A stretch of DNA of 64,000 nt from contig NZ_CP040710.1 in assembly GCF_005943945.1 (NCBI RefSeq), forward strand, positions 3,579,501 through 3,643,500. Reading direction: 5' to 3'. The notes under the pieces are model-generated. The model searched no databases, was not told the origin of the DNA, and saw only the letters and a list, made by a program, of their open reading frames with translations. Source of the DNA: Aggregatimonas sangjinii (GTDB lineage Bacteria > Bacteroidota > Bacteroidia > Flavobacteriales > Flavobacteriaceae). A program made the translations under genes and the position numbers. Of the stretch, positions 1-64,000 are shown piece after piece; the stretch's first letter is position 1; every line of letters begins with the position of its first letter.

Positions 1-978
1 TCGGAGTACCATGCCGCGGCCGAGCATTACGAAGATGCCTATAAAGATCTGTTATTGGCCGTTGATATCTACGATAGCCTGGAAACTATGAATACCATAG
101 CCAAGCTTGAAGAACTAAATATCAAATTCGAGACTGCCGAACAGGAAAAAGAGATATTGGGCCTGAGAGTTAAAAACGAGGAAAAGAAATCGCATGCCTA
201 TCTTTTAGGTGCTTTGGCCAGTATACTGGCCTTTATACTTTTCATAGGATATTATGCCTATAACCAAAAACTGAGAAAAGCGCGTAAGAAAGAGCTCAGG
301 CAGGAAGCAGAGGTGAATTTGCTAAAACAGGAACAGCAGAACAAGATTTTTTCCGCTATGATAGAAGGGCAGGAGAAAGAACGCAAACGACTGGCCATAG
401 ATCTTCACGACGGTCTTGGGGGAAGGCTAAGCGGTATTAGCATGAACCTTTCCAAGTTGGATAAGGACGAGCCCAAACAATATCCGAAGAAACAATTACA
501 AAAGGTCATGAAGGACCTGGACGATTCGCTCACCGAGTTGCGAACCATAGCCAGGAACATGATGCCGGAAACCTTGGTGAAATTCGGACTTCAAGCAGCA
601 TTGAAAGATTATTGCAGCAGCATGACCGGAAAGGACACCAAGGTAACACTGCAATTTTATGGTGGGGACAAAGGCATCGGAATACAACAGCAGGTAACGA
701 TGTATCGGGTGATACAAGAACTGATCAACAACGCCATTAAGCATGCAAAGGCTTCGGAAGTTTTGGTGCAATATATGCGCGAGGGAAACAATGTGGACAT
801 CACGGTCGAAGACAATGGTATCGGTTTTGAAAAAAATAAGAATAACACCCACGATAATGGAATGGGATTATCGAACTTACGAACCCGAGTAGCCTATTTA
901 AAAGGGGACCTCGATTTTCATAGCGAAGTCAACGAAGGGACAACGGTTAACGTACATATCAATATCGATGCAGCATAA
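1..978 (+). CDS. TPR-type sensor histidine kinase, 5' part missing
   Basis: The reading frame is open from base 1, so the gene starts before the window; the TTG at 55 is only an internal codon. Visible codons 1-45 look like the last TPR helices (AAEHYEDAY, LLLAVDIYDSLE), followed by a coiled coil, one membrane segment (about codons 65-87) and a cytoplasmic HisKA_3 region with the phospho-acceptor His at codon 136 (IDLHDGLGG). The ATPase domain shows the N box (ELINNAIKHA), G1 (DNGIGFE) and G2 (GMGLSNL). This is the usual flavobacterial layout of periplasmic TPR sensor plus NarL-type kinase. The stop overlaps the start of the response regulator by 11 bases, so the two form one operon. The signal sensed cannot be read from the sequence. 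Involvement in control of the neighbouring sugar locus is possible but unproven. Confidence 0.93.
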   Translation, partial: SEYHAAAEHYEDAYKDLLLAVDIYDSLETMNTIAKLEELNIKFETAEQEKEILGLRVKNEEKKSHAYLLGALASILAFILFIGYYAYNQKLRKARKKELRQEAEVNLLKQEQQNKIFSAMIEGQEKERKRLAIDLHDGLGGRLSGISMNLSKLDKDEPKQYPKKQLQKVMKDLDDSLTELRTIARNMMPETLVKFGLQAALKDYCSSMTGKDTKVTLQFYGGDKGIGIQQQVTMYRVIQELINNAIKHAKASEVLVQYMREGNNVDITVEDNGIGFEKNKNNTHDNGMGLSNLRTRVAYLKGDLDFHSEVNEGTTVNVHINIDAA

Positions 979-1603
979 ACCTATTAGCGTACTGATCGTA
1001 GATGATCACCCGATGGTCATCGAAGGACTAAAAACCCTTTTGAGCGATGATGAACGGGTTGCCATAAAAACCCATTTTACCAACGGGCAAGACACCCTTG
1101 ATTTTTTGGAGACCGAAATCGTAGATGTGATTTTATTGGACGTAAACCTTCCCGATATCAATGGTGTGGAAATGGTAAAAATGATTCTGGACAAACGCGC
1201 GACCATCAATATTCTCGGCTTGAGCACCTACAGCGAACCGAGCATCATCAACCAAATGATCAAGAACGGTGTGAAAGGATACCTGCTGAAGAATGCCACT
1301 TCCGATGAACTGGTCACTGCGATTTCACAGGTTCACGAAGGTCATTTTTATTTTGGAAGCGAAGTACAAAAAATTTTGGCGGATTCGGTGACCCAGGAAA
1401 CGCAGGATATTCCAAAACTTACACGAAGGGAAACCCATATCCTAAAATTGATCGCCGAGGGTAAAACGACCAATACCATTGCGGAAGAACTTTTTATAAG
1501 TCCGCTTACGGTGGAAACCCATCGACGTAACCTCATGCAGAAAATGGAGGTTTCGAATGCGGCATCCCTTATCAAAATAGCGATAGAAAAAAAGTTGATT
1601 TAG
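968..1603 (+). CDS. NarL/FixJ-family response regulator
   Basis: A 211-residue DNA-binding response regulator. The receiver domain (about residues 6-122) has the acidic pair in VDDHP and phospho-acceptor Asp58 (LLDVNLPD). A LuxR-type helix-turn-helix lies at about 150-211 (LTRRETHILKLIAEG, SPLTVETHRRNL). It overlaps the kinase gene by 11 bases, so the partner kinase is clear. LuxR-family regulators of this kind act as phosphorylation-dependent activators. The DNA target is unknown. The motif shared by the sugar-locus promoters is a direct repeat, and nothing in the sequence links it to this protein. Confidence 0.95.
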   Translation: MQHKPISVLIVDDHPMVIEGLKTLLSDDERVAIKTHFTNGQDTLDFLETEIVDVILLDVNLPDINGVEMVKMILDKRATINILGLSTYSEPSIINQMIKNGVKGYLLKNATSDELVTAISQVHEGHFYFGSEVQKILADSVTQETQDIPKLTRRETHILKLIAEGKTTNTIAEELFISPLTVETHRRNLMQKMEVSNAASLIKIAIEKKLI

Positions 1604-1953
1604 CTACTATGGCACATTCCAAAAGTGCGTGAAGCTTCCCAAGAATCGACTGTGCGTCAATTTGGCCATTACCTTCCCGTAAAGTTTTAATGTAGTTTTA
1701 ATCGCTCCATAGCGAGATTTTCGTTACAAACCATCCAAATTAATACGGCATAAAAAAACCGTAGACCTACTTATTTTTGACTCCGTAACTTTTTGTCCAA
1801 GAAATTCCTTGCCCACATCATTCTACTAGAACCCTATTTTCATCCCTATTGCCTAAAACATATTTTAAAATGTAAACCTCCCGCAAATCAATCCCCCTAA
1901 TTCTTGAAATCTCACTATATTAGTCAGATACTTAAAATTGAAAACAACCCAAT
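1604..1953. other. intergenic region, no gene seen
   Basis: About 350 bases of AT-rich sequence separate the response regulator from the DUF1080 gene. I see no plausible coding frame, no strong hairpin with a T-run and no copy of the ACAGGATG promoter box found in front of the sugar-locus genes. A short GCAC/GTGC inverted repeat follows the regulator stop near 1631. The promoter of the 1954 gene must lie here but I cannot place it with confidence. Confidence 0.5.
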
Positions 1954-3339
1954 ATGCAATTCAAAACAATCAACTACACGAAAACACTAATTTTTGCGCT
2001 AACCCTCGCGCTTTTGTCATGCGGGGAAAAACCGGATGACACCCCATGGACCGAGCTGTTCGATTCCAAAACACTTAATGGTTGGTCGCAGCTGGGTGGT
2101 GAAGCAACTTACGAAGTTCGGGATGGGGCTATCGTAGGGACTACGGTTTCCGGTACGCCAAACTCCTTTCTTACTTCAGACAAAATGTACGGGGATTTTA
2201 TATTGGAATTAGAGTACAAAGTAGATTCCTCTATGAATTCGGGAATTCAAATACGAAGCAATAGCTATCCCCACTATAAAGATGGCAGAGTACATGGCTA
2301 TCAAATTGAAATAGACCCTTCGGACCGCGCGTGGAGTGCAGGAATCTTCGACGAGGCTCGCAGAGGATGGCTGCACCCTTTGGCAGACGACAACACCGCC
2401 GCAAAAGAAGCCTTTAATCAGAACGACTGGAACCATTACCGCATCGAAGCCTTGGGCGACACCCTGAAAACTTGGATCAATGGTGTTCCCGCTGCACATT
2501 TGGTCGATGATCAAACCGATAAGGGATTCATCGGTCTACAGGTACATTCCATACGGGACACCCAAAAAGCCGGGACCGAGATACTCTGGAAAAATATTCG
2601 TATCCTGACTGAAGATCTGGAAAAGTATGCCCAAAAAACACCGTTGCCCCTTGTCGATAAAAAGAATGAACTTACCAAGAACGAAGCAGATCAAGGTTGG
2701 AAAATGCTTTGGGACGGCGAAACTACCGAAGGGTGGAGGGGCGCGAAATTGGATAGTTTTCCAGAGCAAGGCTGGATCATCGAAGATGGGGAGCTTATCG
2801 TACTTTCCACTGGTGGCGAAGAATCCGCTGCTGGTGGTGATATCGTCACGACCAAGAATTATGGCGATTTTGAATTGATGGCCGATTTTAAGCTTACCGA
2901 AGGTGCCAATAGCGGAATCAAGTATTACGTCGATACCGAAATCAACAAGGGTGAGGGCTCCTCAATCGGTCTGGAATACCAAATCCTTGACGACGACAAA
3001 CATCCTGACGCCAAAGAAGGAAATCATGAAGGAAGTAGAACCGTAGCCTCTTTGTACGACCTTATACAGGCCGATCCGAAGAAGCCGATAAATCCCATCG
3101 GGGAATGGAATCGAGCTCATATCATCTCTAAAGACAATCATGTAGAGCATTACCTGAACGGCGCCAAAGTCTTGGAATACGACCGTAAAAGCGATGCGTA
3201 CAGAGCATTGGTTGCCAACAGCAAGTACGTTAATTGGCCCAATTTCGGGGAGTTGGACAGTGGTCAGATTTTATTGCAGGACCATGGTGATCGGGTCAGC
3301 TTCAAAAACATTAAAATCAAAGAACTTACCAAAGAATAA
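1954..3339 (+). CDS. lipoprotein with two DUF1080 domains (3-keto-glycoside hydrolase type)
   Basis: A 461-residue predicted lipoprotein: signal peptide ending in a lipobox with Cys23 (LALLSC). Two tandem DUF1080 (PF06439, 3-keto-disaccharide hydrolase) domains are visible at about 32-220 and 245-458. Both open with a WTELFD/WKMLWDG strand and carry the SGIQIR or SGIKYY strand and a D-W-N/E-W-N turn typical of the concanavalin-like fold. Family members cleave sugars already oxidised at C3 by a Gfo/Idh/MocA oxidoreductase. Such an oxidoreductase lies 4 bases downstream, supporting a shared pathway. The double domain is less common than the single one. Neither gene has the sugar-locus promoter box, so regulation is probably separate. 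Confidence 0.88.
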
Positions 3340-3343
3340 ACCT

Positions 3344-4672
3344 ATGACAACGAGACGCAGTTTTATAAAAAAGACCTCAGCTGGTAGCGTTGCTTTATCC
3401 TTGGCCGGGCTAACACTACCCTCAATGGCCAACGCCAATATCCTCGGCGCGAATGACCAGATCAATTGTGCGGTCGTTGGGGTCCGTAGCCGTGCCAAGG
3501 CACACGTTTTGGCCATTCATAGCTGCGACAATGCCAAGATTCTTTATAGCTGCGATGTAGACGATACCATTTTGGAGGAACACAATACCTGGTGCCAAAA
3601 AAACATCGGTTATATCCCGAAAGTAGAAAAGGATTTCAGGAAAGTTCTCGAAGATAAAGATGTAGATGCCGTATTTATCGCAACTCCGGAACACTGGCAC
3701 GCCCCAATGGCCATACTGGCCATGCAAGCAGGTAAACATGTGTATTTGGAAAAGCCATGCAGTCACAACCCCCATGAAAACGATCTGTTGGTCGCTGCCC
3801 AAAAAAAGTATGGAAAGAAAGTGCAAATGGGCAACCAGCAACGCTCGGCCAGGACTTCCATCATGGCCATAAAGGATATCAGAGAGGGTATTATCGGAGA
3901 GGTGTACAAAGGGGAAGCCTATTATACAAATAATCGCGGTTCGATCGGTATCGGTAAAGAAATCGAAGTGCCTAAAACCTTGGATTGGGAAATGTGGCAA
4001 GGCCCAGCGATTCGGGAGGCCTATAGGGATAACATTCACCCTTACAACTGGCATTGGTTCCGAACCTGGGGAACGGGCGAAATACACAACAACGGCACGC
4101 ACGAAATCGATCTTTGTCGATGGGCCCTAGGCGTTGACCTTCCGGATAGCGTTACTTCCTTCGGAGGTAAATATACCTATGAAGATGACTGGGAGTTCGC
4201 AGATAACCAACAAGTAACCTTTACCTACCCTGAAGATAAATTCATTACCTGGACAGGCCATAGTCGCGGCATGATGCAACCCGAACAACCGGGACGCGGA
4301 GCGACAATTTACGGTAGCAAGGGTGCCATTCGCATGGACCGCAACTTTTACAAATTATTCGATTTACAAGGAAACCTTATAAAATCGGAAATGGAAGATG
4401 CCGACAGTGCCACTACCAACACTATGGGACAGGGAGGCTTGGATGTCAACCACGTGGGCAACTTTTTCGATGGCATACGAACCGACAAGTCATTGCACGC
4501 CGAAATCAAGGATGCCAGTATCTCTACCATGCTTTGTCATCTCGGGAATATGGCTCAAGATGCGGGTGAAACCTTAAAAATCGATCCAGCTACCGGAAAA
4601 GTCCTTAATAACGAAAATGCGATGAAAGCTTGGAAACGCGACTATGCCATGGGTTGGGAACCTAAGTTGTGA
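3344..4672 (+). CDS. Tat-exported Gfo/Idh/MocA oxidoreductase
   Basis: I choose the ATG at 3344, four bases after the previous stop, because it gives a 442-residue protein opening with a twin-arginine signal (TRRSFIKKT, Arg4-Arg5) and a hydrophobic stretch ending near ANA; longer frames overlap the DUF1080 gene. An NAD(P)-binding Rossmann domain follows (CAVVGVRSRAKAH), then the EKP motif at 136-138 (LEKPCSHNP) and the C-terminal oxidoreductase domain with GEIHNNGTHEIDLCRW. Export by Tat with a bound cofactor is standard for periplasmic members of this family. Working with DUF1080 proteins, such enzymes oxidise the C3 hydroxyl of a glycoside so that it can be cleaved by elimination. Substrate is unknown. 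Confidence 0.92.
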   Translation: MTTRRSFIKKTSAGSVALSLAGLTLPSMANANILGANDQINCAVVGVRSRAKAHVLAIHSCDNAKILYSCDVDDTILEEHNTWCQKNIGYIPKVEKDFRKVLEDKDVDAVFIATPEHWHAPMAILAMQAGKHVYLEKPCSHNPHENDLLVAAQKKYGKKVQMGNQQRSARTSIMAIKDIREGIIGEVYKGEAYYTNNRGSIGIGKEIEVPKTLDWEMWQGPAIREAYRDNIHPYNWHWFRTWGTGEIHNNGTHEIDLCRWALGVDLPDSVTSFGGKYTYEDDWEFADNQQVTFTYPEDKFITWTGHSRGMMQPEQPGRGATIYGSKGAIRMDRNFYKLFDLQGNLIKSEMEDADSATTNTMGQGGLDVNHVGNFFDGIRTDKSLHAEIKDASISTMLCHLGNMAQDAGETLKIDPATGKVLNNENAMKAWKRDYAMGWEPKL

Positions 4673-4844
4673 GAGTTCTGTTCATTACCATCGATTGATT
4701 TTAAACCATGTAGTTTTGCATGAATATTCCTTAAGTAAAAAGTTGAAAATGGCGTACTAGCCTATAAATGTCAGCAATGCATTTTTGACCGCCCTACACT
4801 TTAAGGGAATTTCTGCCTAGAAGCTATTTTTCCAACAAAAAGAA

Positions 4845-4885
4845 CCAAGAACAAGTCCCTCCCCTTTGCGGGAACTTGCTCTTGG
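4845..4885. terminator. bidirectional terminator hairpin
   Basis: A long imperfect inverted repeat (CCAAGA-a-CAAGT paired with ACTTG-c-TCTTGG) has an A-run on its left (about 4837-4843) and a T-run on its right (about 4892-4896). It lies between the convergent oxidoreductase gene and the large DUF5722 gene and would serve both strands. Confidence 0.75.
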
Positions 4886-4947
4886 CTCTTGATTTTTAAG
4901 CAATCGCTTATATAAATGTTACTTTTAAGGGAATTTCTTGGGAAATT

Positions 4948-7900
4948 CTATTTCCGGACCATGATCCGATGTGAAATTTCCTCACCGTTCACCATCCCTT
5001 TTAAAATATACAGACCCTCTGAAATGGTTGCGAGATTTACGGTTACTTCTCTTCCTCTAACCGTTGTATTCACCTCATGGCTTACCGACATGTAATCTAC
5101 AAGTACGAATGTATCAATGTTCGATACGGTAGTGCCCCATAAGATGGTCGCAAAGGTATTGGCAGGATTTGGATACAGCAATTCACCCTTGGAAGCAATG
5201 GTTGAGCCAGCACTGTTTCCGTTAGGCTCAACGCCCCAGACCAGTTCCCCATTGATGTATGCGGTAATGGTCGTGGTTTCATCGAATCGATTACCAATTT
5301 CTTTGAAGGAATAATCATCGCTCTCGTCAAAAGAAGACCAATCCTGTTTAAATATCTGGGTTTTGATGTCCCCTGTTCCACTAAAGGCATACAAATCGCC
5401 GGCATCGGCCGTAAAGCCGACCTCAAAATACTGTTCCGAACCGTTAGCGGCCGTAGCGAATGACCCTATAGTGTTGTCCTTTCCAAGTTGAGCATAATCG
5501 ATACGCGAGTTTAATGCAGCTGTATTTTCCGGTGTAAACCAATAGCGCATCGTAACATCTTCCAATGTCACTCCCCTATTACCTACATTAATAAGCTGCA
5601 ATTCAGGCTTTATTCTGTTGTTGGTTACATTATCCCTATTGCGATGGAGCACCCTGAGCTGTGGCTCCTGATTTTCCGAAACTTCAGGTTCTTCTCCCCA
5701 AATGAGGTTACCGTCCCAATACACCGTGATGGTGTTGGTCTCCATGAGCTTTGTAAAATCGGCATAGCTATAATCATCGCTTTCATTAAAATCGGAAAAG
5801 TCACTTTTGGAAATTCGAGATTTAATAACTCCGGAATTCCCGAAAGCCGCAACGGAAGTTCCCTCGGCAAATGAGTATGTCACATAATAGTTGGCACCAT
5901 CACGCGCATCGGTCAATGCTGTAAACTCACCAGCGATATTCTCATTGCCCAACTGGGCATAATCAATGTAAAAATTCAACGGATTAAAGTCCTCGGCCGT
6001 GAACCAATAGCGCACCGAAGCCCGATTTAAATCTATTTCGCTATCCGACTCGTTTCTCAACAGAAGCTGCGGTTTAATGTCGGAATTATCCAACTTGTAC
6101 TTATCGCCATCTTGGTAATCGACAATAAGAAAGGGCGCTATAACAGCTACTTCTTCGGAATAACAGGAAAAACTGTCCTCCTCGAGCAATGCCGCTACTC
6201 GATAGGTATAACCTTCACCGGAAGTTACTCCCGAGTGTATGTAGCTTGTTTCATTGCTAGACAATCTCGCCAATTCGGCAAAATCACCGTCTTCGGTCTT
6301 GAATTCCAAAACGAATCCGGAACTTTCGGACAAACTGCTTTCCCACGTAATTTCTACTTCCGTTGGGGAGATCCCCTTGGCCGAAATTGCCTCAATTGCT
6401 TGAAGGTCGATAATAATCTCTAAATTTTCGGACACACTAAGAACATCCGAAGCCAAAATAGTACCGTTTTTGGAAATCGTGTAGGGCTGGGGAACATTAG
6501 ATGCCACGTTGTAAAAGCTCAAAGATCCATCTTCTTGTGGGAATTTTAACTCCCCATTAAAACTGACCAAAAGATCCTGTAGATCAGCCCCGCAGTTAGC
6601 GATATTCATTTGCACCGTAAAAGGAGTCGTCTCCGTAGGTACATCATTGTAAATCTCCGACCATTCACTGATACCGATGACGGATTTATAGGGCTCAAAA
6701 ACGGCATCTTCTTCTGGAGTGCCAGCAGCATTCCATACAAACCAACCTTCCTTTTTCTGATCGAAGCCGTCAAAAGTTCCCTCTTCTACGGTCCATAATC
6801 CAAATAGTAAGCCCGCCTCATTGGGGTTATCGACCCATCTGTGCAACTGAATGTTTTCTATGGAAGGCAAACGTTGGTCGGTCTTTTTCCAGAAGTAAGC
6901 CAATGCGGCCGCTTGCGTCGTTTCGTTGGCATTGGGACTTTTTTCTGGATTGGAACTGAACCCGTTCTCCGATAACAAAATCGTCCGTACTTTTTTACCA
7001 TTGTACAATAGGTCTTTTTGCCGTACGTAGGCATCGATCATCTCAAGGTTCTTCGGTGTGATCTCAGGCGTATTGAAATTGAACTGTGTTTTTGCCGGTG
7101 GATCGTTCCAAACATTGGGATTGAATAGATTTACCGGATAGGAATGCCATCCGATGCCCCATTCAAAATCCCCTTCTTTTTTACTAAGGTCTACGAGCAC
7201 ATTCAAAATATCCTTTGATTTAAAATTGACCGCGCTTACCGGTTTACTGTTAAAGTGTTTGGTGAAGGAAGTAAACACTTTGGCCGTAGGGTTGTGTTTT
7301 CTAATCGTGTAATGTACGGTCCTCAACGAACGGTTATAAATTTCGGTATACAATTCCACTGGCTTCTGTCCGGCATGTGTCCAAGCCGTATGGGCATCCA
7401 CCTCATTGTGTATGATCCATTGGTCGAGACGACCGTATAATTTGTCCGGTCTTGAATAGCGTTCCGAAAGAAAATCAACCATGGCTGCATAGTATTCAAC
7501 ACCTTCGGCACTGGTTACATTGGCCATGCTGTAGAGCCCTAAACTTGCATCTGGATGAACGAAAATCCGATTTACATCCTCATTCGTTATGTTAATGGGT
7601 ATCAAGAGAACAAAGGCAGCTTTGATGTCGCTATCGGATAATCGCTTGAGACGGGTGTCCAAATTATTCACAAATCCCGTATTGATGTTGTAGGTCTTTC
7701 CGTTAAACTCATGTGTTAAGTCCGATGGGTTTAAACTGAAAACCCCATTCAACAAGAGGTTGATTTTCATACTCTTGATATCAAGGTCTTCCAGATCCTG
7801 AAAATTGGACAGTGTGGAAGGCGTTAGCCCATCGAGCCCTTTTATGGTTTCGGCCTTATCTTCGGCTATGTTATTCTCGCTAATTCTGGAAATGTCGCTC

Positions 7901-9624
7901 GCCCAGGTTGCATTCGAAGTGTATTCGTAGGTAGTGTCACCGGTTTTGGAAACCACTGCCCAGCGCGAATAAAGGCGGTCATAATTATGATCGGAACGTG
8001 CTTGAAATCTTTCCAAATTCACCGAGAAAGACCCATCTTTAATGGTTAGGGGAACGACAACATCAAATTCGTTTTGATCAAATCCGTATAGATGGGGTTC
8101 TATTTCTGCCAGAAAGAGCCCATCGGACCCGTTATTAATTGTTCCGGAGATACGAACGGAATCCAAATCTACCTGCACCTTGGTGATACTATCCGTGAAA
8201 TTCGTACTTAGATAGTTCAGGAACTCTTGGTTGATGGCCCTACTCACAAATTTATCGCTCGTTTGCTCATCGGTCAATTCCTGTGCGGTTGGTTTTCGTA
8301 AGGTAAAGTTTCGAACGAATATGGTTTTCTCTTCCCCTTCGTTTTTTCCGAAATCAAAACGGAACACCGTGCGTTCCGTGTCTTGAAAATTATCGACGAT
8401 CAATCTTGGATTGATGGTGAACTTGGTCCAATCGGTGGCGGGTGGGATTTCTCCGGCGACCAACTTTTGGGCACCGGTGATTGGCGGGCCGTAGAAAACT
8501 TCCAACTCATTATAAGGCTCTTCGGATCGATATTCAAATTCTAGAATGTAGGTATCGTCGATATCGTAAATGGCGGATATGGGTTTAGACCGTATCCATG
8601 GGTCATTTTCGGAGGTGTTCAGCTCGTAAGACCCGTCCGGCAGTTCGGTGCCTACCAGAAAAGGACTTGTAGCATTCACGTCCAACTCAAAAGCCACCGT
8701 TTCCTTTACTTCCAATGCTAGCTGCTCGGCGTTGGTCGCCTCTCTAAGCACCAGGTTATTTAAATTGATATCGAGATTGGGCAACCTGCCCAAATCGAAT
8801 CTCAGGATATCATAGGTAGCATCGCTCCAGTTGGGTGCGCTAATAGACATTATGGCGCTAAAATTCGTTGGTGTCGAGGCGGCTGGCAGACTACCCAATT
8901 GTGCCCTTCTAGCTCCACTAAATGGCGTTCCAAAGAAAATCTGCAAATCGTCCAGACCACTTTGCGAAGTGTAATCAAAGCTGACTACGAAAGTCTTGTT
9001 CGGATCGTAGGTGGTCGTTATTTCTTCACTCGCCACCCACGGATCGTTGCCTAAGGTCGCGACGTCATAACTGCCATCGGGCAGCTGGGAGGAAAGTGTC
9101 AATTGGTTGACCGCATTGCCATCTAGATTCAGGGGAATTACCTCACCCGGAGCCGCTGCACGCAATTGTACATTTCTGACAGTCAGGTTTTGCCCAGGCG
9201 TTTTACCAAAATCAAAACGGATACGTTCATAAGCGCTGTCCCAAGTGGGTGCCTCGTACTTCATAAACGCTTTGAAAGTGCGATAGGTAGAAGAGGCAAC
9301 CAAAGGGCCGAAATCTACACGTCGAGCCGGGTTGACCGGTGCGCCATAAAAAATTTGAAAATTGTCCAAACCTTCTTCCGCGATATAATCGAAACTGATG
9401 ACATACACGGCATCGGGATCAAAATCGGGAATAGGTCGGGTCTGAATCCATGGGTCGGCCCCTTGGGTAGCTAGCTCGTAAGTACCCGTTGGGTTTTCTG
9501 TTACGGCCAATTGATTTTTCAAACTTGGATTAAGTTCGAGTGTAAGGTTTTGTGCATTCGAATTAAGGCCGAATAACAGTACAAAAACCAATAAAAAAAG
9601 TGATGAGGGTAATTTTGTTTTCAT
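4948..9624 (-). CDS. giant secreted DUF5722 protein with tandem CBM3 and T9SS signal
   Basis: A 1558-residue protein with signal peptide (about 1-24). Domains in order: three copies of a beta-sandwich-like repeat (about 27-157, 164-296, 310-443; each with DPW near its start and a closing FDFG or FDLG, then RN/NN-aliphatic-xLR); a beta domain (about 450-580); a DUF5722 domain predicted as a TIM barrel (about 590-990); a linker; a fibronectin-III-like domain (about 1075-1162); two CBM3 cellulose-binding-type domains (about 1166-1312 and 1321-1467, with RYWFT, IDYAQLG, WGEEP/WGVEP); and a type IX secretion domain (about 1482-1558, LLYPNPA). Candidate clan GH-A glutamates are Glu741 (WIIHNEVD) and Glu886 (LLSENG), both kept in the paralogue at 32508-34607. 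I infer a cell-surface endo-glycosidase. It is monocistronic, preceded by the locus promoter box with a leader of roughly 10 bases. Confidence 0.87.
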   Translation of the reverse strand: MKTKLPSSLFLLVFVLLFGLNSNAQNLTLELNPSLKNQLAVTENPTGTYELATQGADPWIQTRPIPDFDPDAVYVISFDYIAEEGLDNFQIFYGAPVNPARRVDFGPLVASSTYRTFKAFMKYEAPTWDSAYERIRFDFGKTPGQNLTVRNVQLRAAAPGEVIPLNLDGNAVNQLTLSSQLPDGSYDVATLGNDPWVASEEITTTYDPNKTFVVSFDYTSQSGLDDLQIFFGTPFSGARRAQLGSLPAASTPTNFSAIMSISAPNWSDATYDILRFDLGRLPNLDINLNNLVLREATNAEQLALEVKETVAFELDVNATSPFLVGTELPDGSYELNTSENDPWIRSKPISAIYDIDDTYILEFEYRSEEPYNELEVFYGPPITGAQKLVAGEIPPATDWTKFTINPRLIVDNFQDTERTVFRFDFGKNEGEEKTIFVRNFTLRKPTAQELTDEQTSDKFVSRAINQEFLNYLSTNFTDSITKVQVDLDSVRISGTINNGSDGLFLAEIEPHLYGFDQNEFDVVVPLTIKDGSFSVNLERFQARSDHNYDRLYSRWAVVSKTGDTTYEYTSNATWASDISRISENNIAEDKAETIKGLDGLTPSTLSNFQDLEDLDIKSMKINLLLNGVFSLNPSDLTHEFNGKTYNINTGFVNNLDTRLKRLSDSDIKAAFVLLIPINITNEDVNRIFVHPDASLGLYSMANVTSAEGVEYYAAMVDFLSERYSRPDKLYGRLDQWIIHNEVDAHTAWTHAGQKPVELYTEIYNRSLRTVHYTIRKHNPTAKVFTSFTKHFNSKPVSAVNFKSKDILNVLVDLSKKEGDFEWGIGWHSYPVNLFNPNVWNDPPAKTQFNFNTPEITPKNLEMIDAYVRQKDLLYNGKKVRTILLSENGFSSNPEKSPNANETTQAAALAYFWKKTDQRLPSIENIQLHRWVDNPNEAGLLFGLWTVEEGTFDGFDQKKEGWFVWNAAGTPEEDAVFEPYKSVIGISEWSEIYNDVPTETTPFTVQMNIANCGADLQDLLVSFNGELKFPQEDGSLSFYNVASNVPQPYTISKNGTILASDVLSVSENLEIIIDLQAIEAISAKGISPTEVEITWESSLSESSGFVLEFKTEDGDFAELARLSSNETSYIHSGVTSGEGYTYRVAALLEEDSFSCYSEEVAVIAPFLIVDYQDGDKYKLDNSDIKPQLLLRNESDSEIDLNRASVRYWFTAEDFNPLNFYIDYAQLGNENIAGEFTALTDARDGANYYVTYSFAEGTSVAAFGNSGVIKSRISKSDFSDFNESDDYSYADFTKLMETNTITVYWDGNLIWGEEPEVSENQEPQLRVLHRNRDNVTNNRIKPELQLINVGNRGVTLEDVTMRYWFTPENTAALNSRIDYAQLGKDNTIGSFATAANGSEQYFEVGFTADAGDLYAFSGTGDIKTQIFKQDWSSFDESDDYSFKEIGNRFDETTTITAYINGELVWGVEPNGNSAGSTIASKGELLYPNPANTFATILWGTTVSNIDTFVLVDYMSVSHEVNTTVRGREVTVNLATISEGLYILKGMVNGEEISHRIMVRK

Positions 9625-9965
9625 AGTTTTTAATTTGTGGGAAAAGTAGCGCGTACAAATGGAGAAACCATCCTGTACTTACAGGTAAGACGCTAAAAAT
9701 CAATTCATTGTTTATTTAAATGGTGGTCTCATAATGTCGCAGCAGTACCGAGAGCATGATTTGTGAGGAACTCGAATCGCGTTGATGGAGCAAAACCTTT
9801 TATTCGTTTCGATCCCCCAAACAAGTGTGCGGCTGGTTGCGAATTCCAACTTTTTGGATTCAAGCGATTTCCATTGCGGCTTCAAACTTGAAGCTGCTTG
9901 TCACTTACGCAAATTCGCGTCGACAAGGTGATTTCGGAAAGGTAGATCTAATGCACTCAAATCCG
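9625..9965. other. intergenic region with a regulon promoter, otherwise no gene
   Basis: This 341-base gap holds the promoter of the large DUF5722 gene (9641-9676, minus). The rest should contain the end signal of the sulfatase operon; an inverted repeat GCTTCAA-ac-TTGAAGC at 9879-9894 is the only clear structure and lacks a T-run. A plus-strand frame starting near 9825 runs antisense into the sulfatase and I do not accept it as a gene. Confidence 0.5.
9641..9676 (-). promoter_or_regulatory. sugar-locus promoter, copy 1 (DUF5722-CBM3 gene)
   Basis: On the minus strand ACAGGATG (9676 to 9669), exactly 20 bases, then TACTTTTC (9648 to 9641). The box lies where a -33 element would be and the second box fits the Bacteroidota -7 (TAnnTTTG). 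The upstream half-site 10 bases before is ACCTG, the weakest of the set; here the box instead forms an inverted repeat, CCTGTA-ag-TACAGG. Confidence 0.75.
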
Positions 9966-11450
9966 TTATTTCTCGGTCTGCCGTGTCTTGATCTCGAGCG
10001 GGTCGTCTGCAAGGTCTCCTGTTTCGACGCGCCAATTCTCCAGTGCTTTTTTTAACTCGGACTGTTTTTCGGCATAGGCTTGGTCACCTGCAAGATTTGT
10101 CAATTGTCCCGAATCGTTATCCATATCGTACAATTCTTCAAAAGGTCTTCCCGATTCCAATTGCTTTAAAAGTCTGTATTGTAAAGGATGCGAATCTTTC
10201 GCCTCTAAAGTCGCCTGATAACTTCTATTGGCCCAAGCTTCCTCGACCCTCAAATCCGCCGGAAGTTCGTAGCTCTTTTCGTGCATAAGATTCTGGATGT
10301 AATAGAAACGCCCGTCAAAAACAATCCTACTGGGATAATGCTCCACCCGCGGCGGACCATGGGAATTGTGCTCTCCGAAAATATAATCCCGTTCTGCGAC
10401 TTTTTCGGCTTTACCGGAAAAAATAGGTCGTAAGGATTTTCCCTGCACTGTTTCAGGGATGGCGATATCCACATAATCCAATATGGTCGGCATGATGTCT
10501 ATATGTGAAATAAGCGCCTCGGAAACCTTATCCTTTGTCACTCCGGGACCACTGACGATGTAGGGCACATGCAAGCCGGCATAATAAGCAGAAGCTTTAG
10601 CCCGATGATAAGGCTCACCTTGGTCCCCCGTAAAAATAATCAAGGTATTTTCCAATAGATCATTCTCCCGTAGTGCGGCTATAATTTGTCCTGCACAGGC
10701 ATCGGCCAACTGTACCGATCCATAATATTTAGCCAGATCATCCCTCATTTTCGGGGTGTCGGGTAGGTAGGCAGGAACTTCTATACTGTCTTTGTTCGGA
10801 AGAAATTCCGGAAAGTCCTTCATGTGTTTGTCCAGGTTACGATGTGGAGGGGCAACATTGGCCTGAAAGAAAAACGGTTTGTTCCCTGCTTCCACGATAA
10901 AATCGGAAATTACCTTTTTAAATTCCTTTGGATTATTCTGAATTTCGTTCCGAGCGTCATAGGGAAACTTCCAGGGAGGGCTCATGTGGAATTTTTGAGT
11001 AATTGCCGTAAAATAGCCGTTTTCCTTAAGCAGTTCTGGCAACGTACTGATGTATTCATGAATACCCACCTTATCGATGGTCGAAGATTCCCTTGTAAAT
11101 TCCTTGTCACCGTCTACCAATCTCGGAGTAATCGTATTGCGCCAGTGACCGTTTGCATGGGGGAACATACCGGTCATGATAGAACTTCGGCTCGGCGAGC
11201 AGGAAGGTACTGAAGCAAAAGCGTTTGTAAACAACATGCCATCCTTGGCCAAATCTGTCGTGAAAGGCGTATGTATTCCCTTCGTACCCATAGCCTCTAA
11301 ATGACCGCCCTGGTCATCGGTCAAAATAAGTACCACATTAAGTGGTTTCTCATCCTCAGGTTTTTCTGGCGGCGTGGTTTTGGCGTCTTTGCAGGAAAGC
11401 GCGGCAAGAACCAGCGCAAAGGCAATGTATATGGAATATCGATTTTTCAT
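9966..11450 (-). CDS. S1-type sulfatase (lipoprotein)
   Basis: A 494-residue sulfatase with a lipoprotein signal (Cys20, LAALSC). The metal-binding Asp pair is in LILTDDQGG (Asp45-Asp46), and the formylglycine motif is C84-S-P-S-R (VPSCSPSRSSIMTG). A further metal-site region is visible as TGDQG and HNSHG. It is the last gene of a minus-strand operon (GH78-like, sulfatase, sulfatase) driven from the promoter at 14930-14965; the gap to the previous gene is 57 bases. Likely role is removal of sulfate esters from rhamnose-rich oligosaccharides at the outer membrane or in the periplasm. It resembles the heparan-sulfatase-like branch of S1, but I cannot assign the subfamily without alignment. Confidence 0.93.
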   Translation of the reverse strand: MKNRYSIYIAFALVLAALSCKDAKTTPPEKPEDEKPLNVVLILTDDQGGHLEAMGTKGIHTPFTTDLAKDGMLFTNAFASVPSCSPSRSSIMTGMFPHANGHWRNTITPRLVDGDKEFTRESSTIDKVGIHEYISTLPELLKENGYFTAITQKFHMSPPWKFPYDARNEIQNNPKEFKKVISDFIVEAGNKPFFFQANVAPPHRNLDKHMKDFPEFLPNKDSIEVPAYLPDTPKMRDDLAKYYGSVQLADACAGQIIAALRENDLLENTLIIFTGDQGEPYHRAKASAYYAGLHVPYIVSGPGVTKDKVSEALISHIDIMPTILDYVDIAIPETVQGKSLRPIFSGKAEKVAERDYIFGEHNSHGPPRVEHYPSRIVFDGRFYYIQNLMHEKSYELPADLRVEEAWANRSYQATLEAKDSHPLQYRLLKQLESGRPFEELYDMDNDSGQLTNLAGDQAYAEKQSELKKALENWRVETGDLADDPLEIKTRQTEK

Positions 11451-11507
11451 TTTTAGTATATTTTTGGTAAAAAAATCCTTCTGCTACGTGATAAATACAT
11501 TAAGCTT

Positions 11508-13118
11508 CTAGTCTTTCGACAGTTTTATTTTTGGATTATGCGATAAACCGCCTGGTCGAACACCATATTCCTCGGGAATATATTGCGAAACATCAAACTT
11601 CGGATTGGGAACGGGAACAACGGTTTTGGCGTTAGTGAGGTGATTCGTGATATGCAAGTCCAATTCCTTCACCTTATCAGGATATATCGTTGCTAGGTTG
11701 TTCGCTTCCCCGATATCCCATTTCAGATTGTACAATCTGTAATCATGTGCTCCATCTTCGCCCCTGTTAAAAAGGCGAATCAATTTCCAATCGCCATCGT
11801 GAACCGATACAGATGCTGGCAGCCATTGCGGTACGGGCGGTTGGTGCGGAAAATAGTTGATAATCGGTGCTCTTTCAAGTGCTTTACCTTGTAATGCTTC
11901 AGTGATATCGACCCCATCGATGACATGGTTCTCCGGCGTTTCAAGATTCAGCTGTTTCATTAAGGTCGGATAAAAATCCGTGGATTGTATCAATGCATCC
12001 GACCTTGCTCCTGGTTCGGTAAGTCCGGGCCAAACCACGATACAGGGAACGCGGACCCCACCTTCGAACATGGTTGCCTTTCCCCCTCGCAAGGGTGTAT
12101 TGCTGGTGGGCGAAGTGAGGAATTCTTCTCCGTTGGGCAGCGTTTCTACAATACCGTCGTACATATTACCGCCGTTGTCACTAAAGAAAATAATTATCGT
12201 ATTGTCCGTCATGCCCAGCCGGTCTATTTCATCCAGTAACGAACCTACCGCATCATCCATCGAATGTACCATAGCCGCATAGGTTGGGGAATGTTGTAAA
12301 TCCTTTAAATTGGTCTTGGTGCGGTAGTACTTGATCAAACTTTCCTTCGCATCAAAAGGGGCATGTACCGAAAATTGCCAGTAATTCATAAAAAAAGGCT
12401 TGTTTTTATCCTGTTCGCGCAACCAAGAAACAGCTTCCTCCGCCATACGATCTTCTATATGTTCTTTGGCGTAATTAGCCTTAAAATCAGGATATTTCCA
12501 AGGTGCGACAAAACTACCCGCAGGTCCTGGTCCTTGCCAATGTGGGAGATCCACATCAAAACCGTGTTCCAATGGAGTGTAAGGCGGAAGACCCAAGTGC
12601 CATTTCCCAAAATGGGCGGTTGCATACCCTTTTTCCTTGATTAATTTTCCCAATGTAGGTAAGCTGGTGTTCAACCTAGTGGCAGAATTAGGAATGATCA
12701 CTTTGTTGTTAGGGGCTGCTTTATCGTTGATAGAAGCAATTAACCGAACCTCCGGCAAATGCGCTTGCGGTGCGGTAACACCATTTCTGGCAGGCGTTTG
12801 CCCAGTTAGAATGCTGGCCCGCGTCGGAGAGCACAACGGACTGGCCGCGTAGGCACGTGTAAAGGTCATACCGCGGGCCGCTAGTCTTTCGATATTCGGA
12901 GTTTCGTAAAAATCTGTGGTTCCGTAGAGACTCGTGTCGCTCCACCCCAAATCATCGGCAAGGATAAAGATAACGTTCATCTGCTTTTCTTCTTGGGATT
13001 GTAGGGTATGTGGACAAATGGCCAGTAAAAACGTGCATACCCCAAAGAAAATCAAATTATGAAGCCAAGGCTGTTTTTGCTGTATTCGATATACTAATGA
13101 CATAGTTTTATTTCTCAT
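11508..13118 (-). CDS. S1-type sulfatase
   Basis: A 536-residue arylsulfatase-like protein. N-terminal hydrophobic segment at about 20-36 (signal peptide, possibly starting from Met6), then ILADDLGWSD metal ligands and the formylglycine motif C96-S-P-T-R (SPLCSPTRASILTG). FSDNGG and GGVRVP strands of the alkaline-phosphatase-like fold are present. It starts 6 bases after the GH78-like gene and is clearly cotranscribed with it. Role: exo- or endo-desulfation of sulfated rhamnose units, inferred from context. Confidence 0.94.
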   Translation of the reverse strand: MRNKTMSLVYRIQQKQPWLHNLIFFGVCTFLLAICPHTLQSQEEKQMNVIFILADDLGWSDTSLYGTTDFYETPNIERLAARGMTFTRAYAASPLCSPTRASILTGQTPARNGVTAPQAHLPEVRLIASINDKAAPNNKVIIPNSATRLNTSLPTLGKLIKEKGYATAHFGKWHLGLPPYTPLEHGFDVDLPHWQGPGPAGSFVAPWKYPDFKANYAKEHIEDRMAEEAVSWLREQDKNKPFFMNYWQFSVHAPFDAKESLIKYYRTKTNLKDLQHSPTYAAMVHSMDDAVGSLLDEIDRLGMTDNTIIIFFSDNGGNMYDGIVETLPNGEEFLTSPTSNTPLRGGKATMFEGGVRVPCIVVWPGLTEPGARSDALIQSTDFYPTLMKQLNLETPENHVIDGVDITEALQGKALERAPIINYFPHQPPVPQWLPASVSVHDGDWKLIRLFNRGEDGAHDYRLYNLKWDIGEANNLATIYPDKVKELDLHITNHLTNAKTVVPVPNPKFDVSQYIPEEYGVRPGGLSHNPKIKLSKD

Positions 13119-13124
13119 GTGATA

Positions 13125-14882
13125 TTATCTTAATATTTCAAGCCCATCGGGGGCATCTATTGTGGTTTCTATGTTACCATCGACCTGTACATGACGTACT
13201 TTAAGTACCCCGAATTTGGTCGGGAAACTGCCTTTTGCAAATTCGAGATTACCGAGGTGTGGGGTAATTTTAACGGTATCGCCACCATTCAAAACATTGA
13301 TGCCAAGCACGTGTTGACTCAACCAAGGGGTCGGTCCACTTGCCCAGCCATGGGCAAAGCTATGCCGGTACCCTACATAGCAATACTCCCCAAAATCGCC
13401 GTGAATGTCGTTTTTACCGGCAGGTACCAATTCATCTATTCGGGTGCTATTGCGAACATCCAGCACATCAAAATCTTCCCAGAAAGATGTTGCGCCCAGG
13501 TCGAGCATGCCACCCCAGTAATCACTTATAACTTTCAAAGCACCTTCATAATCCCCGGCTTTCGCCATGGCTTCCAGGATATAATAGCCATAAAAGGTCG
13601 ACATGCGCTGAACGCCGTCTACTTTCAATACGTTTTCGTTTGTCTTTTGTGCATCGGCGAGACCGGTCATTACCATAAGGGCAGCCGCCTGTTTAGTTGT
13701 ATTTCCTTTAGGCTTATGCTTGCGGAGTCGTTTGGCCACCGCATCGTATTTTTGACCTAGTTCCGGTTTATTCAGAACGTTCATCAATTCGCTTCCCGCT
13801 TCGAAAGTCATGATCATCATGGCTTGAAGCCCTGCATGAACCGCTTTTGGTTTTTCGCTTGTTGGCCAATCCAAAAAACGGACTCCGTTTAAAACCTCCT
13901 TATTATCCTCATCGATAAAGGTCTCCAACAAATCTAAAAGCGCGATCATATAGCTTTCTTGCTCCGTTAGATAATTTAGGTCACCATGGTATTGGTACCA
14001 TTCTTTATGAATCAACAACCACCACATCGAATAGGAGCTGATTCCGTTCATCCATTCCGGTAACGGATGCTGATCTCGGGCTAAATCCAAACTTTTCGGG
14101 ACTACTTCATTTTTGCCGAATACCGTATTTACCGTCATCACCTCGGGGTGTAGGTCGCCAACCCAGACCAATCGGTCACGTTTGATCCCGTCCCAAAGGT
14201 AATTTTGCATATTTAGGTGCACCGTATAGGCTCCCGTCATCCAAATATCATTTAGACGTTTATCACTGCTTTCAAAACTTCCGAGATACGGAATATCACG
14301 GTATATAAAAGAAGCATCGATTGATTTTATAGGGGCATCTTCATCAGCTTCCACTACATCGATACGTAAAAAACGGAAACCCGTCTCCCCTACTTCGATG
14401 GAGCCGAGCCAAGGCACTTCTACTATAAAATCCCGCAAAGCATGCTCGTTGGTAGCGTTGCGTTCGCCACCAATATCGGACATGGCCTCTCCGACCGATT
14501 CCCCAAAACGCAGACGTAGCTTAAGCGGTGTCTTGCTAGGTCGAATACCCATCGAAATTTTTACCCCACCATGTATTTCCTTACCATAATCCAATAAAAT
14601 TCCCGGTTTATGCTCTTCGGTACTTATTAAATTAAAAAGGTCTTTATCATTGACCGCCACCTGACCCGAGCCCTTTTGCAACAAGGTTTCGGCATTTTTG
14701 ATGAAGGTATCGCTTTCATCGGATCGCCAAATGATTCGTTGCGGGGTAAGGTAGGTCTTCACCATATCGGAATGGCTTGCCTTATCTTCGTAATCAGCTC
14801 CGAAAACGGGAGGAAGTTGTGCTATCATACAGTGAACAAATAGTAACAGGACTGTTGTACAGATTAATTTTTTCATTTTCAA
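13125..14882 (-). CDS. short GH78-like alpha-L-rhamnosidase
   Basis: A 585-residue protein with signal peptide (about 1-21). It has the GH78 six-hairpin catalytic region and a small N-terminal beta domain, but lacks the long N-terminal modules of the two full-size GH78 proteins in this locus. The usual DCPQRDER-GW acid motif is replaced by DGIKRDRLVWVGD, one residue shorter and without the RDER glutamate; the second acidic motif is kept as GATSFWEDFD. This form occurs in a distinct GH78-related branch, so activity on rhamnosides is likely but not certain. First gene of a three-gene operon with two sulfatases, with the regulon promoter upstream and divergent from the GH78 gene at 15127. Confidence 0.85.
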   Translation of the reverse strand: MKMKKLICTTVLLLFVHCMIAQLPPVFGADYEDKASHSDMVKTYLTPQRIIWRSDESDTFIKNAETLLQKGSGQVAVNDKDLFNLISTEEHKPGILLDYGKEIHGGVKISMGIRPSKTPLKLRLRFGESVGEAMSDIGGERNATNEHALRDFIVEVPWLGSIEVGETGFRFLRIDVVEADEDAPIKSIDASFIYRDIPYLGSFESSDKRLNDIWMTGAYTVHLNMQNYLWDGIKRDRLVWVGDLHPEVMTVNTVFGKNEVVPKSLDLARDQHPLPEWMNGISSYSMWWLLIHKEWYQYHGDLNYLTEQESYMIALLDLLETFIDEDNKEVLNGVRFLDWPTSEKPKAVHAGLQAMMIMTFEAGSELMNVLNKPELGQKYDAVAKRLRKHKPKGNTTKQAAALMVMTGLADAQKTNENVLKVDGVQRMSTFYGYYILEAMAKAGDYEGALKVISDYWGGMLDLGATSFWEDFDVLDVRNSTRIDELVPAGKNDIHGDFGEYCYVGYRHSFAHGWASGPTPWLSQHVLGINVLNGGDTVKITPHLGNLEFAKGSFPTKFGVLKVRHVQVDGNIETTIDAPDGLEILR

Positions 14883-14929
14883 ATCTCCTTTACAAGGTAG
14901 TAATGCTTACCTAATCTTAACAATTTGCA

Positions 14930-14965
14930 TAAAAGTATATCTTGGGTGGTGTATATCCGTCCTGT
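14930..14965 (-). promoter_or_regulatory. sugar-locus promoter, copy 2 (GH78-like/sulfatase operon)
   Basis: On the minus strand ACAGGACG (14965 to 14958), 20 bases, then TACTTTTA (14937 to 14930). A half-site GCAGT lies 10 bases upstream of the box. The -7 box ends 47 bases before the ATG at 14882. Confidence 0.78.
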
Positions 14966-15049
14966 ACCATACTGCTAGAAACATCCGTCCCCAAAAATCA
15001 TGTAGGCATTTTCAAGTGTACAATATCCTTTTAAAAGGGACAGGTAAGC

Positions 15050-15085
15050 ACAGGATGCCTTATTACGATTTTCCATATAGTATTG
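15050..15085 (+). promoter_or_regulatory. sugar-locus promoter, copy 3 (GH78 gene)
   Basis: ACAGGATG (15050-15057), 20 bases, TAGTATTG (15078-15085). A second ACAGG lies exactly 10 bases upstream (15040-15044). The site rules out translation from the upstream in-frame ATG at 15016 and supports the ATG at 15127. Confidence 0.77.
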
Positions 15086-15126
15086 TTTCTCTCCACTATA
15101 TCTTGAACATTAAACAATTAAAGCTC

Positions 15127-17988
15127 ATGAACAAACCTGTACTATTTCTACTCATTGGATTATTATTCGTTTCATGCGATCAAAAAGATTTAAACGAAAA
15201 TATCGTAGTCGAGAGCGTAACCGTTAACTATTTACAAAACCCTTTGGGTTTGGATGACCGGCAACCAAGCATCACCTGGACGATGTCTTCCAAAGGCAAG
15301 AACAAAAGGCAATCGGCGTACCAAATACGAGTCGCTGATACCGAAATCAAACTTAAGGAAAATAAGAACATTACCTGGGATAGCGGGAAATTGAGCTCCT
15401 CGCAAAATACGCAGGTACGCTACGACGGGCCTGCCTTAAAGTCTGGACAACAGTGCTATTTTCAAATCAAGGTCTGGGACGAAAACGATACCGCTTCAGA
15501 CTGGAGCGAAACCCATTTCTGGACCATTGGACTGCTCGCTAAGGAAGACTGGAAAGCAGACTGGATTTCATTCAAGACAACCGATTCGGGAGTATCGGAT
15601 TCCCTTTTCCTACCCGCTGCGTCGTACCTGCGAAAACCATTTTCCGTTTCCGAAAAAATAAAGCGCGCTACCTTATATGTTACTTCCCTTGGTGTGTTCG
15701 AAATGTCATTGAACGGGCAGAAGATAGGTGAAGACCTCCTCACGCCCGGTTGGACGGACTATACTAAACGCATATACTACAAAACATACGACCTCAGCGA
15801 GGGGCTTCAGGATGGCACCAATGTTCTAGGAAGTATTTTGGGCGATGGTTGGTATTCCGGTTATGTTGGCCCGAAGGAACTGTCGAATCCCCGAAATAGG
15901 GAATTGTACGGGCTGCAGCCAGCACTGTTCTGCCAATTGGAAATCGAGTACGAGAGCGGTAAAAAGGAATCGATCGTTTCCGATGAGAGTTGGAAAGGCT
16001 CCGAAGGGCCGATTTTTTATGCAGATCTACTTATGGGAACGGGCTACAATGCCAATTTGGAATTAACGGATTGGGACAAACCAACCTACAGCGACACGGA
16101 TTGGAGCAATGTACAACTGCACAAAGGGTCACAGGGAATCCTGCAAGCCTATCCCGGAAACAGTATTCAAGTGTACGATGAGCTAGAACCCGTAGCCATT
16201 ACCCAGCCTAAAGAAGGTACCTTTATTTTTGATCTTGGGCAAAATTTTGCCGGTCATGCAAGACTAAAGGTTTCGGGAAATAAAAACGACACCATCGTTA
16301 TGCGGTTCGGTGAGCGTTTGCACCCAGACGGCACCTTGATGACCGAAAACCTGAGATTCGCTAGGGCGACCGATACCTACATCCTTAAGGGTGGGGAAAT
16401 GGAGGAATGGGAACCCAAATTTACCTATCACGGATTTCAATACGTGGAAGTTACCGGTTTGAAAACCGCACCTGATACCAGTACCATCACGGGAATTGCA
16501 TTCGGATCCTCGATACCGATGAATAGCTCCTTTACCTCTTCAGATCCCATGTTGAACCGTTTGTACGAGAACGTATGTTGGACACAGCGGTCCAATTTTA
16601 TGGAAGTACCTACCGACAGCCCGCAACGCGATGAACGTCTGGGTTGGCTGGGGGACGTACAGATTTTTTCAAAGTCTGCCCTTTACAATGCCAATCTAGG
16701 CGCGTTTAACGGCAAGTGGTTTGCCGATGTGCGCGATGCACAGTACGATTTCGGGGCTTATTCGACCTTTGCTCCTCGGCCTTATCCTGAACTCGTTTGG
16801 TATTCTCCGGGGTGGATGGAAGCCGGTGTAATGGTACCTTACAATACCTATAAATTTTACAAGGATACCAAGATGATCGAAAAGCATTACGAGTCTATGA
16901 CCCGTTTTATGGAGTATCATATCGAAAAGAGCAGTGAAACCGATTACTTCTATCCTGAAAATTCTTGGACCGAGGTCGGTCCCAAAGGTGGTTTTGGCGA
17001 TTGGCTCTCCATGACCGAAAAACATCTTGCGCATGATATCATGGCATCAATGTATTACCAGTACACCCTTAAAATCATGGCGGAAATGAGCGAGGCAATC
17101 GGTAAAAACACAGCTGCAAAAAGGTATCGGGACATCTATAACATCTCGGTCAAAAACTTTATCGCACACTATATAAACGAAGAAAGGAAATTTGTTATCG
17201 ATGAGACGGCCTATGGCGATGGCAAAGGCTATTTTGAGGGCGAAAAGGGGTTTACGGGTCATACGCAATCGGCTTATGCCACGGCGATTTACTTTGATCT
17301 ATTTCCAGAAAATCTAAAGCAACAAGCCGGAGGACATTTGGTACAGCTCATTGAGGCCAATGACTATCTGCCTTCCTCTGGCATCTTGGGCATCCGACAA
17401 TTGTTACCTGCTTTGGCAGCTATAGGCCGGTCTGATTTGGCCAATCGAATACTGCTGAACAAAGATTACCCGAGTTGGGGGTTTCAAATCGAAAACGGGG
17501 CGACCACCATTTGGGAACGATGGAACAGCTACACCCCGGAAAAAGGCTTCAATGGGGCCATGAACGCCAAAATGAACTCCTTCAACCACTATGCCTTCGG
17601 TGCTTTTTCACAGTACTTGTTCAGTGAAATAGCCGGGATAGCAACAGAGGATGCGGGTTTCAACACGATAAAAATCCAACCGCATCTTGGCAATCACAAA
17701 TTAACGCATGTTGCAGCGACCTATGAATCAATAAACGGCCCTATAAAGTCATCTTGGTCTATAAAAAACGATAGGTTTTATTTAGAGGTGCACATTCCTG
17801 TAAACACGATCGCAAAAATCCATATTCCGAATAAAAATAATGGTCAAATTAAAGAAAATGGGAAACTGGTAGACCAAAAATCATTGAAATCTTCAACAAT
17901 CAAAAAAAACTACAGTGTACTTATTAGAGGTTCAGGAGATTACAATTTTGAATCGAATATCGAAACCTTAAAAGACCCAATGAAATAA
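15127..17988 (+). CDS. alpha-L-rhamnosidase, GH78 (lipoprotein)
   Basis: I place the start at 15127, giving 953 residues with a lipoprotein signal (Cys17, LLFVSC); the frame is open back to 15016 but the promoter boxes lie between. Modules follow the bacterial rhamnosidase order: Ig-like N-terminal domain, beta-sandwich domains, (alpha/alpha)6 catalytic domain and C-terminal beta domain. Catalytic motifs are DSPQRDERLGWLGD with candidate general acid Glu503 and GATTIWERW with candidate base Glu797. GH78 enzymes are inverting exo-acting rhamnosidases. It stands divergently from the GH78-like/sulfatase operon; both sides have their own regulon promoter. Likely function is release of terminal L-rhamnose from desulfated oligomers in the periplasm. 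Confidence 0.94.
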   Translation: MNKPVLFLLIGLLFVSCDQKDLNENIVVESVTVNYLQNPLGLDDRQPSITWTMSSKGKNKRQSAYQIRVADTEIKLKENKNITWDSGKLSSSQNTQVRYDGPALKSGQQCYFQIKVWDENDTASDWSETHFWTIGLLAKEDWKADWISFKTTDSGVSDSLFLPAASYLRKPFSVSEKIKRATLYVTSLGVFEMSLNGQKIGEDLLTPGWTDYTKRIYYKTYDLSEGLQDGTNVLGSILGDGWYSGYVGPKELSNPRNRELYGLQPALFCQLEIEYESGKKESIVSDESWKGSEGPIFYADLLMGTGYNANLELTDWDKPTYSDTDWSNVQLHKGSQGILQAYPGNSIQVYDELEPVAITQPKEGTFIFDLGQNFAGHARLKVSGNKNDTIVMRFGERLHPDGTLMTENLRFARATDTYILKGGEMEEWEPKFTYHGFQYVEVTGLKTAPDTSTITGIAFGSSIPMNSSFTSSDPMLNRLYENVCWTQRSNFMEVPTDSPQRDERLGWLGDVQIFSKSALYNANLGAFNGKWFADVRDAQYDFGAYSTFAPRPYPELVWYSPGWMEAGVMVPYNTYKFYKDTKMIEKHYESMTRFMEYHIEKSSETDYFYPENSWTEVGPKGGFGDWLSMTEKHLAHDIMASMYYQYTLKIMAEMSEAIGKNTAAKRYRDIYNISVKNFIAHYINEERKFVIDETAYGDGKGYFEGEKGFTGHTQSAYATAIYFDLFPENLKQQAGGHLVQLIEANDYLPSSGILGIRQLLPALAAIGRSDLANRILLNKDYPSWGFQIENGATTIWERWNSYTPEKGFNGAMNAKMNSFNHYAFGAFSQYLFSEIAGIATEDAGFNTIKIQPHLGNHKLTHVAATYESINGPIKSSWSIKNDRFYLEVHIPVNTIAKIHIPNKNNGQIKENGKLVDQKSLKSSTIKKNYSVLIRGSGDYNFESNIETLKDPMK

Positions 17989-18086
17989 AGGTTTCCGGGG
18001 TGGATTACTTGAAAACACATGGTCGATTTAGGAATATGTAAAAAAGAGCGTAATTAATTGTCAAAATGGAATTTCATCAGCATAGT

Positions 18087-18122
18087 ACAGGATGCATCAA
18101 CAAAAAAGTACGTTTATCATTG
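18087..18122 (+). promoter_or_regulatory. sugar-locus promoter, copy 4 (susCD)
   Basis: ACAGGATG (18087-18094), 20 bases, TATCATTG (18115-18122). A half-site TCAGC lies 10 bases upstream. The -7 ends 51 bases before the SusC start. Confidence 0.78.
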
Positions 18123-18173
18123 CTGAAACTAACAGGGGCCATTTCATTGTAGCCTTCTAACAACAAACAAATT

Positions 18174-21100
18174 ATGGGACACACTATTCACAAGAAAATT
18201 CGGAAGAAAATACTATTATTTTTTTCCATGATCCTTACCCTTGGAGCTTTCGCACAAGGGGAAACCGTGACGGGAACGATTACGGCATCCGACGGCTCGG
18301 TATTGCCGGGTGCCAACGTAATCGAAAAAGGAACGACCAACGGAGTTGTTGCTGATTTTGACGGCAACTATTCCATTACCCTTCAAGGCAGTTCCGGTAC
18401 GCTAGTTTTCTCTTATATCGGATTTAGTGCACTTGAACGACGCGTCGACGGCCAAACCAACATCGATGTAACGTTAAAAGAAGACGCACAAAATCTTGAC
18501 GAGGTCGTTGTCGTCGGGTATGGTTCCCAAAAGAAAACCGATATTACCGGGTCGGTCAGTTCGGTAGACAGTGAAGATCTGGAAAAAGCGATTTTCAACA
18601 ATGTAGATCAACTCTTGCAAGGGCGGAGCGCAGGTGTTCAAGTAACTTCCTCCTCCGGTGAGCCGGGAGCGCCCGCATCCATTCGAATTCGAGGGAACAA
18701 TTCCATATCAGGCAGCAATGCACCCTTATTCGTAGTTGACGGAATTCCGATTACCGGCACACCAGATTTTAATCCTCAGGAAATAGAGAGTCTAGAAGTA
18801 CTTAAAGATGCCTCTGCAACTGCAATCTACGGCTCTAGGGGTGCAAATGGTGTAATTTTGGTAACTACCAAACGAGGCAAATCCGGTAAGACGGAAATCT
18901 CATTCACCCAAAACAATACCTTTTCCAATGTTATACAGACGTATGATGTGTTGAACGGACAGGATTATGCAGAATTTAGAAATGAGGCTAATGCCGATCT
19001 CGGTCGTCCGGAGCCTTTTGAGAATCCTTCTCAATTTGCGGGACAGGGATTTAATTGGCAGGACGAAATTCTGCGAACTGGAATACGAAGCGATTACGGA
19101 CTAAGTATTTCCGGAGGGGCAGAGAATATCAAGTATTTTGTTTCCGCCAACCTATTGGACGATAAGGGCATCGTGTTAGGCTCTAAATTCAAAAGGGGAA
19201 GTTTGCGGGCCAATATGGATATCAGTGCCTTGAATGATGATTTAACCATTAAAGTAAGCATCAATGGAACGCAAAGTCAAAATTTTAGGGCGATAACAGC
19301 GACAAGGGGTTTTCCCGCCTCGGCAGGCCCAATTTTCAATGCTTTGACTTCCGAGCCAATAGTACCTGATTTAAGATTTTCTGGATTTACAGGCGAAGGC
19401 AATCAATTCTACAATCCGTATTTGGAGGTAACCGAAAAGGATGACCGCCAATTTTCAACCAATTTATTGGCCAGTACGGAAGCTACCTTGAAATTGAACG
19501 ATAATCTCTCGTATACCTTTAACGGTGGTATCAATTATACCTTTAACAATAGGGATATTTATACGCCCTCCAATGTTGGAGCAGGTATAAATGTGAATGG
19601 CTTGGCCAATACTTCAAATGGTCGGGGATTCGATTATATCGTAAGTAACTATCTTACATACAAAAAGATTTTTAACGACATCCACGATTTTACGGGTACG
19701 GCAGGTTTTGAGTACAGCGAGTTCAATGATTACGGTTCCAGCGGCTCCGTGAATGATTTTGCAATCGAAATTCTAGGTTTTGACAATATCGGAATTGGTA
19801 CGGGAGATGCAAACGTAGGTTCCAATAGAACGCAGAGCATATTACAATCTGGATTCTTTAGATTAAATTATTCTTATAAGAACAAGTATTTATTAACTGC
19901 CACGATGAGAGCCGATGGCTCCTCGCGTTTTGCCGCTAATGAAAAGTGGGGGTATTTCCCCTCGGCTGCCATCGGCTGGAGAATTTCCGAGGAGAATTTC
20001 CTGAAGGATAACAATACCTTATCCAATTTTAAATTACGCGCATCCTTGGGTGAAACAGGTAGTCAGTCGATTGCCCCATATCAGTCCTTGGCACGATACG
20101 GAACAGCTGTTTACGGAATTGGGAATACGGCAAGTTTAAGTTTTATTCCTCAAAGTGTGGCCAATCCGAACTTGAAATGGGAGACCACCAGACAGTTGGA
20201 CATCGGAGCGGATATCGGTTTCTTTAATAATCGACTGGAGTTTATTTTCGATTATTTCAAAAAAGAGACCATCGACTTGCTGCAGTCTATCCAGATACCA
20301 AGTCAATCCGGCTTCGGCGGAGCACTCGTCAATTTTGGAAGTATCGAGAACAAAGGCATAGAATTGGCAATAAATGCATACCCCATTCAATCGGCTAATT
20401 TTAGCTGGAGCACGGGTATCAACTATACCTCTTACAAAACAAAGGTTATCGAATTGGGTGGCGATGAAGAAATATTCGGCCCAGGTCTTGGTCAGAATGT
20501 CTTCGGAAATGGTCATATTTATAGGCCAGGCGACGAATATGGTTTATTCTATGGACTTAGGGCCATTGGTCTGATTCAAGAAAGCGATTTTGATGCAGAG
20601 GGAAATGCCACTTTTCCGGTCAGAAACAACGATACCCGTTTAGGACATTGGAAATTCGAGGATATCAGTGGCCCTGAGGGCGTTCCCGACGGCATTATCA
20701 ACAATGAGGATAGAACCGTAATCGGAAATCCAAATCCTGATTTTCTTTTCGGGTGGAATAATGATTTCACGTATAAGAATCTTTCCTTGAATGTATTTAT
20801 TCAGGGATCTATCGGCAACGATGTTTATAATACTATCGGAACGGTCATCAGTTCGGGTTTCAATAACAATGAGGCTTATAAAAATCAGTCCGTCGATTGG
20901 TACGAGAACAGGTGGACACCTGAGAACCCTACCAATGATATTCGTTACCCCTCAATAAACAGCAATTCGCCCCCGGTTGCAAATTACATGGTCGAAGATG
21001 CTAGCTATATTCGTTTGAAGAATATATCGCTTAGATATAATGTGCCCACTGAGGACCTGTTCTTTTCGAACATCCAGTTCTTTTTAACTGGCACAAACTT

Positions 21101-21236
21101 ATTGACCATTACGGATTATACGGGCTTTGACCCTGAAGTAAGTTCGCTAGGCGCCAATACTTTATCTCCAGGAGTCGATTTGGGGACATATCCGCGCCAA
21201 AAAGCTTATACATTAGGTATCAATCTTAAATTTTAA
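18174..21236 (+). CDS. susC: SusC/RagA-family TonB-dependent outer membrane transporter
   Basis: A 1020-residue porin with signal peptide (ends near AFAQ), an N-terminal carboxypeptidase-like regulatory domain (about 30-110, VTGTITASDGSVLPGANV), a TonB box region (DEVVVVGYG), plug domain (IRIRGNNSISG, PLFVVDGIPI, ILVTTKRG) and a 22-strand barrel ending in the aromatic-terminated strand (GINLKF). With SusD 18 bases downstream it forms the oligosaccharide import complex of the locus. The cargo is inferred to be sulfated or partly desulfated rhamno-oligosaccharides. The length is typical for the family. Confidence 0.97.
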   Translation: MGHTIHKKIRKKILLFFSMILTLGAFAQGETVTGTITASDGSVLPGANVIEKGTTNGVVADFDGNYSITLQGSSGTLVFSYIGFSALERRVDGQTNIDVTLKEDAQNLDEVVVVGYGSQKKTDITGSVSSVDSEDLEKAIFNNVDQLLQGRSAGVQVTSSSGEPGAPASIRIRGNNSISGSNAPLFVVDGIPITGTPDFNPQEIESLEVLKDASATAIYGSRGANGVILVTTKRGKSGKTEISFTQNNTFSNVIQTYDVLNGQDYAEFRNEANADLGRPEPFENPSQFAGQGFNWQDEILRTGIRSDYGLSISGGAENIKYFVSANLLDDKGIVLGSKFKRGSLRANMDISALNDDLTIKVSINGTQSQNFRAITATRGFPASAGPIFNALTSEPIVPDLRFSGFTGEGNQFYNPYLEVTEKDDRQFSTNLLASTEATLKLNDNLSYTFNGGINYTFNNRDIYTPSNVGAGINVNGLANTSNGRGFDYIVSNYLTYKKIFNDIHDFTGTAGFEYSEFNDYGSSGSVNDFAIEILGFDNIGIGTGDANVGSNRTQSILQSGFFRLNYSYKNKYLLTATMRADGSSRFAANEKWGYFPSAAIGWRISEENFLKDNNTLSNFKLRASLGETGSQSIAPYQSLARYGTAVYGIGNTASLSFIPQSVANPNLKWETTRQLDIGADIGFFNNRLEFIFDYFKKETIDLLQSIQIPSQSGFGGALVNFGSIENKGIELAINAYPIQSANFSWSTGINYTSYKTKVIELGGDEEIFGPGLGQNVFGNGHIYRPGDEYGLFYGLRAIGLIQESDFDAEGNATFPVRNNDTRLGHWKFEDISGPEGVPDGIINNEDRTVIGNPNPDFLFGWNNDFTYKNLSLNVFIQGSIGNDVYNTIGTVISSGFNNNEAYKNQSVDWYENRWTPENPTNDIRYPSINSNSPPVANYMVEDASYIRLKNISLRYNVPTEDLFFSNIQFFLTGTNLLTITDYTGFDPEVSSLGANTLSPGVDLGTYPRQKAYTLGINLKF

Positions 21237-21254
21237 GGAACAAAAAAAATAATC

Positions 21255-22748
21255 ATGAAAAATTGTATAAAATTAATCGTACTCTTAGTAGTTTTTTGGG
21301 GCTGTGAGCCCTTGGATGAGGTACCTTTTTCATCACTTGCGGTAGATAACCTATATCAGGACGAAGCCGATGTAGACGCCGCCCTATTCGGGGTGTATGC
21401 AGCCTTGAACAATGGCAATAATGATTTATGGTACTTTCTATATACTTCCGGACCGGGCGAAAGTGTGGTCGTGCGCTTAAAAGGAGATGGAAATCAAGGC
21501 CGCGCCTCTTCACTCTCTTTTCAAGCTGGTGACGCCTTAGGTGTCTGGTGGCCCAATTTCTATCGCGGTATCAATCGGGCAAATGCGGTAATCGCTAATG
21601 TATCCCTCGCTGGCTTGGATGCGGAACTTGAAGAACAGAAAATAGCGGAAGCGCGATTTGCACGGGCCTTTTTCTATTTCAATTTGGTGAAATGGTTCGG
21701 TGGCGTACCCTTACAGTTAGAAGAGACAACCGACTTTTCCGATGAATCCATTAAAAAACCGAGAAGTAGTATCGAAGAAGTGTATACCGTAATTGTAGAG
21801 GATCTTCAATATGCGGAAACGAGATTACCGGATAGCTGGAACGCCCAAAACCTGGGTCGGGCCACTTCTGGCGCTGCAAAAGGTTTCTTAGGCAAAGTAT
21901 ATTTGAATATGGCCGGGAAACCATTGGAAATGACGGGAATGTACGAGCAGGCAGCAGACAAGCTACAGGAGGTCGTCGATTCTGGGGCATATGCCCTGCA
22001 GGACGATTTTGAGCAGATTTTTTCGATTGACAATGAGTTCAATTCGGAGATTATTTTTGCAAGACCCAATATCAGGGAAACAGGCAGCGGAACGGTATTG
22101 ACCTTTTTTGCCGGGGTTCCCAATTCGCCTTTTGCCAATAGAAACGGCCAATACCAGTTCGGGTTTACCCAAAATTTTTACGATTCCTTTGACGAGGATG
22201 ATTTGCGGAGGGATGCAACTCTTTTATTCACTTATACTGATGCCATGGGTAGATCGGTAACTTTTAACGATCCCGACAACCCGCCGCTACCGTTCGGGGG
22301 GTATAATGACCCCAAAGGTATCGGCTTTGGAAAATTAAAGGATGGTCAAAATGATGTCTCACCTTTTGCTCATGAAAACGACCTTATTTTTATGCGGTAT
22401 GCCGATGTACTCTTAATGCTCGCGGAATCGCTAAACGAATCTGGAGATTCCGCAGAAGCACTTCCGTATCTGAATCAGGTTAGGGATAGAGCAGGACTAG
22501 AGGATGTAGATACAACAGACCAAGGAGAATTGCGAGATTTCATAAAACAAGAACGCAAATGGGAGCTAGCCGGCGAATATACCGAATATCCTGATTTACA
22601 GCGATGGGGAGACATCGAATCATCGTTGGAAAACAATGAGGATGCCGCCGTATTCGGGACTGTATATTCCCCGACGATTGAACTTTTGCCCATCCCACAA
22701 AGCCAAATTGACGCAAACGAAAATCTAGTACAAAACCCCGGCTATTAA
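21255..22748 (+). CDS. susD: SusD/RagB-family surface glycan-binding lipoprotein
   Basis: A 497-residue lipoprotein (Cys17, VFWGC) with the SusD-like N-terminal TPR region (NLYQDEADVDAALFGVY, RFARAFFYFNLVKWFGGVPL) and the RagB C-terminal region (RYADVLLMLAESLNESG, IKQERKWELAGE). It caps the SusC barrel and selects the glycan. It begins 18 bases after susC and the two are cotranscribed from 18087-18122. A strong terminator hairpin follows directly. Confidence 0.97.
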   Translation: MKNCIKLIVLLVVFWGCEPLDEVPFSSLAVDNLYQDEADVDAALFGVYAALNNGNNDLWYFLYTSGPGESVVVRLKGDGNQGRASSLSFQAGDALGVWWPNFYRGINRANAVIANVSLAGLDAELEEQKIAEARFARAFFYFNLVKWFGGVPLQLEETTDFSDESIKKPRSSIEEVYTVIVEDLQYAETRLPDSWNAQNLGRATSGAAKGFLGKVYLNMAGKPLEMTGMYEQAADKLQEVVDSGAYALQDDFEQIFSIDNEFNSEIIFARPNIRETGSGTVLTFFAGVPNSPFANRNGQYQFGFTQNFYDSFDEDDLRRDATLLFTYTDAMGRSVTFNDPDNPPLPFGGYNDPKGIGFGKLKDGQNDVSPFAHENDLIFMRYADVLLMLAESLNESGDSAEALPYLNQVRDRAGLEDVDTTDQGELRDFIKQERKWELAGEYTEYPDLQRWGDIESSLENNEDAAVFGTVYSPTIELLPIPQSQIDANENLVQNPGY

Positions 22749-22776
22749 GAGCACACTTATTTATCAATTCGTAAAG

Positions 22777-22807
22777 AGAGACTACCTTTGTTGTGTAGTC
22801 TCTTTTT
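22777..22807 (+). terminator. intrinsic terminator after susD
   Basis: A perfect 9-base stem, AGAGACTAC (22777-22785) with GTAGTCTCT (22795-22803), 9-base loop, then a run of T to 22807. It lies only 15 bases before the next gene, so GH78 expression must depend on read-through or on a promoter inside susD. Confidence 0.85.
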
Positions 22808-22821
22808 ATGAATATTGTAAC

Positions 22822-25593
22822 ATGATACCGATGAAGACCCATTTAGGAATTCTAATGCTAACACTACTATCCTTGAAGAACGTATATCCCAAAAACCAAC
22901 AAGAGGCACCTTTGACAATAAACCTACCACGTGTAGAGTACTTTCAAAATCCGGAGGGCATCGATGTAGTCCGGCCTAGATTTAGTTGGGAACTGATAGG
23001 AGAAGGTAGAAATAGGTCGCAGAAGGCCTATCAAATAATAGTCGCCTCTACAGCACAAAAGCTTGAAAATACCACAGGTGATATTTGGGATAGCGGCAGA
23101 GTGTCTACCCAAGAAACGAACCAGATCGAGTATGCCGGTATGCCCCTTAAATCCAACACGAAATATTACTGGAAAGTACGCGTATGGGACGAAAAAGATC
23201 AAGAATCCGAATGGAGCGAATCGAGTTATTGGTCGATGGGCCTATTAAAATTTTCCAATTGGCAAGGCCTATTTATTGGTCATGATGTCGGCTACAGTAC
23301 AGCGGATAAATACGATAGCCTTTACCTGCCCCCCGCTAGGTATGTACGCAAGTCGTTTACCTTATCGAAAAAAGTTAAAAAAGCCACCGCCTATGCCACG
23401 GCTTTGGGATTATACGAATTGAGACTTAATGGAAACAAGGTCAGGGAAGATTATTTTTTACCGGGTTGGACCGATTACGATAAGCGGCTGTATTATCAGA
23501 CGTATGACATTACTAGCAGCCTACAACTTGGTGAAAACGTAGTCGGTGCGATTATCGCTGATGGTTGGTACGCCGGTTATATCGGGTATGCGCTATTTAT
23601 TTATTTTGATAAAGTAAGGGAGTTTTACGGTACCAATCCTGCTTTCATGGGCCAGATTCATTTGGAATATGAAGATGGAAGCACCGAAATCATAGCCTCC
23701 GACGTAACCTGGACGGTAAATGAAGGTCCGACCAGAGAGGCGGATATCATCATGGGGGAGACTTATGATGCCCGCTTGGAACATTCAGGTTGGGATACAC
23801 CGAACTATGACGATAGCGATTGGAATCCACCAAAACTTTACACCTACCCTAACGGAAAGTTGCAAGCGCATCCGGGTACCTTGGTTCAGGAAAGGGAAGA
23901 ACTGAAGCCAGTGGAAGTTACAGAGCCCGAACCGGGCACCTATGTTTTCAATCTAGGGAAGAACATAGCCGGTATCGCAGAATTAAAAGTGGAGGGACCA
24001 GCAGGTACCAAGGTACGGTTACGCTTCGGGGAGATTCTTAGAAGCGACGGCAATATCCAAACGGACAATCTTCGAAAAGCTAGGGCAACCGATACCTATA
24101 TTCTAAAGGGAGAGGGAATCGAGGTTTGGAAACCCAAATTCACCTATCACGGTTTTCAGTATGTAGAGGTCACCGGTTACCCCGGTGTACCCACTGCCGA
24201 TGCTATTACGGGAATTGTTTTAAGCTCAATCGATACTGACGCCAGTACTTTTGATTCGGCAAACAAAATGAACAATACCCTTTTCGAAAACATCAAGACC
24301 ACGCAGAGCGCCAATTTCTTCGAGGTGCCTACGGATTGCCCACAACGCGACGAACGTTTGGGCTGGACGGGCGATGCGCATACGTATGTACGTTCGGCCA
24401 CCTACAATTCAGATGTTGCCGCATTTATCACCAAGTTTTTGGTCGATTTAGACGACGCCCAGCGTTGGTATGGTGCCTACCCGAATTTCGCGCCTTTTCC
24501 ATTTTCACGGGTCAACCAATACTCACCCGCTTGGATGGATGCCGGGGTCATTATTCCCTATAATATGTACAAGGTTTACAATGACAAACGTATCCTCGAA
24601 TATATGTATGATGGAATGGAGAAATTTATGCAATTCCAAGAAGATGCGAGCACCGATTATTTAAGGCCCGGTGGAGGTAACAATTGGGGCGACTGGCTTT
24701 CGGTCAACGAAGAGACAAGTCATGATTTTATCGCTTCTTCCTTCTACGGTTATGATGCCAATTTGATGGCAGAAATGGCCGAAGTCTTGGGGAAAAGCGA
24801 TGATGCCGTTAAATACCGTCAGTTGTTCCAGGATATTCGCAAGGCTTTTGCCAAAAGATATATCACAGAATCCGGCCAAACCACCGAAGATACCCAGACT
24901 ACCTATGCGCTGGCCCTGTATTTTGATCTATTCCCGGATAATCTGGCCCATAAAGGTGCTGCCCGTCTGGCAGAAAAAATCAAGAATAATGGCTTCAAGT
25001 TCGCAACTGGATTTTTAGGAACAAAGCATGTGATGTTGGCACTTTCAAAGTACGGGCATAACGACGTCGCCTATAAAATATACCAACAGACCGAGTATCC
25101 CAGTTGGGGCTATTCGGTAGAAAACGGGGCCACCTCGATTTGGGAACGCTGGAATAGCTATACCAAGAGCGATGCGAAGAATTCCGATCTAAACGCCAAA
25201 ATGAATTCGTTTAGCCACTATTCGTTTGGGTCCGTAGCGCAGTGGATGTTTCAGTTTGCCCTTGGCATCGATTCGGAAGATTCGGGCTATCGAAATATTC
25301 TCATCAAGCCGGCGGTGAGCAAAGAAATGGAATTTATGGAGGGAAGTTATAAAAGCATCAACGGCACCATAGCCTCCGCTTGGAAATGGAAGGGGAACCG
25401 CTTGGAGATGGACGTAGAAATTCCCGCCAATACCAAAGCTAAAATTTATATCCCAACATCCGATCCGAGTCGCATAAAAGAAGGGAATACGTCTCTTATG
25501 AAAACATCGGAAGTAGAAGTATTGGCATCCAACGAAACCGAAACCATAGTACTTGTCGGCTCCGGAAAATATTCATTTACCATTAAAATGTAA
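22822..25593 (+). CDS. alpha-L-rhamnosidase, GH78
   Basis: A 923-residue secreted GH78 enzyme; the start may instead be the ATG at 22831, which gives a more typical signal peptide (MKTHLGILML). It is a paralogue of the protein at 15127-17988, sharing module order and motifs: DCPQRDERLGWTGD with candidate acid Glu511, and GATSIWERW with candidate base Glu775. No lipobox Cys is visible, so it is probably soluble in the periplasm, unlike the lipidated paralogue. It follows susCD but is separated from susD by a strong terminator. Confidence 0.93.
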   Translation: MIPMKTHLGILMLTLLSLKNVYPKNQQEAPLTINLPRVEYFQNPEGIDVVRPRFSWELIGEGRNRSQKAYQIIVASTAQKLENTTGDIWDSGRVSTQETNQIEYAGMPLKSNTKYYWKVRVWDEKDQESEWSESSYWSMGLLKFSNWQGLFIGHDVGYSTADKYDSLYLPPARYVRKSFTLSKKVKKATAYATALGLYELRLNGNKVREDYFLPGWTDYDKRLYYQTYDITSSLQLGENVVGAIIADGWYAGYIGYALFIYFDKVREFYGTNPAFMGQIHLEYEDGSTEIIASDVTWTVNEGPTREADIIMGETYDARLEHSGWDTPNYDDSDWNPPKLYTYPNGKLQAHPGTLVQEREELKPVEVTEPEPGTYVFNLGKNIAGIAELKVEGPAGTKVRLRFGEILRSDGNIQTDNLRKARATDTYILKGEGIEVWKPKFTYHGFQYVEVTGYPGVPTADAITGIVLSSIDTDASTFDSANKMNNTLFENIKTTQSANFFEVPTDCPQRDERLGWTGDAHTYVRSATYNSDVAAFITKFLVDLDDAQRWYGAYPNFAPFPFSRVNQYSPAWMDAGVIIPYNMYKVYNDKRILEYMYDGMEKFMQFQEDASTDYLRPGGGNNWGDWLSVNEETSHDFIASSFYGYDANLMAEMAEVLGKSDDAVKYRQLFQDIRKAFAKRYITESGQTTEDTQTTYALALYFDLFPDNLAHKGAARLAEKIKNNGFKFATGFLGTKHVMLALSKYGHNDVAYKIYQQTEYPSWGYSVENGATSIWERWNSYTKSDAKNSDLNAKMNSFSHYSFGSVAQWMFQFALGIDSEDSGYRNILIKPAVSKEMEFMEGSYKSINGTIASAWKWKGNRLEMDVEIPANTKAKIYIPTSDPSRIKEGNTSLMKTSEVEVLASNETETIVLVGSGKYSFTIKM

Positions 25594-25954
25594 TGGCCGT
25601 CGTGGCAATCCCCGCTAAGCAGTGGTATAACGTATGGACCAATATTCTCAACGGAAGTACCGCGCTAAGGTGTTCGAAAAAGACAGGAGTTCGATATCGC
25701 CCTCCCGACGAATTAGAAAAGTGGGGCTTATCCCCAAATAACACAGGGTACCACAGGATGCGATTTCTTAGGGATACGCTTAAATTCAACCGATTGGCGA
25801 AGCACCCATCCTGAATATTATAAAGAGCGTCTACGCTCGGATGCTTTTTCTCTTGATTTACAAAAATTCTTCGTCAACCTCTACAAATAGATGTGCCGAA
25901 AGACTTTTTCAACAAAGAGGGGACGAAAATAAACCGCCTTTAAATACCACTAGA
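25594..25954. other. intergenic region with regulon promoter and long leader
   Basis: The gap between the GH78 gene and the symporter holds promoter copy 5 (25753-25788). If the ATG at 25955 is right, the leader is about 160 bases. I see no terminator for the preceding gene and no other coding frame that looks real. The frame of the symporter is open back to 25841, but the extra residues show no homology-like pattern. Confidence 0.5.
25753..25788 (+). promoter_or_regulatory. sugar-locus promoter, copy 5 (symporter/sulfatase)
   Basis: ACAGGATG (25753-25760), 20 bases, TAAATTCA (25781-25788), the weakest -7 of the set. A second ACAGG lies exactly 10 bases upstream (25743-25747), making a perfect direct repeat. 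Confidence 0.7.
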
Positions 25955-27409
25955 ATGAGTACCGACCTGAAGAAAGAAACCCCGACCCGTATGAAAGACA
26001 TCATGGCGTATTCCGCCGGTGATGGTGTAACCTCCGTTTTGCTCAATTCAATCTTGAATTTTGCCATGCTGTTCTATACCCAGGTTATCGGGCTGGACGC
26101 TACCTTGGCCGGTCTTGCCATTAGCATCTCTATTTTTTGGGATGCAATTACCGACCCCATTATGGGCCATATTTCGGATAATACCAGAAGTAGATGGGGA
26201 AAAAGACATCCGTACATGCTCTTGGGCGGGATACTTTCCCTATTCTTCTTTACCCTACTCTGGCTGGTACCGGATGGTATGGAGAGCGAATATGCCATTT
26301 TCGCTTGGTTAATGGGTTTTAATCTTTTAATGCGTACAGGAATGACCATTTTTTTGGTTCCCTACAATGCCCTTGGTTTTGAAATCTGTACCGATTACGA
26401 CGGACGTTCCAAAATACAAGGGGTCCGGTTTGCATTTGGCATGGCAATCAATATCCTGACCGCCTTCAGCTGGGTGCTTTTTTTTCCCGATAATGCCGAT
26501 GGCGAAATCAAAGCGACCGCCGAAGCCGGTAATTATACCTCTTTGATCATTGCTTGTGTCGTCGTAGGTCTTCTCTTGTTGGCTATTGTCATGTTCGCTA
26601 CCAGAAAGTATGCCATAGATTCACGCAATGAATCTAGGGATAATGGGGGCATTGCCAATATGTTCAAAGAAATCGCCCATACCTTAAAAGACCCTTTATT
26701 GCGTATGGTCTATATCATGACAATTGTCGGGATTACCTCGGCCGCATTTGTCGGGAGCGTTCAAATTTATGTGTATGAATTTTTTATGGAGTTTACCAGT
26801 GTGGAGAAGACCATAGTACATTCCTCTACAATGGTCGCCTTTGCCGTTGGTTCTCTAGTTGGTAGTGCGCTTGCCAAACGTATCGAAAAGAAAGGTGCAA
26901 TTTTAGCGGGAATTTCCCTTGGGCTGATCGGTAATATCTTACTATGCATACTATTCGTAGGGGGCATCGTTTCAAAAGATTTTGCGCCTTTTGAATTGTT
27001 TGGTATGGAATCTTCGGGAGGAATGCTCACCTTTATGGGCTTTCATGATCTTTTTTGGTTGGGCGTAGGTACTATGATTCCGACTTCCTTTGCCATGGTC
27101 GCCGACGTTTCGGAAATCGGTAAAATACGAACGGGTAAATTGCGGGACGGCTCCTATTCGGCAATGTTGAGTTTCGTATTTAAGGCATCGCAATCCCTAG
27201 GGGTATTTTTCTCCGGTTTTGTATTGACCCAAATGGGCTTTGAGGCAGCGCAAGAAAGTTACTCCATGGAAACCATGGAAAAAGTTACCATGGTCGGTTT
27301 TCTCTCCGCCGCTATCTTTGCTGCAATAGCGATTATTCCGGTTCTAAAATATCCTATTACAAGAAAATATCTCGAACGTATTCGAGCTGGAGAAATTACG
27401 GATATATAA
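25955..27409 (+). CDS. GPH-family sugar:cation symporter (MelB type, MFS)
   Basis: A 484-residue membrane protein with about 12 hydrophobic segments. I prefer the ATG at 25955 (MSTDLKKETP) because family members begin shortly before the first helix (MAYSAGDGV). The conserved loop between helices 2 and 3 is present (FWDAITDPIMGHISDNTRSR, then WGKRHPYMLLGG), which is diagnostic of glycoside-pentoside-hexuronide symporters. It sits in the inner membrane and likely takes rhamnose or a small rhamnoside into the cytoplasm. A sulfatase gene follows after 139 bases and may be cotranscribed. Confidence 0.92.
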   Translation: MSTDLKKETPTRMKDIMAYSAGDGVTSVLLNSILNFAMLFYTQVIGLDATLAGLAISISIFWDAITDPIMGHISDNTRSRWGKRHPYMLLGGILSLFFFTLLWLVPDGMESEYAIFAWLMGFNLLMRTGMTIFLVPYNALGFEICTDYDGRSKIQGVRFAFGMAINILTAFSWVLFFPDNADGEIKATAEAGNYTSLIIACVVVGLLLLAIVMFATRKYAIDSRNESRDNGGIANMFKEIAHTLKDPLLRMVYIMTIVGITSAAFVGSVQIYVYEFFMEFTSVEKTIVHSSTMVAFAVGSLVGSALAKRIEKKGAILAGISLGLIGNILLCILFVGGIVSKDFAPFELFGMESSGGMLTFMGFHDLFWLGVGTMIPTSFAMVADVSEIGKIRTGKLRDGSYSAMLSFVFKASQSLGVFFSGFVLTQMGFEAAQESYSMETMEKVTMVGFLSAAIFAAIAIIPVLKYPITRKYLERIRAGEITDI

Positions 27410-27548
27410 TATTCGCGTTTTGTGCAAAGCAGTGCGATATAGGTTATTTTCATCATAAATACGTATTCTTAGCTCTTAAGATATTCATTTTGAATTAGGC
27501 AAATTTGCGGAGCGAGCGTATAGTCCGTTGCATATTTTGAAACATCCC

Positions 27549-29048
27549 ATGAAAAAGACTTCCGTATTTCTTTTGTGTATCTCTTGCTTTCTATTCTCTT
27601 GTAAAGATGGCGGAGAACAAGCATCTGAAAACACGCGATCTTCGCGTCCCAATCTTCTTATCGCACTCTCCGATCAGCATTCTTTTGATATGATAGGGGC
27701 CTATGGTAACGAGCAAATTATCACCCCGAATCTGGATCAGTTCGCAAAAGAAGGCATGCTCCTCGCAAATGCATTCTCAAGCCAACCCGTTTGCACGCCC
27801 TTCCGAGGTATGATAATGAGTGGTATGCATCCTTTAAAAAATGGTGCTTTTACGAATGATACCCCACTCCTACCCCACAAGACGAAGTTATTGGGTCAGA
27901 TTTTAAAGGAAGAAGGTTACCAGACCGCCTATATTGGGAAATGGCATTTACTGGGAGGCGATCGGGATAGACCCATTCCAAAAGGTAAAATGCGCTACGG
28001 TTTTGATACGTTGTTGACCAACAATTGCCAAACGGATTTTAGAGCTGGTGAAGCTTATTTTTGGAACGACAAAGGTGAAAAGGAATATTTTGACGAATGG
28101 GAAGTATATGGGCAAACGAAACAGGCGCTCTCCTATTTGGACGATATTGATCCCGAAAGACCCTTTGCGCTAATAGTTTCTTGGCACCCACCGCACGATT
28201 GGGGCAAATTTAAGGGGCAGGATGGGAAAATGCACTACCGATATGATACTTTGGAGGAGCTGATGGCACTATACGATAGGGATTCTATAAAAATGCGGCC
28301 GGGATTGAAATCTACTCCCGACCGAAAACGAATGTATCATGGCCATATGGCCATGATAAGTGGTGTGGATAAGGCGTTTGGAATGTTGATGGATAAACTT
28401 AAAGAGCTGAAATTAGAAGAAAATACGGTAACACTTTTTTCGGCAGATCATGGGGATATGTTGGAATCCCACAATGCAGTGCTACCCAAACAGTATCCCC
28501 ATGATTACTCCAACCATATACCGTTTTTGATAAAATTTCCTAAAAAAATCCCCAAAGGAGCCAGTTCCGAGGTATTGCTCGGTACCATGGATATCATGCC
28601 AACGGTATTGGGTTTGATGGATATCGAAAGTAATCAAAAGTATGATGGCAAAAACCTTTCTAAGCAATTGCAAGATATATCCGCCGATAGCCCAACTTAC
28701 GTTCCCTTATGGAATATGAACAGAGGTGAGCGACAGAAAAACAATTGGCGCGGGGTGGTGACCAAGGAGTTTACTTTTGCGATAGGTCAGGATTCTTTGG
28801 AAATTTTAAATGTGCTATACGACCGCCAGAACGATCCAAATCAACTAAACAATCTTTTTAGAAACCCGAAATACAGTGCGAAAAGAGAGAAGTTAGAAAA
28901 GATGACTTGGGAATGGATGGGACGCTTGCAGGACAAGTTTTATGGGCCATCGGATTTTCTGGAAGCAAGGCCGGAGGAAGGATGGGGGTACCAAATGAAT
29001 AAGAGTCCCTTGGAACTATTACAGGAATTGAAAGAAGTATCGAACTAA
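27549..29048 (+). CDS. S1-type sulfatase (lipoprotein) with CTPFR motif
   Basis: The ATG at 27549 gives 499 residues with a lipoprotein signal (Cys18, FLFSC). The N-terminal metal site is LIALSDQHS, with one Asp where most sulfatases have two. The formylglycine motif is C82-T-P-F-R (QPVCTPFRGMIMSG), which keeps the C-x-P-x-R core but has Phe in the fourth place instead of Ser, Thr or Ala. C-terminal features include FSADHGDM and NHIPFLIKFP. It resembles the choline-sulfatase/heparan-sulfatase-like side of S1. Its stop directly abuts the stop of the convergent sulfatase gene at 29049, with no terminator between them. Confidence 0.92.
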   Translation: MKKTSVFLLCISCFLFSCKDGGEQASENTRSSRPNLLIALSDQHSFDMIGAYGNEQIITPNLDQFAKEGMLLANAFSSQPVCTPFRGMIMSGMHPLKNGAFTNDTPLLPHKTKLLGQILKEEGYQTAYIGKWHLLGGDRDRPIPKGKMRYGFDTLLTNNCQTDFRAGEAYFWNDKGEKEYFDEWEVYGQTKQALSYLDDIDPERPFALIVSWHPPHDWGKFKGQDGKMHYRYDTLEELMALYDRDSIKMRPGLKSTPDRKRMYHGHMAMISGVDKAFGMLMDKLKELKLEENTVTLFSADHGDMLESHNAVLPKQYPHDYSNHIPFLIKFPKKIPKGASSEVLLGTMDIMPTVLGLMDIESNQKYDGKNLSKQLQDISADSPTYVPLWNMNRGERQKNNWRGVVTKEFTFAIGQDSLEILNVLYDRQNDPNQLNNLFRNPKYSAKREKLEKMTWEWMGRLQDKFYGPSDFLEARPEEGWGYQMNKSPLELLQELKEVSN

Positions 29049-30710
29049 TCACTCAATGGTCACTTTGCCCAATTCAAAACTCAGGCTGTCAGGCATAGCC
29101 GATGGCACATACACTTTACCCGAACCCCGGTCGCCTTGGGGAGAATAGTGTGGGCTCTTCATTGTACTTTCAGGTTTATAATCGTTAGTACCGCTTTCGG
29201 CAACCCACCAAGCCAACCACTTGTTTTCCAATTCATTTACGATACTTGGGTGCTCCCGGGAAACATCAGAGGTCTCTAAGGGATCTTTGTCATTGTCATA
29301 AAGTTCCCAACCGCTCCCATCAACTTCCACTAGACTCCAAGTGTCAGTGCGAATGGCACGATTGTCCATAAATTGAAAGAAAAGTGGCGATTTGCGTTCC
29401 CAGGGTTCTCCATTTAAGATGGGTAACACCGATTTCCCCGCAAAAGCGCTACTATTTGCTAAAGTGTTGGAATCGGTGATTCCTGCAGCCTCTAGAACCG
29501 TAGGCATAATATCAACTACGTGCAGGGGTTCCGACTTGATAACATTCGGTCGGTCGATACGCGCCGGCCACCAAGCTAAGGCACCTGTTTTTACCCCTCC
29601 TCCATGTTGACTGATTTTATAAAGCCTTTTTGGAGTGACACTGGCATATGCCCATCCGGTACCTGGCTGGTAATTAGAACCCGCATCACCGGGCAAAAGC
29701 CCTTTTGAGAGCATTACGGAGTCCATGACCGAAAAAGAATCAGTACCATTATCGCTCAAAAACAAAATCAACGTATTTTGATCTTGCCCATTGGCTTTTA
29801 AAGCCGCCATTAATTGGCCGATACCTCTATCCATTCGTTCGACCATCGCAGCATAGACGGCCATTCGTAAATCCTCTAAATCTTTTTGCGCTGGGGAGAG
29901 TGTTTCCCAATCAGGTAAATTTTCAGGGTATTCGGGCAAAGGCGTATCGGCATTCAACAAACCGAGGGTCAACTGCTTTTGGACCCTGGCATCACGTACC
30001 GCCTGCCATCCTTTGGAATAGCTTCCACGGTAGGCCATGATATCCTCCTTGTACGCCTGCAATGGATTGTGCGGAGCCTGATAACTCAGATAGAGGAAAA
30101 AAGGATCATCTTCTTCATCTGACTTTGGACTAATGAAATCAACCGCTTTTGCACTAAAGGCATCGGTACTGTAAAAATTTTCACCAAAATCATCATATAC
30201 CTCTTTATTCATGCGATAATCGGTACTTCCATTAAAATAGGACGAATAGCCGCCTAAAAATCCAAAAAACGAATCAAAACCTTTGTCGTTTGGTTCGCCG
30301 TCCAGATGCCATTTGCCGACCAATCCGGTGCGATAGCCCTCACTTTGTAGCACCTGTGCAAGATTGGTGCCTTTCTCAATCCCAAAACCGACTTTTGGCC
30401 ACCATTGCCCCGAGAGCATAGAGCTACGGGAAATGACACACATCCCGGCATTGTGCATGTTGGAAAGACGTATTCCCTCCTTTGCCATTTGATTTAAGTT
30501 AGGTGTAAAGATTTCCCCACCATAAGCACCTATGTCACTATATCCTAGATCATCTGCAACAATCAAGATGATATTAGGTCGCGCAGGCACTTGGGATTTC
30601 TTTTCTTCACAGGACAAAAAAAGTACGGCCAATACGCTAGCGAGACCTAAGGGAAAAGCTCTTAATACGAGTGAGGCTAAAAGTTTGAATATGAAATTAA
30701 TATTTATCAT
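29049..30710 (-). CDS. sulfatase-fold protein with altered maturation motif (CVISR)
   Basis: A 553-residue lipoprotein (Cys34, LFLSC) with a full sulfatase fold: IVADDLGYSDIGAYGG metal ligands, GKWHLDG, FLSDNGTD and the C-terminal FQFMDNRAIRT region. The maturation site reads C91-V-I-S-R (GMCVISRSSMLSG): Cys and Arg are kept but the Pro of C-x-P-x-R is Ile; the bases (TGT GTC ATT TCC CGT on the minus strand) leave no doubt. Either this subgroup is matured differently or it is not formylglycine-dependent. It is the last gene of the operon DUF5722, sulfatase, sulfatase driven from 34634-34669. Confidence 0.88.
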   Translation of the reverse strand: MININFIFKLLASLVLRAFPLGLASVLAVLFLSCEEKKSQVPARPNIILIVADDLGYSDIGAYGGEIFTPNLNQMAKEGIRLSNMHNAGMCVISRSSMLSGQWWPKVGFGIEKGTNLAQVLQSEGYRTGLVGKWHLDGEPNDKGFDSFFGFLGGYSSYFNGSTDYRMNKEVYDDFGENFYSTDAFSAKAVDFISPKSDEEDDPFFLYLSYQAPHNPLQAYKEDIMAYRGSYSKGWQAVRDARVQKQLTLGLLNADTPLPEYPENLPDWETLSPAQKDLEDLRMAVYAAMVERMDRGIGQLMAALKANGQDQNTLILFLSDNGTDSFSVMDSVMLSKGLLPGDAGSNYQPGTGWAYASVTPKRLYKISQHGGGVKTGALAWWPARIDRPNVIKSEPLHVVDIMPTVLEAAGITDSNTLANSSAFAGKSVLPILNGEPWERKSPLFFQFMDNRAIRTDTWSLVEVDGSGWELYDNDKDPLETSDVSREHPSIVNELENKWLAWWVAESGTNDYKPESTMKSPHYSPQGDRGSGKVYVPSAMPDSLSFELGKVTIE

Positions 30711-30772
30711 AAGTGCTTTAGAAATTCTTAAAATGCATGATATACGTTAAAATCGCTGAAATGGATTAAGGG

Positions 30773-32485
30773 CTAACCTCCATTTTCCTGATTTTGGCGA
30801 TAGGTTTCGAATAGATTAACAAAAGGAGTACCGCGTGCCTCTTTTTCCGGGTTATAGCTTGGATTCAATGCGGGCCAATATCGCTGCGCTACATTGGCTG
30901 ACAACCACTCCATTAATTTTTCAAACAGCTTGTTTCGTAGTTCCGGCCGTGTTTCCGCCAAATCATTTTTTTCAAATGGGTCGGTTTCGATATCGTAGAG
31001 ATGCAATCGCCCGTACCAATCAAAAATCAATTTATGATTACCATCACGAATGGCGGAATGCGGGGTTAGCGCGAACGGTTCAAAAGGACTATTATAGATC
31101 ACGTTAAAAGGGTAGTGCCAATAACGGACCTTTTTGGTATAGCTGTTTTTGCTATTCGTTACATCGGAAAGCACGGTGAACATACTTTGGCCATCGAGCG
31201 AATTTTTCTTGGATATCGCTTCAGAATCATAACCAGCCGCTTCCAACAGGGTCGGGAAAATATCGGTACAATCTACGGGCGTGTCTACCCATTGTCCTTC
31301 CTTAATTTTATTTTTCCACCGAAATAGTAGGGGCACACGAATGCCTCCTTCGGTCAAACAAGCTTTCCCTCCTAAGAATGGACTGTTATCCGTTCCCGTA
31401 TCATTTGGGGTAATACTGGAATCGATACCGCCATTATCCGACATAAAGACCACCAAGGTATTTTCATCTAGGCCCGTCTCTTCGAGCTTGTCCAGAATCG
31501 CCCCCACTGAACGGTCCATACTCTTTACCATGGCTGCATAGACGGGGTCTTTGTGCCCATTCCATCCTTTCGTAGGTTTTTCTTCAAAATAAGTGACTTC
31601 ATCGGATTTACCTTCATACGGCGCATGCACGGCAAAATGTGAAAAATAGAGGAAGAAGGGTCGTGTCTTGGATTTCGAACTTTCTTCAATAAAATTCAAT
31701 GCTTGGAGCGTCAGATCATCGGTCAAATAGTTGGCTCCGGTTTCTTGACCCGAATTTCCCATATGCATCTTTTCCTGTGGAATCTTCGGGTATCCCGCGG
31801 TAGAGGTATTGTCCCAGCTCTTTCTCCAATCAAAATAATCGGAACCACCAGCATCATACCAGGCCAAGGGTTCGAAACCTTGGTCGGCAGGTTGGTAACC
31901 GTTGGCCCCGAAACCGCCAATATGCCATTTCCCGATAAAAGCGGAATGATAATCGGTCAGAGCCTCGGCAAGCGAGAGTTCATCCCTGCCAGCATCGTAT
32001 GTCGTTCCTGCGGACACAGCGGAATTGGAAGTGCCGTTGATAAGGGCTTGTTCGATTTTGATATCATCTTTATGTTCTAACACATCATGCATAAGATAGC
32101 CTTGGGGCGCCGGTAAATTTTGATTGTAATACGTAGGTCTAGGCGGCATGGCCGTAGTGAATCCCATTCGACTTGCGAACTTTCCGGTTAAAATACTGGC
32201 GCGTGTCGGCGAACATAATTGATTGGCGTAGGCTTGCGAAAAAGCTACCCCCTCGTGAATCAAGCGGTCAATATTAGGCGTTTCATAAAACATATCGGAA
32301 GTAGGGCTATCCGTAAATTTATGGGCATAAGCCTGACTGTCCATAATACCGTAATCATCGGCAAGGATAAAAATAATATTCGGTCGTGTGGTCGTTCGTT
32401 CTGCTACTTTTTCCTCTTTTGTCGTAGACTTACAACCAAGTACAAAGAGCAGCACAACATATAAGCATGTCTTGAAATAAGTCAT
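30773..32485 (-). CDS. S1-type sulfatase (lipoprotein)
   Basis: A 570-residue lipoprotein (Cys18, FVLGC). N-terminal metal site ILADDYGIMD; formylglycine motif C91-S-P-T-R (NQLCSPTRASILTG); GKWHIGGFG and FMSDNGGID also seen. It is the middle gene of a minus-strand operon, 22 bases after the DUF5722 gene and 62 bases before the CVISR sulfatase-fold gene. Likely removes sulfate from rhamnose-rich oligomers; subfamily not assigned. Confidence 0.94.
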   Translation of the reverse strand: MTYFKTCLYVVLLFVLGCKSTTKEEKVAERTTTRPNIIFILADDYGIMDSQAYAHKFTDSPTSDMFYETPNIDRLIHEGVAFSQAYANQLCSPTRASILTGKFASRMGFTTAMPPRPTYYNQNLPAPQGYLMHDVLEHKDDIKIEQALINGTSNSAVSAGTTYDAGRDELSLAEALTDYHSAFIGKWHIGGFGANGYQPADQGFEPLAWYDAGGSDYFDWRKSWDNTSTAGYPKIPQEKMHMGNSGQETGANYLTDDLTLQALNFIEESSKSKTRPFFLYFSHFAVHAPYEGKSDEVTYFEEKPTKGWNGHKDPVYAAMVKSMDRSVGAILDKLEETGLDENTLVVFMSDNGGIDSSITPNDTGTDNSPFLGGKACLTEGGIRVPLLFRWKNKIKEGQWVDTPVDCTDIFPTLLEAAGYDSEAISKKNSLDGQSMFTVLSDVTNSKNSYTKKVRYWHYPFNVIYNSPFEPFALTPHSAIRDGNHKLIFDWYGRLHLYDIETDPFEKNDLAETRPELRNKLFEKLMEWLSANVAQRYWPALNPSYNPEKEARGTPFVNLFETYRQNQENGG

Positions 32486-32507
32486 TTTCGTACCAGTATT
32501 ACTTGAA

Positions 32508-34607
32508 TCAATCGATTTTTACCTCACGCCGAATCTCGTCCCAGCTCTCGATTCCGATTATTTTTTTGTACGGGTCGTACACTTCGTCTTCCTGGTCCGT
32601 TCCAAAAGCTTGGTACACCCGATACACTGGCTTGATACCTCCCGGATCTTCCTCATCATCCGGAAAACGGCGCAACCCGATGCGCAATCCGCCCTCTTGT
32701 CGATTATCCTGCCAGTTATGGTACTGAAAACCATCAATACCCTCCAGATATTTGATTTTTTTCATGGCATAAGCCATTCCGGCGGCCTGTTCCAGCAAAT
32801 CTTGTTCGCTGTATGTTGGCGAATTCGTTCCGTTCTCGGAGAGATACACCAAGCGCTTTGTCTTCCCTTTAAAGAGAACTTCGGGCTGACGCACCCACGC
32901 GTCCAAAACCTCGGTATTCTTGAAGGTGATCAATTGGGTATCAAAATCGAAACTCACTCTTTCGTCCAACCATGTTTTTGGCTCCCGAAGCGATTCAGGA
33001 TAAGGGTGTTGTGCAATGGCCCATTCAAAATCACCCTCCGCTTTGGAAAATTGCAGCAGTTGCTCCAACAGTTCTTTAGAGTGATAGAAATGTGGATTAT
33101 TAGTCCAATTCCAAAAATGGGTCAGCGTGATAAAAACCTTCGAATTGGAATTGTATTTTCGAGCGATATTGTGTGACATTCGCATCGATTTGTGGTAGAG
33201 ATCCATAAAAACCAGCGCAGTTTTATCCCCGGCATTGGTCCAAACCCATCCCGCATCCACCTCATTGTGAATGATCCAATGGTGAATGCGCCCGTACTTC
33301 TTATCCGGCCTTGTGTAGCGGTTCGCCAAAAAATCAAGTACCGCCGCATAATATTGTACGCCCTCGGGAGTAGTTAAATTGGGCATACTATAAATTCCAG
33401 CAGGGTCACAATCGGGATGTTGAAAAATGCGCCCGATTTCAGCGTCTTCGGTTTTCGAGGCTTTGTCTACTAACAAAATAGCCGATACCTCGATGTTCCT
33501 TTCCGCGGTAGAACGAAACGTCTTATCATGTTGTGCAAGGGTTTCTTTATCTACGTAATAGGTAGCCCCCATATATTCGAAAGCCATATTATTTGGCGAA
33601 GGTCCCGACCGTAGCAGCCGGGTAACCAAAATATTGACCGTAGCACTGGTGATACCCAAATCATCGAGATCGGTATAGGGTGCTTCACGATCAATACTGT
33701 AGCCGCCCAATCCCTTCTTGGTGGCTGGTTTTACAAAGGGATAGTTATGTTTAGGAACGATGGAATCGGCATACCGCGCGTGTGAGACGGCTTTGTAGTG
33801 TTCACCCTCCTTTTCTACTACCATCCATTTTGAAAGAACACGATCCTGAGTAAATCCATGTCGATCCACAGTACGGTCTATGGCGATATTGAATTTACTT
33901 TCGGTAGAATTCAAGGGTATCACAGATTCAAAGGTTTTCAGCTCTGTACTATGTTCATAGGGACTGACTTCGGCGATAAAAAGATTTTTACTATCCGATA
34001 CGGTTCCTTCTAACCGTACTTTGTCATCGGATACCAAGACGTGTGATATTTGATTATGAAAGTCATTATTCAAATAGGAAGTCAAATTATTCTCGAGAAT
34101 CGCTTCCTGCTTCTTCTGATCCTCTTTTTTTGCTTCTATTTCCGCTTCACGTTCGGTTTGTGGGCGGAGCTTCAAATTTCGTATCTGAATTTTCAATGCT
34201 GGGGCCGCGCCAAAATCCAACCGAAGGTATTCGCCCTTCTTGCCCCAATCCTTCAATTCTTCACTAATGTCTATCTTAAATTCGACCCAGCCTTCCGTAG
34301 ACCCGATATCCCGGACGATTTTGGGTTCAAACACTTCTTTTAACGGATAAAAATAAACTTCGATAAAATCGACCCCGGTCGGGCAAAAATATTCAAATGC
34401 CAAATAGTCGTTCTCTTTATCCAAATCTGCACCTAAAGGATTGGAAAACAGATAAGGATCCTTACCTGTGGTTTCAATATCATAAACTCCCTTCTCCGTG
34501 ATTTCCATCTGAAGGTCATTCGCTTCTCTCGCATGCAGCGAGAGTTCCGTTTCCTGCCCGAAAACACCTAGCGGTAATCCCAAAAAGAGTAAAATATACT
34601 TTTTCAT
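32508..34607 (-). CDS. DUF5722 protein, short paralogue
   Basis: A 699-residue secreted protein with signal peptide (about 1-17, VFGQ). One copy of the N-terminal beta domain seen three times in the giant paralogue (about 20-150), a coiled linker rich in E/K (about 151-172), a beta domain (about 175-285) and the DUF5722 barrel (about 295-699). The two candidate catalytic glutamates are conserved as Glu449 (WIIHNEVD) and Glu591 (VYLSENG), in the spacing expected for strands 4 and 7 of a clan GH-A barrel. It has no CBM3 and no T9SS signal, so it should act in the periplasm. First gene of an operon with two sulfatase-fold proteins. I infer a periplasmic glycosidase partner to the surface enzyme at 4948-9624. 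Confidence 0.87.
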   Translation of the reverse strand: MKKYILLFLGLPLGVFGQETELSLHAREANDLQMEITEKGVYDIETTGKDPYLFSNPLGADLDKENDYLAFEYFCPTGVDFIEVYFYPLKEVFEPKIVRDIGSTEGWVEFKIDISEELKDWGKKGEYLRLDFGAAPALKIQIRNLKLRPQTEREAEIEAKKEDQKKQEAILENNLTSYLNNDFHNQISHVLVSDDKVRLEGTVSDSKNLFIAEVSPYEHSTELKTFESVIPLNSTESKFNIAIDRTVDRHGFTQDRVLSKWMVVEKEGEHYKAVSHARYADSIVPKHNYPFVKPATKKGLGGYSIDREAPYTDLDDLGITSATVNILVTRLLRSGPSPNNMAFEYMGATYYVDKETLAQHDKTFRSTAERNIEVSAILLVDKASKTEDAEIGRIFQHPDCDPAGIYSMPNLTTPEGVQYYAAVLDFLANRYTRPDKKYGRIHHWIIHNEVDAGWVWTNAGDKTALVFMDLYHKSMRMSHNIARKYNSNSKVFITLTHFWNWTNNPHFYHSKELLEQLLQFSKAEGDFEWAIAQHPYPESLREPKTWLDERVSFDFDTQLITFKNTEVLDAWVRQPEVLFKGKTKRLVYLSENGTNSPTYSEQDLLEQAAGMAYAMKKIKYLEGIDGFQYHNWQDNRQEGGLRIGLRRFPDDEEDPGGIKPVYRVYQAFGTDQEDEVYDPYKKIIGIESWDEIRREVKID

Positions 34608-34633
34608 AAACCTATATCATTTTCTGTTGCCTC

Positions 34634-34669
34634 TAAAAGTAAGGCCTGCTTTCGTGCGAACCATCCTGT
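34634..34669 (-). promoter_or_regulatory. sugar-locus promoter, copy 6 (DUF5722/sulfatase operon)
   Basis: On the minus strand ACAGGATG (34669 to 34662), 20 bases, TACTTTTA (34641 to 34634). A half-site ACAGT lies 10 bases upstream. The -7 ends 26 bases before the ATG. Confidence 0.78.
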
Positions 34670-35054
34670 GGTATACTGTTTACCAAGCGCAAACCGAGAC
34701 AGGCTACTTTAAAAAGACAGATGCTCTAGGCGCCAAGAAATAACCCTTATTCCTTGTGATTTTGAGCTAAAAGAAATGGGCGACCCAATAAGGTATCATA
34801 ATACTTCTGGCAAAAGCATCGATTTCCGTTAGCGATGTCCTTGAACCGTGAACCTTTGGTTGACGCGAACACGGTTTGCCAAAAAAAGTTGCCTTTTTAT
34901 AATTGTCAGCCCTACAGGCGAAAAATTTTGAAAGCTGAAGAGCTAACGCAGCATCCCAACCATAGTTTATACAGTCTATTACGGTAGTGGCCATAAAACT
35001 AATCTGAAACCACCTTCAAACAACCTATTCGATTGTATATTTGAACGGTACAGT

Positions 35055-35090
35055 ACAGGATAGAATACCACGCTGTATATTTTATTTTCG
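35055..35090 (+). promoter_or_regulatory. sugar-locus promoter, copy 7 (aldolase/dehydrogenase)
   Basis: ACAGGATA (35055-35062), 20 bases, TATTTTCG (35083-35090). A half-site ACGGT lies 10 bases upstream. The -7 ends 26 bases before the ATG at 35117. Confidence 0.74.
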
Positions 35091-35116
35091 TTGACCAACA
35101 CCAATACTACGAATAG

Positions 35117-37222
35117 ATGAAAAGTACTACACAGCGATTCAAGTACGTCGACCACCTTTGGGACGATAAGAAGGCCGCCGCGCTCGGCGACGACCAAGTG
35201 GCATTGTTCCTCTACCGCTCCAACATCCTTGGGGCCGACCTGAGGATAACCAACTACGGCGGGGGCAATACCAGCTGCAAGACCATCGAAAAGGACCCGC
35301 TCACCGATGCCGATGTCGAGGTGATGTGGATCAAGGGCTCCGGGGGCGACATAGGCACCTTGACCAAGGCGGGTATCGCCGGGCTGTACACCGATAGGCT
35401 GCGGGACCTGAAGAACGTCTACGGCGGCCTGGCCGACGAGGACCGCATGGTAGGGCTCTTCAACCACTGCATCTACGACCTCGACAGCAAGGCCCCCTCG
35501 ATAGACACGCCCCTGCACGGGCTGCTGCCCTTCAAGCACATCGACCACCTGCACCCCGACGCGCTGATCGCGGTGGCCGCCGCCAAGGACAGCGAGAAGG
35601 TGACCAGGGAGATCTGGGGCGATACCATGGGCTGGGTGCCCTGGCAACGGCCCGGTTTCGACCTGGGGCTACAGCTGGAGAAGTGCCTGAACGAGAACCC
35701 CGGCATCCGCGGGATCGTGCTGGGCAGCCACGGGCTCTTCACCTGGGGCGACACCTCGCACGAATGTTACATGAACAGCCTGGAGGTCATAGAGATGGCC
35801 TCGGAGTTCATCGAAAAAAAGATAAAGGAGAACGGGAGCGTTTTCGGCGGACAGAAAATAGAGAGCCTGCCCAAGGAGGAACGCCTGGAGAAAGCGGCCC
35901 AACTCATGCCCATGCTGCGGGGCCTGTGCTCTTCCGAAAACAGGATGATCGGCCATTTTACCGATAGCGACGTGGTGCTCGAGTACATCAACAGCAACGA
36001 CCTGGAGCGACTAGCGCCAATGGGCACCAGCTGCCCCGACCATTTCCTCAGGACCAAGATACAGCCCTTGGTACTCCGTTTGGATGCCAAGGAGGACCTC
36101 TCCGATACCGGGGCCGTCCTGGCCAAGCTCCGTCCGGCCTTCGAGGAGTACCGGCAAGGATACCAGGACTATTACGATGCCCACAAACGGGAGAACAGCC
36201 CGGCGGTGCGCGACGCCAACCCGGTGATCATCATATACCCCGGCGTGGGCATGTTCAGCTTCGCCAAGAACAAACAGACCACCCGTGTCGCCAACGAGTT
36301 CTACGTGAACGCCATCAACGTGATGCGCGGTGCGGAGGCCATTACCGAATACACCTCGCTGCCGCGGCAGGAGGCCTTCGATATCGAGTACTGGCTCCTG
36401 GAGGAGGCGAAACTACAGCGCATGCCCAAGGAAAAGCCATTATCCAGAAAAGTGGCCCTGGTAACGGGCGCCGGCGGCGGGATCGGCAAGGCCATCGCCG
36501 ACAAACTGGCCGAGGAAGGCGCCAACGTGGTACTGACCGATATCGCGGAGGACAGGCTCAAAGAAGGTGTTTCCACCTACGGGAGGGATACCGCCAGCTA
36601 TGCCGTCTGCGACGTGACCGAGGGCGCATCGATCGCCGGGGCCTACGGGAAGGCCTGTCTGGAGTTCGGGGGCGTCGACATCGTCGTGCACAGCGCGGGG
36701 CTAGCGATATCGAAGCCCATCGAGGACACGACCGAAAAGGACTGGGACCTGCTGCAGGACGTACTGGTCAAGGGGCAGTTCCAGCTCGCCAAGCAGGCCG
36801 TCGCGATCATGCGCAAGCAGGGACTGGGCGGCGACTTCATCAGCATCGCGAGCAAGAACGGGCTGGTGTCCGGGCCTAACAACGTGGGCTACGGTACCTC
36901 GAAGGCCGCCCAACAGCACATGGCGCGCCTGTTGGCGGCCGAGCTGGGCGGCGACAAGATACGCGTGAACACGGTCAACCCAGACGGGGTGATCGTGGGG
37001 AGCAAGATATGGGAGGGCGACTGGGCCGAGGGCCGGGCCAAGGCCTACGGCATCACCGTCGAGGAGCTGCCCGCCCACTACGCCAAGCGCAACCTGCTCA
37101 ACGAGATCATCTATCCCGAGGACATCGCCAACGGCGTATTCGCATGCGTGGGCATATTGGACAAGACCACCGGGAACATCATCAACGTCGACGGCGGCAT
37201 GGCCAACGCTTTTGTAAGATAG
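35117..37222 (+). CDS. rhaEW: fused rhamnulose-1-phosphate aldolase / short-chain dehydrogenase
   Basis: A 701-residue cytoplasmic fusion. The N-terminal class II aldolase part (about 20-400) has the His-rich zinc region HGLLPFKHIDHLHPDA. The C-terminal SDR part (about 440-700) has the nucleotide motif TGAGGGIG (near 449-456) and the Y592-G-T-S-K596 catalytic motif. Family members split L-rhamnulose-1-phosphate into dihydroxyacetone phosphate and L-lactaldehyde and then act on the lactaldehyde. This ties the locus to rhamnose. Base composition is far from its neighbours: in 35401-35460, 40 of 60 bases are G or C, and third positions are mostly G/C, suggesting transfer or strong codon selection. 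It nevertheless has the regulon promoter. The isomerase and kinase steps are missing from the window. Confidence 0.93.
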   Translation: MKSTTQRFKYVDHLWDDKKAAALGDDQVALFLYRSNILGADLRITNYGGGNTSCKTIEKDPLTDADVEVMWIKGSGGDIGTLTKAGIAGLYTDRLRDLKNVYGGLADEDRMVGLFNHCIYDLDSKAPSIDTPLHGLLPFKHIDHLHPDALIAVAAAKDSEKVTREIWGDTMGWVPWQRPGFDLGLQLEKCLNENPGIRGIVLGSHGLFTWGDTSHECYMNSLEVIEMASEFIEKKIKENGSVFGGQKIESLPKEERLEKAAQLMPMLRGLCSSENRMIGHFTDSDVVLEYINSNDLERLAPMGTSCPDHFLRTKIQPLVLRLDAKEDLSDTGAVLAKLRPAFEEYRQGYQDYYDAHKRENSPAVRDANPVIIIYPGVGMFSFAKNKQTTRVANEFYVNAINVMRGAEAITEYTSLPRQEAFDIEYWLLEEAKLQRMPKEKPLSRKVALVTGAGGGIGKAIADKLAEEGANVVLTDIAEDRLKEGVSTYGRDTASYAVCDVTEGASIAGAYGKACLEFGGVDIVVHSAGLAISKPIEDTTEKDWDLLQDVLVKGQFQLAKQAVAIMRKQGLGGDFISIASKNGLVSGPNNVGYGTSKAAQQHMARLLAAELGGDKIRVNTVNPDGVIVGSKIWEGDWAEGRAKAYGITVEELPAHYAKRNLLNEIIYPEDIANGVFACVGILDKTTGNIINVDGGMANAFVR

Positions 37223-37456
37223 GCGCAAGTTAAATCAGTTGGAATCTATGGCGAAATGAACACTTCTTACACATACTTAAAACCTTTTAAGATATGATGG
37301 AAGTCTTAGAGTGAGGAAGGCTTTCCATTTCAATTGGAAAAATGTACTCTCCAATGAAGCCTTGAAGCATTTCCAACTAGGAATCAACATTTTCAAACTT
37401 TAAATTCACGAAAAAGGCAAGCCTGTAGGCTTTAACCCTACAAAGAGTAAAAAACG

Positions 37457-37483
37457 AAAAAACCTTTCTAAATAAGAGAAGGT
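37457..37483 (-). terminator. terminator-like hairpin on the minus strand
   Basis: On the minus strand ACCTT-c-TCT pairs with AGA-AAGGT and is followed by six T. It sits behind the tRNA-Leu 3' remnant just as the terminator at 37538-37569 sits behind the intact tRNA, so it may be the end signal of a lost tRNA-Leu copy. Confidence 0.55.
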
Positions 37484-37489
37484 CTTCAG

Positions 37490-37525
37490 AACTCAAGGTG
37501 GCCCCGAAGCCTCGGGGGAACCCAC
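37490..37525 (-). pseudogene. decayed tRNA-Leu 3' end with palindrome insertion
   Basis: On the minus strand GTGGGTTC, then the 16-base palindrome CCCCGAGGCTTCGGGG (37517 to 37502), then CCACCTTGAGTT. Compared with the intact tRNA-Leu T-arm and acceptor (GCGGGTTCGATTCCCGC, CTCGAGTA) this reads as a degenerate T-arm whose loop received the palindrome, followed by a terminator. Inference from eye alignment only. Confidence 0.4.
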
Positions 37526-37537
37526 GTAACAGGTCAT

Positions 37538-37569
37538 AAAAAAACCTTCCCTGGTAAAAGGAAGGTTTT
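37538..37569 (-). terminator. terminator of tRNA-Leu
   Basis: Perfect 10-base stem AAAACCTTCC/GGAAGGTTTT (37541-37569) with a run of T on the minus strand (37544 to 37538), starting 4 bases past the tRNA 3' end. Confidence 0.85.
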
Positions 37570-37572
37570 GAG

Positions 37573-37653
37573 TACTCGAGGCGGGAATCGAACCCGCACT
37601 CCAAAGGAACTGGATTTTGAATCCAGCGCGTCTACCAGTTCCGCCACTCGAGC
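37573..37653 (-). tRNA. tRNA-Leu, anticodon CAA
   Basis: An 81-base cloverleaf on the minus strand: acceptor GCTCGAG paired with CTCGAGT (one G-T pair), D-arm with GGTAGAC, anticodon stem CTGGA/TCCAG with loop TTCAAAA (anticodon CAA, reads UUG), a class II variable arm, T-arm GCGGG/CCCGC with TTCGATT. No encoded CCA. Its first 22 bases overlap the end of a GIY-YIG nuclease gene on the same strand, so it has no separate upstream region; transcription probably comes through that gene. Confidence 0.95.
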
Positions 37654-37898
37654 ATCTTCTTATTTCTTAATTCACGCAGTTTCTCTTTGCCCACTCCGGA
37701 TCTCCAATATTTTTCCCGGACCCTGGCAGATTCTCTATCATTACACTCCTCAACGTATATCGTCTTAAACGGAGCGTAAAACCTGGTTGTTCTTTCACGA
37801 CCTCCATTATGCCTCGCCAATCGATTCTCCAAATTATTGGTCATTCCAACATAAATATAATTATGTTCAATGCTCGCAATAGCGTAAACAACCATCAT
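37632..37898 (-). CDS. GIY-YIG nuclease, copy A (ends inside tRNA-Leu)
   Basis: An 88-residue single-domain GIY-YIG protein: VYAIAS and YVG strands, NRLARH with the catalytic Arg, and the ESARVREKYW helix with the catalytic Glu. The last residues (MLEWRNW) and the TAG stop are encoded by tRNA-Leu bases 1-22; the stop is in the D-loop. Small GIY-YIG proteins of this type lack a recognised DNA-binding domain and their role is unclear; homing-type DNA cleavage is an inference. Copy A differs from B and C at a few positions (for example V instead of I in KTIYVEE). Confidence 0.85.
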   Translation of the reverse strand: MMVVYAIASIEHNYIYVGMTNNLENRLARHNGGRERTTRFYAPFKTIYVEECNDRESARVREKYWRSGVGKEKLRELRNKKMLEWRNW

Positions 37899-37944
37899 AC
37901 TACATTATTTCAAACAAAGCGCGCCTGCCTGTCGGCAGACAGGT

Positions 37945-38211
37945 CTACCAGTTCCGCCACTCGAGCATCTTCTTATTTCTTAATTCACGTAATCTTTCTT
38001 TGCCCACTCCGGATTTCCAATATTTTTCCCGGACCCTAGCAGATTCTCTATCATTACACTCCTCAATGTATATCGTCTTAAACGTAGCGTAAAACTTGGT
38101 TGTTCTTTCACGACCTCCATTATGCCTCGCCAATCGATTCTCCAAATTATTGGTCATTCCAACATAAATATAATTATGTTCAATGCTCGCAATAGCGTAA
38201 ACAACCATCAT
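37945..38211 (-). CDS. GIY-YIG nuclease, copy B
   Basis: An 88-residue near-identical copy of the nuclease at 37632-37898, one 313-base period away. Distinct residues include TTKFYATF where A and C have TTRFYAPF. It ends in MLEWRNW-stop encoded by a 24-base tRNA-Leu 5' fragment that is followed by the palindromic element of unit A. All motifs of the GIY-YIG fold are kept. Confidence 0.82.
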   Translation of the reverse strand: MMVVYAIASIEHNYIYVGMTNNLENRLARHNGGRERTTKFYATFKTIYIEECNDRESARVREKYWKSGVGKERLRELRNKKMLEWRNW

Positions 38212-38257
38212 ACTACATTATTTCAAACAAAGCGCGCCTGCCTGTCGGCAGACAGGT

Positions 38258-38524
38258 CTACCAGTTCCGCCACTCGAGCATCTTCTTATTTCTTAATTCA
38301 CGTAATCTCTCTTTGCCCACTCCGGATTTCCAATATTTTTCCCGGACCCTGGCAAATTCTCTATCACTACACTCCTCAATGTATATCGTCTTAAACGGAG
38401 CGTAAAACCTGGTTGTTCTTTCACGACCTCCATTATGCCTCGCCAATCGATTCTCCAAATTATTGGTCATTCCAACATAAATATAATTATGTTCAATGCT
38501 CGCAATAGCGTAAACAACCATCAT
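38258..38524 (-). CDS. GIY-YIG nuclease, copy C
   Basis: An 88-residue copy with differences ECSDREFARV where A and B have ECNDRESARV. Arg and Glu of the active site remain. First in transcription order on the minus strand, and ends in a tRNA-Leu 5' fragment like copy B. Intact frames in all three copies suggest recent duplication or selection. Confidence 0.82.
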   Translation of the reverse strand: MMVVYAIASIEHNYIYVGMTNNLENRLARHNGGRERTTRFYAPFKTIYIEECSDREFARVREKYWKSGVGKERLRELRNKKMLEWRNW

Positions 38525-38568
38525 ACTACATTATTTCAAACAAAGCGCGCCTGCCTGTCGACAGACAG

Positions 38569-38592
38569 GTCTACCAGTTCCGCCACTCGAGC
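38569..38592 (-). pseudogene. tRNA-Leu 5' fragment (displaced original end)
   Basis: The first 24 bases of tRNA-Leu are repeated here, preceded on the minus strand by non-repeat sequence. It is best read as the original 5' end of the tRNA gene, separated from the rest by the three 313-base units. Confidence 0.7.
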
Positions 38593-38610
38593 ATCTACTA
38601 TGTTTTAACC

Positions 38611-38660
38611 ATTTAAAATCTAGCGCCTACCTCCCGATGCTTCGGGGCCGCCATTCGAGC
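38611..38660 (-). pseudogene. decayed tRNA-Leu 5' half with palindrome insertion
   Basis: On the minus strand GCTCGAATGGCGG (38660 to 38648), the palindrome CCCCGAAGCATCGGG (38647 to 38633), then AGGTAG and GCGCTAGATTTTAAAT. This matches the tRNA-Leu order acceptor, D-arm, anticodon arm, with an insertion in the D-loop. It has no GIY-YIG gene. Eye alignment only. Confidence 0.45.
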
Positions 38661-38771
38661 AAGTTGGCCATAAAGACAACATCTTTCCAAACGGACTGCA
38701 AAGCTAAAAAAATATTTCAATCTAAAACTGAAAATAACAACATTTATCCTTTAGCAAGACAAATTAATTTC

Positions 38772-38779
38772 TAAATTTG
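38772..38779 (+). promoter_or_regulatory. -7 box of prs
   Basis: TAAATTTG, a perfect Bacteroidota TAnnTTTG box, 40 bases before the prs start. The -33 element is not clear. Confidence 0.6.
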
Positions 38780-38819
38780 CACCTCCCTAGAAATCAGGGG
38801 CCCAAACAAACAAATACGA

Positions 38820-39761
38820 ATGTCACACCAAGTTCCCGAACCCAAGTTTTTTGCCTGCTCCGACAGTAGGGATTTAGCTGAGAAAATAGCGAAGTCGTAC
38901 GGTACTGATTTGGGAAATGTGCACATATCAAGATATAGTGACGGCGAATTTCAACCGTCTTTCGAGGAGTCTGTTCGCGGTGCCAGAATTTTTCTAATCG
39001 GGTCAACACACCCGAGCACCGAGAACCTGATGGAAATGTTGTTGATGCTAGACGCAGCCAAGAGGGCATCGGCGAGGCATATAACAGCGGTAATGCCCTA
39101 TTTCGGTTGGGCAAGACAGGATAGGAAAGACAAACCTCGCGTGCCGATAGCCGCCAAGTTGATCGCAAAGATGTTGGAAACGGCCGGTGCGACACGTATC
39201 ATTACCATGGATTTGCATGCCGATCAAATTCAAGGGTTTTTCGAGAAACCAGTAGACCATTTATTCGCGTCCACCTTGTTCCTTCCTTATCTGAAGAATT
39301 TGAACTTGGACAATTTGATGATTGCCTCTCCGGATATGGGTGGGTCAAAAAGGGCCTACGCCTATTCTAAGGCATTGGAATGCGATGTGGTTATCTGTTA
39401 CAAACAGCGTGCAAAGGCCAACGTTATATCACATATGGAACTCATAGGCGAGGTAGAAGGCAAAAATGTGGTTCTTGTTGACGATATGGTCGATACCGCA
39501 GGTACCTTGACGAAAGCCGCCGATTTGATGATGGAGCGCGGTGCACTTAGTGTTCGAGCCATTACCACCCACGGCCTTTTATCGGGAGATGCCTATGAAA
39601 AAATTGAAAAATCGCAGTTATTGGAGTTGATCGTAACCGATTCCATTCCTGTAAGAAAGCAAAGCGACAAGGTAAAAGTGGTGAGCTGTTGCCACCTTTT
39701 TGCCGATGTGATGCACCGAGTGCACCACAACACCTCGATTGCGTCGAAGTTTTTAATGTGA
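38820..39761 (+). CDS. prs: ribose-phosphate pyrophosphokinase
   Basis: A 313-residue cytoplasmic enzyme making PRPP from ribose-5-phosphate and ATP for nucleotide, His and Trp synthesis. Seen: N-terminal FACSDSRDLAEKIA, flexible-loop region YFGWARQDRKDKPR, MDLHADQIQGFF, and the PRPP loop VVLVDDMVDTAGTL. Length matches the family. It is followed by rplY after 134 bases, a pairing common in Flavobacteriia. Confidence 0.97.
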   Translation: MSHQVPEPKFFACSDSRDLAEKIAKSYGTDLGNVHISRYSDGEFQPSFEESVRGARIFLIGSTHPSTENLMEMLLMLDAAKRASARHITAVMPYFGWARQDRKDKPRVPIAAKLIAKMLETAGATRIITMDLHADQIQGFFEKPVDHLFASTLFLPYLKNLNLDNLMIASPDMGGSKRAYAYSKALECDVVICYKQRAKANVISHMELIGEVEGKNVVLVDDMVDTAGTLTKAADLMMERGALSVRAITTHGLLSGDAYEKIEKSQLLELIVTDSIPVRKQSDKVKVVSCCHLFADVMHRVHHNTSIASKFLM

Positions 39762-39895
39762 CTTCGGCTACGCTCAGCCACGTGCCGTAGCTTTGTGGTG
39801 AAAAGAGACGAGAGAAGAAGGCCAAGCGGAGCTGAAGTGACCATGGTAACGAAACGAATTATTAGTTTTTATTTATACATTTTTAATTAAACACA

Positions 39896-40555
39896 ATGAA
39901 GTCAATTACAATTAAAGGATCAGAAAGAGAAAGCGTGGGCAAAAAGGCAACGAAGGCCCTACGTAATGCTGGATTGGTTCCTTGCGTGGTATACGGAGGG
40001 GAAAAACCATTACACTTTTCAGCACCCGAACTAGCTTTTAGGGATTTAGTGTACACCCCCGCCGCGCATACCGTAAAGGTTGACTTGGGAGAAGGAAAGC
40101 TAAAAGCCATTATGCAGGATATTCAGTTTCATCCGGTAACGGATCGCATTTTGCATATCGATTTTTACCAACTTTTCGATGATAAGGAAGTTACCATGAA
40201 CATTCCTGTTCGCCTTCAAGGGAATTCCCCAGGGGTGCGTAACGGTGGTCGTTTGTTGTTCAGAAAACGGAAACTGGCCATTAAGGCACTGCCGGACAAA
40301 CTTCCCGATTTTTTCGATGTGGATATCTCCAAATTGAGAATCGGTGACAACATTTCGGTCGCTACTTTGCTTAACGACGATTTTACCATACTTCACCCAG
40401 ATACTACAGTTGTCGTACAGGTCAAAACAGCCCGTGCCGCGGTAGAGGTCGAGGAAGATGAGGAAGATGTTGAAGGAGAAGAAGGTGCCGAAGGCGCAGC
40501 AGAAGGTGCGGAAGGTGCAGCTACTGAAGCTCCCGCAGCTGAAGGTGGGGAATAA
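39896..40555 (+). CDS. rplY: 50S ribosomal protein L25/Ctc
   Basis: A 219-residue CTC-type L25 binding 5S rRNA: N-terminal L25 domain (about 5-90, [21 protein letters not shown], in two parts here) and C-terminal TL5 beta domain (about 95-180), followed by a low-complexity acidic Glu/Ala/Gly tail (about 182-219), usual in Flavobacteriia. Directly downstream of prs. Confidence 0.95.
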
Positions 40556-40577
40556 CCCATTTATTGATAGTATAACA

Positions 40578-40619
40578 AAAGCATTCCCTATCAGGGCTCT
40601 CCTGATTCGGGATGCTTTC
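40578..40619 (+). terminator. terminator after rplY
   Basis: AAAGCATtCCC pairs with GGGATGCTTT with a bulge, and an inner CAGG/CCTG stem; followed by a T-rich stretch that also supplies a -7-like TATTTTTA for pth. Confidence 0.6.
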
Positions 40620-40647
40620 GTATTTTTACGAAAATGCAACGGAAACG

Positions 40648-41274
40648 ATGTTAGCTTTTTTAAAATCCATATTTATTGCGCCTAGCATATCGGAAGAACA
40701 AGATAGTATGAGGAAATTTTTGGTGGTCGGTCTGGGAAATATCGGTGACGAATATTTGGAAACAAGGCATAACATCGGTTTTAAAGTCTTGGATGCGCTT
40801 GCCAAGGCAGAAGGATTTGTCTTTGAGACCAAAAAGTTGGGCGATGTAGGAAGTTTTAAGACCAAAGGAAGAACAGTACTTTGCCTAAAGCCCTCTACTT
40901 ATATGAATAGGAGCGGAAAAGCACTCAAATATTGGATGGAAAAGGAAAAAATTCCATTGGCGAATGTATTGGTCATTACCGACGACATCAATCTATCATT
41001 TGGCACGTTACGGCTTAAAACAAAGGGAAGTGACGGTGGGCATAATGGATTGAAAGACATTCAGAACTTTTTGCAAACAACTGCTTACAACAGACTGCGT
41101 TTTGGGGTCGGTTCCGATTTCGGAAAAGGGAGGCAAATTGAATACGTACTGGGTAACTGGGGCGATGAAGAAAACGCTTCCCTCAAGGAGCGGATTGCTA
41201 GAGCTACGGAAATGGTACGGTCGTTCGTACTCGCGGGAGTGTCGATTACAATGAACCAGTACAACGGAACATAG
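40648..41274 (+). CDS. pth: peptidyl-tRNA hydrolase
   Basis: Start chosen at 40648, giving 208 residues with the short flavobacterial N-terminal extension (MLAFLKSIFI) before FLVVGLGNIG. Motifs: GLGNIGDEYLETRHNIGF with the catalytic His in TRHNIG, PSTYMNRSGKA, and DDINLSFGTLRLKTKGSDGGHNGLK. It recycles peptidyl-tRNA in the cytoplasm. The frame is open back to 40612 but that would overlap the rplY terminator. Confidence 0.95.
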   Translation: MLAFLKSIFIAPSISEEQDSMRKFLVVGLGNIGDEYLETRHNIGFKVLDALAKAEGFVFETKKLGDVGSFKTKGRTVLCLKPSTYMNRSGKALKYWMEKEKIPLANVLVITDDINLSFGTLRLKTKGSDGGHNGLKDIQNFLQTTAYNRLRFGVGSDFGKGRQIEYVLGNWGDEENASLKERIARATEMVRSFVLAGVSITMNQYNGT

Positions 41275-41290
41275 ACTATTGTAAAAGTTA

Positions 41291-41962
41291 CTATATGGCT
41301 TCAAAACTCAAGATACCCGTATCCGATGTATTCCCCTCGCGATCGGTAGTGACCAAACGCCAATAGTATATCGTTTCGGTAATTACCGATACCTTGGTGC
41401 TCGTTTCATTTGCCCCCAGTGATGCAAAGACCGGGGGGTTATCCACTGTGCCAAAATACAATTCATAACCCTCGATATCATTATCCAAATCGGAACCGAT
41501 CCACTCCAAGAGAATTTCCCCATTCCCATCTATAAATACTTTGGGGCCGTTCGGTCGAACTATCTCGACAGGAAACGGCGCAAAACTGGTTTCCGTTCCC
41601 GGACTAAAGAAGAACCAGGTTTCACTAACACTGGTCTCGGTCACTTCCTCATTCTCTGCGGTAACCGACCAGGAAAAAGGCGTTCCTTTTTCAATTGCCA
41701 AGATTTCGGAAAGCGCTGTTGTGGTCTTCATCTGGGTCGTTCCCGCATCCAGTTCGTTTACCCGCAACGTATAGGAGTCGGTATTTGACGCCGCCTGCCA
41801 CGAAAACTGTACAAGATTGGTATTGCCGCTGTCACTATTGACAGGACTACATTCAGAATTCTTTTCCGGTGAGACCAGCACCACATCACCTGGGGGACTG
41901 GGGTCTTTTTTGCAACCTATTGCAAGAAGCGCGCACATCAAAAATATTTTCAGTGTCTTCAT
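41291..41962 (-). CDS. fibronectin-III-like lipoprotein
   Basis: A 223-residue lipoprotein (Cys17, LLAIGC) made of two fibronectin-III-like domains (about 30-120 and 128-223; FSWQAASNTDSYTLRV and LLEWIGSDLDNDIEGYELYFG). It shares an ATGA start/stop overlap with the metalloprotease upstream, so translation is coupled. Its function is unknown; a surface anchor, chaperone or inhibitor for that protease is a reasonable guess. Confidence 0.75.
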   Translation of the reverse strand: MKTLKIFLMCALLAIGCKKDPSPPGDVVLVSPEKNSECSPVNSDSGNTNLVQFSWQAASNTDSYTLRVNELDAGTTQMKTTTALSEILAIEKGTPFSWSVTAENEEVTETSVSETWFFFSPGTETSFAPFPVEIVRPNGPKVFIDGNGEILLEWIGSDLDNDIEGYELYFGTVDNPPVFASLGANETSTKVSVITETIYYWRLVTTDREGNTSDTGILSFEAI

Positions 41963-44900
41963 TGCTTTATTATTTTATAGCTTCCCTTTTGCATTTTTCC
42001 ATCTACCTTTAGAAAGTAAGTACCAGCCGACAAATCGGAAACATCCAACTCCATTTCGGCTTGCTGTAAATTCTTTCGCTGGCTTAGCACCAATTTTCCA
42101 TCAATGGCATACAATGCTATATCGACTTCACCGCCCCCTTCGATATAGATATTCAAAGAAGTAGTCGTTGGATTGGGATAGAATAAAATGCCGCTAGCGA
42201 TAAAAAATCGCTCTTCATAAGACCCCTGGCAAGAAAGTGCTCCTGTAACTTTCAGAACATTGTTTCCTTTTTCAAGATCTACGGTAACCTCATCTTCGGA
42301 GGTCTGCGATAAGACTCCATTAAGCTCAATAGTATACGTTTCCGATCCACTCAGGCTTAAGACCACACTATTTTCATTTAAACTTTGTCTAGAGGTGACC
42401 GAAAGGGCTTCGGGTTCCGAGATAGTCACTTCAAAACAGACTTCTTCGTATTCCCTACCATCATCAAAAGCCGTAATACATACGTTATAAAGCCCGGCAT
42501 CGAGATCGGAACGATTGTAACTTGTGGTAAAACCTTCGCTTATATTTACACCGTTACCGGTAATAACAACGGTATGGTCTAATGATTGTGCAGATTCTAT
42601 GGTAATGTTGCCATCATTTTCGGTCCTACAGGATTTGCTGGTGGCCTGGATGGTAAAGTTGTCGTTTGCGAACCTGTATATGGGACATCCCGTCAGATCA
42701 ACTTCCGTTCCGAGCGGAGTGCCTGCGCAAAGGTCGTTAGCATCGAAAACACCGTCGCTATCCTCATCGGGAGCAAATTCGCCCTCCACACACACATCCA
42801 TCGAAAAGCCTATTAGCGAACCTCCATCAATATTTTCGGTATCTCTAACGGTTAAGACCCATTCCCCTGCGATGGATTCCCCGTTAAAGTTATCGAAGCC
42901 AATCAAGGGAGCGACAGTACCAGCAATTCCTGGATTACCCCCACAAACGAAGTCATTGGCATCATCGTCGAAAGTAGCATTTATATTGCGAAGGTTCCCG
43001 CACGAATTGGAGACCAAAACGGCTTCCTTTCCCGATGGTGAAGTTAGCGTAATAACCAAGTCGGAAAGGTATGTGTGGTCCAGTTCTAAATTAACCTTCA
43101 AATCCGTTAGCCGCAAGTCATCATAAAAAATCAGTTTTGACGAAATAGTAGGTGTGCCCTCATCAGTAATGGCGATTGGCAAACCAATACCCGATCGGTT
43201 GGCACAATTTTCTTCGATAGTCGTAAAACTTAGACCAGATCCGAAACTGCCTTCACCACAACCGTTCCTAGGGCGTAACCTCCAAAAATACGTCGCCCCA
43301 TTATCCAAATTGGATGCCTTGAAGGTCGTATCGAAAACGGTGGCCGCTTCTATCACATTCGCAAAACCGGAATCGGTAGCGATTTGGATATCGTAGGAAG
43401 TATACAGTGCATTGTCTTCCCATTCGAAAAGCTGCCATTTAGAAACGTCTACTGCAGCATTTAATGGGCTAAGAATGTCTACTTCCGGAAAAACGTTACC
43501 CGACACCAATAGTTGCAGGGGCAACTCCTTTGTTTGTGAAGCTCCTACCGCGCGAACAGTAATGGCATAATCGCCATCATCGGCGTTGGCCGTGTCATTA
43601 ATGGTCAATGTTACCGGTGTATCGCTAGCGCTTGCCGAGGCAGGTGAAAAAACGGCTGTGACCCCCGCCGGGAGTCCGGAGACTTCAAACATTACTTCCT
43701 CCGAAAAACCGGAATATGTTTCGTAAACAAAAGGCACCACAGCCGCGTTTGGCTGACAGACCTCATAGATGGTTTGGGGGGTGTTCAGGACTATTTGAGA
43801 TTCCGCTATCGTAAAATCCGCCTCGTTCACCGCAAAGAAAATGTTCCCATTTCCCCTGACCATGATCCGTGCATTCGTGGTGGCAGTACCCGGAAGTTGT
43901 ATGTTGTGCGAACCATCGTTCACGGTTGCTTCGGCCAACAGTATCGGGAAGGTGAGTCCACCATCCACAGAGAGAAAAATATCCACCAAGGGCGTATTCA
44001 CCGGTGCTTCATTGGTATTGGCAACTACCCAAGTTACTTCGTGAATCTCGCCCGCAACGTAGCTTGTTCCGGAGGGCTGTGAGCTCACGCTAAACGCACT
44101 ACCGGTATCGACGACGCTCACGTTGACCAATTCGGAAACCACCTGACCACCACCGACGGCATTATCCCGTACTGTTAGGGCGAAATTCATATCTTTTTGT
44201 ATGGAAGAAACCGTTTCCCAAGCCGAATTAACACTCGGTACGGTTTGCGTAAGATTTCCATCCAGAACACGTTCAAGCAAAGGAAAATATCGCCCTGGGT
44301 CTGTTGACGGTTCCCGCGACCTGAAGTTTGCGCCGACCAGACTAGCCGGGCCGAAAGAGCCTTGTACAACAACGCCATCATCTATTTGTTCCCACGCGTA
44401 TGTGAGCACATCCCCAGTGTCGGGATCCGCGGCGCTCCCTTCCAATTGAAAAGCCGTAAAAGTCGGAATCACATAATCTGGGATAGATTCGATTACCGGT
44501 GGATTGTTACTTAAGACCAACAGCTCCCCGCAGGATTTTGTCTTGAGGTTTTCAATAATCTGGACAATACTTACATAGTGAAAATAGGCGTCACTCCTAA
44601 GGGCAACGTCATTTTCCTGGGTAATCCCGGCATACCCCATGATGGTTGTACCACTTCCTGGCTCGACCTGTACTCCGGTGCCCTCCGACTCAAAGGACCA
44701 CGAATGGTTCGCCCCCAATTGATGTCCGATTTCATGGGCAACGAAATCTATGTCGAACGTATCCCCGCTTGGGGTTACTGCTGATGAATACGCGCTTCCT
44801 TTTTGTCCGTCTACACAAATTCTACCTATAAAGCCAGCATCGCCCCCATTCCCTGCCTGATGAAATAAATGCCCAATGTCGTAATTCGCTTCTCCGATAA

Positions 44901-45723
44901 TATCCGTTAGTGTACTTTGCACTTCTACATTGAGATTGTCGCTGTACGGGTCGTCGGCAGCATTGGTGAAGATTACTTGATCATTATTGGCAATCACTTC
45001 CAATGTGACGGCCAAATCGGTCTCAAAAATCTGATTCATACGGGTTACCGTTGCATTGATGGCGGCCAGGGCATCGGCAATCGTACCGCCATGAAAATTC
45101 GTATACTCGCCAGTGGCGGAGACCGCAAGTCGGTATTTTCGCAAAACCCTATCGTCGACTGGCCGCGCTGTAGTGCCGGCTACATTCTTGGAAACCGAGG
45201 ATTTCGTTTCGCAGACAAAGTCATTATCTTTCTTGCTAAGGCCTTGCCTTGAATAGGCTACATAGTCATTTTGGGATGTTTTTTGGATGTAGGTATGCCC
45301 TGTTTTTTCGGGATGTACCATCATCACCTGAAACCCCTTATGGGAGACACTGAACCTAATCTCGCTATTGACATCGTCTATACCTCGGCCCCTGTAGGAT
45401 TTGATATTCGGATATTTCGCGGCCAATTCGGGAGCCAATACAGGGGATTCGTAAACGAAAAATGCCAAATTCTTCCCCGTCTCATCGGGAAAATAAATCT
45501 TTGTTCTATTCCTGGAAACCGCCGAAAGGTTTTTTAAACTGCTTTTTAACTTGCCCTCATCTACAGCGAATACTTTGGCATGTTCGACATCGATTTGCTG
45601 TAAAAAGTTTTTGGATGGATGATCCGCGCGCTGGACCTGATGCCAGTAATTATCCTGTGAATAACCCCAAAAGGAAGCAAATACTATGGTAATTGTAAAA
45701 ACAAGACGTAATTTAGCAATCAT
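41959..45723 (-). CDS. secreted reprolysin-like metalloprotease, T9SS cargo
   Basis: A 1254-residue protein: signal peptide (about 1-22), propeptide, metzincin catalytic domain with zinc motif H330-E-I-G-H334-Q-L-G-A-N-H340 and Met-turn at Met362 (TTIMGY), Ig-like and fibronectin-type domains (about 405-835), a proprotein-convertase P domain (about 840-980, LSDLVITLTSPSG), a thrombospondin-3-like calcium loop (DEDSDGVFDANDLC) and a C-terminal type IX secretion domain (about 1178-1254, LFYPNP). It should be secreted or surface-attached and degrade proteins. Coupled to a small lipoprotein gene by a 4-base overlap. Confidence 0.94.
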   Translation of the reverse strand: MIAKLRLVFTITIVFASFWGYSQDNYWHQVQRADHPSKNFLQQIDVEHAKVFAVDEGKLKSSLKNLSAVSRNRTKIYFPDETGKNLAFFVYESPVLAPELAAKYPNIKSYRGRGIDDVNSEIRFSVSHKGFQVMMVHPEKTGHTYIQKTSQNDYVAYSRQGLSKKDNDFVCETKSSVSKNVAGTTARPVDDRVLRKYRLAVSATGEYTNFHGGTIADALAAINATVTRMNQIFETDLAVTLEVIANNDQVIFTNAADDPYSDNLNVEVQSTLTDIIGEANYDIGHLFHQAGNGGDAGFIGRICVDGQKGSAYSSAVTPSGDTFDIDFVAHEIGHQLGANHSWSFESEGTGVQVEPGSGTTIMGYAGITQENDVALRSDAYFHYVSIVQIIENLKTKSCGELLVLSNNPPVIESIPDYVIPTFTAFQLEGSAADPDTGDVLTYAWEQIDDGVVVQGSFGPASLVGANFRSREPSTDPGRYFPLLERVLDGNLTQTVPSVNSAWETVSSIQKDMNFALTVRDNAVGGGQVVSELVNVSVVDTGSAFSVSSQPSGTSYVAGEIHEVTWVVANTNEAPVNTPLVDIFLSVDGGLTFPILLAEATVNDGSHNIQLPGTATTNARIMVRGNGNIFFAVNEADFTIAESQIVLNTPQTIYEVCQPNAAVVPFVYETYSGFSEEVMFEVSGLPAGVTAVFSPASASASDTPVTLTINDTANADDGDYAITVRAVGASQTKELPLQLLVSGNVFPEVDILSPLNAAVDVSKWQLFEWEDNALYTSYDIQIATDSGFANVIEAATVFDTTFKASNLDNGATYFWRLRPRNGCGEGSFGSGLSFTTIEENCANRSGIGLPIAITDEGTPTISSKLIFYDDLRLTDLKVNLELDHTYLSDLVITLTSPSGKEAVLVSNSCGNLRNINATFDDDANDFVCGGNPGIAGTVAPLIGFDNFNGESIAGEWVLTVRDTENIDGGSLIGFSMDVCVEGEFAPDEDSDGVFDANDLCAGTPLGTEVDLTGCPIYRFANDNFTIQATSKSCRTENDGNITIESAQSLDHTVVITGNGVNISEGFTTSYNRSDLDAGLYNVCITAFDDGREYEEVCFEVTISEPEALSVTSRQSLNENSVVLSLSGSETYTIELNGVLSQTSEDEVTVDLEKGNNVLKVTGALSCQGSYEERFFIASGILFYPNPTTTSLNIYIEGGGEVDIALYAIDGKLVLSQRKNLQQAEMELDVSDLSAGTYFLKVDGKMQKGSYKIIKQ

Positions 45724-45777
45724 TTTCGGGGTATTTTCCTAAACTCAAATATAGGCCTTTTTATTAGTATCGAAATA

Positions 45778-46704
45778 TTGGAAACAGTTCAAAACATTGT
45801 TAAATACGATAAAAAACACTCCACAGCGATAACTATCGGCACTTTTGATGGTGTACACATCGGTCATCGTACGATTTTGAAACGTTTGATCAACAATTCC
45901 ACGAGCCTAGAGCTCAAATCAACCGTACTTACTTTTTTTCCTCATCCGAGAATGGTGCTTCAGAAAGACACCGATTTAAAGCTCTTGAACACCATAGAGG
46001 AAAAAACCCGGATTTTGGAAAATCTTGGACTTGACATTCTCGTTGTGCATCCCTTTACGAAAGAGTTTTCGCGCTTAACCGCGACCGAATTCGTTCGGGA
46101 CATTTTGGTCAACACCTTGAAAGCAAAAAAAATAATCATTGGGTACGATCATAGGTTCGGTCGGAATAGAACGGCGAACATTACCGACTTAAAGGCTTTC
46201 GGCAATGCACTCGATTTTGAGGTAGAGGAAATATCAGCCATGGAAGTCGATAGTGTCTCGGTCAGTTCCACCAAAATCAGAAAAGCCCTGGAAGATGGCG
46301 ATATTGTGACTGCGAACGCCTTTCTCGGTTACGAGTATATGCTCACCGGAACGGTTAAAAAAGGTAAGGGACTCGGGCGCCACCTCGATTTTCCAACGGC
46401 GAATATACATATAGACGCGCCTTACAAGCTTATCCCAAAGAACGGAGTTTACGTCGTACATTCCCAAATCGACGGAAAACAGGTCTTCGGTATGATGAAC
46501 ATCGGCTATAACCCTACCGTAGCCGGGAAACATCGCAGTATTGAAGTCCATTTTTTCGATTTCGCAAATGACCTCTACGACCGCCAATTACAGGTAAACT
46601 GTTTTGCCCGACTGCGGGACGAACATAAATTCGATTCGGTCGACGCGTTGAAAGTACAGCTTCAGAAGGATCAAAAGACCGCTCTTGCACTAATCGCCAA
46701 GTGA
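45778..46704 (+). CDS. ribF: bifunctional riboflavin kinase/FMN adenylyltransferase
   Basis: A 308-residue enzyme making FMN and FAD. The adenylyltransferase part shows TIGTFDGVHIGH, TFFPHPR, GYDHRFG and SSTKIR; the kinase part shows KGLGRHLDFPTANI and PKNGVYVV. The start is the TTG at 45778, since no ATG or GTG lies upstream in frame and the first conserved strand follows at the expected distance. The stop overlaps the next start (TGATG). Confidence 0.95.
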   Translation: METVQNIVKYDKKHSTAITIGTFDGVHIGHRTILKRLINNSTSLELKSTVLTFFPHPRMVLQKDTDLKLLNTIEEKTRILENLGLDILVVHPFTKEFSRLTATEFVRDILVNTLKAKKIIIGYDHRFGRNRTANITDLKAFGNALDFEVEEISAMEVDSVSVSSTKIRKALEDGDIVTANAFLGYEYMLTGTVKKGKGLGRHLDFPTANIHIDAPYKLIPKNGVYVVHSQIDGKQVFGMMNIGYNPTVAGKHRSIEVHFFDFANDLYDRQLQVNCFARLRDEHKFDSVDALKVQLQKDQKTALALIAK

Positions 46705-48023
46705 TGCTGAACCGATTGCTTTTTTCGAAGGTCGACAATTCACCGCTCATTATTTTTAGGATATTTTTTGGGATTTTAGTGGCCTTGGAATGCTATGGCG
46801 CCATACTTACGGGGTGGGTCGAGCGTACGCTGGTTGCACCCCAGTTCACCTTTAATTTCATCGGTTTCGAATGGTTACAGCCACTCCCTGGGCCCGGCAT
46901 GTACATTTACTTTATCGTAATGGGCACACTAGGGGTGTTGATAGCCATTGGTTACCACTATCGGTTTGCCGTAATCAGCTTTACACTCCTATGGACAGCG
47001 GTCTACCTGATGCAAAAATCGGCCTACAACAACCATTATTATTTGTTGGTACTTATTTCAGCGTTTATGGCGTGCTACCCTGCCCATCGTTTTTGCTCGG
47101 TCGATGCGAAGCGGCATCCCTCGATCAAAAAAAATTACATGCCGAGCTGGGTAAAATGGACGATCGTGTTACAGCTGCTCATCGTCTATACCTACGCGGC
47201 AATTGCTAAACTCTACGGCGACTGGCTCGATTTTAGTATGGTAGAGGTTCTAATGTCGAACAAAGCGGATTACTATGTTATCGGCTCTATTTTACAGGAA
47301 CCCTGGGTTCATAAAGTTATCGGTGTTTGTGGTATTCTTTTTGATCTCTTGATCGTACCGGCATTGCTTTGGAAACCTACCCGAAAGTGGGCCTTTTTTG
47401 CATCGATTTTTTTCCATTTGTTCAATTCCATCGTTTTTCAGATCGGCATATTTCCTTATCTCTCACTTGCCTTTACCGTATTCTTTTTTGAGGCGGAGAC
47501 CATAAGGGGAATTTTCTTTAAAAAGAAGGTTCTTTATGTAGATGGCGGTATTGCAATACCTTCTTACAAATCTTTTTTGCTCGCTGGTTTCGGGATCTAT
47601 TTCCTCGTACAGCTCGCACTCCCCGTTCGGCATTATTTTTTCAAGGATGCCGTTTTATGGACCGAAGAAGGCCATCGCCTCAGTTGGCGTATGATGTTGC
47701 GTAGTCGCCGTGGAAAAGCGAATTTTAAAGTGGTGAACAACGAAAATGGTAATTTTACCTTTGCGGATACCAAAATATATTTGAGTAAGAAACAACGGCC
47801 AAGGGTTGCCGCTTACCCTGACTTCGCTTGGCAGTTCGCACAGCGCTTAAAAAAAGAATACGCCGAAAAAGGGGAGAACGTGTCGGTCTACGTGGTCGAT
47901 TCCAAAATTAGTATTAACGGAAGACCCTACCGACCTTTTTTAGACCCTGAAGTAGATTTGGCCAATGAGGAATGGAATCATTTCAATCATCATGAATGGA
48001 TACTGCCCTCGAATTTGGAATAA
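46704..48023 (+). CDS. HTTM-domain membrane protein
   Basis: The ATG at 46704 shares its A with the ribF stop and gives 439 residues; a GTG at 46701 is also in frame. About eight membrane segments and the HTTM pattern (horizontally transferred transmembrane domain, related to vitamin-K-dependent gamma-carboxylase): NSPLIIFRIFFG, NNHYYLLVLISAFMA, AIAKLYGDWL, FFHLFNSIVFQIGIFPYL. A soluble C-terminal part follows from about 300. Substrate unknown. Coupling with ribF is a regular flavobacterial arrangement and may be only operonic. Confidence 0.87.
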   Translation: MLNRLLFSKVDNSPLIIFRIFFGILVALECYGAILTGWVERTLVAPQFTFNFIGFEWLQPLPGPGMYIYFIVMGTLGVLIAIGYHYRFAVISFTLLWTAVYLMQKSAYNNHYYLLVLISAFMACYPAHRFCSVDAKRHPSIKKNYMPSWVKWTIVLQLLIVYTYAAIAKLYGDWLDFSMVEVLMSNKADYYVIGSILQEPWVHKVIGVCGILFDLLIVPALLWKPTRKWAFFASIFFHLFNSIVFQIGIFPYLSLAFTVFFFEAETIRGIFFKKKVLYVDGGIAIPSYKSFLLAGFGIYFLVQLALPVRHYFFKDAVLWTEEGHRLSWRMMLRSRRGKANFKVVNNENGNFTFADTKIYLSKKQRPRVAAYPDFAWQFAQRLKKEYAEKGENVSVYVVDSKISINGRPYRPFLDPEVDLANEEWNHFNHHEWILPSNLE

Positions 48024-48030
48024 GCTTTCC

Positions 48031-48062
48031 ATTGCCATATTCCACGATTAAGCCTAAATTTG
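48031..48062 (+). promoter_or_regulatory. promoter of serS
   Basis: ATTG (48031-48034), 20 bases, TAAATTTG (48055-48062): a good Bacteroidota -33/-7 pair, 20 bases before the serS start. Confidence 0.65.
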
Positions 48063-48082
48063 CGGCTTAAACACTATTTGGC

Positions 48083-49354
48083 ATGCTACAGCTACAAACG
48101 GTCCGTGAGAAAAAAGACGAAATCATACAGGCGTTGAAAAAACGTACCATCGATGCCGCGCCATTGGTTGAGAACGTGCTCCGCTTGGATGAAAAGAGAA
48201 GAGCGACCCAAACCCAACTCGACGCCGTTTTGGCCGAAAGCAACAAGCTTTCCAAAGAAATCGGAATGCTTTTTAAAAGCGGAAAGGCACAGGAGGCCAA
48301 CATTTTAAAGGAAAAGACCGTCGCCTTAAAGGAAGACTCTAAATCACTTGGCGATACCCTGAACACTACGGCCGAGGAATTACAGGTGTTGCTGTACCAA
48401 ATCCCCAACGTGCCCCATGAATCGGTGGCAGCGGGGAACTCTGAGGAAGACAACGAAGAGATTTTTGTCGAGGGCGACATCCCCAAATTAATCCCGAACG
48501 CTTTGCCCCATTGGGAACTGGCCAGCAAATACAATATCATCGATTTTGAACTGGGCGTGAAAATAACCGGTGCGGGATTTCCGGTGTATAAGGGTAAAGG
48601 GGCGCGGTTACAACGTGCGCTGATTTCTTATTTCCTGGATAAAAATACGGCCAGCGGCTATACTGAAATGCAAGTACCGTACTTAGTGAATGCGACTTCT
48701 GGTTATGGCACCGGACAGCTGCCCGATAAGGAAGGGCAAATGTACCATGTGGGGGAAGATGACCTGTATTTGATTCCAACGGCCGAAGTACCGGTAACGA
48801 ATCTATTCCGCAACGAGTTGTTGAACAAAAAAGACTTTCCGATTTGCTACACGGCCTACACCCCTTGTTTTAGAAGGGAAGCAGGAAGCTATGGAGCCCA
48901 TGTGCGTGGCTTGAACCGGTTGCATCAGTTCGATAAGGTAGAGATCGTTCGCGTAGAACATCCTACGAATTCCTATAAGGCTTTGGATGGCATGGTGGAA
49001 CATGTAAAAACCATTCTGCGCGAATTAAAACTTCCGTATCGCATTCTTCGTCTTTGTGGCGGTGACCTCGGGTTTACCGCAGCACTCACCTATGACTTCG
49101 AGGTGTTCTCAACGGCGCAAGATCGGTGGCTAGAAATCAGTTCGGTCTCCAACTTCGAGACCTATCAGGCCAATCGCCTGAAATTACGCTACAAAGATGA
49201 AAATGGAAAAAGCCAACTTGCCCATACCTTAAATGGTAGTGCCTTGGCATTGCCTCGGGTTTTGGCCGGAATTTTGGAGAATTGCCAAACCGAAAAAGGC
49301 ATCAAAATACCGAAAGTATTGGTTCCTTATTGTGGATTTGAGATGATTGATTAG
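48083..49354 (+). CDS. serS: seryl-tRNA synthetase
   Basis: A 423-residue class II synthetase: N-terminal tRNA-binding coiled coil (about 1-105), motif 2 CFRREAGSYGAHVRGLNRLHQF, split here as CFRREAGSYG and RGLNRLHQF, then CGGDLGFTAALTYDFEV, and motif 3 NGSALALPRVLAGILE. Charges tRNA-Ser. Standard length, own promoter. Confidence 0.97.
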   Translation: MLQLQTVREKKDEIIQALKKRTIDAAPLVENVLRLDEKRRATQTQLDAVLAESNKLSKEIGMLFKSGKAQEANILKEKTVALKEDSKSLGDTLNTTAEELQVLLYQIPNVPHESVAAGNSEEDNEEIFVEGDIPKLIPNALPHWELASKYNIIDFELGVKITGAGFPVYKGKGARLQRALISYFLDKNTASGYTEMQVPYLVNATSGYGTGQLPDKEGQMYHVGEDDLYLIPTAEVPVTNLFRNELLNKKDFPICYTAYTPCFRREAGSYGAHVRGLNRLHQFDKVEIVRVEHPTNSYKALDGMVEHVKTILRELKLPYRILRLCGGDLGFTAALTYDFEVFSTAQDRWLEISSVSNFETYQANRLKLRYKDENGKSQLAHTLNGSALALPRVLAGILENCQTEKGIKIPKVLVPYCGFEMID

Positions 49355-49399
49355 ATCGTTCTTAACATCCTTCTTTAACAATCTCCGTATCTTTGAGTC

Positions 49400-51187
49400 A
49401 TGCGATTTTTGTTACTTCTCATTTCGTACCTCGTACTACTCACTTCTACTTTTGCCCAAGAAGACAATTTGGCCAAACAGTACTTCAATGATGGAGATTA
49501 TGAAAAAGCATCGGTATACTATGAAAAGTTAGTACAAAAGAACAATGCCCGTATCGATTATGTTGAGGCGTTGGTCGCCTGTTATCAGCAATTGGAACGG
49601 TATACCGATGCCGAAGAACAATTGTTGAAAACATTGGGCAATCGCCGACCCTACCCCCCTATCTACGTAGAGCTCGGCTATAATGCCACGCTCATGGGTA
49701 ATGGCCCGAATAGCGAAGAATACTATACAAAGGCGCAAGAGCAGGTACGGGAAAATCCGAATTACGGCTACGCCATTGGCGAACGCTTCCAGAAATACGC
49801 CTTATTAGACCACGCCCTTAACGCCTATGCCACCGCCATGGAACTGAATCCGCAATTGGATTTCAATTTTCAAATGGCCGCCATTTACGGGGAGAAAGGG
49901 GATATCGATAAAATGTACGATTCCTACCTGAATCTGGTGACCGGCGGGCGTACGTCCAAGTCAAATGTTTTACGTAAAATCGAAGCTTTTATCACCGCAG
50001 ATCCGGAAAACGAAAACAACCTTTCCTTCAAAAGGATACTGTTGGAGAACGCCCAGAAGAATCCAGATGTGCTCTACAATGAGTTGCTCAGTTGGCTTTT
50101 TGTACAGCAAAAACAGTTCGGAAGTGCCTTTCGTCAGGAAAAGGCGATTTACAAGCGTTTGGATGAAACTTCGCTACAGCGTATGGTGAATCTCGGTGCA
50201 CTGATTTTAGCTGAAAAGGAATACGAGGTAGCCCAAGAAGTCTTTGAATACATCATCGAAAAAACAAACGACGAAATCACCAAGCTCGATGCTCAATTGA
50301 ACATAATAGACATTCAACTGGTCGATGCCGATGAAAAATCATTGAATGAAATTCAAGAACAGTTCGAGGCACTAATGACCTATCATGGCTATGAGAGCCT
50401 GACCCTGCAATTACAAGTGGCCTACGCCAACTTCTTGACGTTTCGAAAAGACAGTCCCGAGCCTGCCATCACCATATTGAAGAAAAGTCTAAAGCTGCCT
50501 TTGAACCAACGGGGAGAGGCCTATATAAAATCGGCCTTGGGCGATATTCTGGTCTTCAATCAAAAGTTCAATGAAGCACTCATCTATTTTTCGCAGATTC
50601 AAAAATCCCTCAAAAACGATATTTTAGGACAAAATGCCCGCTATAAAGTCGCGCAGACCAGTTTTTATAAGGGTGATTTCGATTGGGCCTTGACCCAATT
50701 AAAGGTGTTGAGAGGCTCTACTTCGCAGCTAATCGCAAACGACGCCATGCAATTGAGTTTATTGATATCGGATAATTCCTTGGAGGATTCTACCCAAACA
50801 GCACTGAAGAAATATGCCCGCGCCGATTTGCTCAGCTATCAGAAAAAGACAAAGGAAGCCGTTTCAGAACTCAACGGCATTCTTGAAAACCACAAAGGCG
50901 AAAAAATTGAGGACGATGCGCTCTTAAAACAAGCGGAACTGTTGGTATTCCTAAAGGACTACGGAGCGGCGGAATTCAATTACCTGAAAATCATCGAATT
51001 TTATCCCACAGGTATCCTAGCAGATGATGCCCACTTTGCCCTGGGCGAACTTTATCAAAACATCCTGGATCAGCCCGAAAAGGCAAAAGCGCACTATGAA
51101 AAAATCATCTATAACTATCAGGACAGTTATTTTTTTCCACAGGCGCGGAAGAATTTCAGAATGCTGCGGGGCGATGCGCTAAACTAA
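49400..51187 (+). CDS. exported TPR protein
   Basis: A 595-residue protein with signal peptide (about 1-20, LTSTFAQ) and repeated TPR helices through its whole length (for example DGDYEKASVYYEKLV, YTDAEEQLLKT, FNEALIYFSQIQ, QPEKAKAHYEKI). No enzyme domain. It is probably a periplasmic scaffold, conserved in Flavobacteriia. A perfect -7 box TATCTTTG (49388-49395) ends 4 bases before the ATG, hinting at a leaderless message. Confidence 0.87.
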   Translation: MRFLLLLISYLVLLTSTFAQEDNLAKQYFNDGDYEKASVYYEKLVQKNNARIDYVEALVACYQQLERYTDAEEQLLKTLGNRRPYPPIYVELGYNATLMGNGPNSEEYYTKAQEQVRENPNYGYAIGERFQKYALLDHALNAYATAMELNPQLDFNFQMAAIYGEKGDIDKMYDSYLNLVTGGRTSKSNVLRKIEAFITADPENENNLSFKRILLENAQKNPDVLYNELLSWLFVQQKQFGSAFRQEKAIYKRLDETSLQRMVNLGALILAEKEYEVAQEVFEYIIEKTNDEITKLDAQLNIIDIQLVDADEKSLNEIQEQFEALMTYHGYESLTLQLQVAYANFLTFRKDSPEPAITILKKSLKLPLNQRGEAYIKSALGDILVFNQKFNEALIYFSQIQKSLKNDILGQNARYKVAQTSFYKGDFDWALTQLKVLRGSTSQLIANDAMQLSLLISDNSLEDSTQTALKKYARADLLSYQKKTKEAVSELNGILENHKGEKIEDDALLKQAELLVFLKDYGAAEFNYLKIIEFYPTGILADDAHFALGELYQNILDQPEKAKAHYEKIIYNYQDSYFFPQARKNFRMLRGDALN

Positions 51188-51387
51188 GACAACTCCTTTC
51201 GACCAGGGCGCGGGTTGGCCAGGAGACAGGCCAAAGTGATTTGTTGAATCAAAAGAGAAGCATATAAATAGGCCCGAGCTGCGATGAACAGACGGTTTCG
51301 ACCAAAAAGGGTCTCGCAAAGACTGTTTGACGGCGTAGTAAACTATTTTGGAATCTGCGCCACGAAGCGATGAACTTGAAAAATGAT

Positions 51388-51432
51388 TGAGATTCCCGAC
51401 CATGCCTGCTGGCGGACAAGTTCACGGGAATG
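51388..51432. repeat. palindromic repeat element
   Basis: ATTCCCG and CGGGAAT form the arms around a core containing GCCTGCTGGCGG. Similar palindromes with CCTG/CAGG cores occur at 37922-37944, 54342-54371 and in the GIY-YIG units, so this looks like a dispersed REP-like element. Confidence 0.4.
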
Positions 51433-51449
51433 AAAAAAACATACTGTTA

Positions 51450-51764
51450 ATGTACATCTATAACGTAACCACAAATATCGAAAACGCCGTTCATGACGAA
51501 TGGCTCCAATGGATGAGGGAAACTCATATTCCCGATGTCCTGGCTTCGGGAAAGTTCCTAAAAGCAAAAATGTGTAAGGTCTTGGTCGAAGAGGATATGG
51601 GTGGAACCACCTACTCCGTTCAATTTACCGCAAGAGATAAGACCACACTGGAGAAATACTACGCAGAGGATGCGGCGCGCTTGCGAGAAGACGCGATGCG
51701 ACGATTTCCAAACCAATTCGTATCGTTTCGAACGGAATTGGAAGTAATAAGCGAGCACGAATAA
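51450..51764 (+). CDS. DUF4286 protein
   Basis: The ATG at 51450 gives 104 residues matching the DUF4286 pattern (MYIYNVTTNIENAVHDEWLQW, in parts YIYNVTTNIE and HDEWLQWM; VQFTARDKTTLEKYY; NQFVSFRTELE). It is a small ferredoxin-like-fold cytoplasmic protein of unknown function, often next to rsmA in Flavobacteriia, as here (3 bases). Confidence 0.88.
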   Translation: MYIYNVTTNIENAVHDEWLQWMRETHIPDVLASGKFLKAKMCKVLVEEDMGGTTYSVQFTARDKTTLEKYYAEDAARLREDAMRRFPNQFVSFRTELEVISEHE

Positions 51765-51767
51765 CAT

Positions 51768-52637
51768 ATGGGCAAAAAGAAGAAAGCAAAAACCTCCCAA
51801 AAATGGAAGGACAAAAAACCGTGGGAGGACAAAAGCCCCGTAAAGGCCAAGAAATACCTAGGTCAGCATTTTTTAAAGGATGAAGGAATTGCCAAACAGA
51901 TTGCCGAAACACTTCGCTTAAAAGGCTATCGGAATGTCATCGAAATCGGACCCGGCACGGGGGTATTGACGAAATATTTACTCATGCAGCCAATAGATTT
52001 GGTGGCGATGGATCTTGATTCCGATTCCATTATCTACCTCAACCACAGCTTTCCGCTGGAACATCCAAAAGTATTGCAAAGGGAAGGTTCTTTTAAGGTG
52101 CTGGAAGCCGATTTCCTGAACTACGACCTGAGCACACTTTTTGGTGATCAACAATTCGGCATTACCGGCAACTTTCCCTACAACATATCCACACAGATCG
52201 TGTTCAAGATGCTGGAACTACGGGATCAGGTTCCGGAATTTTCGGGCATGTTCCAAAAAGAAGTCGCCAAACGTATCTGCTCCGGACCGGGAAGTAAGAC
52301 TTACGGTATTTTATCGGTATTGGCACAGGCCTTCTACGAAGCGGAATACCTCTTTACCGTACATCCCGAGGTTTTCGATCCACCGCCCAAAGTACAGTCC
52401 GGCGTTTTGCGGCTTACCAGGAAAGACAACTTCGATTTGGAATGCGACGAAAAACTGTTGTTCAGAGTGGTTAAAAGTGCCTTCAACCATCGGCGCAAGA
52501 CCCTCCGCAATAGCCTGAAAAACTTTGAGCTCTCCGACAACCTCAGTACGGATGAAATATTCGATTTGCGCCCCGAACAACTTTCCGTAGCCGATTTTAT
52601 AGCCCTTACGTCAAGAATACAATCGGATATGAAGTGA
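51768..52637 (+). CDS. rsmA: 16S rRNA dimethyltransferase
   Basis: A 289-residue SAM-dependent enzyme (KsgA) that dimethylates two adjacent adenines near the 3' end of 16S rRNA. Seen: [14 protein letters not shown] motif [13 protein letters not shown], catalytic NFPYNIST, and the C-terminal helical domain ([26 protein letters not shown]). A Lys-rich N-terminal extension of about 30 residues precedes the fold. Confidence 0.96.
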
Positions 52638-52685
52638 TTTTTTCGGCAAAAGCCCCGAAATACTTAACTCTTGCCCGTTTTTTCT

Positions 52686-52693
52686 TAGCTTTG
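52686..52693 (+). promoter_or_regulatory. -7 box of mgtE
   Basis: TAGCTTTG fits TAnnTTTG, 30 bases before the mgtE start. No clear -33 at the usual spacing. Confidence 0.5.
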
Positions 52694-52723
52694 CGCCATT
52701 CATAAAATCACCCCGGTATTGGC

Positions 52724-54076
52724 ATGACACCCTTTAAACTTACAGAAGAGCTTATTGTGCAAATCAACGAACTCGTCGAACTACGTCGAGATTCCGAGCT
52801 GGTGGGCTTGATGGGTGAAATACATTATGCCGATGTTGCCGAAATCATCAACGAGCTGAATGAGGAAGAGGCGACCTATCTCATCAAGTTGCTCGACAGC
52901 GACAAGACTTCCGATGTGCTTACAGAGCTTGACGAAGATGTTCGGGAAGGCATTCTTAGCAACCTCTCGGCGAAGGAAATCGCTGGGGAATTGGAAGAGC
53001 TCGATACCGATGATGCCGCCGATATTGTCGGGGAACTTCCCCAGGAAATCGTGCAAGAGGTCATCTCCGAAATCGAGGATAAGGAGCACGCCAAAGATAT
53101 AGTCGACCTGCTGCGCTACGATGAAAACTCGGCGGGCGGTCTAATGGCCAAAGAGCTTGTAAAGGTTAGGGAAGGCTGGGACGTACTTACTTGTGTAAAG
53201 GAAATGCGGGCACAGGCCGAAAACGTGACCCGGGTGCATTCTATTTACGTGGTCGATGACGAAGACCATCTAAAAGGTCGGCTGTCCTTAAAGGATTTAT
53301 TGACCACCTCCACCAAAACCCATATCGCACAAGTATATATTCCGAAAGTCGATTCGGTCAACGTAAACGAAAAACCCGAGGAGGTCGCCAAAATCATGAG
53401 CAAATATGACTTGGAGGCCATTCCCGTAGTGGATGAAATCGGTCGTTTGGTCGGGCGAATCACTATTGACGATATCGTAGATGTTATTAAGGAAGAAGCG
53501 GATAAAGATTATCAAATGGCGGCGGGTATCTCTCAAGACGTAGAGGCCGACGATAGTATTTGGGATTTGACCCGTGCCCGATTACCATGGCTTATTCTAG
53601 GGCTGTTCGGTGGTGCCGGGGCGGCCGTCATCATGGGCGGTTTTGAGGAAATGTTCCGCCAATATACGGTGCTTTTCCTTTTTACCCCACTTATAGCCGC
53701 AATGGCCGGTAACGTAGGCGTGCAATCGAGCGCCATCATCGTACAGGGCCTTGCCAATGACGACATCAAGGGCAGTATCGGAAATCGGCTGATCAAGGAA
53801 ATGTTGCTCGCGCTTTTAAATGGTATTATTTTGGCCTGTCTGCTGCTGCTGTTTACCTGGATCTGGAAAGGGAATTTTATGACCGCCTTGGCCATATCCG
53901 TATCCCTTATCGCAGTAATCGTGGTCGCCGGGTTTATCGGGACCTTCACCCCGCTGTTCCTACACAAAAGAGGCATCGATCCCGCCATCGCAACAGGGCC
54001 ATTCATCACCACTAGCAACGATATTTTCGGTATCCTGATCTACTTTATGATAGCCAAGATGATACTGGGTATTTAA
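52724..54076 (+). CDS. mgtE: magnesium transporter MgtE
   Basis: A 450-residue channel: N-terminal acidic helical domain (about 15-130), paired CBS domains (about 135-255, MSKYDLEAIPVVDEIGRLVGRITIDDI in parts SKYDLEAIPVVDE and GRLVGRITIDDI) that gate by Mg2+, and five membrane helices (about 285-450) with GNVGVQSSAIIVQGLA and the FITTSNDIFGILIYF pore segment. Inner membrane Mg2+ uptake. Confidence 0.96.
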   Translation: MTPFKLTEELIVQINELVELRRDSELVGLMGEIHYADVAEIINELNEEEATYLIKLLDSDKTSDVLTELDEDVREGILSNLSAKEIAGELEELDTDDAADIVGELPQEIVQEVISEIEDKEHAKDIVDLLRYDENSAGGLMAKELVKVREGWDVLTCVKEMRAQAENVTRVHSIYVVDDEDHLKGRLSLKDLLTTSTKTHIAQVYIPKVDSVNVNEKPEEVAKIMSKYDLEAIPVVDEIGRLVGRITIDDIVDVIKEEADKDYQMAAGISQDVEADDSIWDLTRARLPWLILGLFGGAGAAVIMGGFEEMFRQYTVLFLFTPLIAAMAGNVGVQSSAIIVQGLANDDIKGSIGNRLIKEMLLALLNGIILACLLLLFTWIWKGNFMTALAISVSLIAVIVVAGFIGTFTPLFLHKRGIDPAIATGPFITTSNDIFGILIYFMIAKMILGI

Positions 54077-54436
54077 AATTGTTTCGGGCGTTTGCCCATA
54101 CGGGCACCGGGCTTTCCGCGCTACGGGGTAGCCTGCTGCAATCCCTAACGCGGCCATTCACCAGATTCAGGTTGTCCGCAAAGAACGATAACCGTGGTAT
54201 TTTTCAGTATATTTAAAAGACTTTTTCTATTGTTAGAAGTTAGCGGCAAATAGCTACTCACAAATGCTCCTTAAAGTTGACAATTCGATTCAACTTAGAA
54301 AATGTTCACGACATACCTAAGCCAGCCGTTAACGACCTCGCGAGCCTGACTGGCGTCAGGCAGTCAGGCTCAAATCTCGATTATCGAGTAAAAAATCAAG
54401 AAACCGTCCTTTCTAGGACACAATCCGGGCAACACC
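54077..54436. other. gene-free region with structured repeats
   Basis: About 360 bases without a believable gene. The first part (54088-54150) is rich in nested short hairpins (GGGCgttTGCCC, GCCCatacGGGC) and resembles dispersed flavobacterial repeats. A strong palindrome follows at 54342-54371. Confidence 0.45.
54342..54371. repeat. perfect palindromic element
   Basis: GAGCCTGACTG and CAGTCAGGCTC form an 11-base perfect stem with an 8-base loop. No T-run follows, so a REP-like repeat is more likely than a terminator. Confidence 0.6.
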
Positions 54437-54802
54437 ATGAAACCCATCAATCTAAAAGAAAAACATGCCGCCTTCGACAAACAGTGGCATCCACATCAAA
54501 TCGCGGTGGTCGATGACATGCAGGTACTATTGGCCAAGATACAGGGCGAATTCGTGTGGCATGCGCACGAAAATGAAGACGAGCTTTTTCAAGTTCTAAA
54601 GGGAACTTTGTACATGAAGTTTCGCGACAGAACCGAAACAGTAAAAGAAGGCGAGATCATCGTCGTACCCAAAGGCGTTGAGCATCGCCCTTCGACCAAA
54701 AATGGCGAAGAGGTGCATTTGTTGCTTTTCGAAAAACTAAGCACAGCACATACCGGTACCGTTGACCATGAAATGACGCAACACCATTATCCCAAGATAT
54801 GA
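54437..54802 (+). CDS. cupin-domain protein
   Basis: A 121-residue single cupin. Metal-binding motif 1 is H-A-H-E-N-E-D-E (WHAHENEDELFQVLKG) and motif 2 is VVPKGVEHRPST. Function not known; such small cupins often bind a metal and a small acid. Its stop overlaps the next start by 4 bases and that gene overlaps the third by 4 bases, so the three form a translationally coupled operon. Confidence 0.87.
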   Translation: MKPINLKEKHAAFDKQWHPHQIAVVDDMQVLLAKIQGEFVWHAHENEDELFQVLKGTLYMKFRDRTETVKEGEIIVVPKGVEHRPSTKNGEEVHLLLFEKLSTAHTGTVDHEMTQHHYPKI

Positions 54803-55542
54803 AGGTATGGCTATCGTACGGTTTCTTGATCAGCGCGATCTTATTGTGTTCGAATGCCTATGCACAGGAAAGAATGGGCAAAGCGGAAAAATCCTTTGCC
54901 AAAATCGGTATGAAAGAAGGCACAAGAAACGTGACCGTGGCCAACGACTTTGGTAAAAAATGGAAAATGCGGGTTAACTATCCTGAACATACCAAAGAGG
55001 CGAACTCCTTGATTATTGCCCTGCATTGGGCCGGAGGCGGTGATACTTTTCGAGAATTCAATGATTGTCTGGTCGTGCCCGGCTTGGAGTTCCTGAATCC
55101 GATCATCGTATCCCCGGAAGGAGAAAACCAATTATGGTCTTCAGCCAATAATGAAGATAAAGTATTGTCTGTCGTTACGAACGCCAAAAAGTACTGGAAC
55201 GTCGATTCGAATAAGATAGCGGTGGTCGGCTATAGCAACGGGGGCAATGGCAGCTGGTATTTTGCCGAAAAATATCCCGGTATGTTTTCCGCGGCCATTC
55301 CCATGGCGAGCGCTTATGCCCTTACCAAAAAAATTGATATCCCTGTATACGTAATCCACGGACAGCAAGATGAGCTTTTCGATATTGCGAGAACCGAAAA
55401 ATGGGTGAACCAAACCAAAGAAAAAGGTTCCGAAGTCATCTTTAAAGCTGCTGACGGCCTTTCGCATTATGAAGCATGTGCGTATATTGAGCTCCTAAAA
55501 GAGGCTGGGGAATGGCTAGAACAGAAATGGAAAGAACAATGA
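54799..55542 (+). CDS. exported alpha/beta-hydrolase (esterase)
   Basis: A 247-residue protein with signal peptide (about 1-22, NAYAQ). Nucleophile elbow G-Y-S-N-G (VVGYSNGGNGSWYFAEKYP), acid region HGQQDELFD and a His in GLSHYEACAY, as in predicted peptidase/PHB-depolymerase-like esterases. Substrate unknown. Middle gene of a coupled three-gene operon. Confidence 0.84.
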   Translation: MKVWLSYGFLISAILLCSNAYAQERMGKAEKSFAKIGMKEGTRNVTVANDFGKKWKMRVNYPEHTKEANSLIIALHWAGGGDTFREFNDCLVVPGLEFLNPIIVSPEGENQLWSSANNEDKVLSVVTNAKKYWNVDSNKIAVVGYSNGGNGSWYFAEKYPGMFSAAIPMASAYALTKKIDIPVYVIHGQQDELFDIARTEKWVNQTKEKGSEVIFKAADGLSHYEACAYIELLKEAGEWLEQKWKEQ

Positions 55543-56480
55543 AGGTACTGCACTTAGATAGCAATCACCCACTTATTATCGAACAGTTCTCGGAACTGGG
55601 TTTCGAAAACGATGAGGACTATACCTCCTCCAAACAGGAAATCGAACAAAGAATAGCCGCTTATGATGGTTTGATCATCCGCAGCCGTTTTGCTTTGGAT
55701 GCCGAGTTTTTACAAAAAGCGACCAACCTTAAATTTATCGGTCGCCTAGGTGCAGGCCTGGAAAATATTGATACCGACTATGCCAAGGCGAACGATATTT
55801 TTCTAGCTGCGGCCCCCGAGGGCAATCGCAATGCCGTAGGGGAACATGCTTTGGGCATGCTCCTATCGCTTTTCAACAATCTGAACAAGGCCGATAGGGA
55901 GGTGCGTTCGGGAACATGGGATCGAGAAGGCAATCGCGGGGTAGAGCTCGAAGGCAAGACCGTTGGGATTATTGGTTATGGCAATATGGGCAAGGCATTT
56001 GCCAAAAAACTACAAGGTTTCGATGTTGACGAAGTCATTTGTTACGATATCGAAGGTGGTGTCGAAGACGATAATGCACGCCAGGTGGGTATTATGGAGT
56101 TTCACCAACACACCGAAGTGCTCAGCCTGCATGTACCCCAAACACCCGCTACGATCGGTATGGTCGATACCGCTTTCATCGAAAAGTTCCATAATCCGAT
56201 ATGGCTATTGAATACTGCCCGCGGCAAATGCGTAGTTACCGAAGATTTGGTTGCCGGGCTAAAATCGGGAAAAGTTCTAGGGGCCTGTCTCGATGTGCTC
56301 GAATATGAGAAAACGTCTTTTGAGCACATGTTCTCGGATGGTAAATTGCCCGAAGCCTTTGAATATCTCATCAAATCGGAAAATGTCCTATTGAGTCCGC
56401 ATGTAGCGGGTTGGACTGTAGAAAGCAAAATCAAGCTGGCACAAACGGTAGTCGATAAAATCAAGAAAGAATTTTGTTAA
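55539..56480 (+). CDS. D-2-hydroxyacid dehydrogenase (SerA-like)
   Basis: The ATG at 55539 (ATGA overlap) gives 313 residues. NAD-binding motif GIIGYGNMGKAF, catalytic Arg in LNTARGK, Glu in LDVLEYEK and His in LLSPHVAGWT are all in place. It resembles phosphoglycerate dehydrogenase without an ACT domain; the substrate may be 3-phosphoglycerate or another hydroxyacid. Confidence 0.9.
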   Translation: MKVLHLDSNHPLIIEQFSELGFENDEDYTSSKQEIEQRIAAYDGLIIRSRFALDAEFLQKATNLKFIGRLGAGLENIDTDYAKANDIFLAAAPEGNRNAVGEHALGMLLSLFNNLNKADREVRSGTWDREGNRGVELEGKTVGIIGYGNMGKAFAKKLQGFDVDEVICYDIEGGVEDDNARQVGIMEFHQHTEVLSLHVPQTPATIGMVDTAFIEKFHNPIWLLNTARGKCVVTEDLVAGLKSGKVLGACLDVLEYEKTSFEHMFSDGKLPEAFEYLIKSENVLLSPHVAGWTVESKIKLAQTVVDKIKKEFC

Positions 56481-56489
56481 ATTGCTACA

Positions 56490-56900
56490 GTGAAACGGAC
56501 GGTTTTTATCTTCTCGGCATTGATCGTAGCACTGCTTTGTCTTTTCCAGCTAAGTCAATATGCCTATGTTTCCGGCGATATTTCGGTTGAATTCGGTATC
56601 GCCGTCATTGCCGTGGTCTTCTTTCTCATCGGTAGCTATCTCAGCAAAAGTAGTGTTTCCAAGAGACCTCCCCTGGATAGCAAAGTGGAGAAAAACGGCG
56701 GGGCTGCTCCCGGTCTGACCGAAAGGGAATATGAGGTGCTTCAAGAAATCGCACTGGGCCTGTCGAATAAGGAAATAGGGGCTAAAATGTTTTTGTCGGA
56801 GAGTACGATCAAAACCCACGTTTCCAACCTCTTCATCAAACTCGACGCCAAACGAAGAACCCAAGCCATTCGAAAAGCCAAGGAAATGCAGATTATCTGA
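56490..56900 (+). CDS. membrane-anchored LuxR-type regulator
   Basis: A 136-residue protein starting at GTG 56490: two membrane segments (about 4-24 and 36-54) followed by a LuxR helix-turn-helix (about 75-136, LTEREYEVLQEIALGLSNKEI in parts LTEREYEVLQEIA and GLSNKEIGAKMFLSE). It has no receiver domain. Such two-helix LuxR proteins commonly neighbour DUF4199 genes in Flavobacteriia, as here, suggesting a membrane-linked regulator with its own target. Confidence 0.87.
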   Translation: MKRTVFIFSALIVALLCLFQLSQYAYVSGDISVEFGIAVIAVVFFLIGSYLSKSSVSKRPPLDSKVEKNGGAAPGLTEREYEVLQEIALGLSNKEIGAKMFLSESTIKTHVSNLFIKLDAKRRTQAIRKAKEMQII

Positions 56901-57018
56901 TGGTCTCCATTGTTCTAAATTGGGCTTAACGCCAAGTTCATCATCAATTTGGTACTTTAGTATGAGTGCCATTTTAGGGAGCGAGTTTACATTTGTCCAA
57001 ATCAATTCCATCGGAAAA

Positions 57019-57531
57019 ATGAAAAGTACGATTCTACGTTTTGGGAGTTACGGCGTGTTGACCATCACCGCGCTATCTTTTTTAATATGGTACCTTATCG
57101 GTGTCGTAGATGATAAATGGGGCGAGGTTATCGGGTACTCCTCGATGGTGGTGTCGCTGCTCTTTGTCTACTTTGGCATAAAACACTTTCGGGACAAGGA
57201 GAACAAAGGTGTGGTGTCATTCGGGAAAGCACTCTTGATCGGTATGCTCATCAGTTTGATGGCCGCATTGGCCTTCGGGATATTAGACCTCATCTACGTA
57301 AAGTTCGTCAATCCCGATTTTATGACGGATTATTACACCGGACAATTGGAGCAGCTACAAATCGACCTCCCGGCCGATGAATTTGAAATCCGAAAATCGG
57401 AACTGGAATCCGAAAAAGCGTTCTTCATGAATCCGTTACTGCATTTTTTTGTCATGTCGATGACCGTTTTTGTCATAGGTTTTATAATTTCATTGATCTC
57501 TGCCATGATACTTCAACGAAAAGAAAATTGA
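57019..57531 (+). CDS. DUF4199 membrane protein
   Basis: The ATG at 57019 gives 170 residues with four membrane segments and the DUF4199 pattern (FGKALLIGMLISLMAAL, FNP-like FVNPDF, LISAMILQRKE). Function unknown. It follows the membrane LuxR protein by 118 bases and precedes a DUF1801 gene by 1 base. Confidence 0.86.
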   Translation: MKSTILRFGSYGVLTITALSFLIWYLIGVVDDKWGEVIGYSSMVVSLLFVYFGIKHFRDKENKGVVSFGKALLIGMLISLMAALAFGILDLIYVKFVNPDFMTDYYTGQLEQLQIDLPADEFEIRKSELESEKAFFMNPLLHFFVMSMTVFVIGFIISLISAMILQRKEN

Positions 57532-57532
57532 C

Positions 57533-57988
57533 ATGCAGTACAAAGCCAATTCGCCCGAAGACTACATTCGCCAGCTTCCAGAGGAAAGACAGGCGGTAAT
57601 CTCGAAAATCAGACAGACTATTTTGAATGCCATCCCACAAGGCTTTGAAGAGCAGCTCAGCTACGGGATGCTGGGTTATGTGGTCCCGCACTCTCTTTAT
57701 CCAGACGGCTATCATTGCGATCCCAAATTACCATTGCCTTTTATCAATTTAGCCTCCCAAAAGAACTTTGTAGCCCTCTACCATTCGGGTATCTATGCCG
57801 ATCAAAACCTATACGACTGGTTTGTAGAGGAATATCCCAAACACTGCAAACGCAAATTGGACATGGGTAAAAGTTGCATTCGGTTTAAATATATGGAGGA
57901 TATTCCCTACGAATTGATCAAAGAATTGTGCACCAAGATGACCGTGAGCGAGTGGATCGACCTGTATGAAAAAAATATAAAGCGGTAA
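57533..57988 (+). CDS. DUF1801 protein
   Basis: A 151-residue protein of the YdhG/DUF1801 type (SPEDYIRQLPEERQ, EEQLSYGMLGYVVP, NFVALYHSGIY, CIRFKYMEDIP). Cytoplasmic, function unknown. Almost abuts the DUF4199 gene. Confidence 0.88.
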   Translation: MQYKANSPEDYIRQLPEERQAVISKIRQTILNAIPQGFEEQLSYGMLGYVVPHSLYPDGYHCDPKLPLPFINLASQKNFVALYHSGIYADQNLYDWFVEEYPKHCKRKLDMGKSCIRFKYMEDIPYELIKELCTKMTVSEWIDLYEKNIKR

Positions 57989-58095
57989 TATGAACTAATG
58001 TGCAATTCGCACAAAAAACTAAATTCTCACCAGAACCGAAACCTTGAGCACGTCTGAGGACGGCGCCAAGATTAGGGAATGCAATCATTACAATT

Positions 58096-58479
58096 ATGAA
58101 ACGAGTAACAGGACTAGGCGGATTTTTCTTTAAAACGGACGACCCAGACGGCATAAAGAAGTGGTACAAAGACCGTTTGGGACTCGATACCGATCAATAC
58201 GGTTGCACTTTTTGGTGGAAGGACAAAGAGGGAAACGATTGTTCGACCCAGTGGAGCCCGATGAAGTCCGATACTACCTATTTTCAACCAAGTAAGTCGA
58301 CCTTCATGATGAATTTTCGAGTTGAAAACCTCGTCGCCTTACTGGAAGCATTGAAAAAGGAAGGGGTTACCGTCGTAGGGGAAATCGAAGAATTCGAATA
58401 CGGAAAGTTTGGCTGGATACTCGATCCCGACGGGAATAAACTAGAACTGTGGGAGCCCGTTGACTCCGCATTTTTATGA
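58096..58479 (+). CDS. VOC/glyoxalase-like protein
   Basis: A 127-residue single-chain VOC protein with two beta-alpha-beta-beta-beta halves (GGFFFKTDDPDGIKKWYKDRLGL in parts FFKTDDPDGIKKWY; ILDPDGNKLELWEP). Metal ligands are only partly clear (a final Glu in LELWEP). Function not assigned. Confidence 0.88.
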   Translation: MKRVTGLGGFFFKTDDPDGIKKWYKDRLGLDTDQYGCTFWWKDKEGNDCSTQWSPMKSDTTYFQPSKSTFMMNFRVENLVALLEALKKEGVTVVGEIEEFEYGKFGWILDPDGNKLELWEPVDSAFL

Positions 58480-58498
58480 TGTCGTAATATTCAGTACA

Positions 58499-58520
58499 TT
58501 TAGTGGATTTAACCACTAAA
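58499..58520. promoter_or_regulatory. inverted repeat in the TM2 gene leader
   Basis: TTTAGTGG-atttaa-CCACTAAA, an 8-base perfect inverted repeat overlapping a -7-like TACATTTA (58495-58502), 10 bases before the TM2 start. It could be an operator or a leader hairpin. Confidence 0.5.
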
Positions 58521-58530
58521 AACAACGAGT

Positions 58531-58965
58531 ATGTCCGAAGACAATAAAGATTTTGGGGATAAGGCCGAGGATTCTTTCGATAAGGCCAAGGATAAGGCCA
58601 ACGAATTTGCCGGCGAAGCCAAGGAGGCTGCAAACGAGTTTGCCGACGAAGCAAAAAAAGCCGCAAACGAGTTCACCGAAGGGGCTAAAGAAGCTATGGA
58701 TGAGCTTGGTGGGGAAAACAAAAAATTGATCGCGGGAATCTTGGCTATCGTGTTAGGTTCTTTGGGAATCCACAAATTTATCTTGGGATATCAAAAAGAA
58801 GGCATCATCATGTTGGTATGTACGGTTGCGTTAGGAGCGATTACCTGTGGCATAGGAGCATCGGTAATGGGCCTGATCGGATTGATCGAGGGAATTATTT
58901 ACCTCACCAAATCGGATGCCGAGTTTTACAACACCTACCAAGTCGGAAGAAAACCTTGGTTCTAG
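58531..58965 (+). CDS. TM2-domain protein with Ala/Glu/Lys-rich repeats
   Basis: A 144-residue protein. Residues 5-62 are amphipathic 11-mer-like repeats (AKDKANEFAGEA, EAANEFADEAKK, KAANEFTEGAKE) like those of LEA/apolipoprotein-type helices, and residues 68-135 form a TM2 domain with two membrane segments (LGSLGIHKFILGY). The repeats could lie along the membrane. Function unknown. Ends with a strong terminator. Confidence 0.85.
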   Translation: MSEDNKDFGDKAEDSFDKAKDKANEFAGEAKEAANEFADEAKKAANEFTEGAKEAMDELGGENKKLIAGILAIVLGSLGIHKFILGYQKEGIIMLVCTVALGAITCGIGASVMGLIGLIEGIIYLTKSDAEFYNTYQVGRKPWF

Positions 58966-58983
58966 AAGGCTTGTATCCTACTC

Positions 58984-59013
58984 AAAGCCAAATTTATCCG
59001 ATTTGGCTTTTTT
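58984..59013 (+). terminator. terminator after TM2 gene
   Basis: Perfect 10-base stem AAAGCCAAAT/ATTTGGCTTT with a 7-base loop followed by a T-run. Confidence 0.87.
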
Positions 59014-59032
59014 AATTAAATTTATCATCGTA

Positions 59033-59044
59033 ATATTGCAATAT
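59033..59044. promoter_or_regulatory. likely ArsR operator
   Basis: ATATTGCAATAT is a perfect 12-base palindrome ending 11 bases before the arsR start. Such AT-rich palindromes are typical ArsR/SmtB sites, implying autoregulation. Confidence 0.6.
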
Positions 59045-59055
59045 ATAAATATGAA

Positions 59056-59379
59056 ATGGGCATCACCAAAACCGAGATTTTCAATACAAGGCAAAACGAG
59101 CTCGCCACTATTTTTAAAGTGCTGTCGAACCCCGCGCGTATTGCCATACTCCAGTACATAAGCAACCAGAAGGCTTGCATCTGTAATGACATCGTCGACG
59201 AAATTGGACTTGCCCAGCCCACCATATCCCAACATCTGAGAGAGCTCAAAAGTATTGACTTGATCCATGGGGAAATTGATGGTAAAAGCATTTGCTACTG
59301 CATCAACCTGGATAAATGGAAAGAAATACAGGAACTCCTAAATTCCTTTTTTAACAAGACCAAGTTTAATTGTTGCTAA
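59056..59379 (+). CDS. arsR: ArsR-family repressor
   Basis: A 107-residue winged-helix repressor (VLSNPARIAILQYI, LAQPTISQHLRELK). The C-I-C pair in KACICNDIV lies in the recognition-region helix start where As(III)-sensing ArsR proteins have their Cys pair, and the chain ends in FNCC. It heads a cassette of five genes ending with arsC, so arsenite (or another metalloid) is the likely inducer. Confidence 0.9.
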   Translation: MGITKTEIFNTRQNELATIFKVLSNPARIAILQYISNQKACICNDIVDEIGLAQPTISQHLRELKSIDLIHGEIDGKSICYCINLDKWKEIQELLNSFFNKTKFNCC

Positions 59380-59389
59380 AACAAAACAG

Positions 59390-59881
59390 ATGAAAACAGA
59401 CGAATTGCTATCGCTATTAAATGAACACCCGAACAAGAAATTACTTTTCGAGTACACGCCCGGCAACTATGTGGCACCCAATTACCACATCACCGAGGTA
59501 AAGAATATCACCATCGATTCGGTCGATTGCGGGGCCGGAGTCGATTTCTGGAAAGAAACAATCATTCAACTATGGGAGAGTCCGGATGAAAAAGACACCT
59601 TAGATTATATGACAGCTTCCAAAGCCTTGGGCATTCTGAACAAAGTAGACCAGATCAAACCCATGGAACGGGCGGTAGAAGTAAAATTCGAGTACAGTAA
59701 CCGGCATTTTCATACCGCCCAACTTTTTGTCAACGATGTGATGCTACAGGACGATACGCTAATGCTCAAGCTCGGTGTTGAGCAAACCGACTGTAAGGCT
59801 AGGGAAACCTGTGGGGTGCCAGCAGAAGTGAACAACTTATCGGATAATACGAGCTGTGCGCCCGGTAGCGGCTGTTGTTAA
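59390..59881 (+). CDS. DUF6428-like protein with Cys-rich tail
   Basis: A 163-residue protein found next to arsR in Bacteroidota. Central region (VDCGAGVDFWKETIIQLW, MTASKALGILNKV) has no enzyme motif I recognise. The tail holds several Cys and ends CAPGSGCC, a plausible metalloid-binding segment. It starts 10 bases after arsR. Confidence 0.78.
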   Translation: MKTDELLSLLNEHPNKKLLFEYTPGNYVAPNYHITEVKNITIDSVDCGAGVDFWKETIIQLWESPDEKDTLDYMTASKALGILNKVDQIKPMERAVEVKFEYSNRHFHTAQLFVNDVMLQDDTLMLKLGVEQTDCKARETCGVPAEVNNLSDNTSCAPGSGCC

Positions 59882-59911
59882 ACTTTCGAATCAGGTTTCT
59901 AAAAATAAATT

Positions 59912-60487
59912 GTGATGGAAATACTCTTCTATTTGGCCACATTTTGCTTAGTGTTGTTCATGATTTTGGCAACCTACGACGGTTTTTTTCTCCATATCTG
60001 GAAATACGAGCTCTTCCGTAGGCCGGAAAGCGCTTTCGAGCACAAAACACATACGATAAGGGCGATACTGTTCCCCTTGATCGTTTGGTGTCTCTTTTTA
60101 AATGAGACCAGCTGGGCCAGCTTCTTACTAGGTGTTTCTTTGGTGGTTATCGATTTGATCGTATTGGCAATCGATGCCTATTCCGAACAGGAAAGTAGGA
60201 GCTTTATGGGCGGACTCCCTAGATGGGAATACCTCATTCATCTTTTCTCGAATGCTTTTCATTTCTCCGCTATTGCCCTCGTTCTTGCTTTTAAGCTGCG
60301 CGTATCGGATTCGGCTGTACAGTTCGTGAGCACTTTTGCTCCCTCACCCGGGTATGAATTTTTTACATTCATAAGTGCAAATGTCATTCCAGGGGCATTG
60401 CTTTTGGCACTGCTTCATTTTGTGCTGATGCTCAAAAAACCACAAGCTTTTTGGAACAATTGCCGTACAAAAGTAATTTGCTGTTAA
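59912..60487 (+). CDS. membrane protein of the arsenic cassette
   Basis: A 191-residue protein with about five membrane segments (near 4-24, 50-66, 70-90, 112-132, 150-172). No known transporter family is evident. It ends in KVICC. No ArsB or Acr3 is present in the window, so whether this protein moves arsenic species is open. It sits 30 bases after the DUF6428-like gene and 1 base before the acetyltransferase. Confidence 0.75.
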   Translation: MMEILFYLATFCLVLFMILATYDGFFLHIWKYELFRRPESAFEHKTHTIRAILFPLIVWCLFLNETSWASFLLGVSLVVIDLIVLAIDAYSEQESRSFMGGLPRWEYLIHLFSNAFHFSAIALVLAFKLRVSDSAVQFVSTFAPSPGYEFFTFISANVIPGALLLALLHFVLMLKKPQAFWNNCRTKVICC

Positions 60488-60488
60488 T

Positions 60489-60998
60489 ATGAAAACAACG
60501 TACCAACTCGTAGTTCGGCCGATGCATTCCGATGATTGGGAATCGGTTTCCCGTATTTATGCAGAAGGCATCGCCACAGGTTTCGCTACATTTGAAACGG
60601 ACGTTCCTTCGTATGAATCTTGGGACGCCGCCCATATGCAATCCTGTAGGATCGTAGCCTCCGAAAATGGGAATATTCTTGGCTGGGCGGCCCTATCCCC
60701 CGTCTCGAACAGATGTGTGTATGGGGGCGTTGCCGAAGTAAGTGTTTATATTGGGGAGAAAAGTCGCGGAAAAGGCGTTGGAAAATTACTGATGAAGACC
60801 TTGATACACGACAGTGAGTCCGTCGGCATCTGGACGCTCCAATCCGGAATCTTTCCAGAAAATAAGGGCAGCGTTCAATTGCACGAAAAAATGGGCTTTC
60901 GCTATATCGGAAAGCGCGAACGGGTCGGCAAACTGGATGGCATATGGAAGGACAACCTCCTTTTCGAAAGACGAAGTAAAACCATCGGGGTCGATTGA
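60489..60998 (+). CDS. GNAT acetyltransferase (Pat/ArsN1-like)
   Basis: A 169-residue GNAT enzyme resembling phosphinothricin/methionine sulfoximine acetyltransferases (VRPMHSDDW, IYAEGIATGFATFE, VYIGEKSRGKGVGKLLM with the acetyl-CoA loop RGKGVG, GIFPENKGSVQLHEKMGF). In ars operons such proteins are called ArsN1 and can acetylate arsinothricin. That function is inferred from context only. Confidence 0.87.
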   Translation: MKTTYQLVVRPMHSDDWESVSRIYAEGIATGFATFETDVPSYESWDAAHMQSCRIVASENGNILGWAALSPVSNRCVYGGVAEVSVYIGEKSRGKGVGKLLMKTLIHDSESVGIWTLQSGIFPENKGSVQLHEKMGFRYIGKRERVGKLDGIWKDNLLFERRSKTIGVD

Positions 60999-61102
60999 CT
61001 GCGGTAGAGCGGCGATAAACGGATTACTTCGCTAAGCTCGGAATGACAATTGTGGAATCGTACTAATTTGTAAAACTGCCAACAGCGACTGTTTACTAAA
61101 TA

Positions 61103-61137
61103 CTTGAACCTTGAACCTTGAACCTTGAACCTTGAAC
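61103..61137. repeat. five copies of a 7-base tandem repeat before arsC
   Basis: CTTGAAC is repeated five times exactly, ending 5 bases before the arsC start codon. Slippage would change leader length. Confidence 0.9.
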
Positions 61138-61142
61138 CAAAA

Positions 61143-61562
61143 ATGAAAAACATATTAGTACTCTGTACAGGCAATTCCTGTAGAAGCCAAATGGCACATG
61201 GGTATTTACGCACCCTACAGCAAGAAAAGGCCAAAATCTATAGCGCTGGAATCGAAACACACGGACTCAACCCCGGGGCGGTCGCTATCATGGCCGAAGA
61301 TGGCATCGATATTAACGGTCACACCAGCAACCATGTCGATGAATATGATGGTATCCCATGGGACTATATCATTACCGTTTGCGACCATGCGAAAGAAAAC
61401 TGTCCGTTTATTGCCGCGCCCCGTGCCAAACGCATGCACCGTAATTTCTTCGACCCCTCGAAGGTTGTCGGGACAGAGGTGGAGAAACACGCGGCCTTTC
61501 TGAAGGCTCGAAATGAAATCAGGGATTTTTGCAAAAGCTTTATCGCTAAGGAACTCGATTAA
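61143..61562 (+). CDS. arsC: thioredoxin-coupled arsenate reductase
   Basis: The ATG at 61143 gives 139 residues of the low-molecular-weight phosphatase type: catalytic loop C8-T-G-N-S-C-R-S and the redox pair Cys80/Cys87 (VCDHAKENCP), as in the thioredoxin-dependent enzymes. It reduces arsenate to arsenite in the cytoplasm. Last gene of the cassette; its end overlaps the convergent acyltransferase gene by 4 bases. Confidence 0.94.
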   Translation: MKNILVLCTGNSCRSQMAHGYLRTLQQEKAKIYSAGIETHGLNPGAVAIMAEDGIDINGHTSNHVDEYDGIPWDYIITVCDHAKENCPFIAAPRAKRMHRNFFDPSKVVGTEVEKHAAFLKARNEIRDFCKSFIAKELD

Positions 61563-63376
61563 CGATCACCATGGTACCCGTTTTCGGCAAATTTGCGTTC
61601 CAGCTCCGCTTGAAATTCCTCCATTACGGGTTTAACAGTGCTTTCGGGAAGATCGGCGATTTTAATATACATCAGTCCATCCACCGAATTATTGAATAAG
61701 GGGTCTACGTTAAATGCGACTACCTTGGCGTTCTGTTTGATGTACTTTTTGATGAGCACGGGCAAACGAAGACTTCCTGGCTCGACCTCATCGATCATCC
61801 GGTCGAACTTGTTCAAATCGGCCTGAGTTTCATCGAATACGAATTCCTTATCGGCATCCTTCAATTTCACCTTGAATTCTTTTTTCGGATGAACGTATTG
61901 GGCCACGTAGGGGTCCCAATAATGGCTTTTCATAAACTCGATCATCAGTGACTTCGAAAAATTTGAAAATTGGTTGCTGATGCTCACTCCCCCGATAAGG
62001 TATTTATGCTCAGGATGTCGTAAGGTGGTATGAACGATTCCCTTCCACAATAAAAAGAGCGGCATGGGCTTTTGTTGGTACTCCTTGATGATATACGCCC
62101 GACCCATCTCAATGGACTGCTTCATCATCCCAAAGAGTTCCGGTTCAAAACGGAAAAGGTCTTGCAAATAAAACCCATCGATGCCATACTTAGCGAAAAT
62201 TTCCGAGCCTAGACCCATTCGATACGCTCCGGCGATTACTTTGGCCGCATTATCCCATAAAAACATATGGTGGTAGTAGGCATCGAATTTATCGATATCG
62301 GTAGAATTGTTCGTTCCCTCACCTATTTCACGAAAGGTAATCTCGCGCTGTCTTCCTATCTCTTTCAGAATTGAGGGCATTTCATTGGCCGGCGCCAAAA
62401 ACACCGAATAATTCTTACTCTCGAGCATGCGCCGTTCTTTTTTGATCAACTTTGAGATTTCACCTTCGATCAGCTCGGTACGTACGGCAGTAACGATCTT
62501 TCTGGGTTGCTTGGGTAATTTTAAGGTGGTCGGTAGCTGATCGATCAAACGTTCCTTGGCATAGGCGTTCGAAAGTATGTAAGTTTTCTTGCGCAGCAGC
62601 TCGCTAAACTCCTCTAGAGAGGTATGTTCTTCCTGGGTTTTTACCGAAATCGGTTGTCCGATACGCACCTTGATCGGCCGCTTGTGTTGGGTGTAGATTT
62701 CGGAAGGTAATTTTGCGGTTCTGAAAACATCGGCGATTTTGGCCAAACGATAAAAAAGTTTGCTATTGCGGGCGTGAAAATAAATCGGTACCACGGGCAC
62801 TTTGGCCTTTCGGATCAATTTCATGGCGGTTTCTTCCCACTCCTTATCGACGATCATTTTACCCTCTTTGCGCGTAGAAACCTCCCCTGCCGGGAAAATT
62901 CCCAAGGGATGGCCCTCCTGTAAATGCAGCATGGCATTTTTGAAACCTGTAAGGCTACTTTTGGCGTCCTTTCTATTTTCAAAGGGATTGACGGGAAAAA
63001 TATGGTCGGCGATAGGCTCAAAGCGTTGCAGTAAAAAGTTGGCCATTACCTTGTAATCGACACGATGTTTCAACATCAATTTCAACAGAATAATGCCGTC
63101 TATGCCGCCCAACGGATGGTTACTGACCGTAACGAACGCACCATCTTTTGGGAGTCTTTTTAAATCCTCTTCCGGAATTTCATAATCGATCTCGTACTGC
63201 TCCAAGACGGCGTCCAAAAAATCGGTGTCCTTCAGGTGACTGATTTTATCGTACCTGCGGTTCATATTGGAAATTCGAGTGACCTTAAGTACCGTCCAGG
63301 CTAGGAAAGTGCCGAAAACCCCATATTTATCTAGTTTGGTAGCTTTGGCAACTTCCTTTGCGGTCACTAAACCCAT
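61559..63376 (-). CDS. acyltransferase with fused GNAT (PlsC/OlsB-like)
   Basis: A 605-residue protein. The N-terminal lysophospholipid acyltransferase-like part has N-H87-P-L-G-G-I-D93 (SNHPLGGIDG) and PAGEVSTR; the C-terminal part (about 310-560) is a GNAT-type ornithine-acyl-ACP transferase-like domain (VIAGAYRMGLG, LGRFEPE-like LFRFEPELFG). Together these could make ornithine or glycine lipids, which are common in Bacteroidota. Confidence 0.87.
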   Translation of the reverse strand: MGLVTAKEVAKATKLDKYGVFGTFLAWTVLKVTRISNMNRRYDKISHLKDTDFLDAVLEQYEIDYEIPEEDLKRLPKDGAFVTVSNHPLGGIDGIILLKLMLKHRVDYKVMANFLLQRFEPIADHIFPVNPFENRKDAKSSLTGFKNAMLHLQEGHPLGIFPAGEVSTRKEGKMIVDKEWEETAMKLIRKAKVPVVPIYFHARNSKLFYRLAKIADVFRTAKLPSEIYTQHKRPIKVRIGQPISVKTQEEHTSLEEFSELLRKKTYILSNAYAKERLIDQLPTTLKLPKQPRKIVTAVRTELIEGEISKLIKKERRMLESKNYSVFLAPANEMPSILKEIGRQREITFREIGEGTNNSTDIDKFDAYYHHMFLWDNAAKVIAGAYRMGLGSEIFAKYGIDGFYLQDLFRFEPELFGMMKQSIEMGRAYIIKEYQQKPMPLFLLWKGIVHTTLRHPEHKYLIGGVSISNQFSNFSKSLMIEFMKSHYWDPYVAQYVHPKKEFKVKLKDADKEFVFDETQADLNKFDRMIDEVEPGSLRLPVLIKKYIKQNAKVVAFNVDPLFNNSVDGLMYIKIADLPESTVKPVMEEFQAELERKFAENGYHGDR

Positions 63377-63464
63377 ATGGTGTTTTCGTTTTAGGTAGCC
63401 GTAAATATAGCGAAATCAAAATTTCGCTCCCTTGTTTTAACATTTAAGACCGCTGAAAAAACCC

Positions 63465-64000
63465 TTACTTGACCACCAACTGCAAGGTCTCGTTCGCCCG
63501 CTGTTCCATAAGTACTTGGTGCCCATTTTGTAGCGAGGCGATGGCCTCTCCGGTAAAGTGCCGAATGGTATACAACGAAACACTCTCATGGCACTCTACC
63601 TTAAACCTACTTTTAAGCAATCCCAGCAAATCTTGTAAACGACCGAAACGGTTGTCCAAACAGACCGAAAAACTGATGGCGGAGTTCTGTATGAGGTCTA
63701 CCTTCATTTTATGGTCATGAAACAATTTAAAAAGTTCACTAATGCTATCCTCTACGATAAACGAAAAGTCTAATGAAGAGAGTTTGAGCAACACCTGATT
63801 CTTTTTTACGATAAAGCACGGCACATAGGGCTCGATGCCTATTCCCTTACCTACGGTCGTGCCCGCTTCCTTGGGGTTGACAAACGATTTTACGTGCAAG
63901 GGAATCTCCTTGCCCTGCAGCGGTTGCAAGGTTTTGGGATGAATGACCGAAGCGCCGTAAAATGCAAGTTCTATGGCTTCGCTGTACGATATTTTATGGA
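63465..64000 (-). CDS. aspartate kinase, C-terminal part
   Basis: The frame stays open to the window edge, so the gene is cut. The visible 178 codons include the end of the kinase domain (SYSEAIELAFYGASVIHPKT) and the ACT regulatory domain (about the last 130 codons). A TTG at 63929 is only internal. No homoserine dehydrogenase part follows, so the enzyme is monofunctional; it makes aspartyl phosphate for Lys/Thr/Met synthesis. Confidence 0.9.
   Translation of the reverse strand, partial: HKISYSEAIELAFYGASVIHPKTLQPLQGKEIPLHVKSFVNPKEAGTTVGKGIGIEPYVPCFIVKKNQVLLKLSSLDFSFIVEDSISELFKLFHDHKMKVDLIQNSAISFSVCLDNRFGRLQDLLGLLKSRFKVECHESVSLYTIRHFTGEAIASLQNGHQVLMEQRANETLQLVVK

Follow-up and report, generated by a model that had tools for sequence, protein, structure and literature searches.

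Sugar-responsive regulators of the GntR family are mostly repressors, and the operator sites of AraR, a member of this family from Bacillus subtilis, are palindromic. Like the protein P0001 that we propose here as a regulator, AraR joins a GntR winged helix to a LacI/GalR-type sensor and controls sugar as well as sugar-polymer genes (excerpt of PMC4494728). This architecture is known. The AraR subfamily is described for Firmicutes and defined by its C-terminal domain (excerpt of PMC4494728), whereas P0001 is found in Bacteroidota. Because the C-terminal domain defines the subfamily, the non-palindromic operator reported below is an operator difference and does not exclude P0001 from the AraR type. 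AraR represses, whereas the 10-bp direct repeat at fixed phase seen here suggests activation.

RhaR of Bacteroides thetaiotaomicron comes from the same phylum and, as proposed for P0001, regulates rhamnose catabolism positively, but it is an AraC-family protein with a 21-bp repeat periodicity and one target operon (excerpts of PMC3870299 and PMC3878776); P0001 is a GntR protein with a LacI-type sensor, and its proposed sites are 10-bp repeats at about 19 promoters in three loci. At rhamnose genes, RhaR proteins of the DeoR type use a pair of imperfect direct repeats with a periodicity of 10-11 bp (excerpt of PMC3870299) but belong to a protein family other than that of P0001. GntR proteins of the NanR, FarR, NagQ and MocR type have direct rather than inverted repeats (excerpt of PMC4494728), but these are other subfamilies with other repeat sequences. 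The carrageenan regulon of the marine flavobacterium Zobellia galactanivorans places dispersed polysaccharide genes under a positive regulator, CgrA, which is AraC-type, unlike P0001 (excerpt of PMC5698469). In the open literature searched, outside which most subscription papers lie, no description of this operator or regulon was found.

A proposed tandem operator in a rhamnose-glycan locus

The window analysed here is a stretch of 64,000 nucleotides from the genome of Aggregatimonas sangjinii. Its sugar locus comprises seven gene groups for the breakdown of a sulfated, rhamnose-rich sugar polymer:

4948-9624, minus: 1558-aa protein with DUF5722, CBM3 and weak fn3 and secretion-tail matches
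9966-14882, minus: GH78-like gene (13125-14882; ATG 14876) and two S1 sulfatases (11508-13118, 9966-11450)
15127-17988, plus: GH78 alpha-L-rhamnosidase
18174-25593, plus: SusC (18174-21236), SusD (21255-22748) and GH78 (22822-25593)
25841-29048, plus: GPH/MFS transporter and S1 sulfatase
29049-34607, minus: DUF5722 gene (32508-34607) and two S1 sulfatases
35117-37222, plus: RhaEW, bifunctional rhamnulose-1-phosphate aldolase/dehydrogenase; second copy at genome 1348401-1350506

The original prediction had placed a box before each of these groups, and its coordinates and strands were correct for all seven. An operator precedes every operon of the locus, and each site has a long gene downstream, whose ATG is 52-89 nt away when counted from the box's first base:

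9641-9686, minus: operator, N20 and TACTTTTC, before the DUF5722/CBM3 gene (4948-9624); upstream half ACCTGTAAGT poor
14930-14975, minus: operator, N20 and TACTTTTA, before the GH78-like gene and two sulfatases
15040-15085, plus: operator, N20 and TAGTATTG, before the GH78 rhamnosidase (ATG 15127)
18077-18122, plus: operator, N20 and TATCATTG, before SusC/SusD/GH78
25743-25788, plus: operator, N20 and TAAATTCA, before the GPH-type sugar transporter and sulfatase
34634-34679, minus: operator, N20 and TACTTTTA, before the DUF5722 gene and two sulfatases
35045-35090, plus: operator, N20 and TATTTTCG, before rhaEW; near-copy of the site at genome 1348339

The mechanically assigned start of the GH78 rhamnosidase reading frame, 15016, falls upstream of the site at 15040-15085.

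The signature shared by the seven sites is real, but the motif is longer than first described and consists of two 10-bp units, in agreement with the one-turn direct repeat that had been proposed over the -33 region. The operator reads rCAGnAyAgy followed by ACAGGATrs, and usually 19 further bases separate it from TAnnTTTG, the ordinary flavobacterial -7 box. The box ACAGGATG is exact at five of the seven sites, while 14965 has ACAGGACG and 35055 has ACAGGATA. A TAnn box follows after exactly 20 bases in all seven, as predicted, but the WTT expected behind it is absent from two (TAAATTCA and TATTTTCG), and the spacing, invariant within the window, is N19 in 3 of the 11 sites kept from a second locus. 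Across 84 sites of the family, the two units, when taken as a direct repeat, agree in their majority base at nine of ten positions; a palindromic reading was rejected, symmetry in these sites being limited to the central GTAC. At two sites of the same genome, 1307776 and 1346698, extra tandem units lie upstream; the 84 family sites show no column signal for such units.

The short pattern of the original prediction, with up to three mismatches, occurs 66 times in the window against 55.98 expected, and 5 of 100 shuffles reach 66. This is barely above chance, and significance rests on the longer motif. A matrix built from the 11 kept sites of the other chromosomal locus and then scored on the window returned exactly these seven sites as its top seven (scores 25.0 to 17.5), followed by 13.9 (the 35055 site again, read in a shifted register) and 12.6; in 100 Markov shuffles the mean maximum was 13.6 and the highest 22.0. 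The 35055 site is a near-copy of one training site (genome 1348339) because rhaEW is duplicated in the genome together with its promoter (98.6% identity over 2183 bp). Loose scans listed 8 places in the window, of which the seven were kept, and 19 in the second cluster, of which 11 were kept by eye according to their position before genes and the look of the upstream half. The upstream half is therefore not wholly blind in the 17-site alignment, since sites were partly chosen by its look.

Distribution of the motif in the genome

In a genome scan, the refutation test suggested with the original prediction, the long motif, allowed no more than one mismatch, has 14 matches; all 14 fall in three loci, each of which carries rhamnose or sulfatase/lyase genes. 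Between 1.27 and 1.35 Mb, at least 11 further sites surround the genes for rhamnose catabolism, and one more lies upstream of a lyase/sulfatase operon, giving a total of about 19 promoters with a site in three loci. Two matrix hits in the second cluster are extra to the 11 counted: 1312773 lies upstream of a GH78 gene, and 1332508 faces no gene longer than 100 aa.

The short form of the motif is not specific: ACAGGATG-N20-TA with one mismatch has 259 matches in the genome versus 186 for the reversed pattern. The form ACAGGATG-N19-21-TANNNTT has 12 exact matches, a sample less biased than the by-eye picks with respect to the upstream half. Nine lie within two loci, eight of them with the CAG half 10 bp upstream; the three found elsewhere (32023, 2444460 and 3951497) all lack it. 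The match at 634428, which has no TAnn box at 20, was left out.

A candidate regulator encoded elsewhere

No regulator had been evident in the window, and the best candidate, P0001, is encoded 2.2 Mb away. Its gene (genome 1347172-1348278) lies beside rhaEW-rhaI-rhaK and is divergent from rhaEW, with an operator site between the two. P0001 has an N-terminal GntR winged helix (PF00392, E 1.5e-10, residues 37-100) and a C-terminal LacI/GalR-type sugar-binding domain (PF13377, E 1.8e-7). Its match to the AraR structure 4egy in the PDB (E 9.9e-6) covers the DNA-binding domain only, and the predicted model of an 85% identical ortholog, L139 (best of five; mean pLDDT 85.1, worst 60.2), matches structures of SghR, LacI and CcpA with a TM of about 0.5-0.6 to the query. 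Very probably, a GntR-type sugar sensor whose gene lies outside the window docks at the signature, and this protein, P0001, appears to turn on rhamnose and rhamnose-polymer genes jointly in many flavobacteria.

Among 149 genomes of the family, the exact motif is present in 26 (reversed-pattern control, 0) and a close P0001 ortholog in 28 (E <= 1e-130, a cut falling in the interval that separates these from the next genome, at 5e-83). All 26 exact-motif genomes are among these 28 (Fisher 4.9e-27, phylogeny ignored), and in the remaining two the matrix finds a site no more than 500 bp from the gene, scoring 18.7 in G100 and 21.8 in G121. Hits of at least 13 lie within 500 bp of 23 of the 34 ortholog genes examined, in 22 of the 28 genomes; the other 11 genes, including all those in six genomes, have no hit within this distance. 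When 80 named loci were fetched by protein alone, 77 had a site scoring at least 15 (154 sites; reversed control 7). Genomes bearing RhaI (n=32) have a close ortholog in 27 cases and, in five, a 41-43% identical sister on the RhaI contig.

Class-wide, the exact motif occurs in 17 of 395 genomes (reversed control 0), but in only 6 of the 28 genomes that have a P0001 homolog at E <= 1e-70, the pairing having scored at most five candidates per genome. It is absent from G248, G169 and G500 despite 57-69% orthologs there. Eleven genomes carry a single match and have no homolog of P0001 at E <= 1e-70; a rough estimate from 28 bits and about 2.8e9 positions is that about 10 matches would arise by chance class-wide.

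It is quite improbable that the motif is bound by another rhamnose-linked regulator, of the AraC, LacI or DeoR type, with P0001 as a passenger in the locus. AraC-type and LacI-type genes, the families first suggested as candidates, are present near the second cluster, and the DeoR-type RhaR repeats have a 10-11 bp periodicity (excerpt of PMC3870299). However, the AraC-type P0002 and the LacI-type P0003 do not track the motif and were rejected on distribution, occurring in 11 and 78 of the 149 genomes, respectively (E <= 1e-60), in a profiling that covered P0001 and these two; the genome's further regulator genes include a membrane AraC-type gene (1358704), two-component genes (window 55-1603) and sigma genes. 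In most genomes that have a P0001 ortholog, a site is also present no more than 500 bp from it, and drifted sites adjoin four of five sister genes. One sister protein, L124 (G024), lacks such a site next to it. An AraC-type RhaR regulon as in Bacteroides was likewise rejected: P0002 is as rare as stated, the repeat period is 10 bp, and no column signal appears 20-21 bp upstream.

Promoter geometry and proposed mode of action

The TA of the downstream box lies at N20 in 75 of the 84 family sites, and one Flavobacterium promoter type has N21. The spacers themselves are unrelated, with a mean identity of 32% and only 10 of 2775 pairs reaching 70%. With TAnnTTTG taken as -12 to -5, the operator extends from about -50 to -32, its centre at -40.5, so a bound protein would occupy the position of a class II activator; as in that class, the operator overlaps -33/-35 and keeps a single distance and orientation. 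Transcription starts predicted from this geometry, about 5 bases past the TAnnTTTG box, are 9636, 14925, 15090, 18127, 25793, 34629 and 35095.

Two boxes at fixed spacing could also be read by an alternative (ECF) sigma factor recognizing ACAGGATG and the TAnn box, as the original prediction allowed. We find this scarcely credible and rejected it, since the downstream box in the 84 sites (T78 A76 n n T75 T84 T59 G53) is the ordinary TAnnTTTG of the primary sigma factor, with no non-primary -10 element; moreover, the upstream element is a tandem repeat, and a GntR protein accounts for the distribution of the motif. The flavobacterial consensus is TAnnTTTG, while the ECF-type motif has a CGT box (excerpt of PMC9723704). 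The related suggestion that an activator replaces the -33 element gained no independent support: no clear -33 TTG was seen in 71 non-regulon TAnnTTTG sites (TTG at gaps 17-21 in 8.5%, versus 3.7% of 27 regulon sites), and its lack in the regulon therefore tells little.

The activator site proposed originally is probable, given the fixed phase and the overlap with -33, and we consider it likely that the seven sites are operators of P0001 acting as a class II activator that responds to rhamnose, with its site centred near -40.5. Beyond the computed motif, spacing, co-occurrence with P0001 orthologs, adjacency in most genomes and domain architecture, we infer binding, head-to-tail contact, activation and ligand as follows. 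Two winged helices of P0001 would probably sit on the two 10-bp units, head to tail, and the bound protein would contact polymerase carrying the primary sigma factor, at promoters whose -7 box is ordinary. The sensor may bind rhamnose or a derivative released as the polymer is opened, and ligand-bound P0001 would then induce the dispersed polymer loci at the same time as the catabolism of the monomer.

Alternatively, the same protein could be a repressor that occupies the -33 region until rhamnose binds and releases it from the DNA, which we regard as rather unlikely. Most GntR sugar regulators repress, the operator overlaps -33, and a repressor obliged to cover -33 could also stay in phase. 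AraR, with the same architecture, is a repressor according to PDB names and a reference title (excerpt of PMC4494728). Yet a repressor needs no fixed phase, and here unrelated spacers keep the same length in most sites.

A sister clade adjoining galactokinase genes bears on both sides of this question. Related repeats occur there at varying distances, a repressor-like placement that shows no fixed phase: the gap to the best-looking -7 box varies between 3 and 23, these boxes being guesses, with several loci offering more than one. The comparison covers 12 loci with a consensus read off those same loci, and orientation is soft because the repeats are nearly symmetric. For the rhamnose branch we retain P0001 as a probable activator. 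We lean slightly towards a scheme in which a repressor-like galactose branch and a rhamnose activator branch locked at -40.5 share a common 10-bp tandem-repeat DNA binding, and in which the rhamnose branch would be a master switch coupling monomer catabolism with dispersed polysaccharide loci, replacing the usual local PUL regulators.

Implications

The analysis provides a named candidate regulator and a searchable promoter signature for the use of rhamnose polymers in Flavobacteriaceae. The promoter alone could serve to place unannotated sulfatases, DUF5722 proteins and lyases in rhamnose-glycan breakdown. The two sister branches would pair repression with activation within one DNA-binding family, offering a case for study, and the findings suggest that a cytoplasmic sensor of the monomer, rather than a local sensor, is the switch for some large polysaccharide loci.

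Promoter sites in the window

The original prediction placed seven boxes in the window, each followed at 20 bases by a TAnn box, and we found all seven at those positions with a gap of exactly 20. The sequence proposed for the first box, ACAGGATG, is exact in five of the seven sites, while site 14965 reads ACAGGACG and site 35055 reads ACAGGATA; the proposed WTT ending of the TAnn box holds in five sites and fails in two. When up to three mismatches are allowed, the short pattern barely exceeds chance expectation across the window (66 observed vs 55.98 expected). An ATG lies 52-89 nt from the box at each site, and the genes behind the sites encode GH78 rhamnosidases, S1 sulfatases, SusC/SusD, a GPH-type transporter, RhaEW, and the following proteins:

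Window 4948-9624 and 32508-34607: two DUF5722 proteins of the regulon, one with CBM3.

These two members of a family of unknown function are candidate rhamnose-glycan enzymes. The rhaEW gene and its promoter exist in two copies (window 35046-37228 and genome 1348330-1350512; 98.6% identity across 2183 bp). The two loci lie 2.2 Mb apart, and the pair stems from a recent duplication in which the operator was copied as well. The window also encodes, at 46701-48023, an HTTM protein that carries the vitamin K-dependent gamma-carboxylase lumenal domain.

The extended motif and its putative targets

The full motif is a 10-bp direct repeat, rCAGnAyAgy followed by ACAGGATrs. An exact genome scan for ACAGGATG with 19-21 bases and TANNNTT returned 12 places: four in the window, five in a second stretch (the second cluster, a rhamnose gene region) that covers 80 kb from 1.267 to 1.347 Mb, and three elsewhere. 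The CAG half 10 bp upstream is present in 8 of the 9 places in the two loci and in none of the three elsewhere. When that stretch was scanned less strictly, it gave 19 places, of which 11 were retained by eye. When the retained sites of both loci were aligned (17 sites; 35055 was omitted as a near-copy), position -9 was C in all of them, position -3 was A in 15 and position -7 was G in 13, counts that are somewhat flattering because the upstream half had guided the choice of sites. With a matrix built on the 11 second-stretch sites, the top seven matches in the window are the seven predicted sites. Conversely, a matrix from six or seven window sites ranked 9 of the 11 second-stretch sites first there; of the others, 1305776 scored 11.9, with seven other places of the stretch scoring higher, and 1324790 was not among the best 18 matches listed.

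A genome-wide scan for the motif near unrelated genes, proposed with the original prediction, placed all 14 matches to CMGNAYASYACAGGATRS with at most one mismatch in three loci: nine in the second cluster, four in the window and one at 3542207. Two-mismatch matches number 20 (two window sites and 18 elsewhere) vs 11 in total for the reversed pattern. Three or four 10-bp units are apparent in the operators at 1307776 and 1346698, before two SusC genes.

In the part of the second cluster's genes scanned, sites precede SusC-like receptors, GH78 and GH106 rhamnosidases, sulfatases and a GMC oxidoreductase. The second rhaEW copy has as neighbours genes for a rhamnose isomerase, an FGGY kinase and a protein resembling FMN-dependent lactate dehydrogenase. 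The third locus has a single site, and the genes behind it are one of the alginate-lyase family and two for sulfatases:

Match 3542207 (G000:C1 3542216, L119:7216): lone regulon site of the third locus, about 37 kb before the window.

Co-occurrence of the motif with a proposed regulator

The proposed regulator, P0001, contains a GntR winged helix and a LacI-type sensor:

Genome 1347172-1348278: P0001, transcribed away from rhaEW, with one of the sites in the gap separating the two; translation probably begins at residue 21.

Among 149 family genomes, 26 carry the exact motif CAGNAYASYACAGGATR, with 70 matches in all (0 for the reversed control), and 28 carry a close P0001 ortholog, own genome counted (E <= 1e-130, best-match identity 58-75%; the next genome reaches only 5e-83). 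All 26 motif genomes fall within these 28, and the remaining two, G100 and G121, have matrix matches of 18.7 and 21.8 adjoining the gene. The fetched stretches cover 34 ortholog genes; 23 of these, from 22 of the 28 genomes, lie within 500 bp of a match of at least 13, and 11 do not. RhaI is found in 32 of the 149 genomes, 27 with a close P0001 ortholog and five (G020, G024, G037, G064, G108) with a 41-43% sister protein on the contig that carries RhaI; in G001, where regulator and motif are both present, no RhaI passes the cut-off. At least two close paralogs of P0001, at times in tandem, are encoded in G002, G011, G044, G070, G132 and G134. Two control regulators, a LacI gene (P0003) and an AraC gene (P0002), were rejected as candidates on their distribution, with matches at E <= 1e-60 in 78/149 and 11/149 genomes, respectively, vs 26/149 for the motif.

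We also examined 80 loci retrieved by the P0001 protein alone, from Maribacter, Zobellia, Arenibacter, Flavobacterium and others. They contain 154 sites scoring at least 15, across 77 loci, vs 7 in the reversed control, many of the sites being orthologous promoters from close species. In a class-wide sample of 395 genomes, a P0001 homolog (E <= 1e-70) occurs in 28, the exact motif in 17 and both in just 6; the exact pattern is therefore not diagnostic beyond close orthologs.

Promoter geometry and mode of control

In 84 family sites scoring at least 15, from 40 stretches mostly picked for the presence of the motif or the regulator, the TA lies at N20 in 75; the runner-up spacing within 14-27 reaches 22. 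The consensus of the downstream box, which lies outside the operator matrix, is TAnnTTTG. The 75 N20 spacers show no relationship to each other (pairwise identity averages 32% and is at least 70% in 10 of 2775 pairs), so inheritance of entire promoters does not account for the fixed spacing. Within the 80 loci, N20 accounts for 91 of 154 sites and N21 for 36, the latter almost wholly one orthologous Flavobacterium promoter adjoining the regulator gene.

PMC9723704 places TAnnTTTG at -12 to -5. On that placement, the operator is predicted to span about -50 to -32, with its centre at -40.5. CRP class II sites are centred at -41.5.

A quickly built tree with 53 homologs sets 34 rhamnose rows (support 99) apart from 12 others (support 95). 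Galactokinase lies within about 3 kb of all five genes checked of these 12, and galactose-1-phosphate uridylyltransferase is near one, and this GntR/LacI-sensor clade (L127-L138) is a candidate for a flavobacterial family of galactose repressors. Its loci show 10-bp tandem repeats like ACTrGTAGGT. A repeat related to that of the rhamnose clade, ACyrGTwGGkwCyrGTwGG, fits all 12 loci, from which the consensus was itself derived, at 17-19 of 19 positions. In the recognition helix, E78 and K79 do not vary among the 34 rhamnose rows; the galactose rows have L/I and M/T/Q/F at these positions. A drifted rhamnose repeat adjoins four of five rhamnose-sister genes; none adjoins the fifth, L124.

The best fit of the galactose-clade repeat is forward in four loci and reverse in eight, an orientation that is soft because the repeats are nearly symmetric (13-17 of 19 on the other strand). 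The gap to the best-looking -7 box ranges from 3 to 23, and this varying distance is the firmer contrast with the rhamnose clade. That the phase is fixed for rhamnose-clade sites and not for those of the galactose clade favours, without proving, activation by polymerase contact. A repressor over -33 could likewise be held in place.

Relation to known systems

PMC4494728 describes GntR proteins of the AraR type, which have LacI sensors, from Firmicutes, and also operators made of direct repeats for other GntR proteins. The Bacteroides rhamnose regulator is of the AraC type with a 21-bp period (PMC3870299), whereas P0001 is a GntR/LacI-sensor protein and its motif has a period of 10 bp. The open-access literature searched showed no apparent description of this regulator or motif. 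The domain architecture is known; the operator geometry and the regulon appear to be new. The likely substrate of the encoded enzymes, we infer, is a sulfated rhamnose/uronate polymer such as ulvan.
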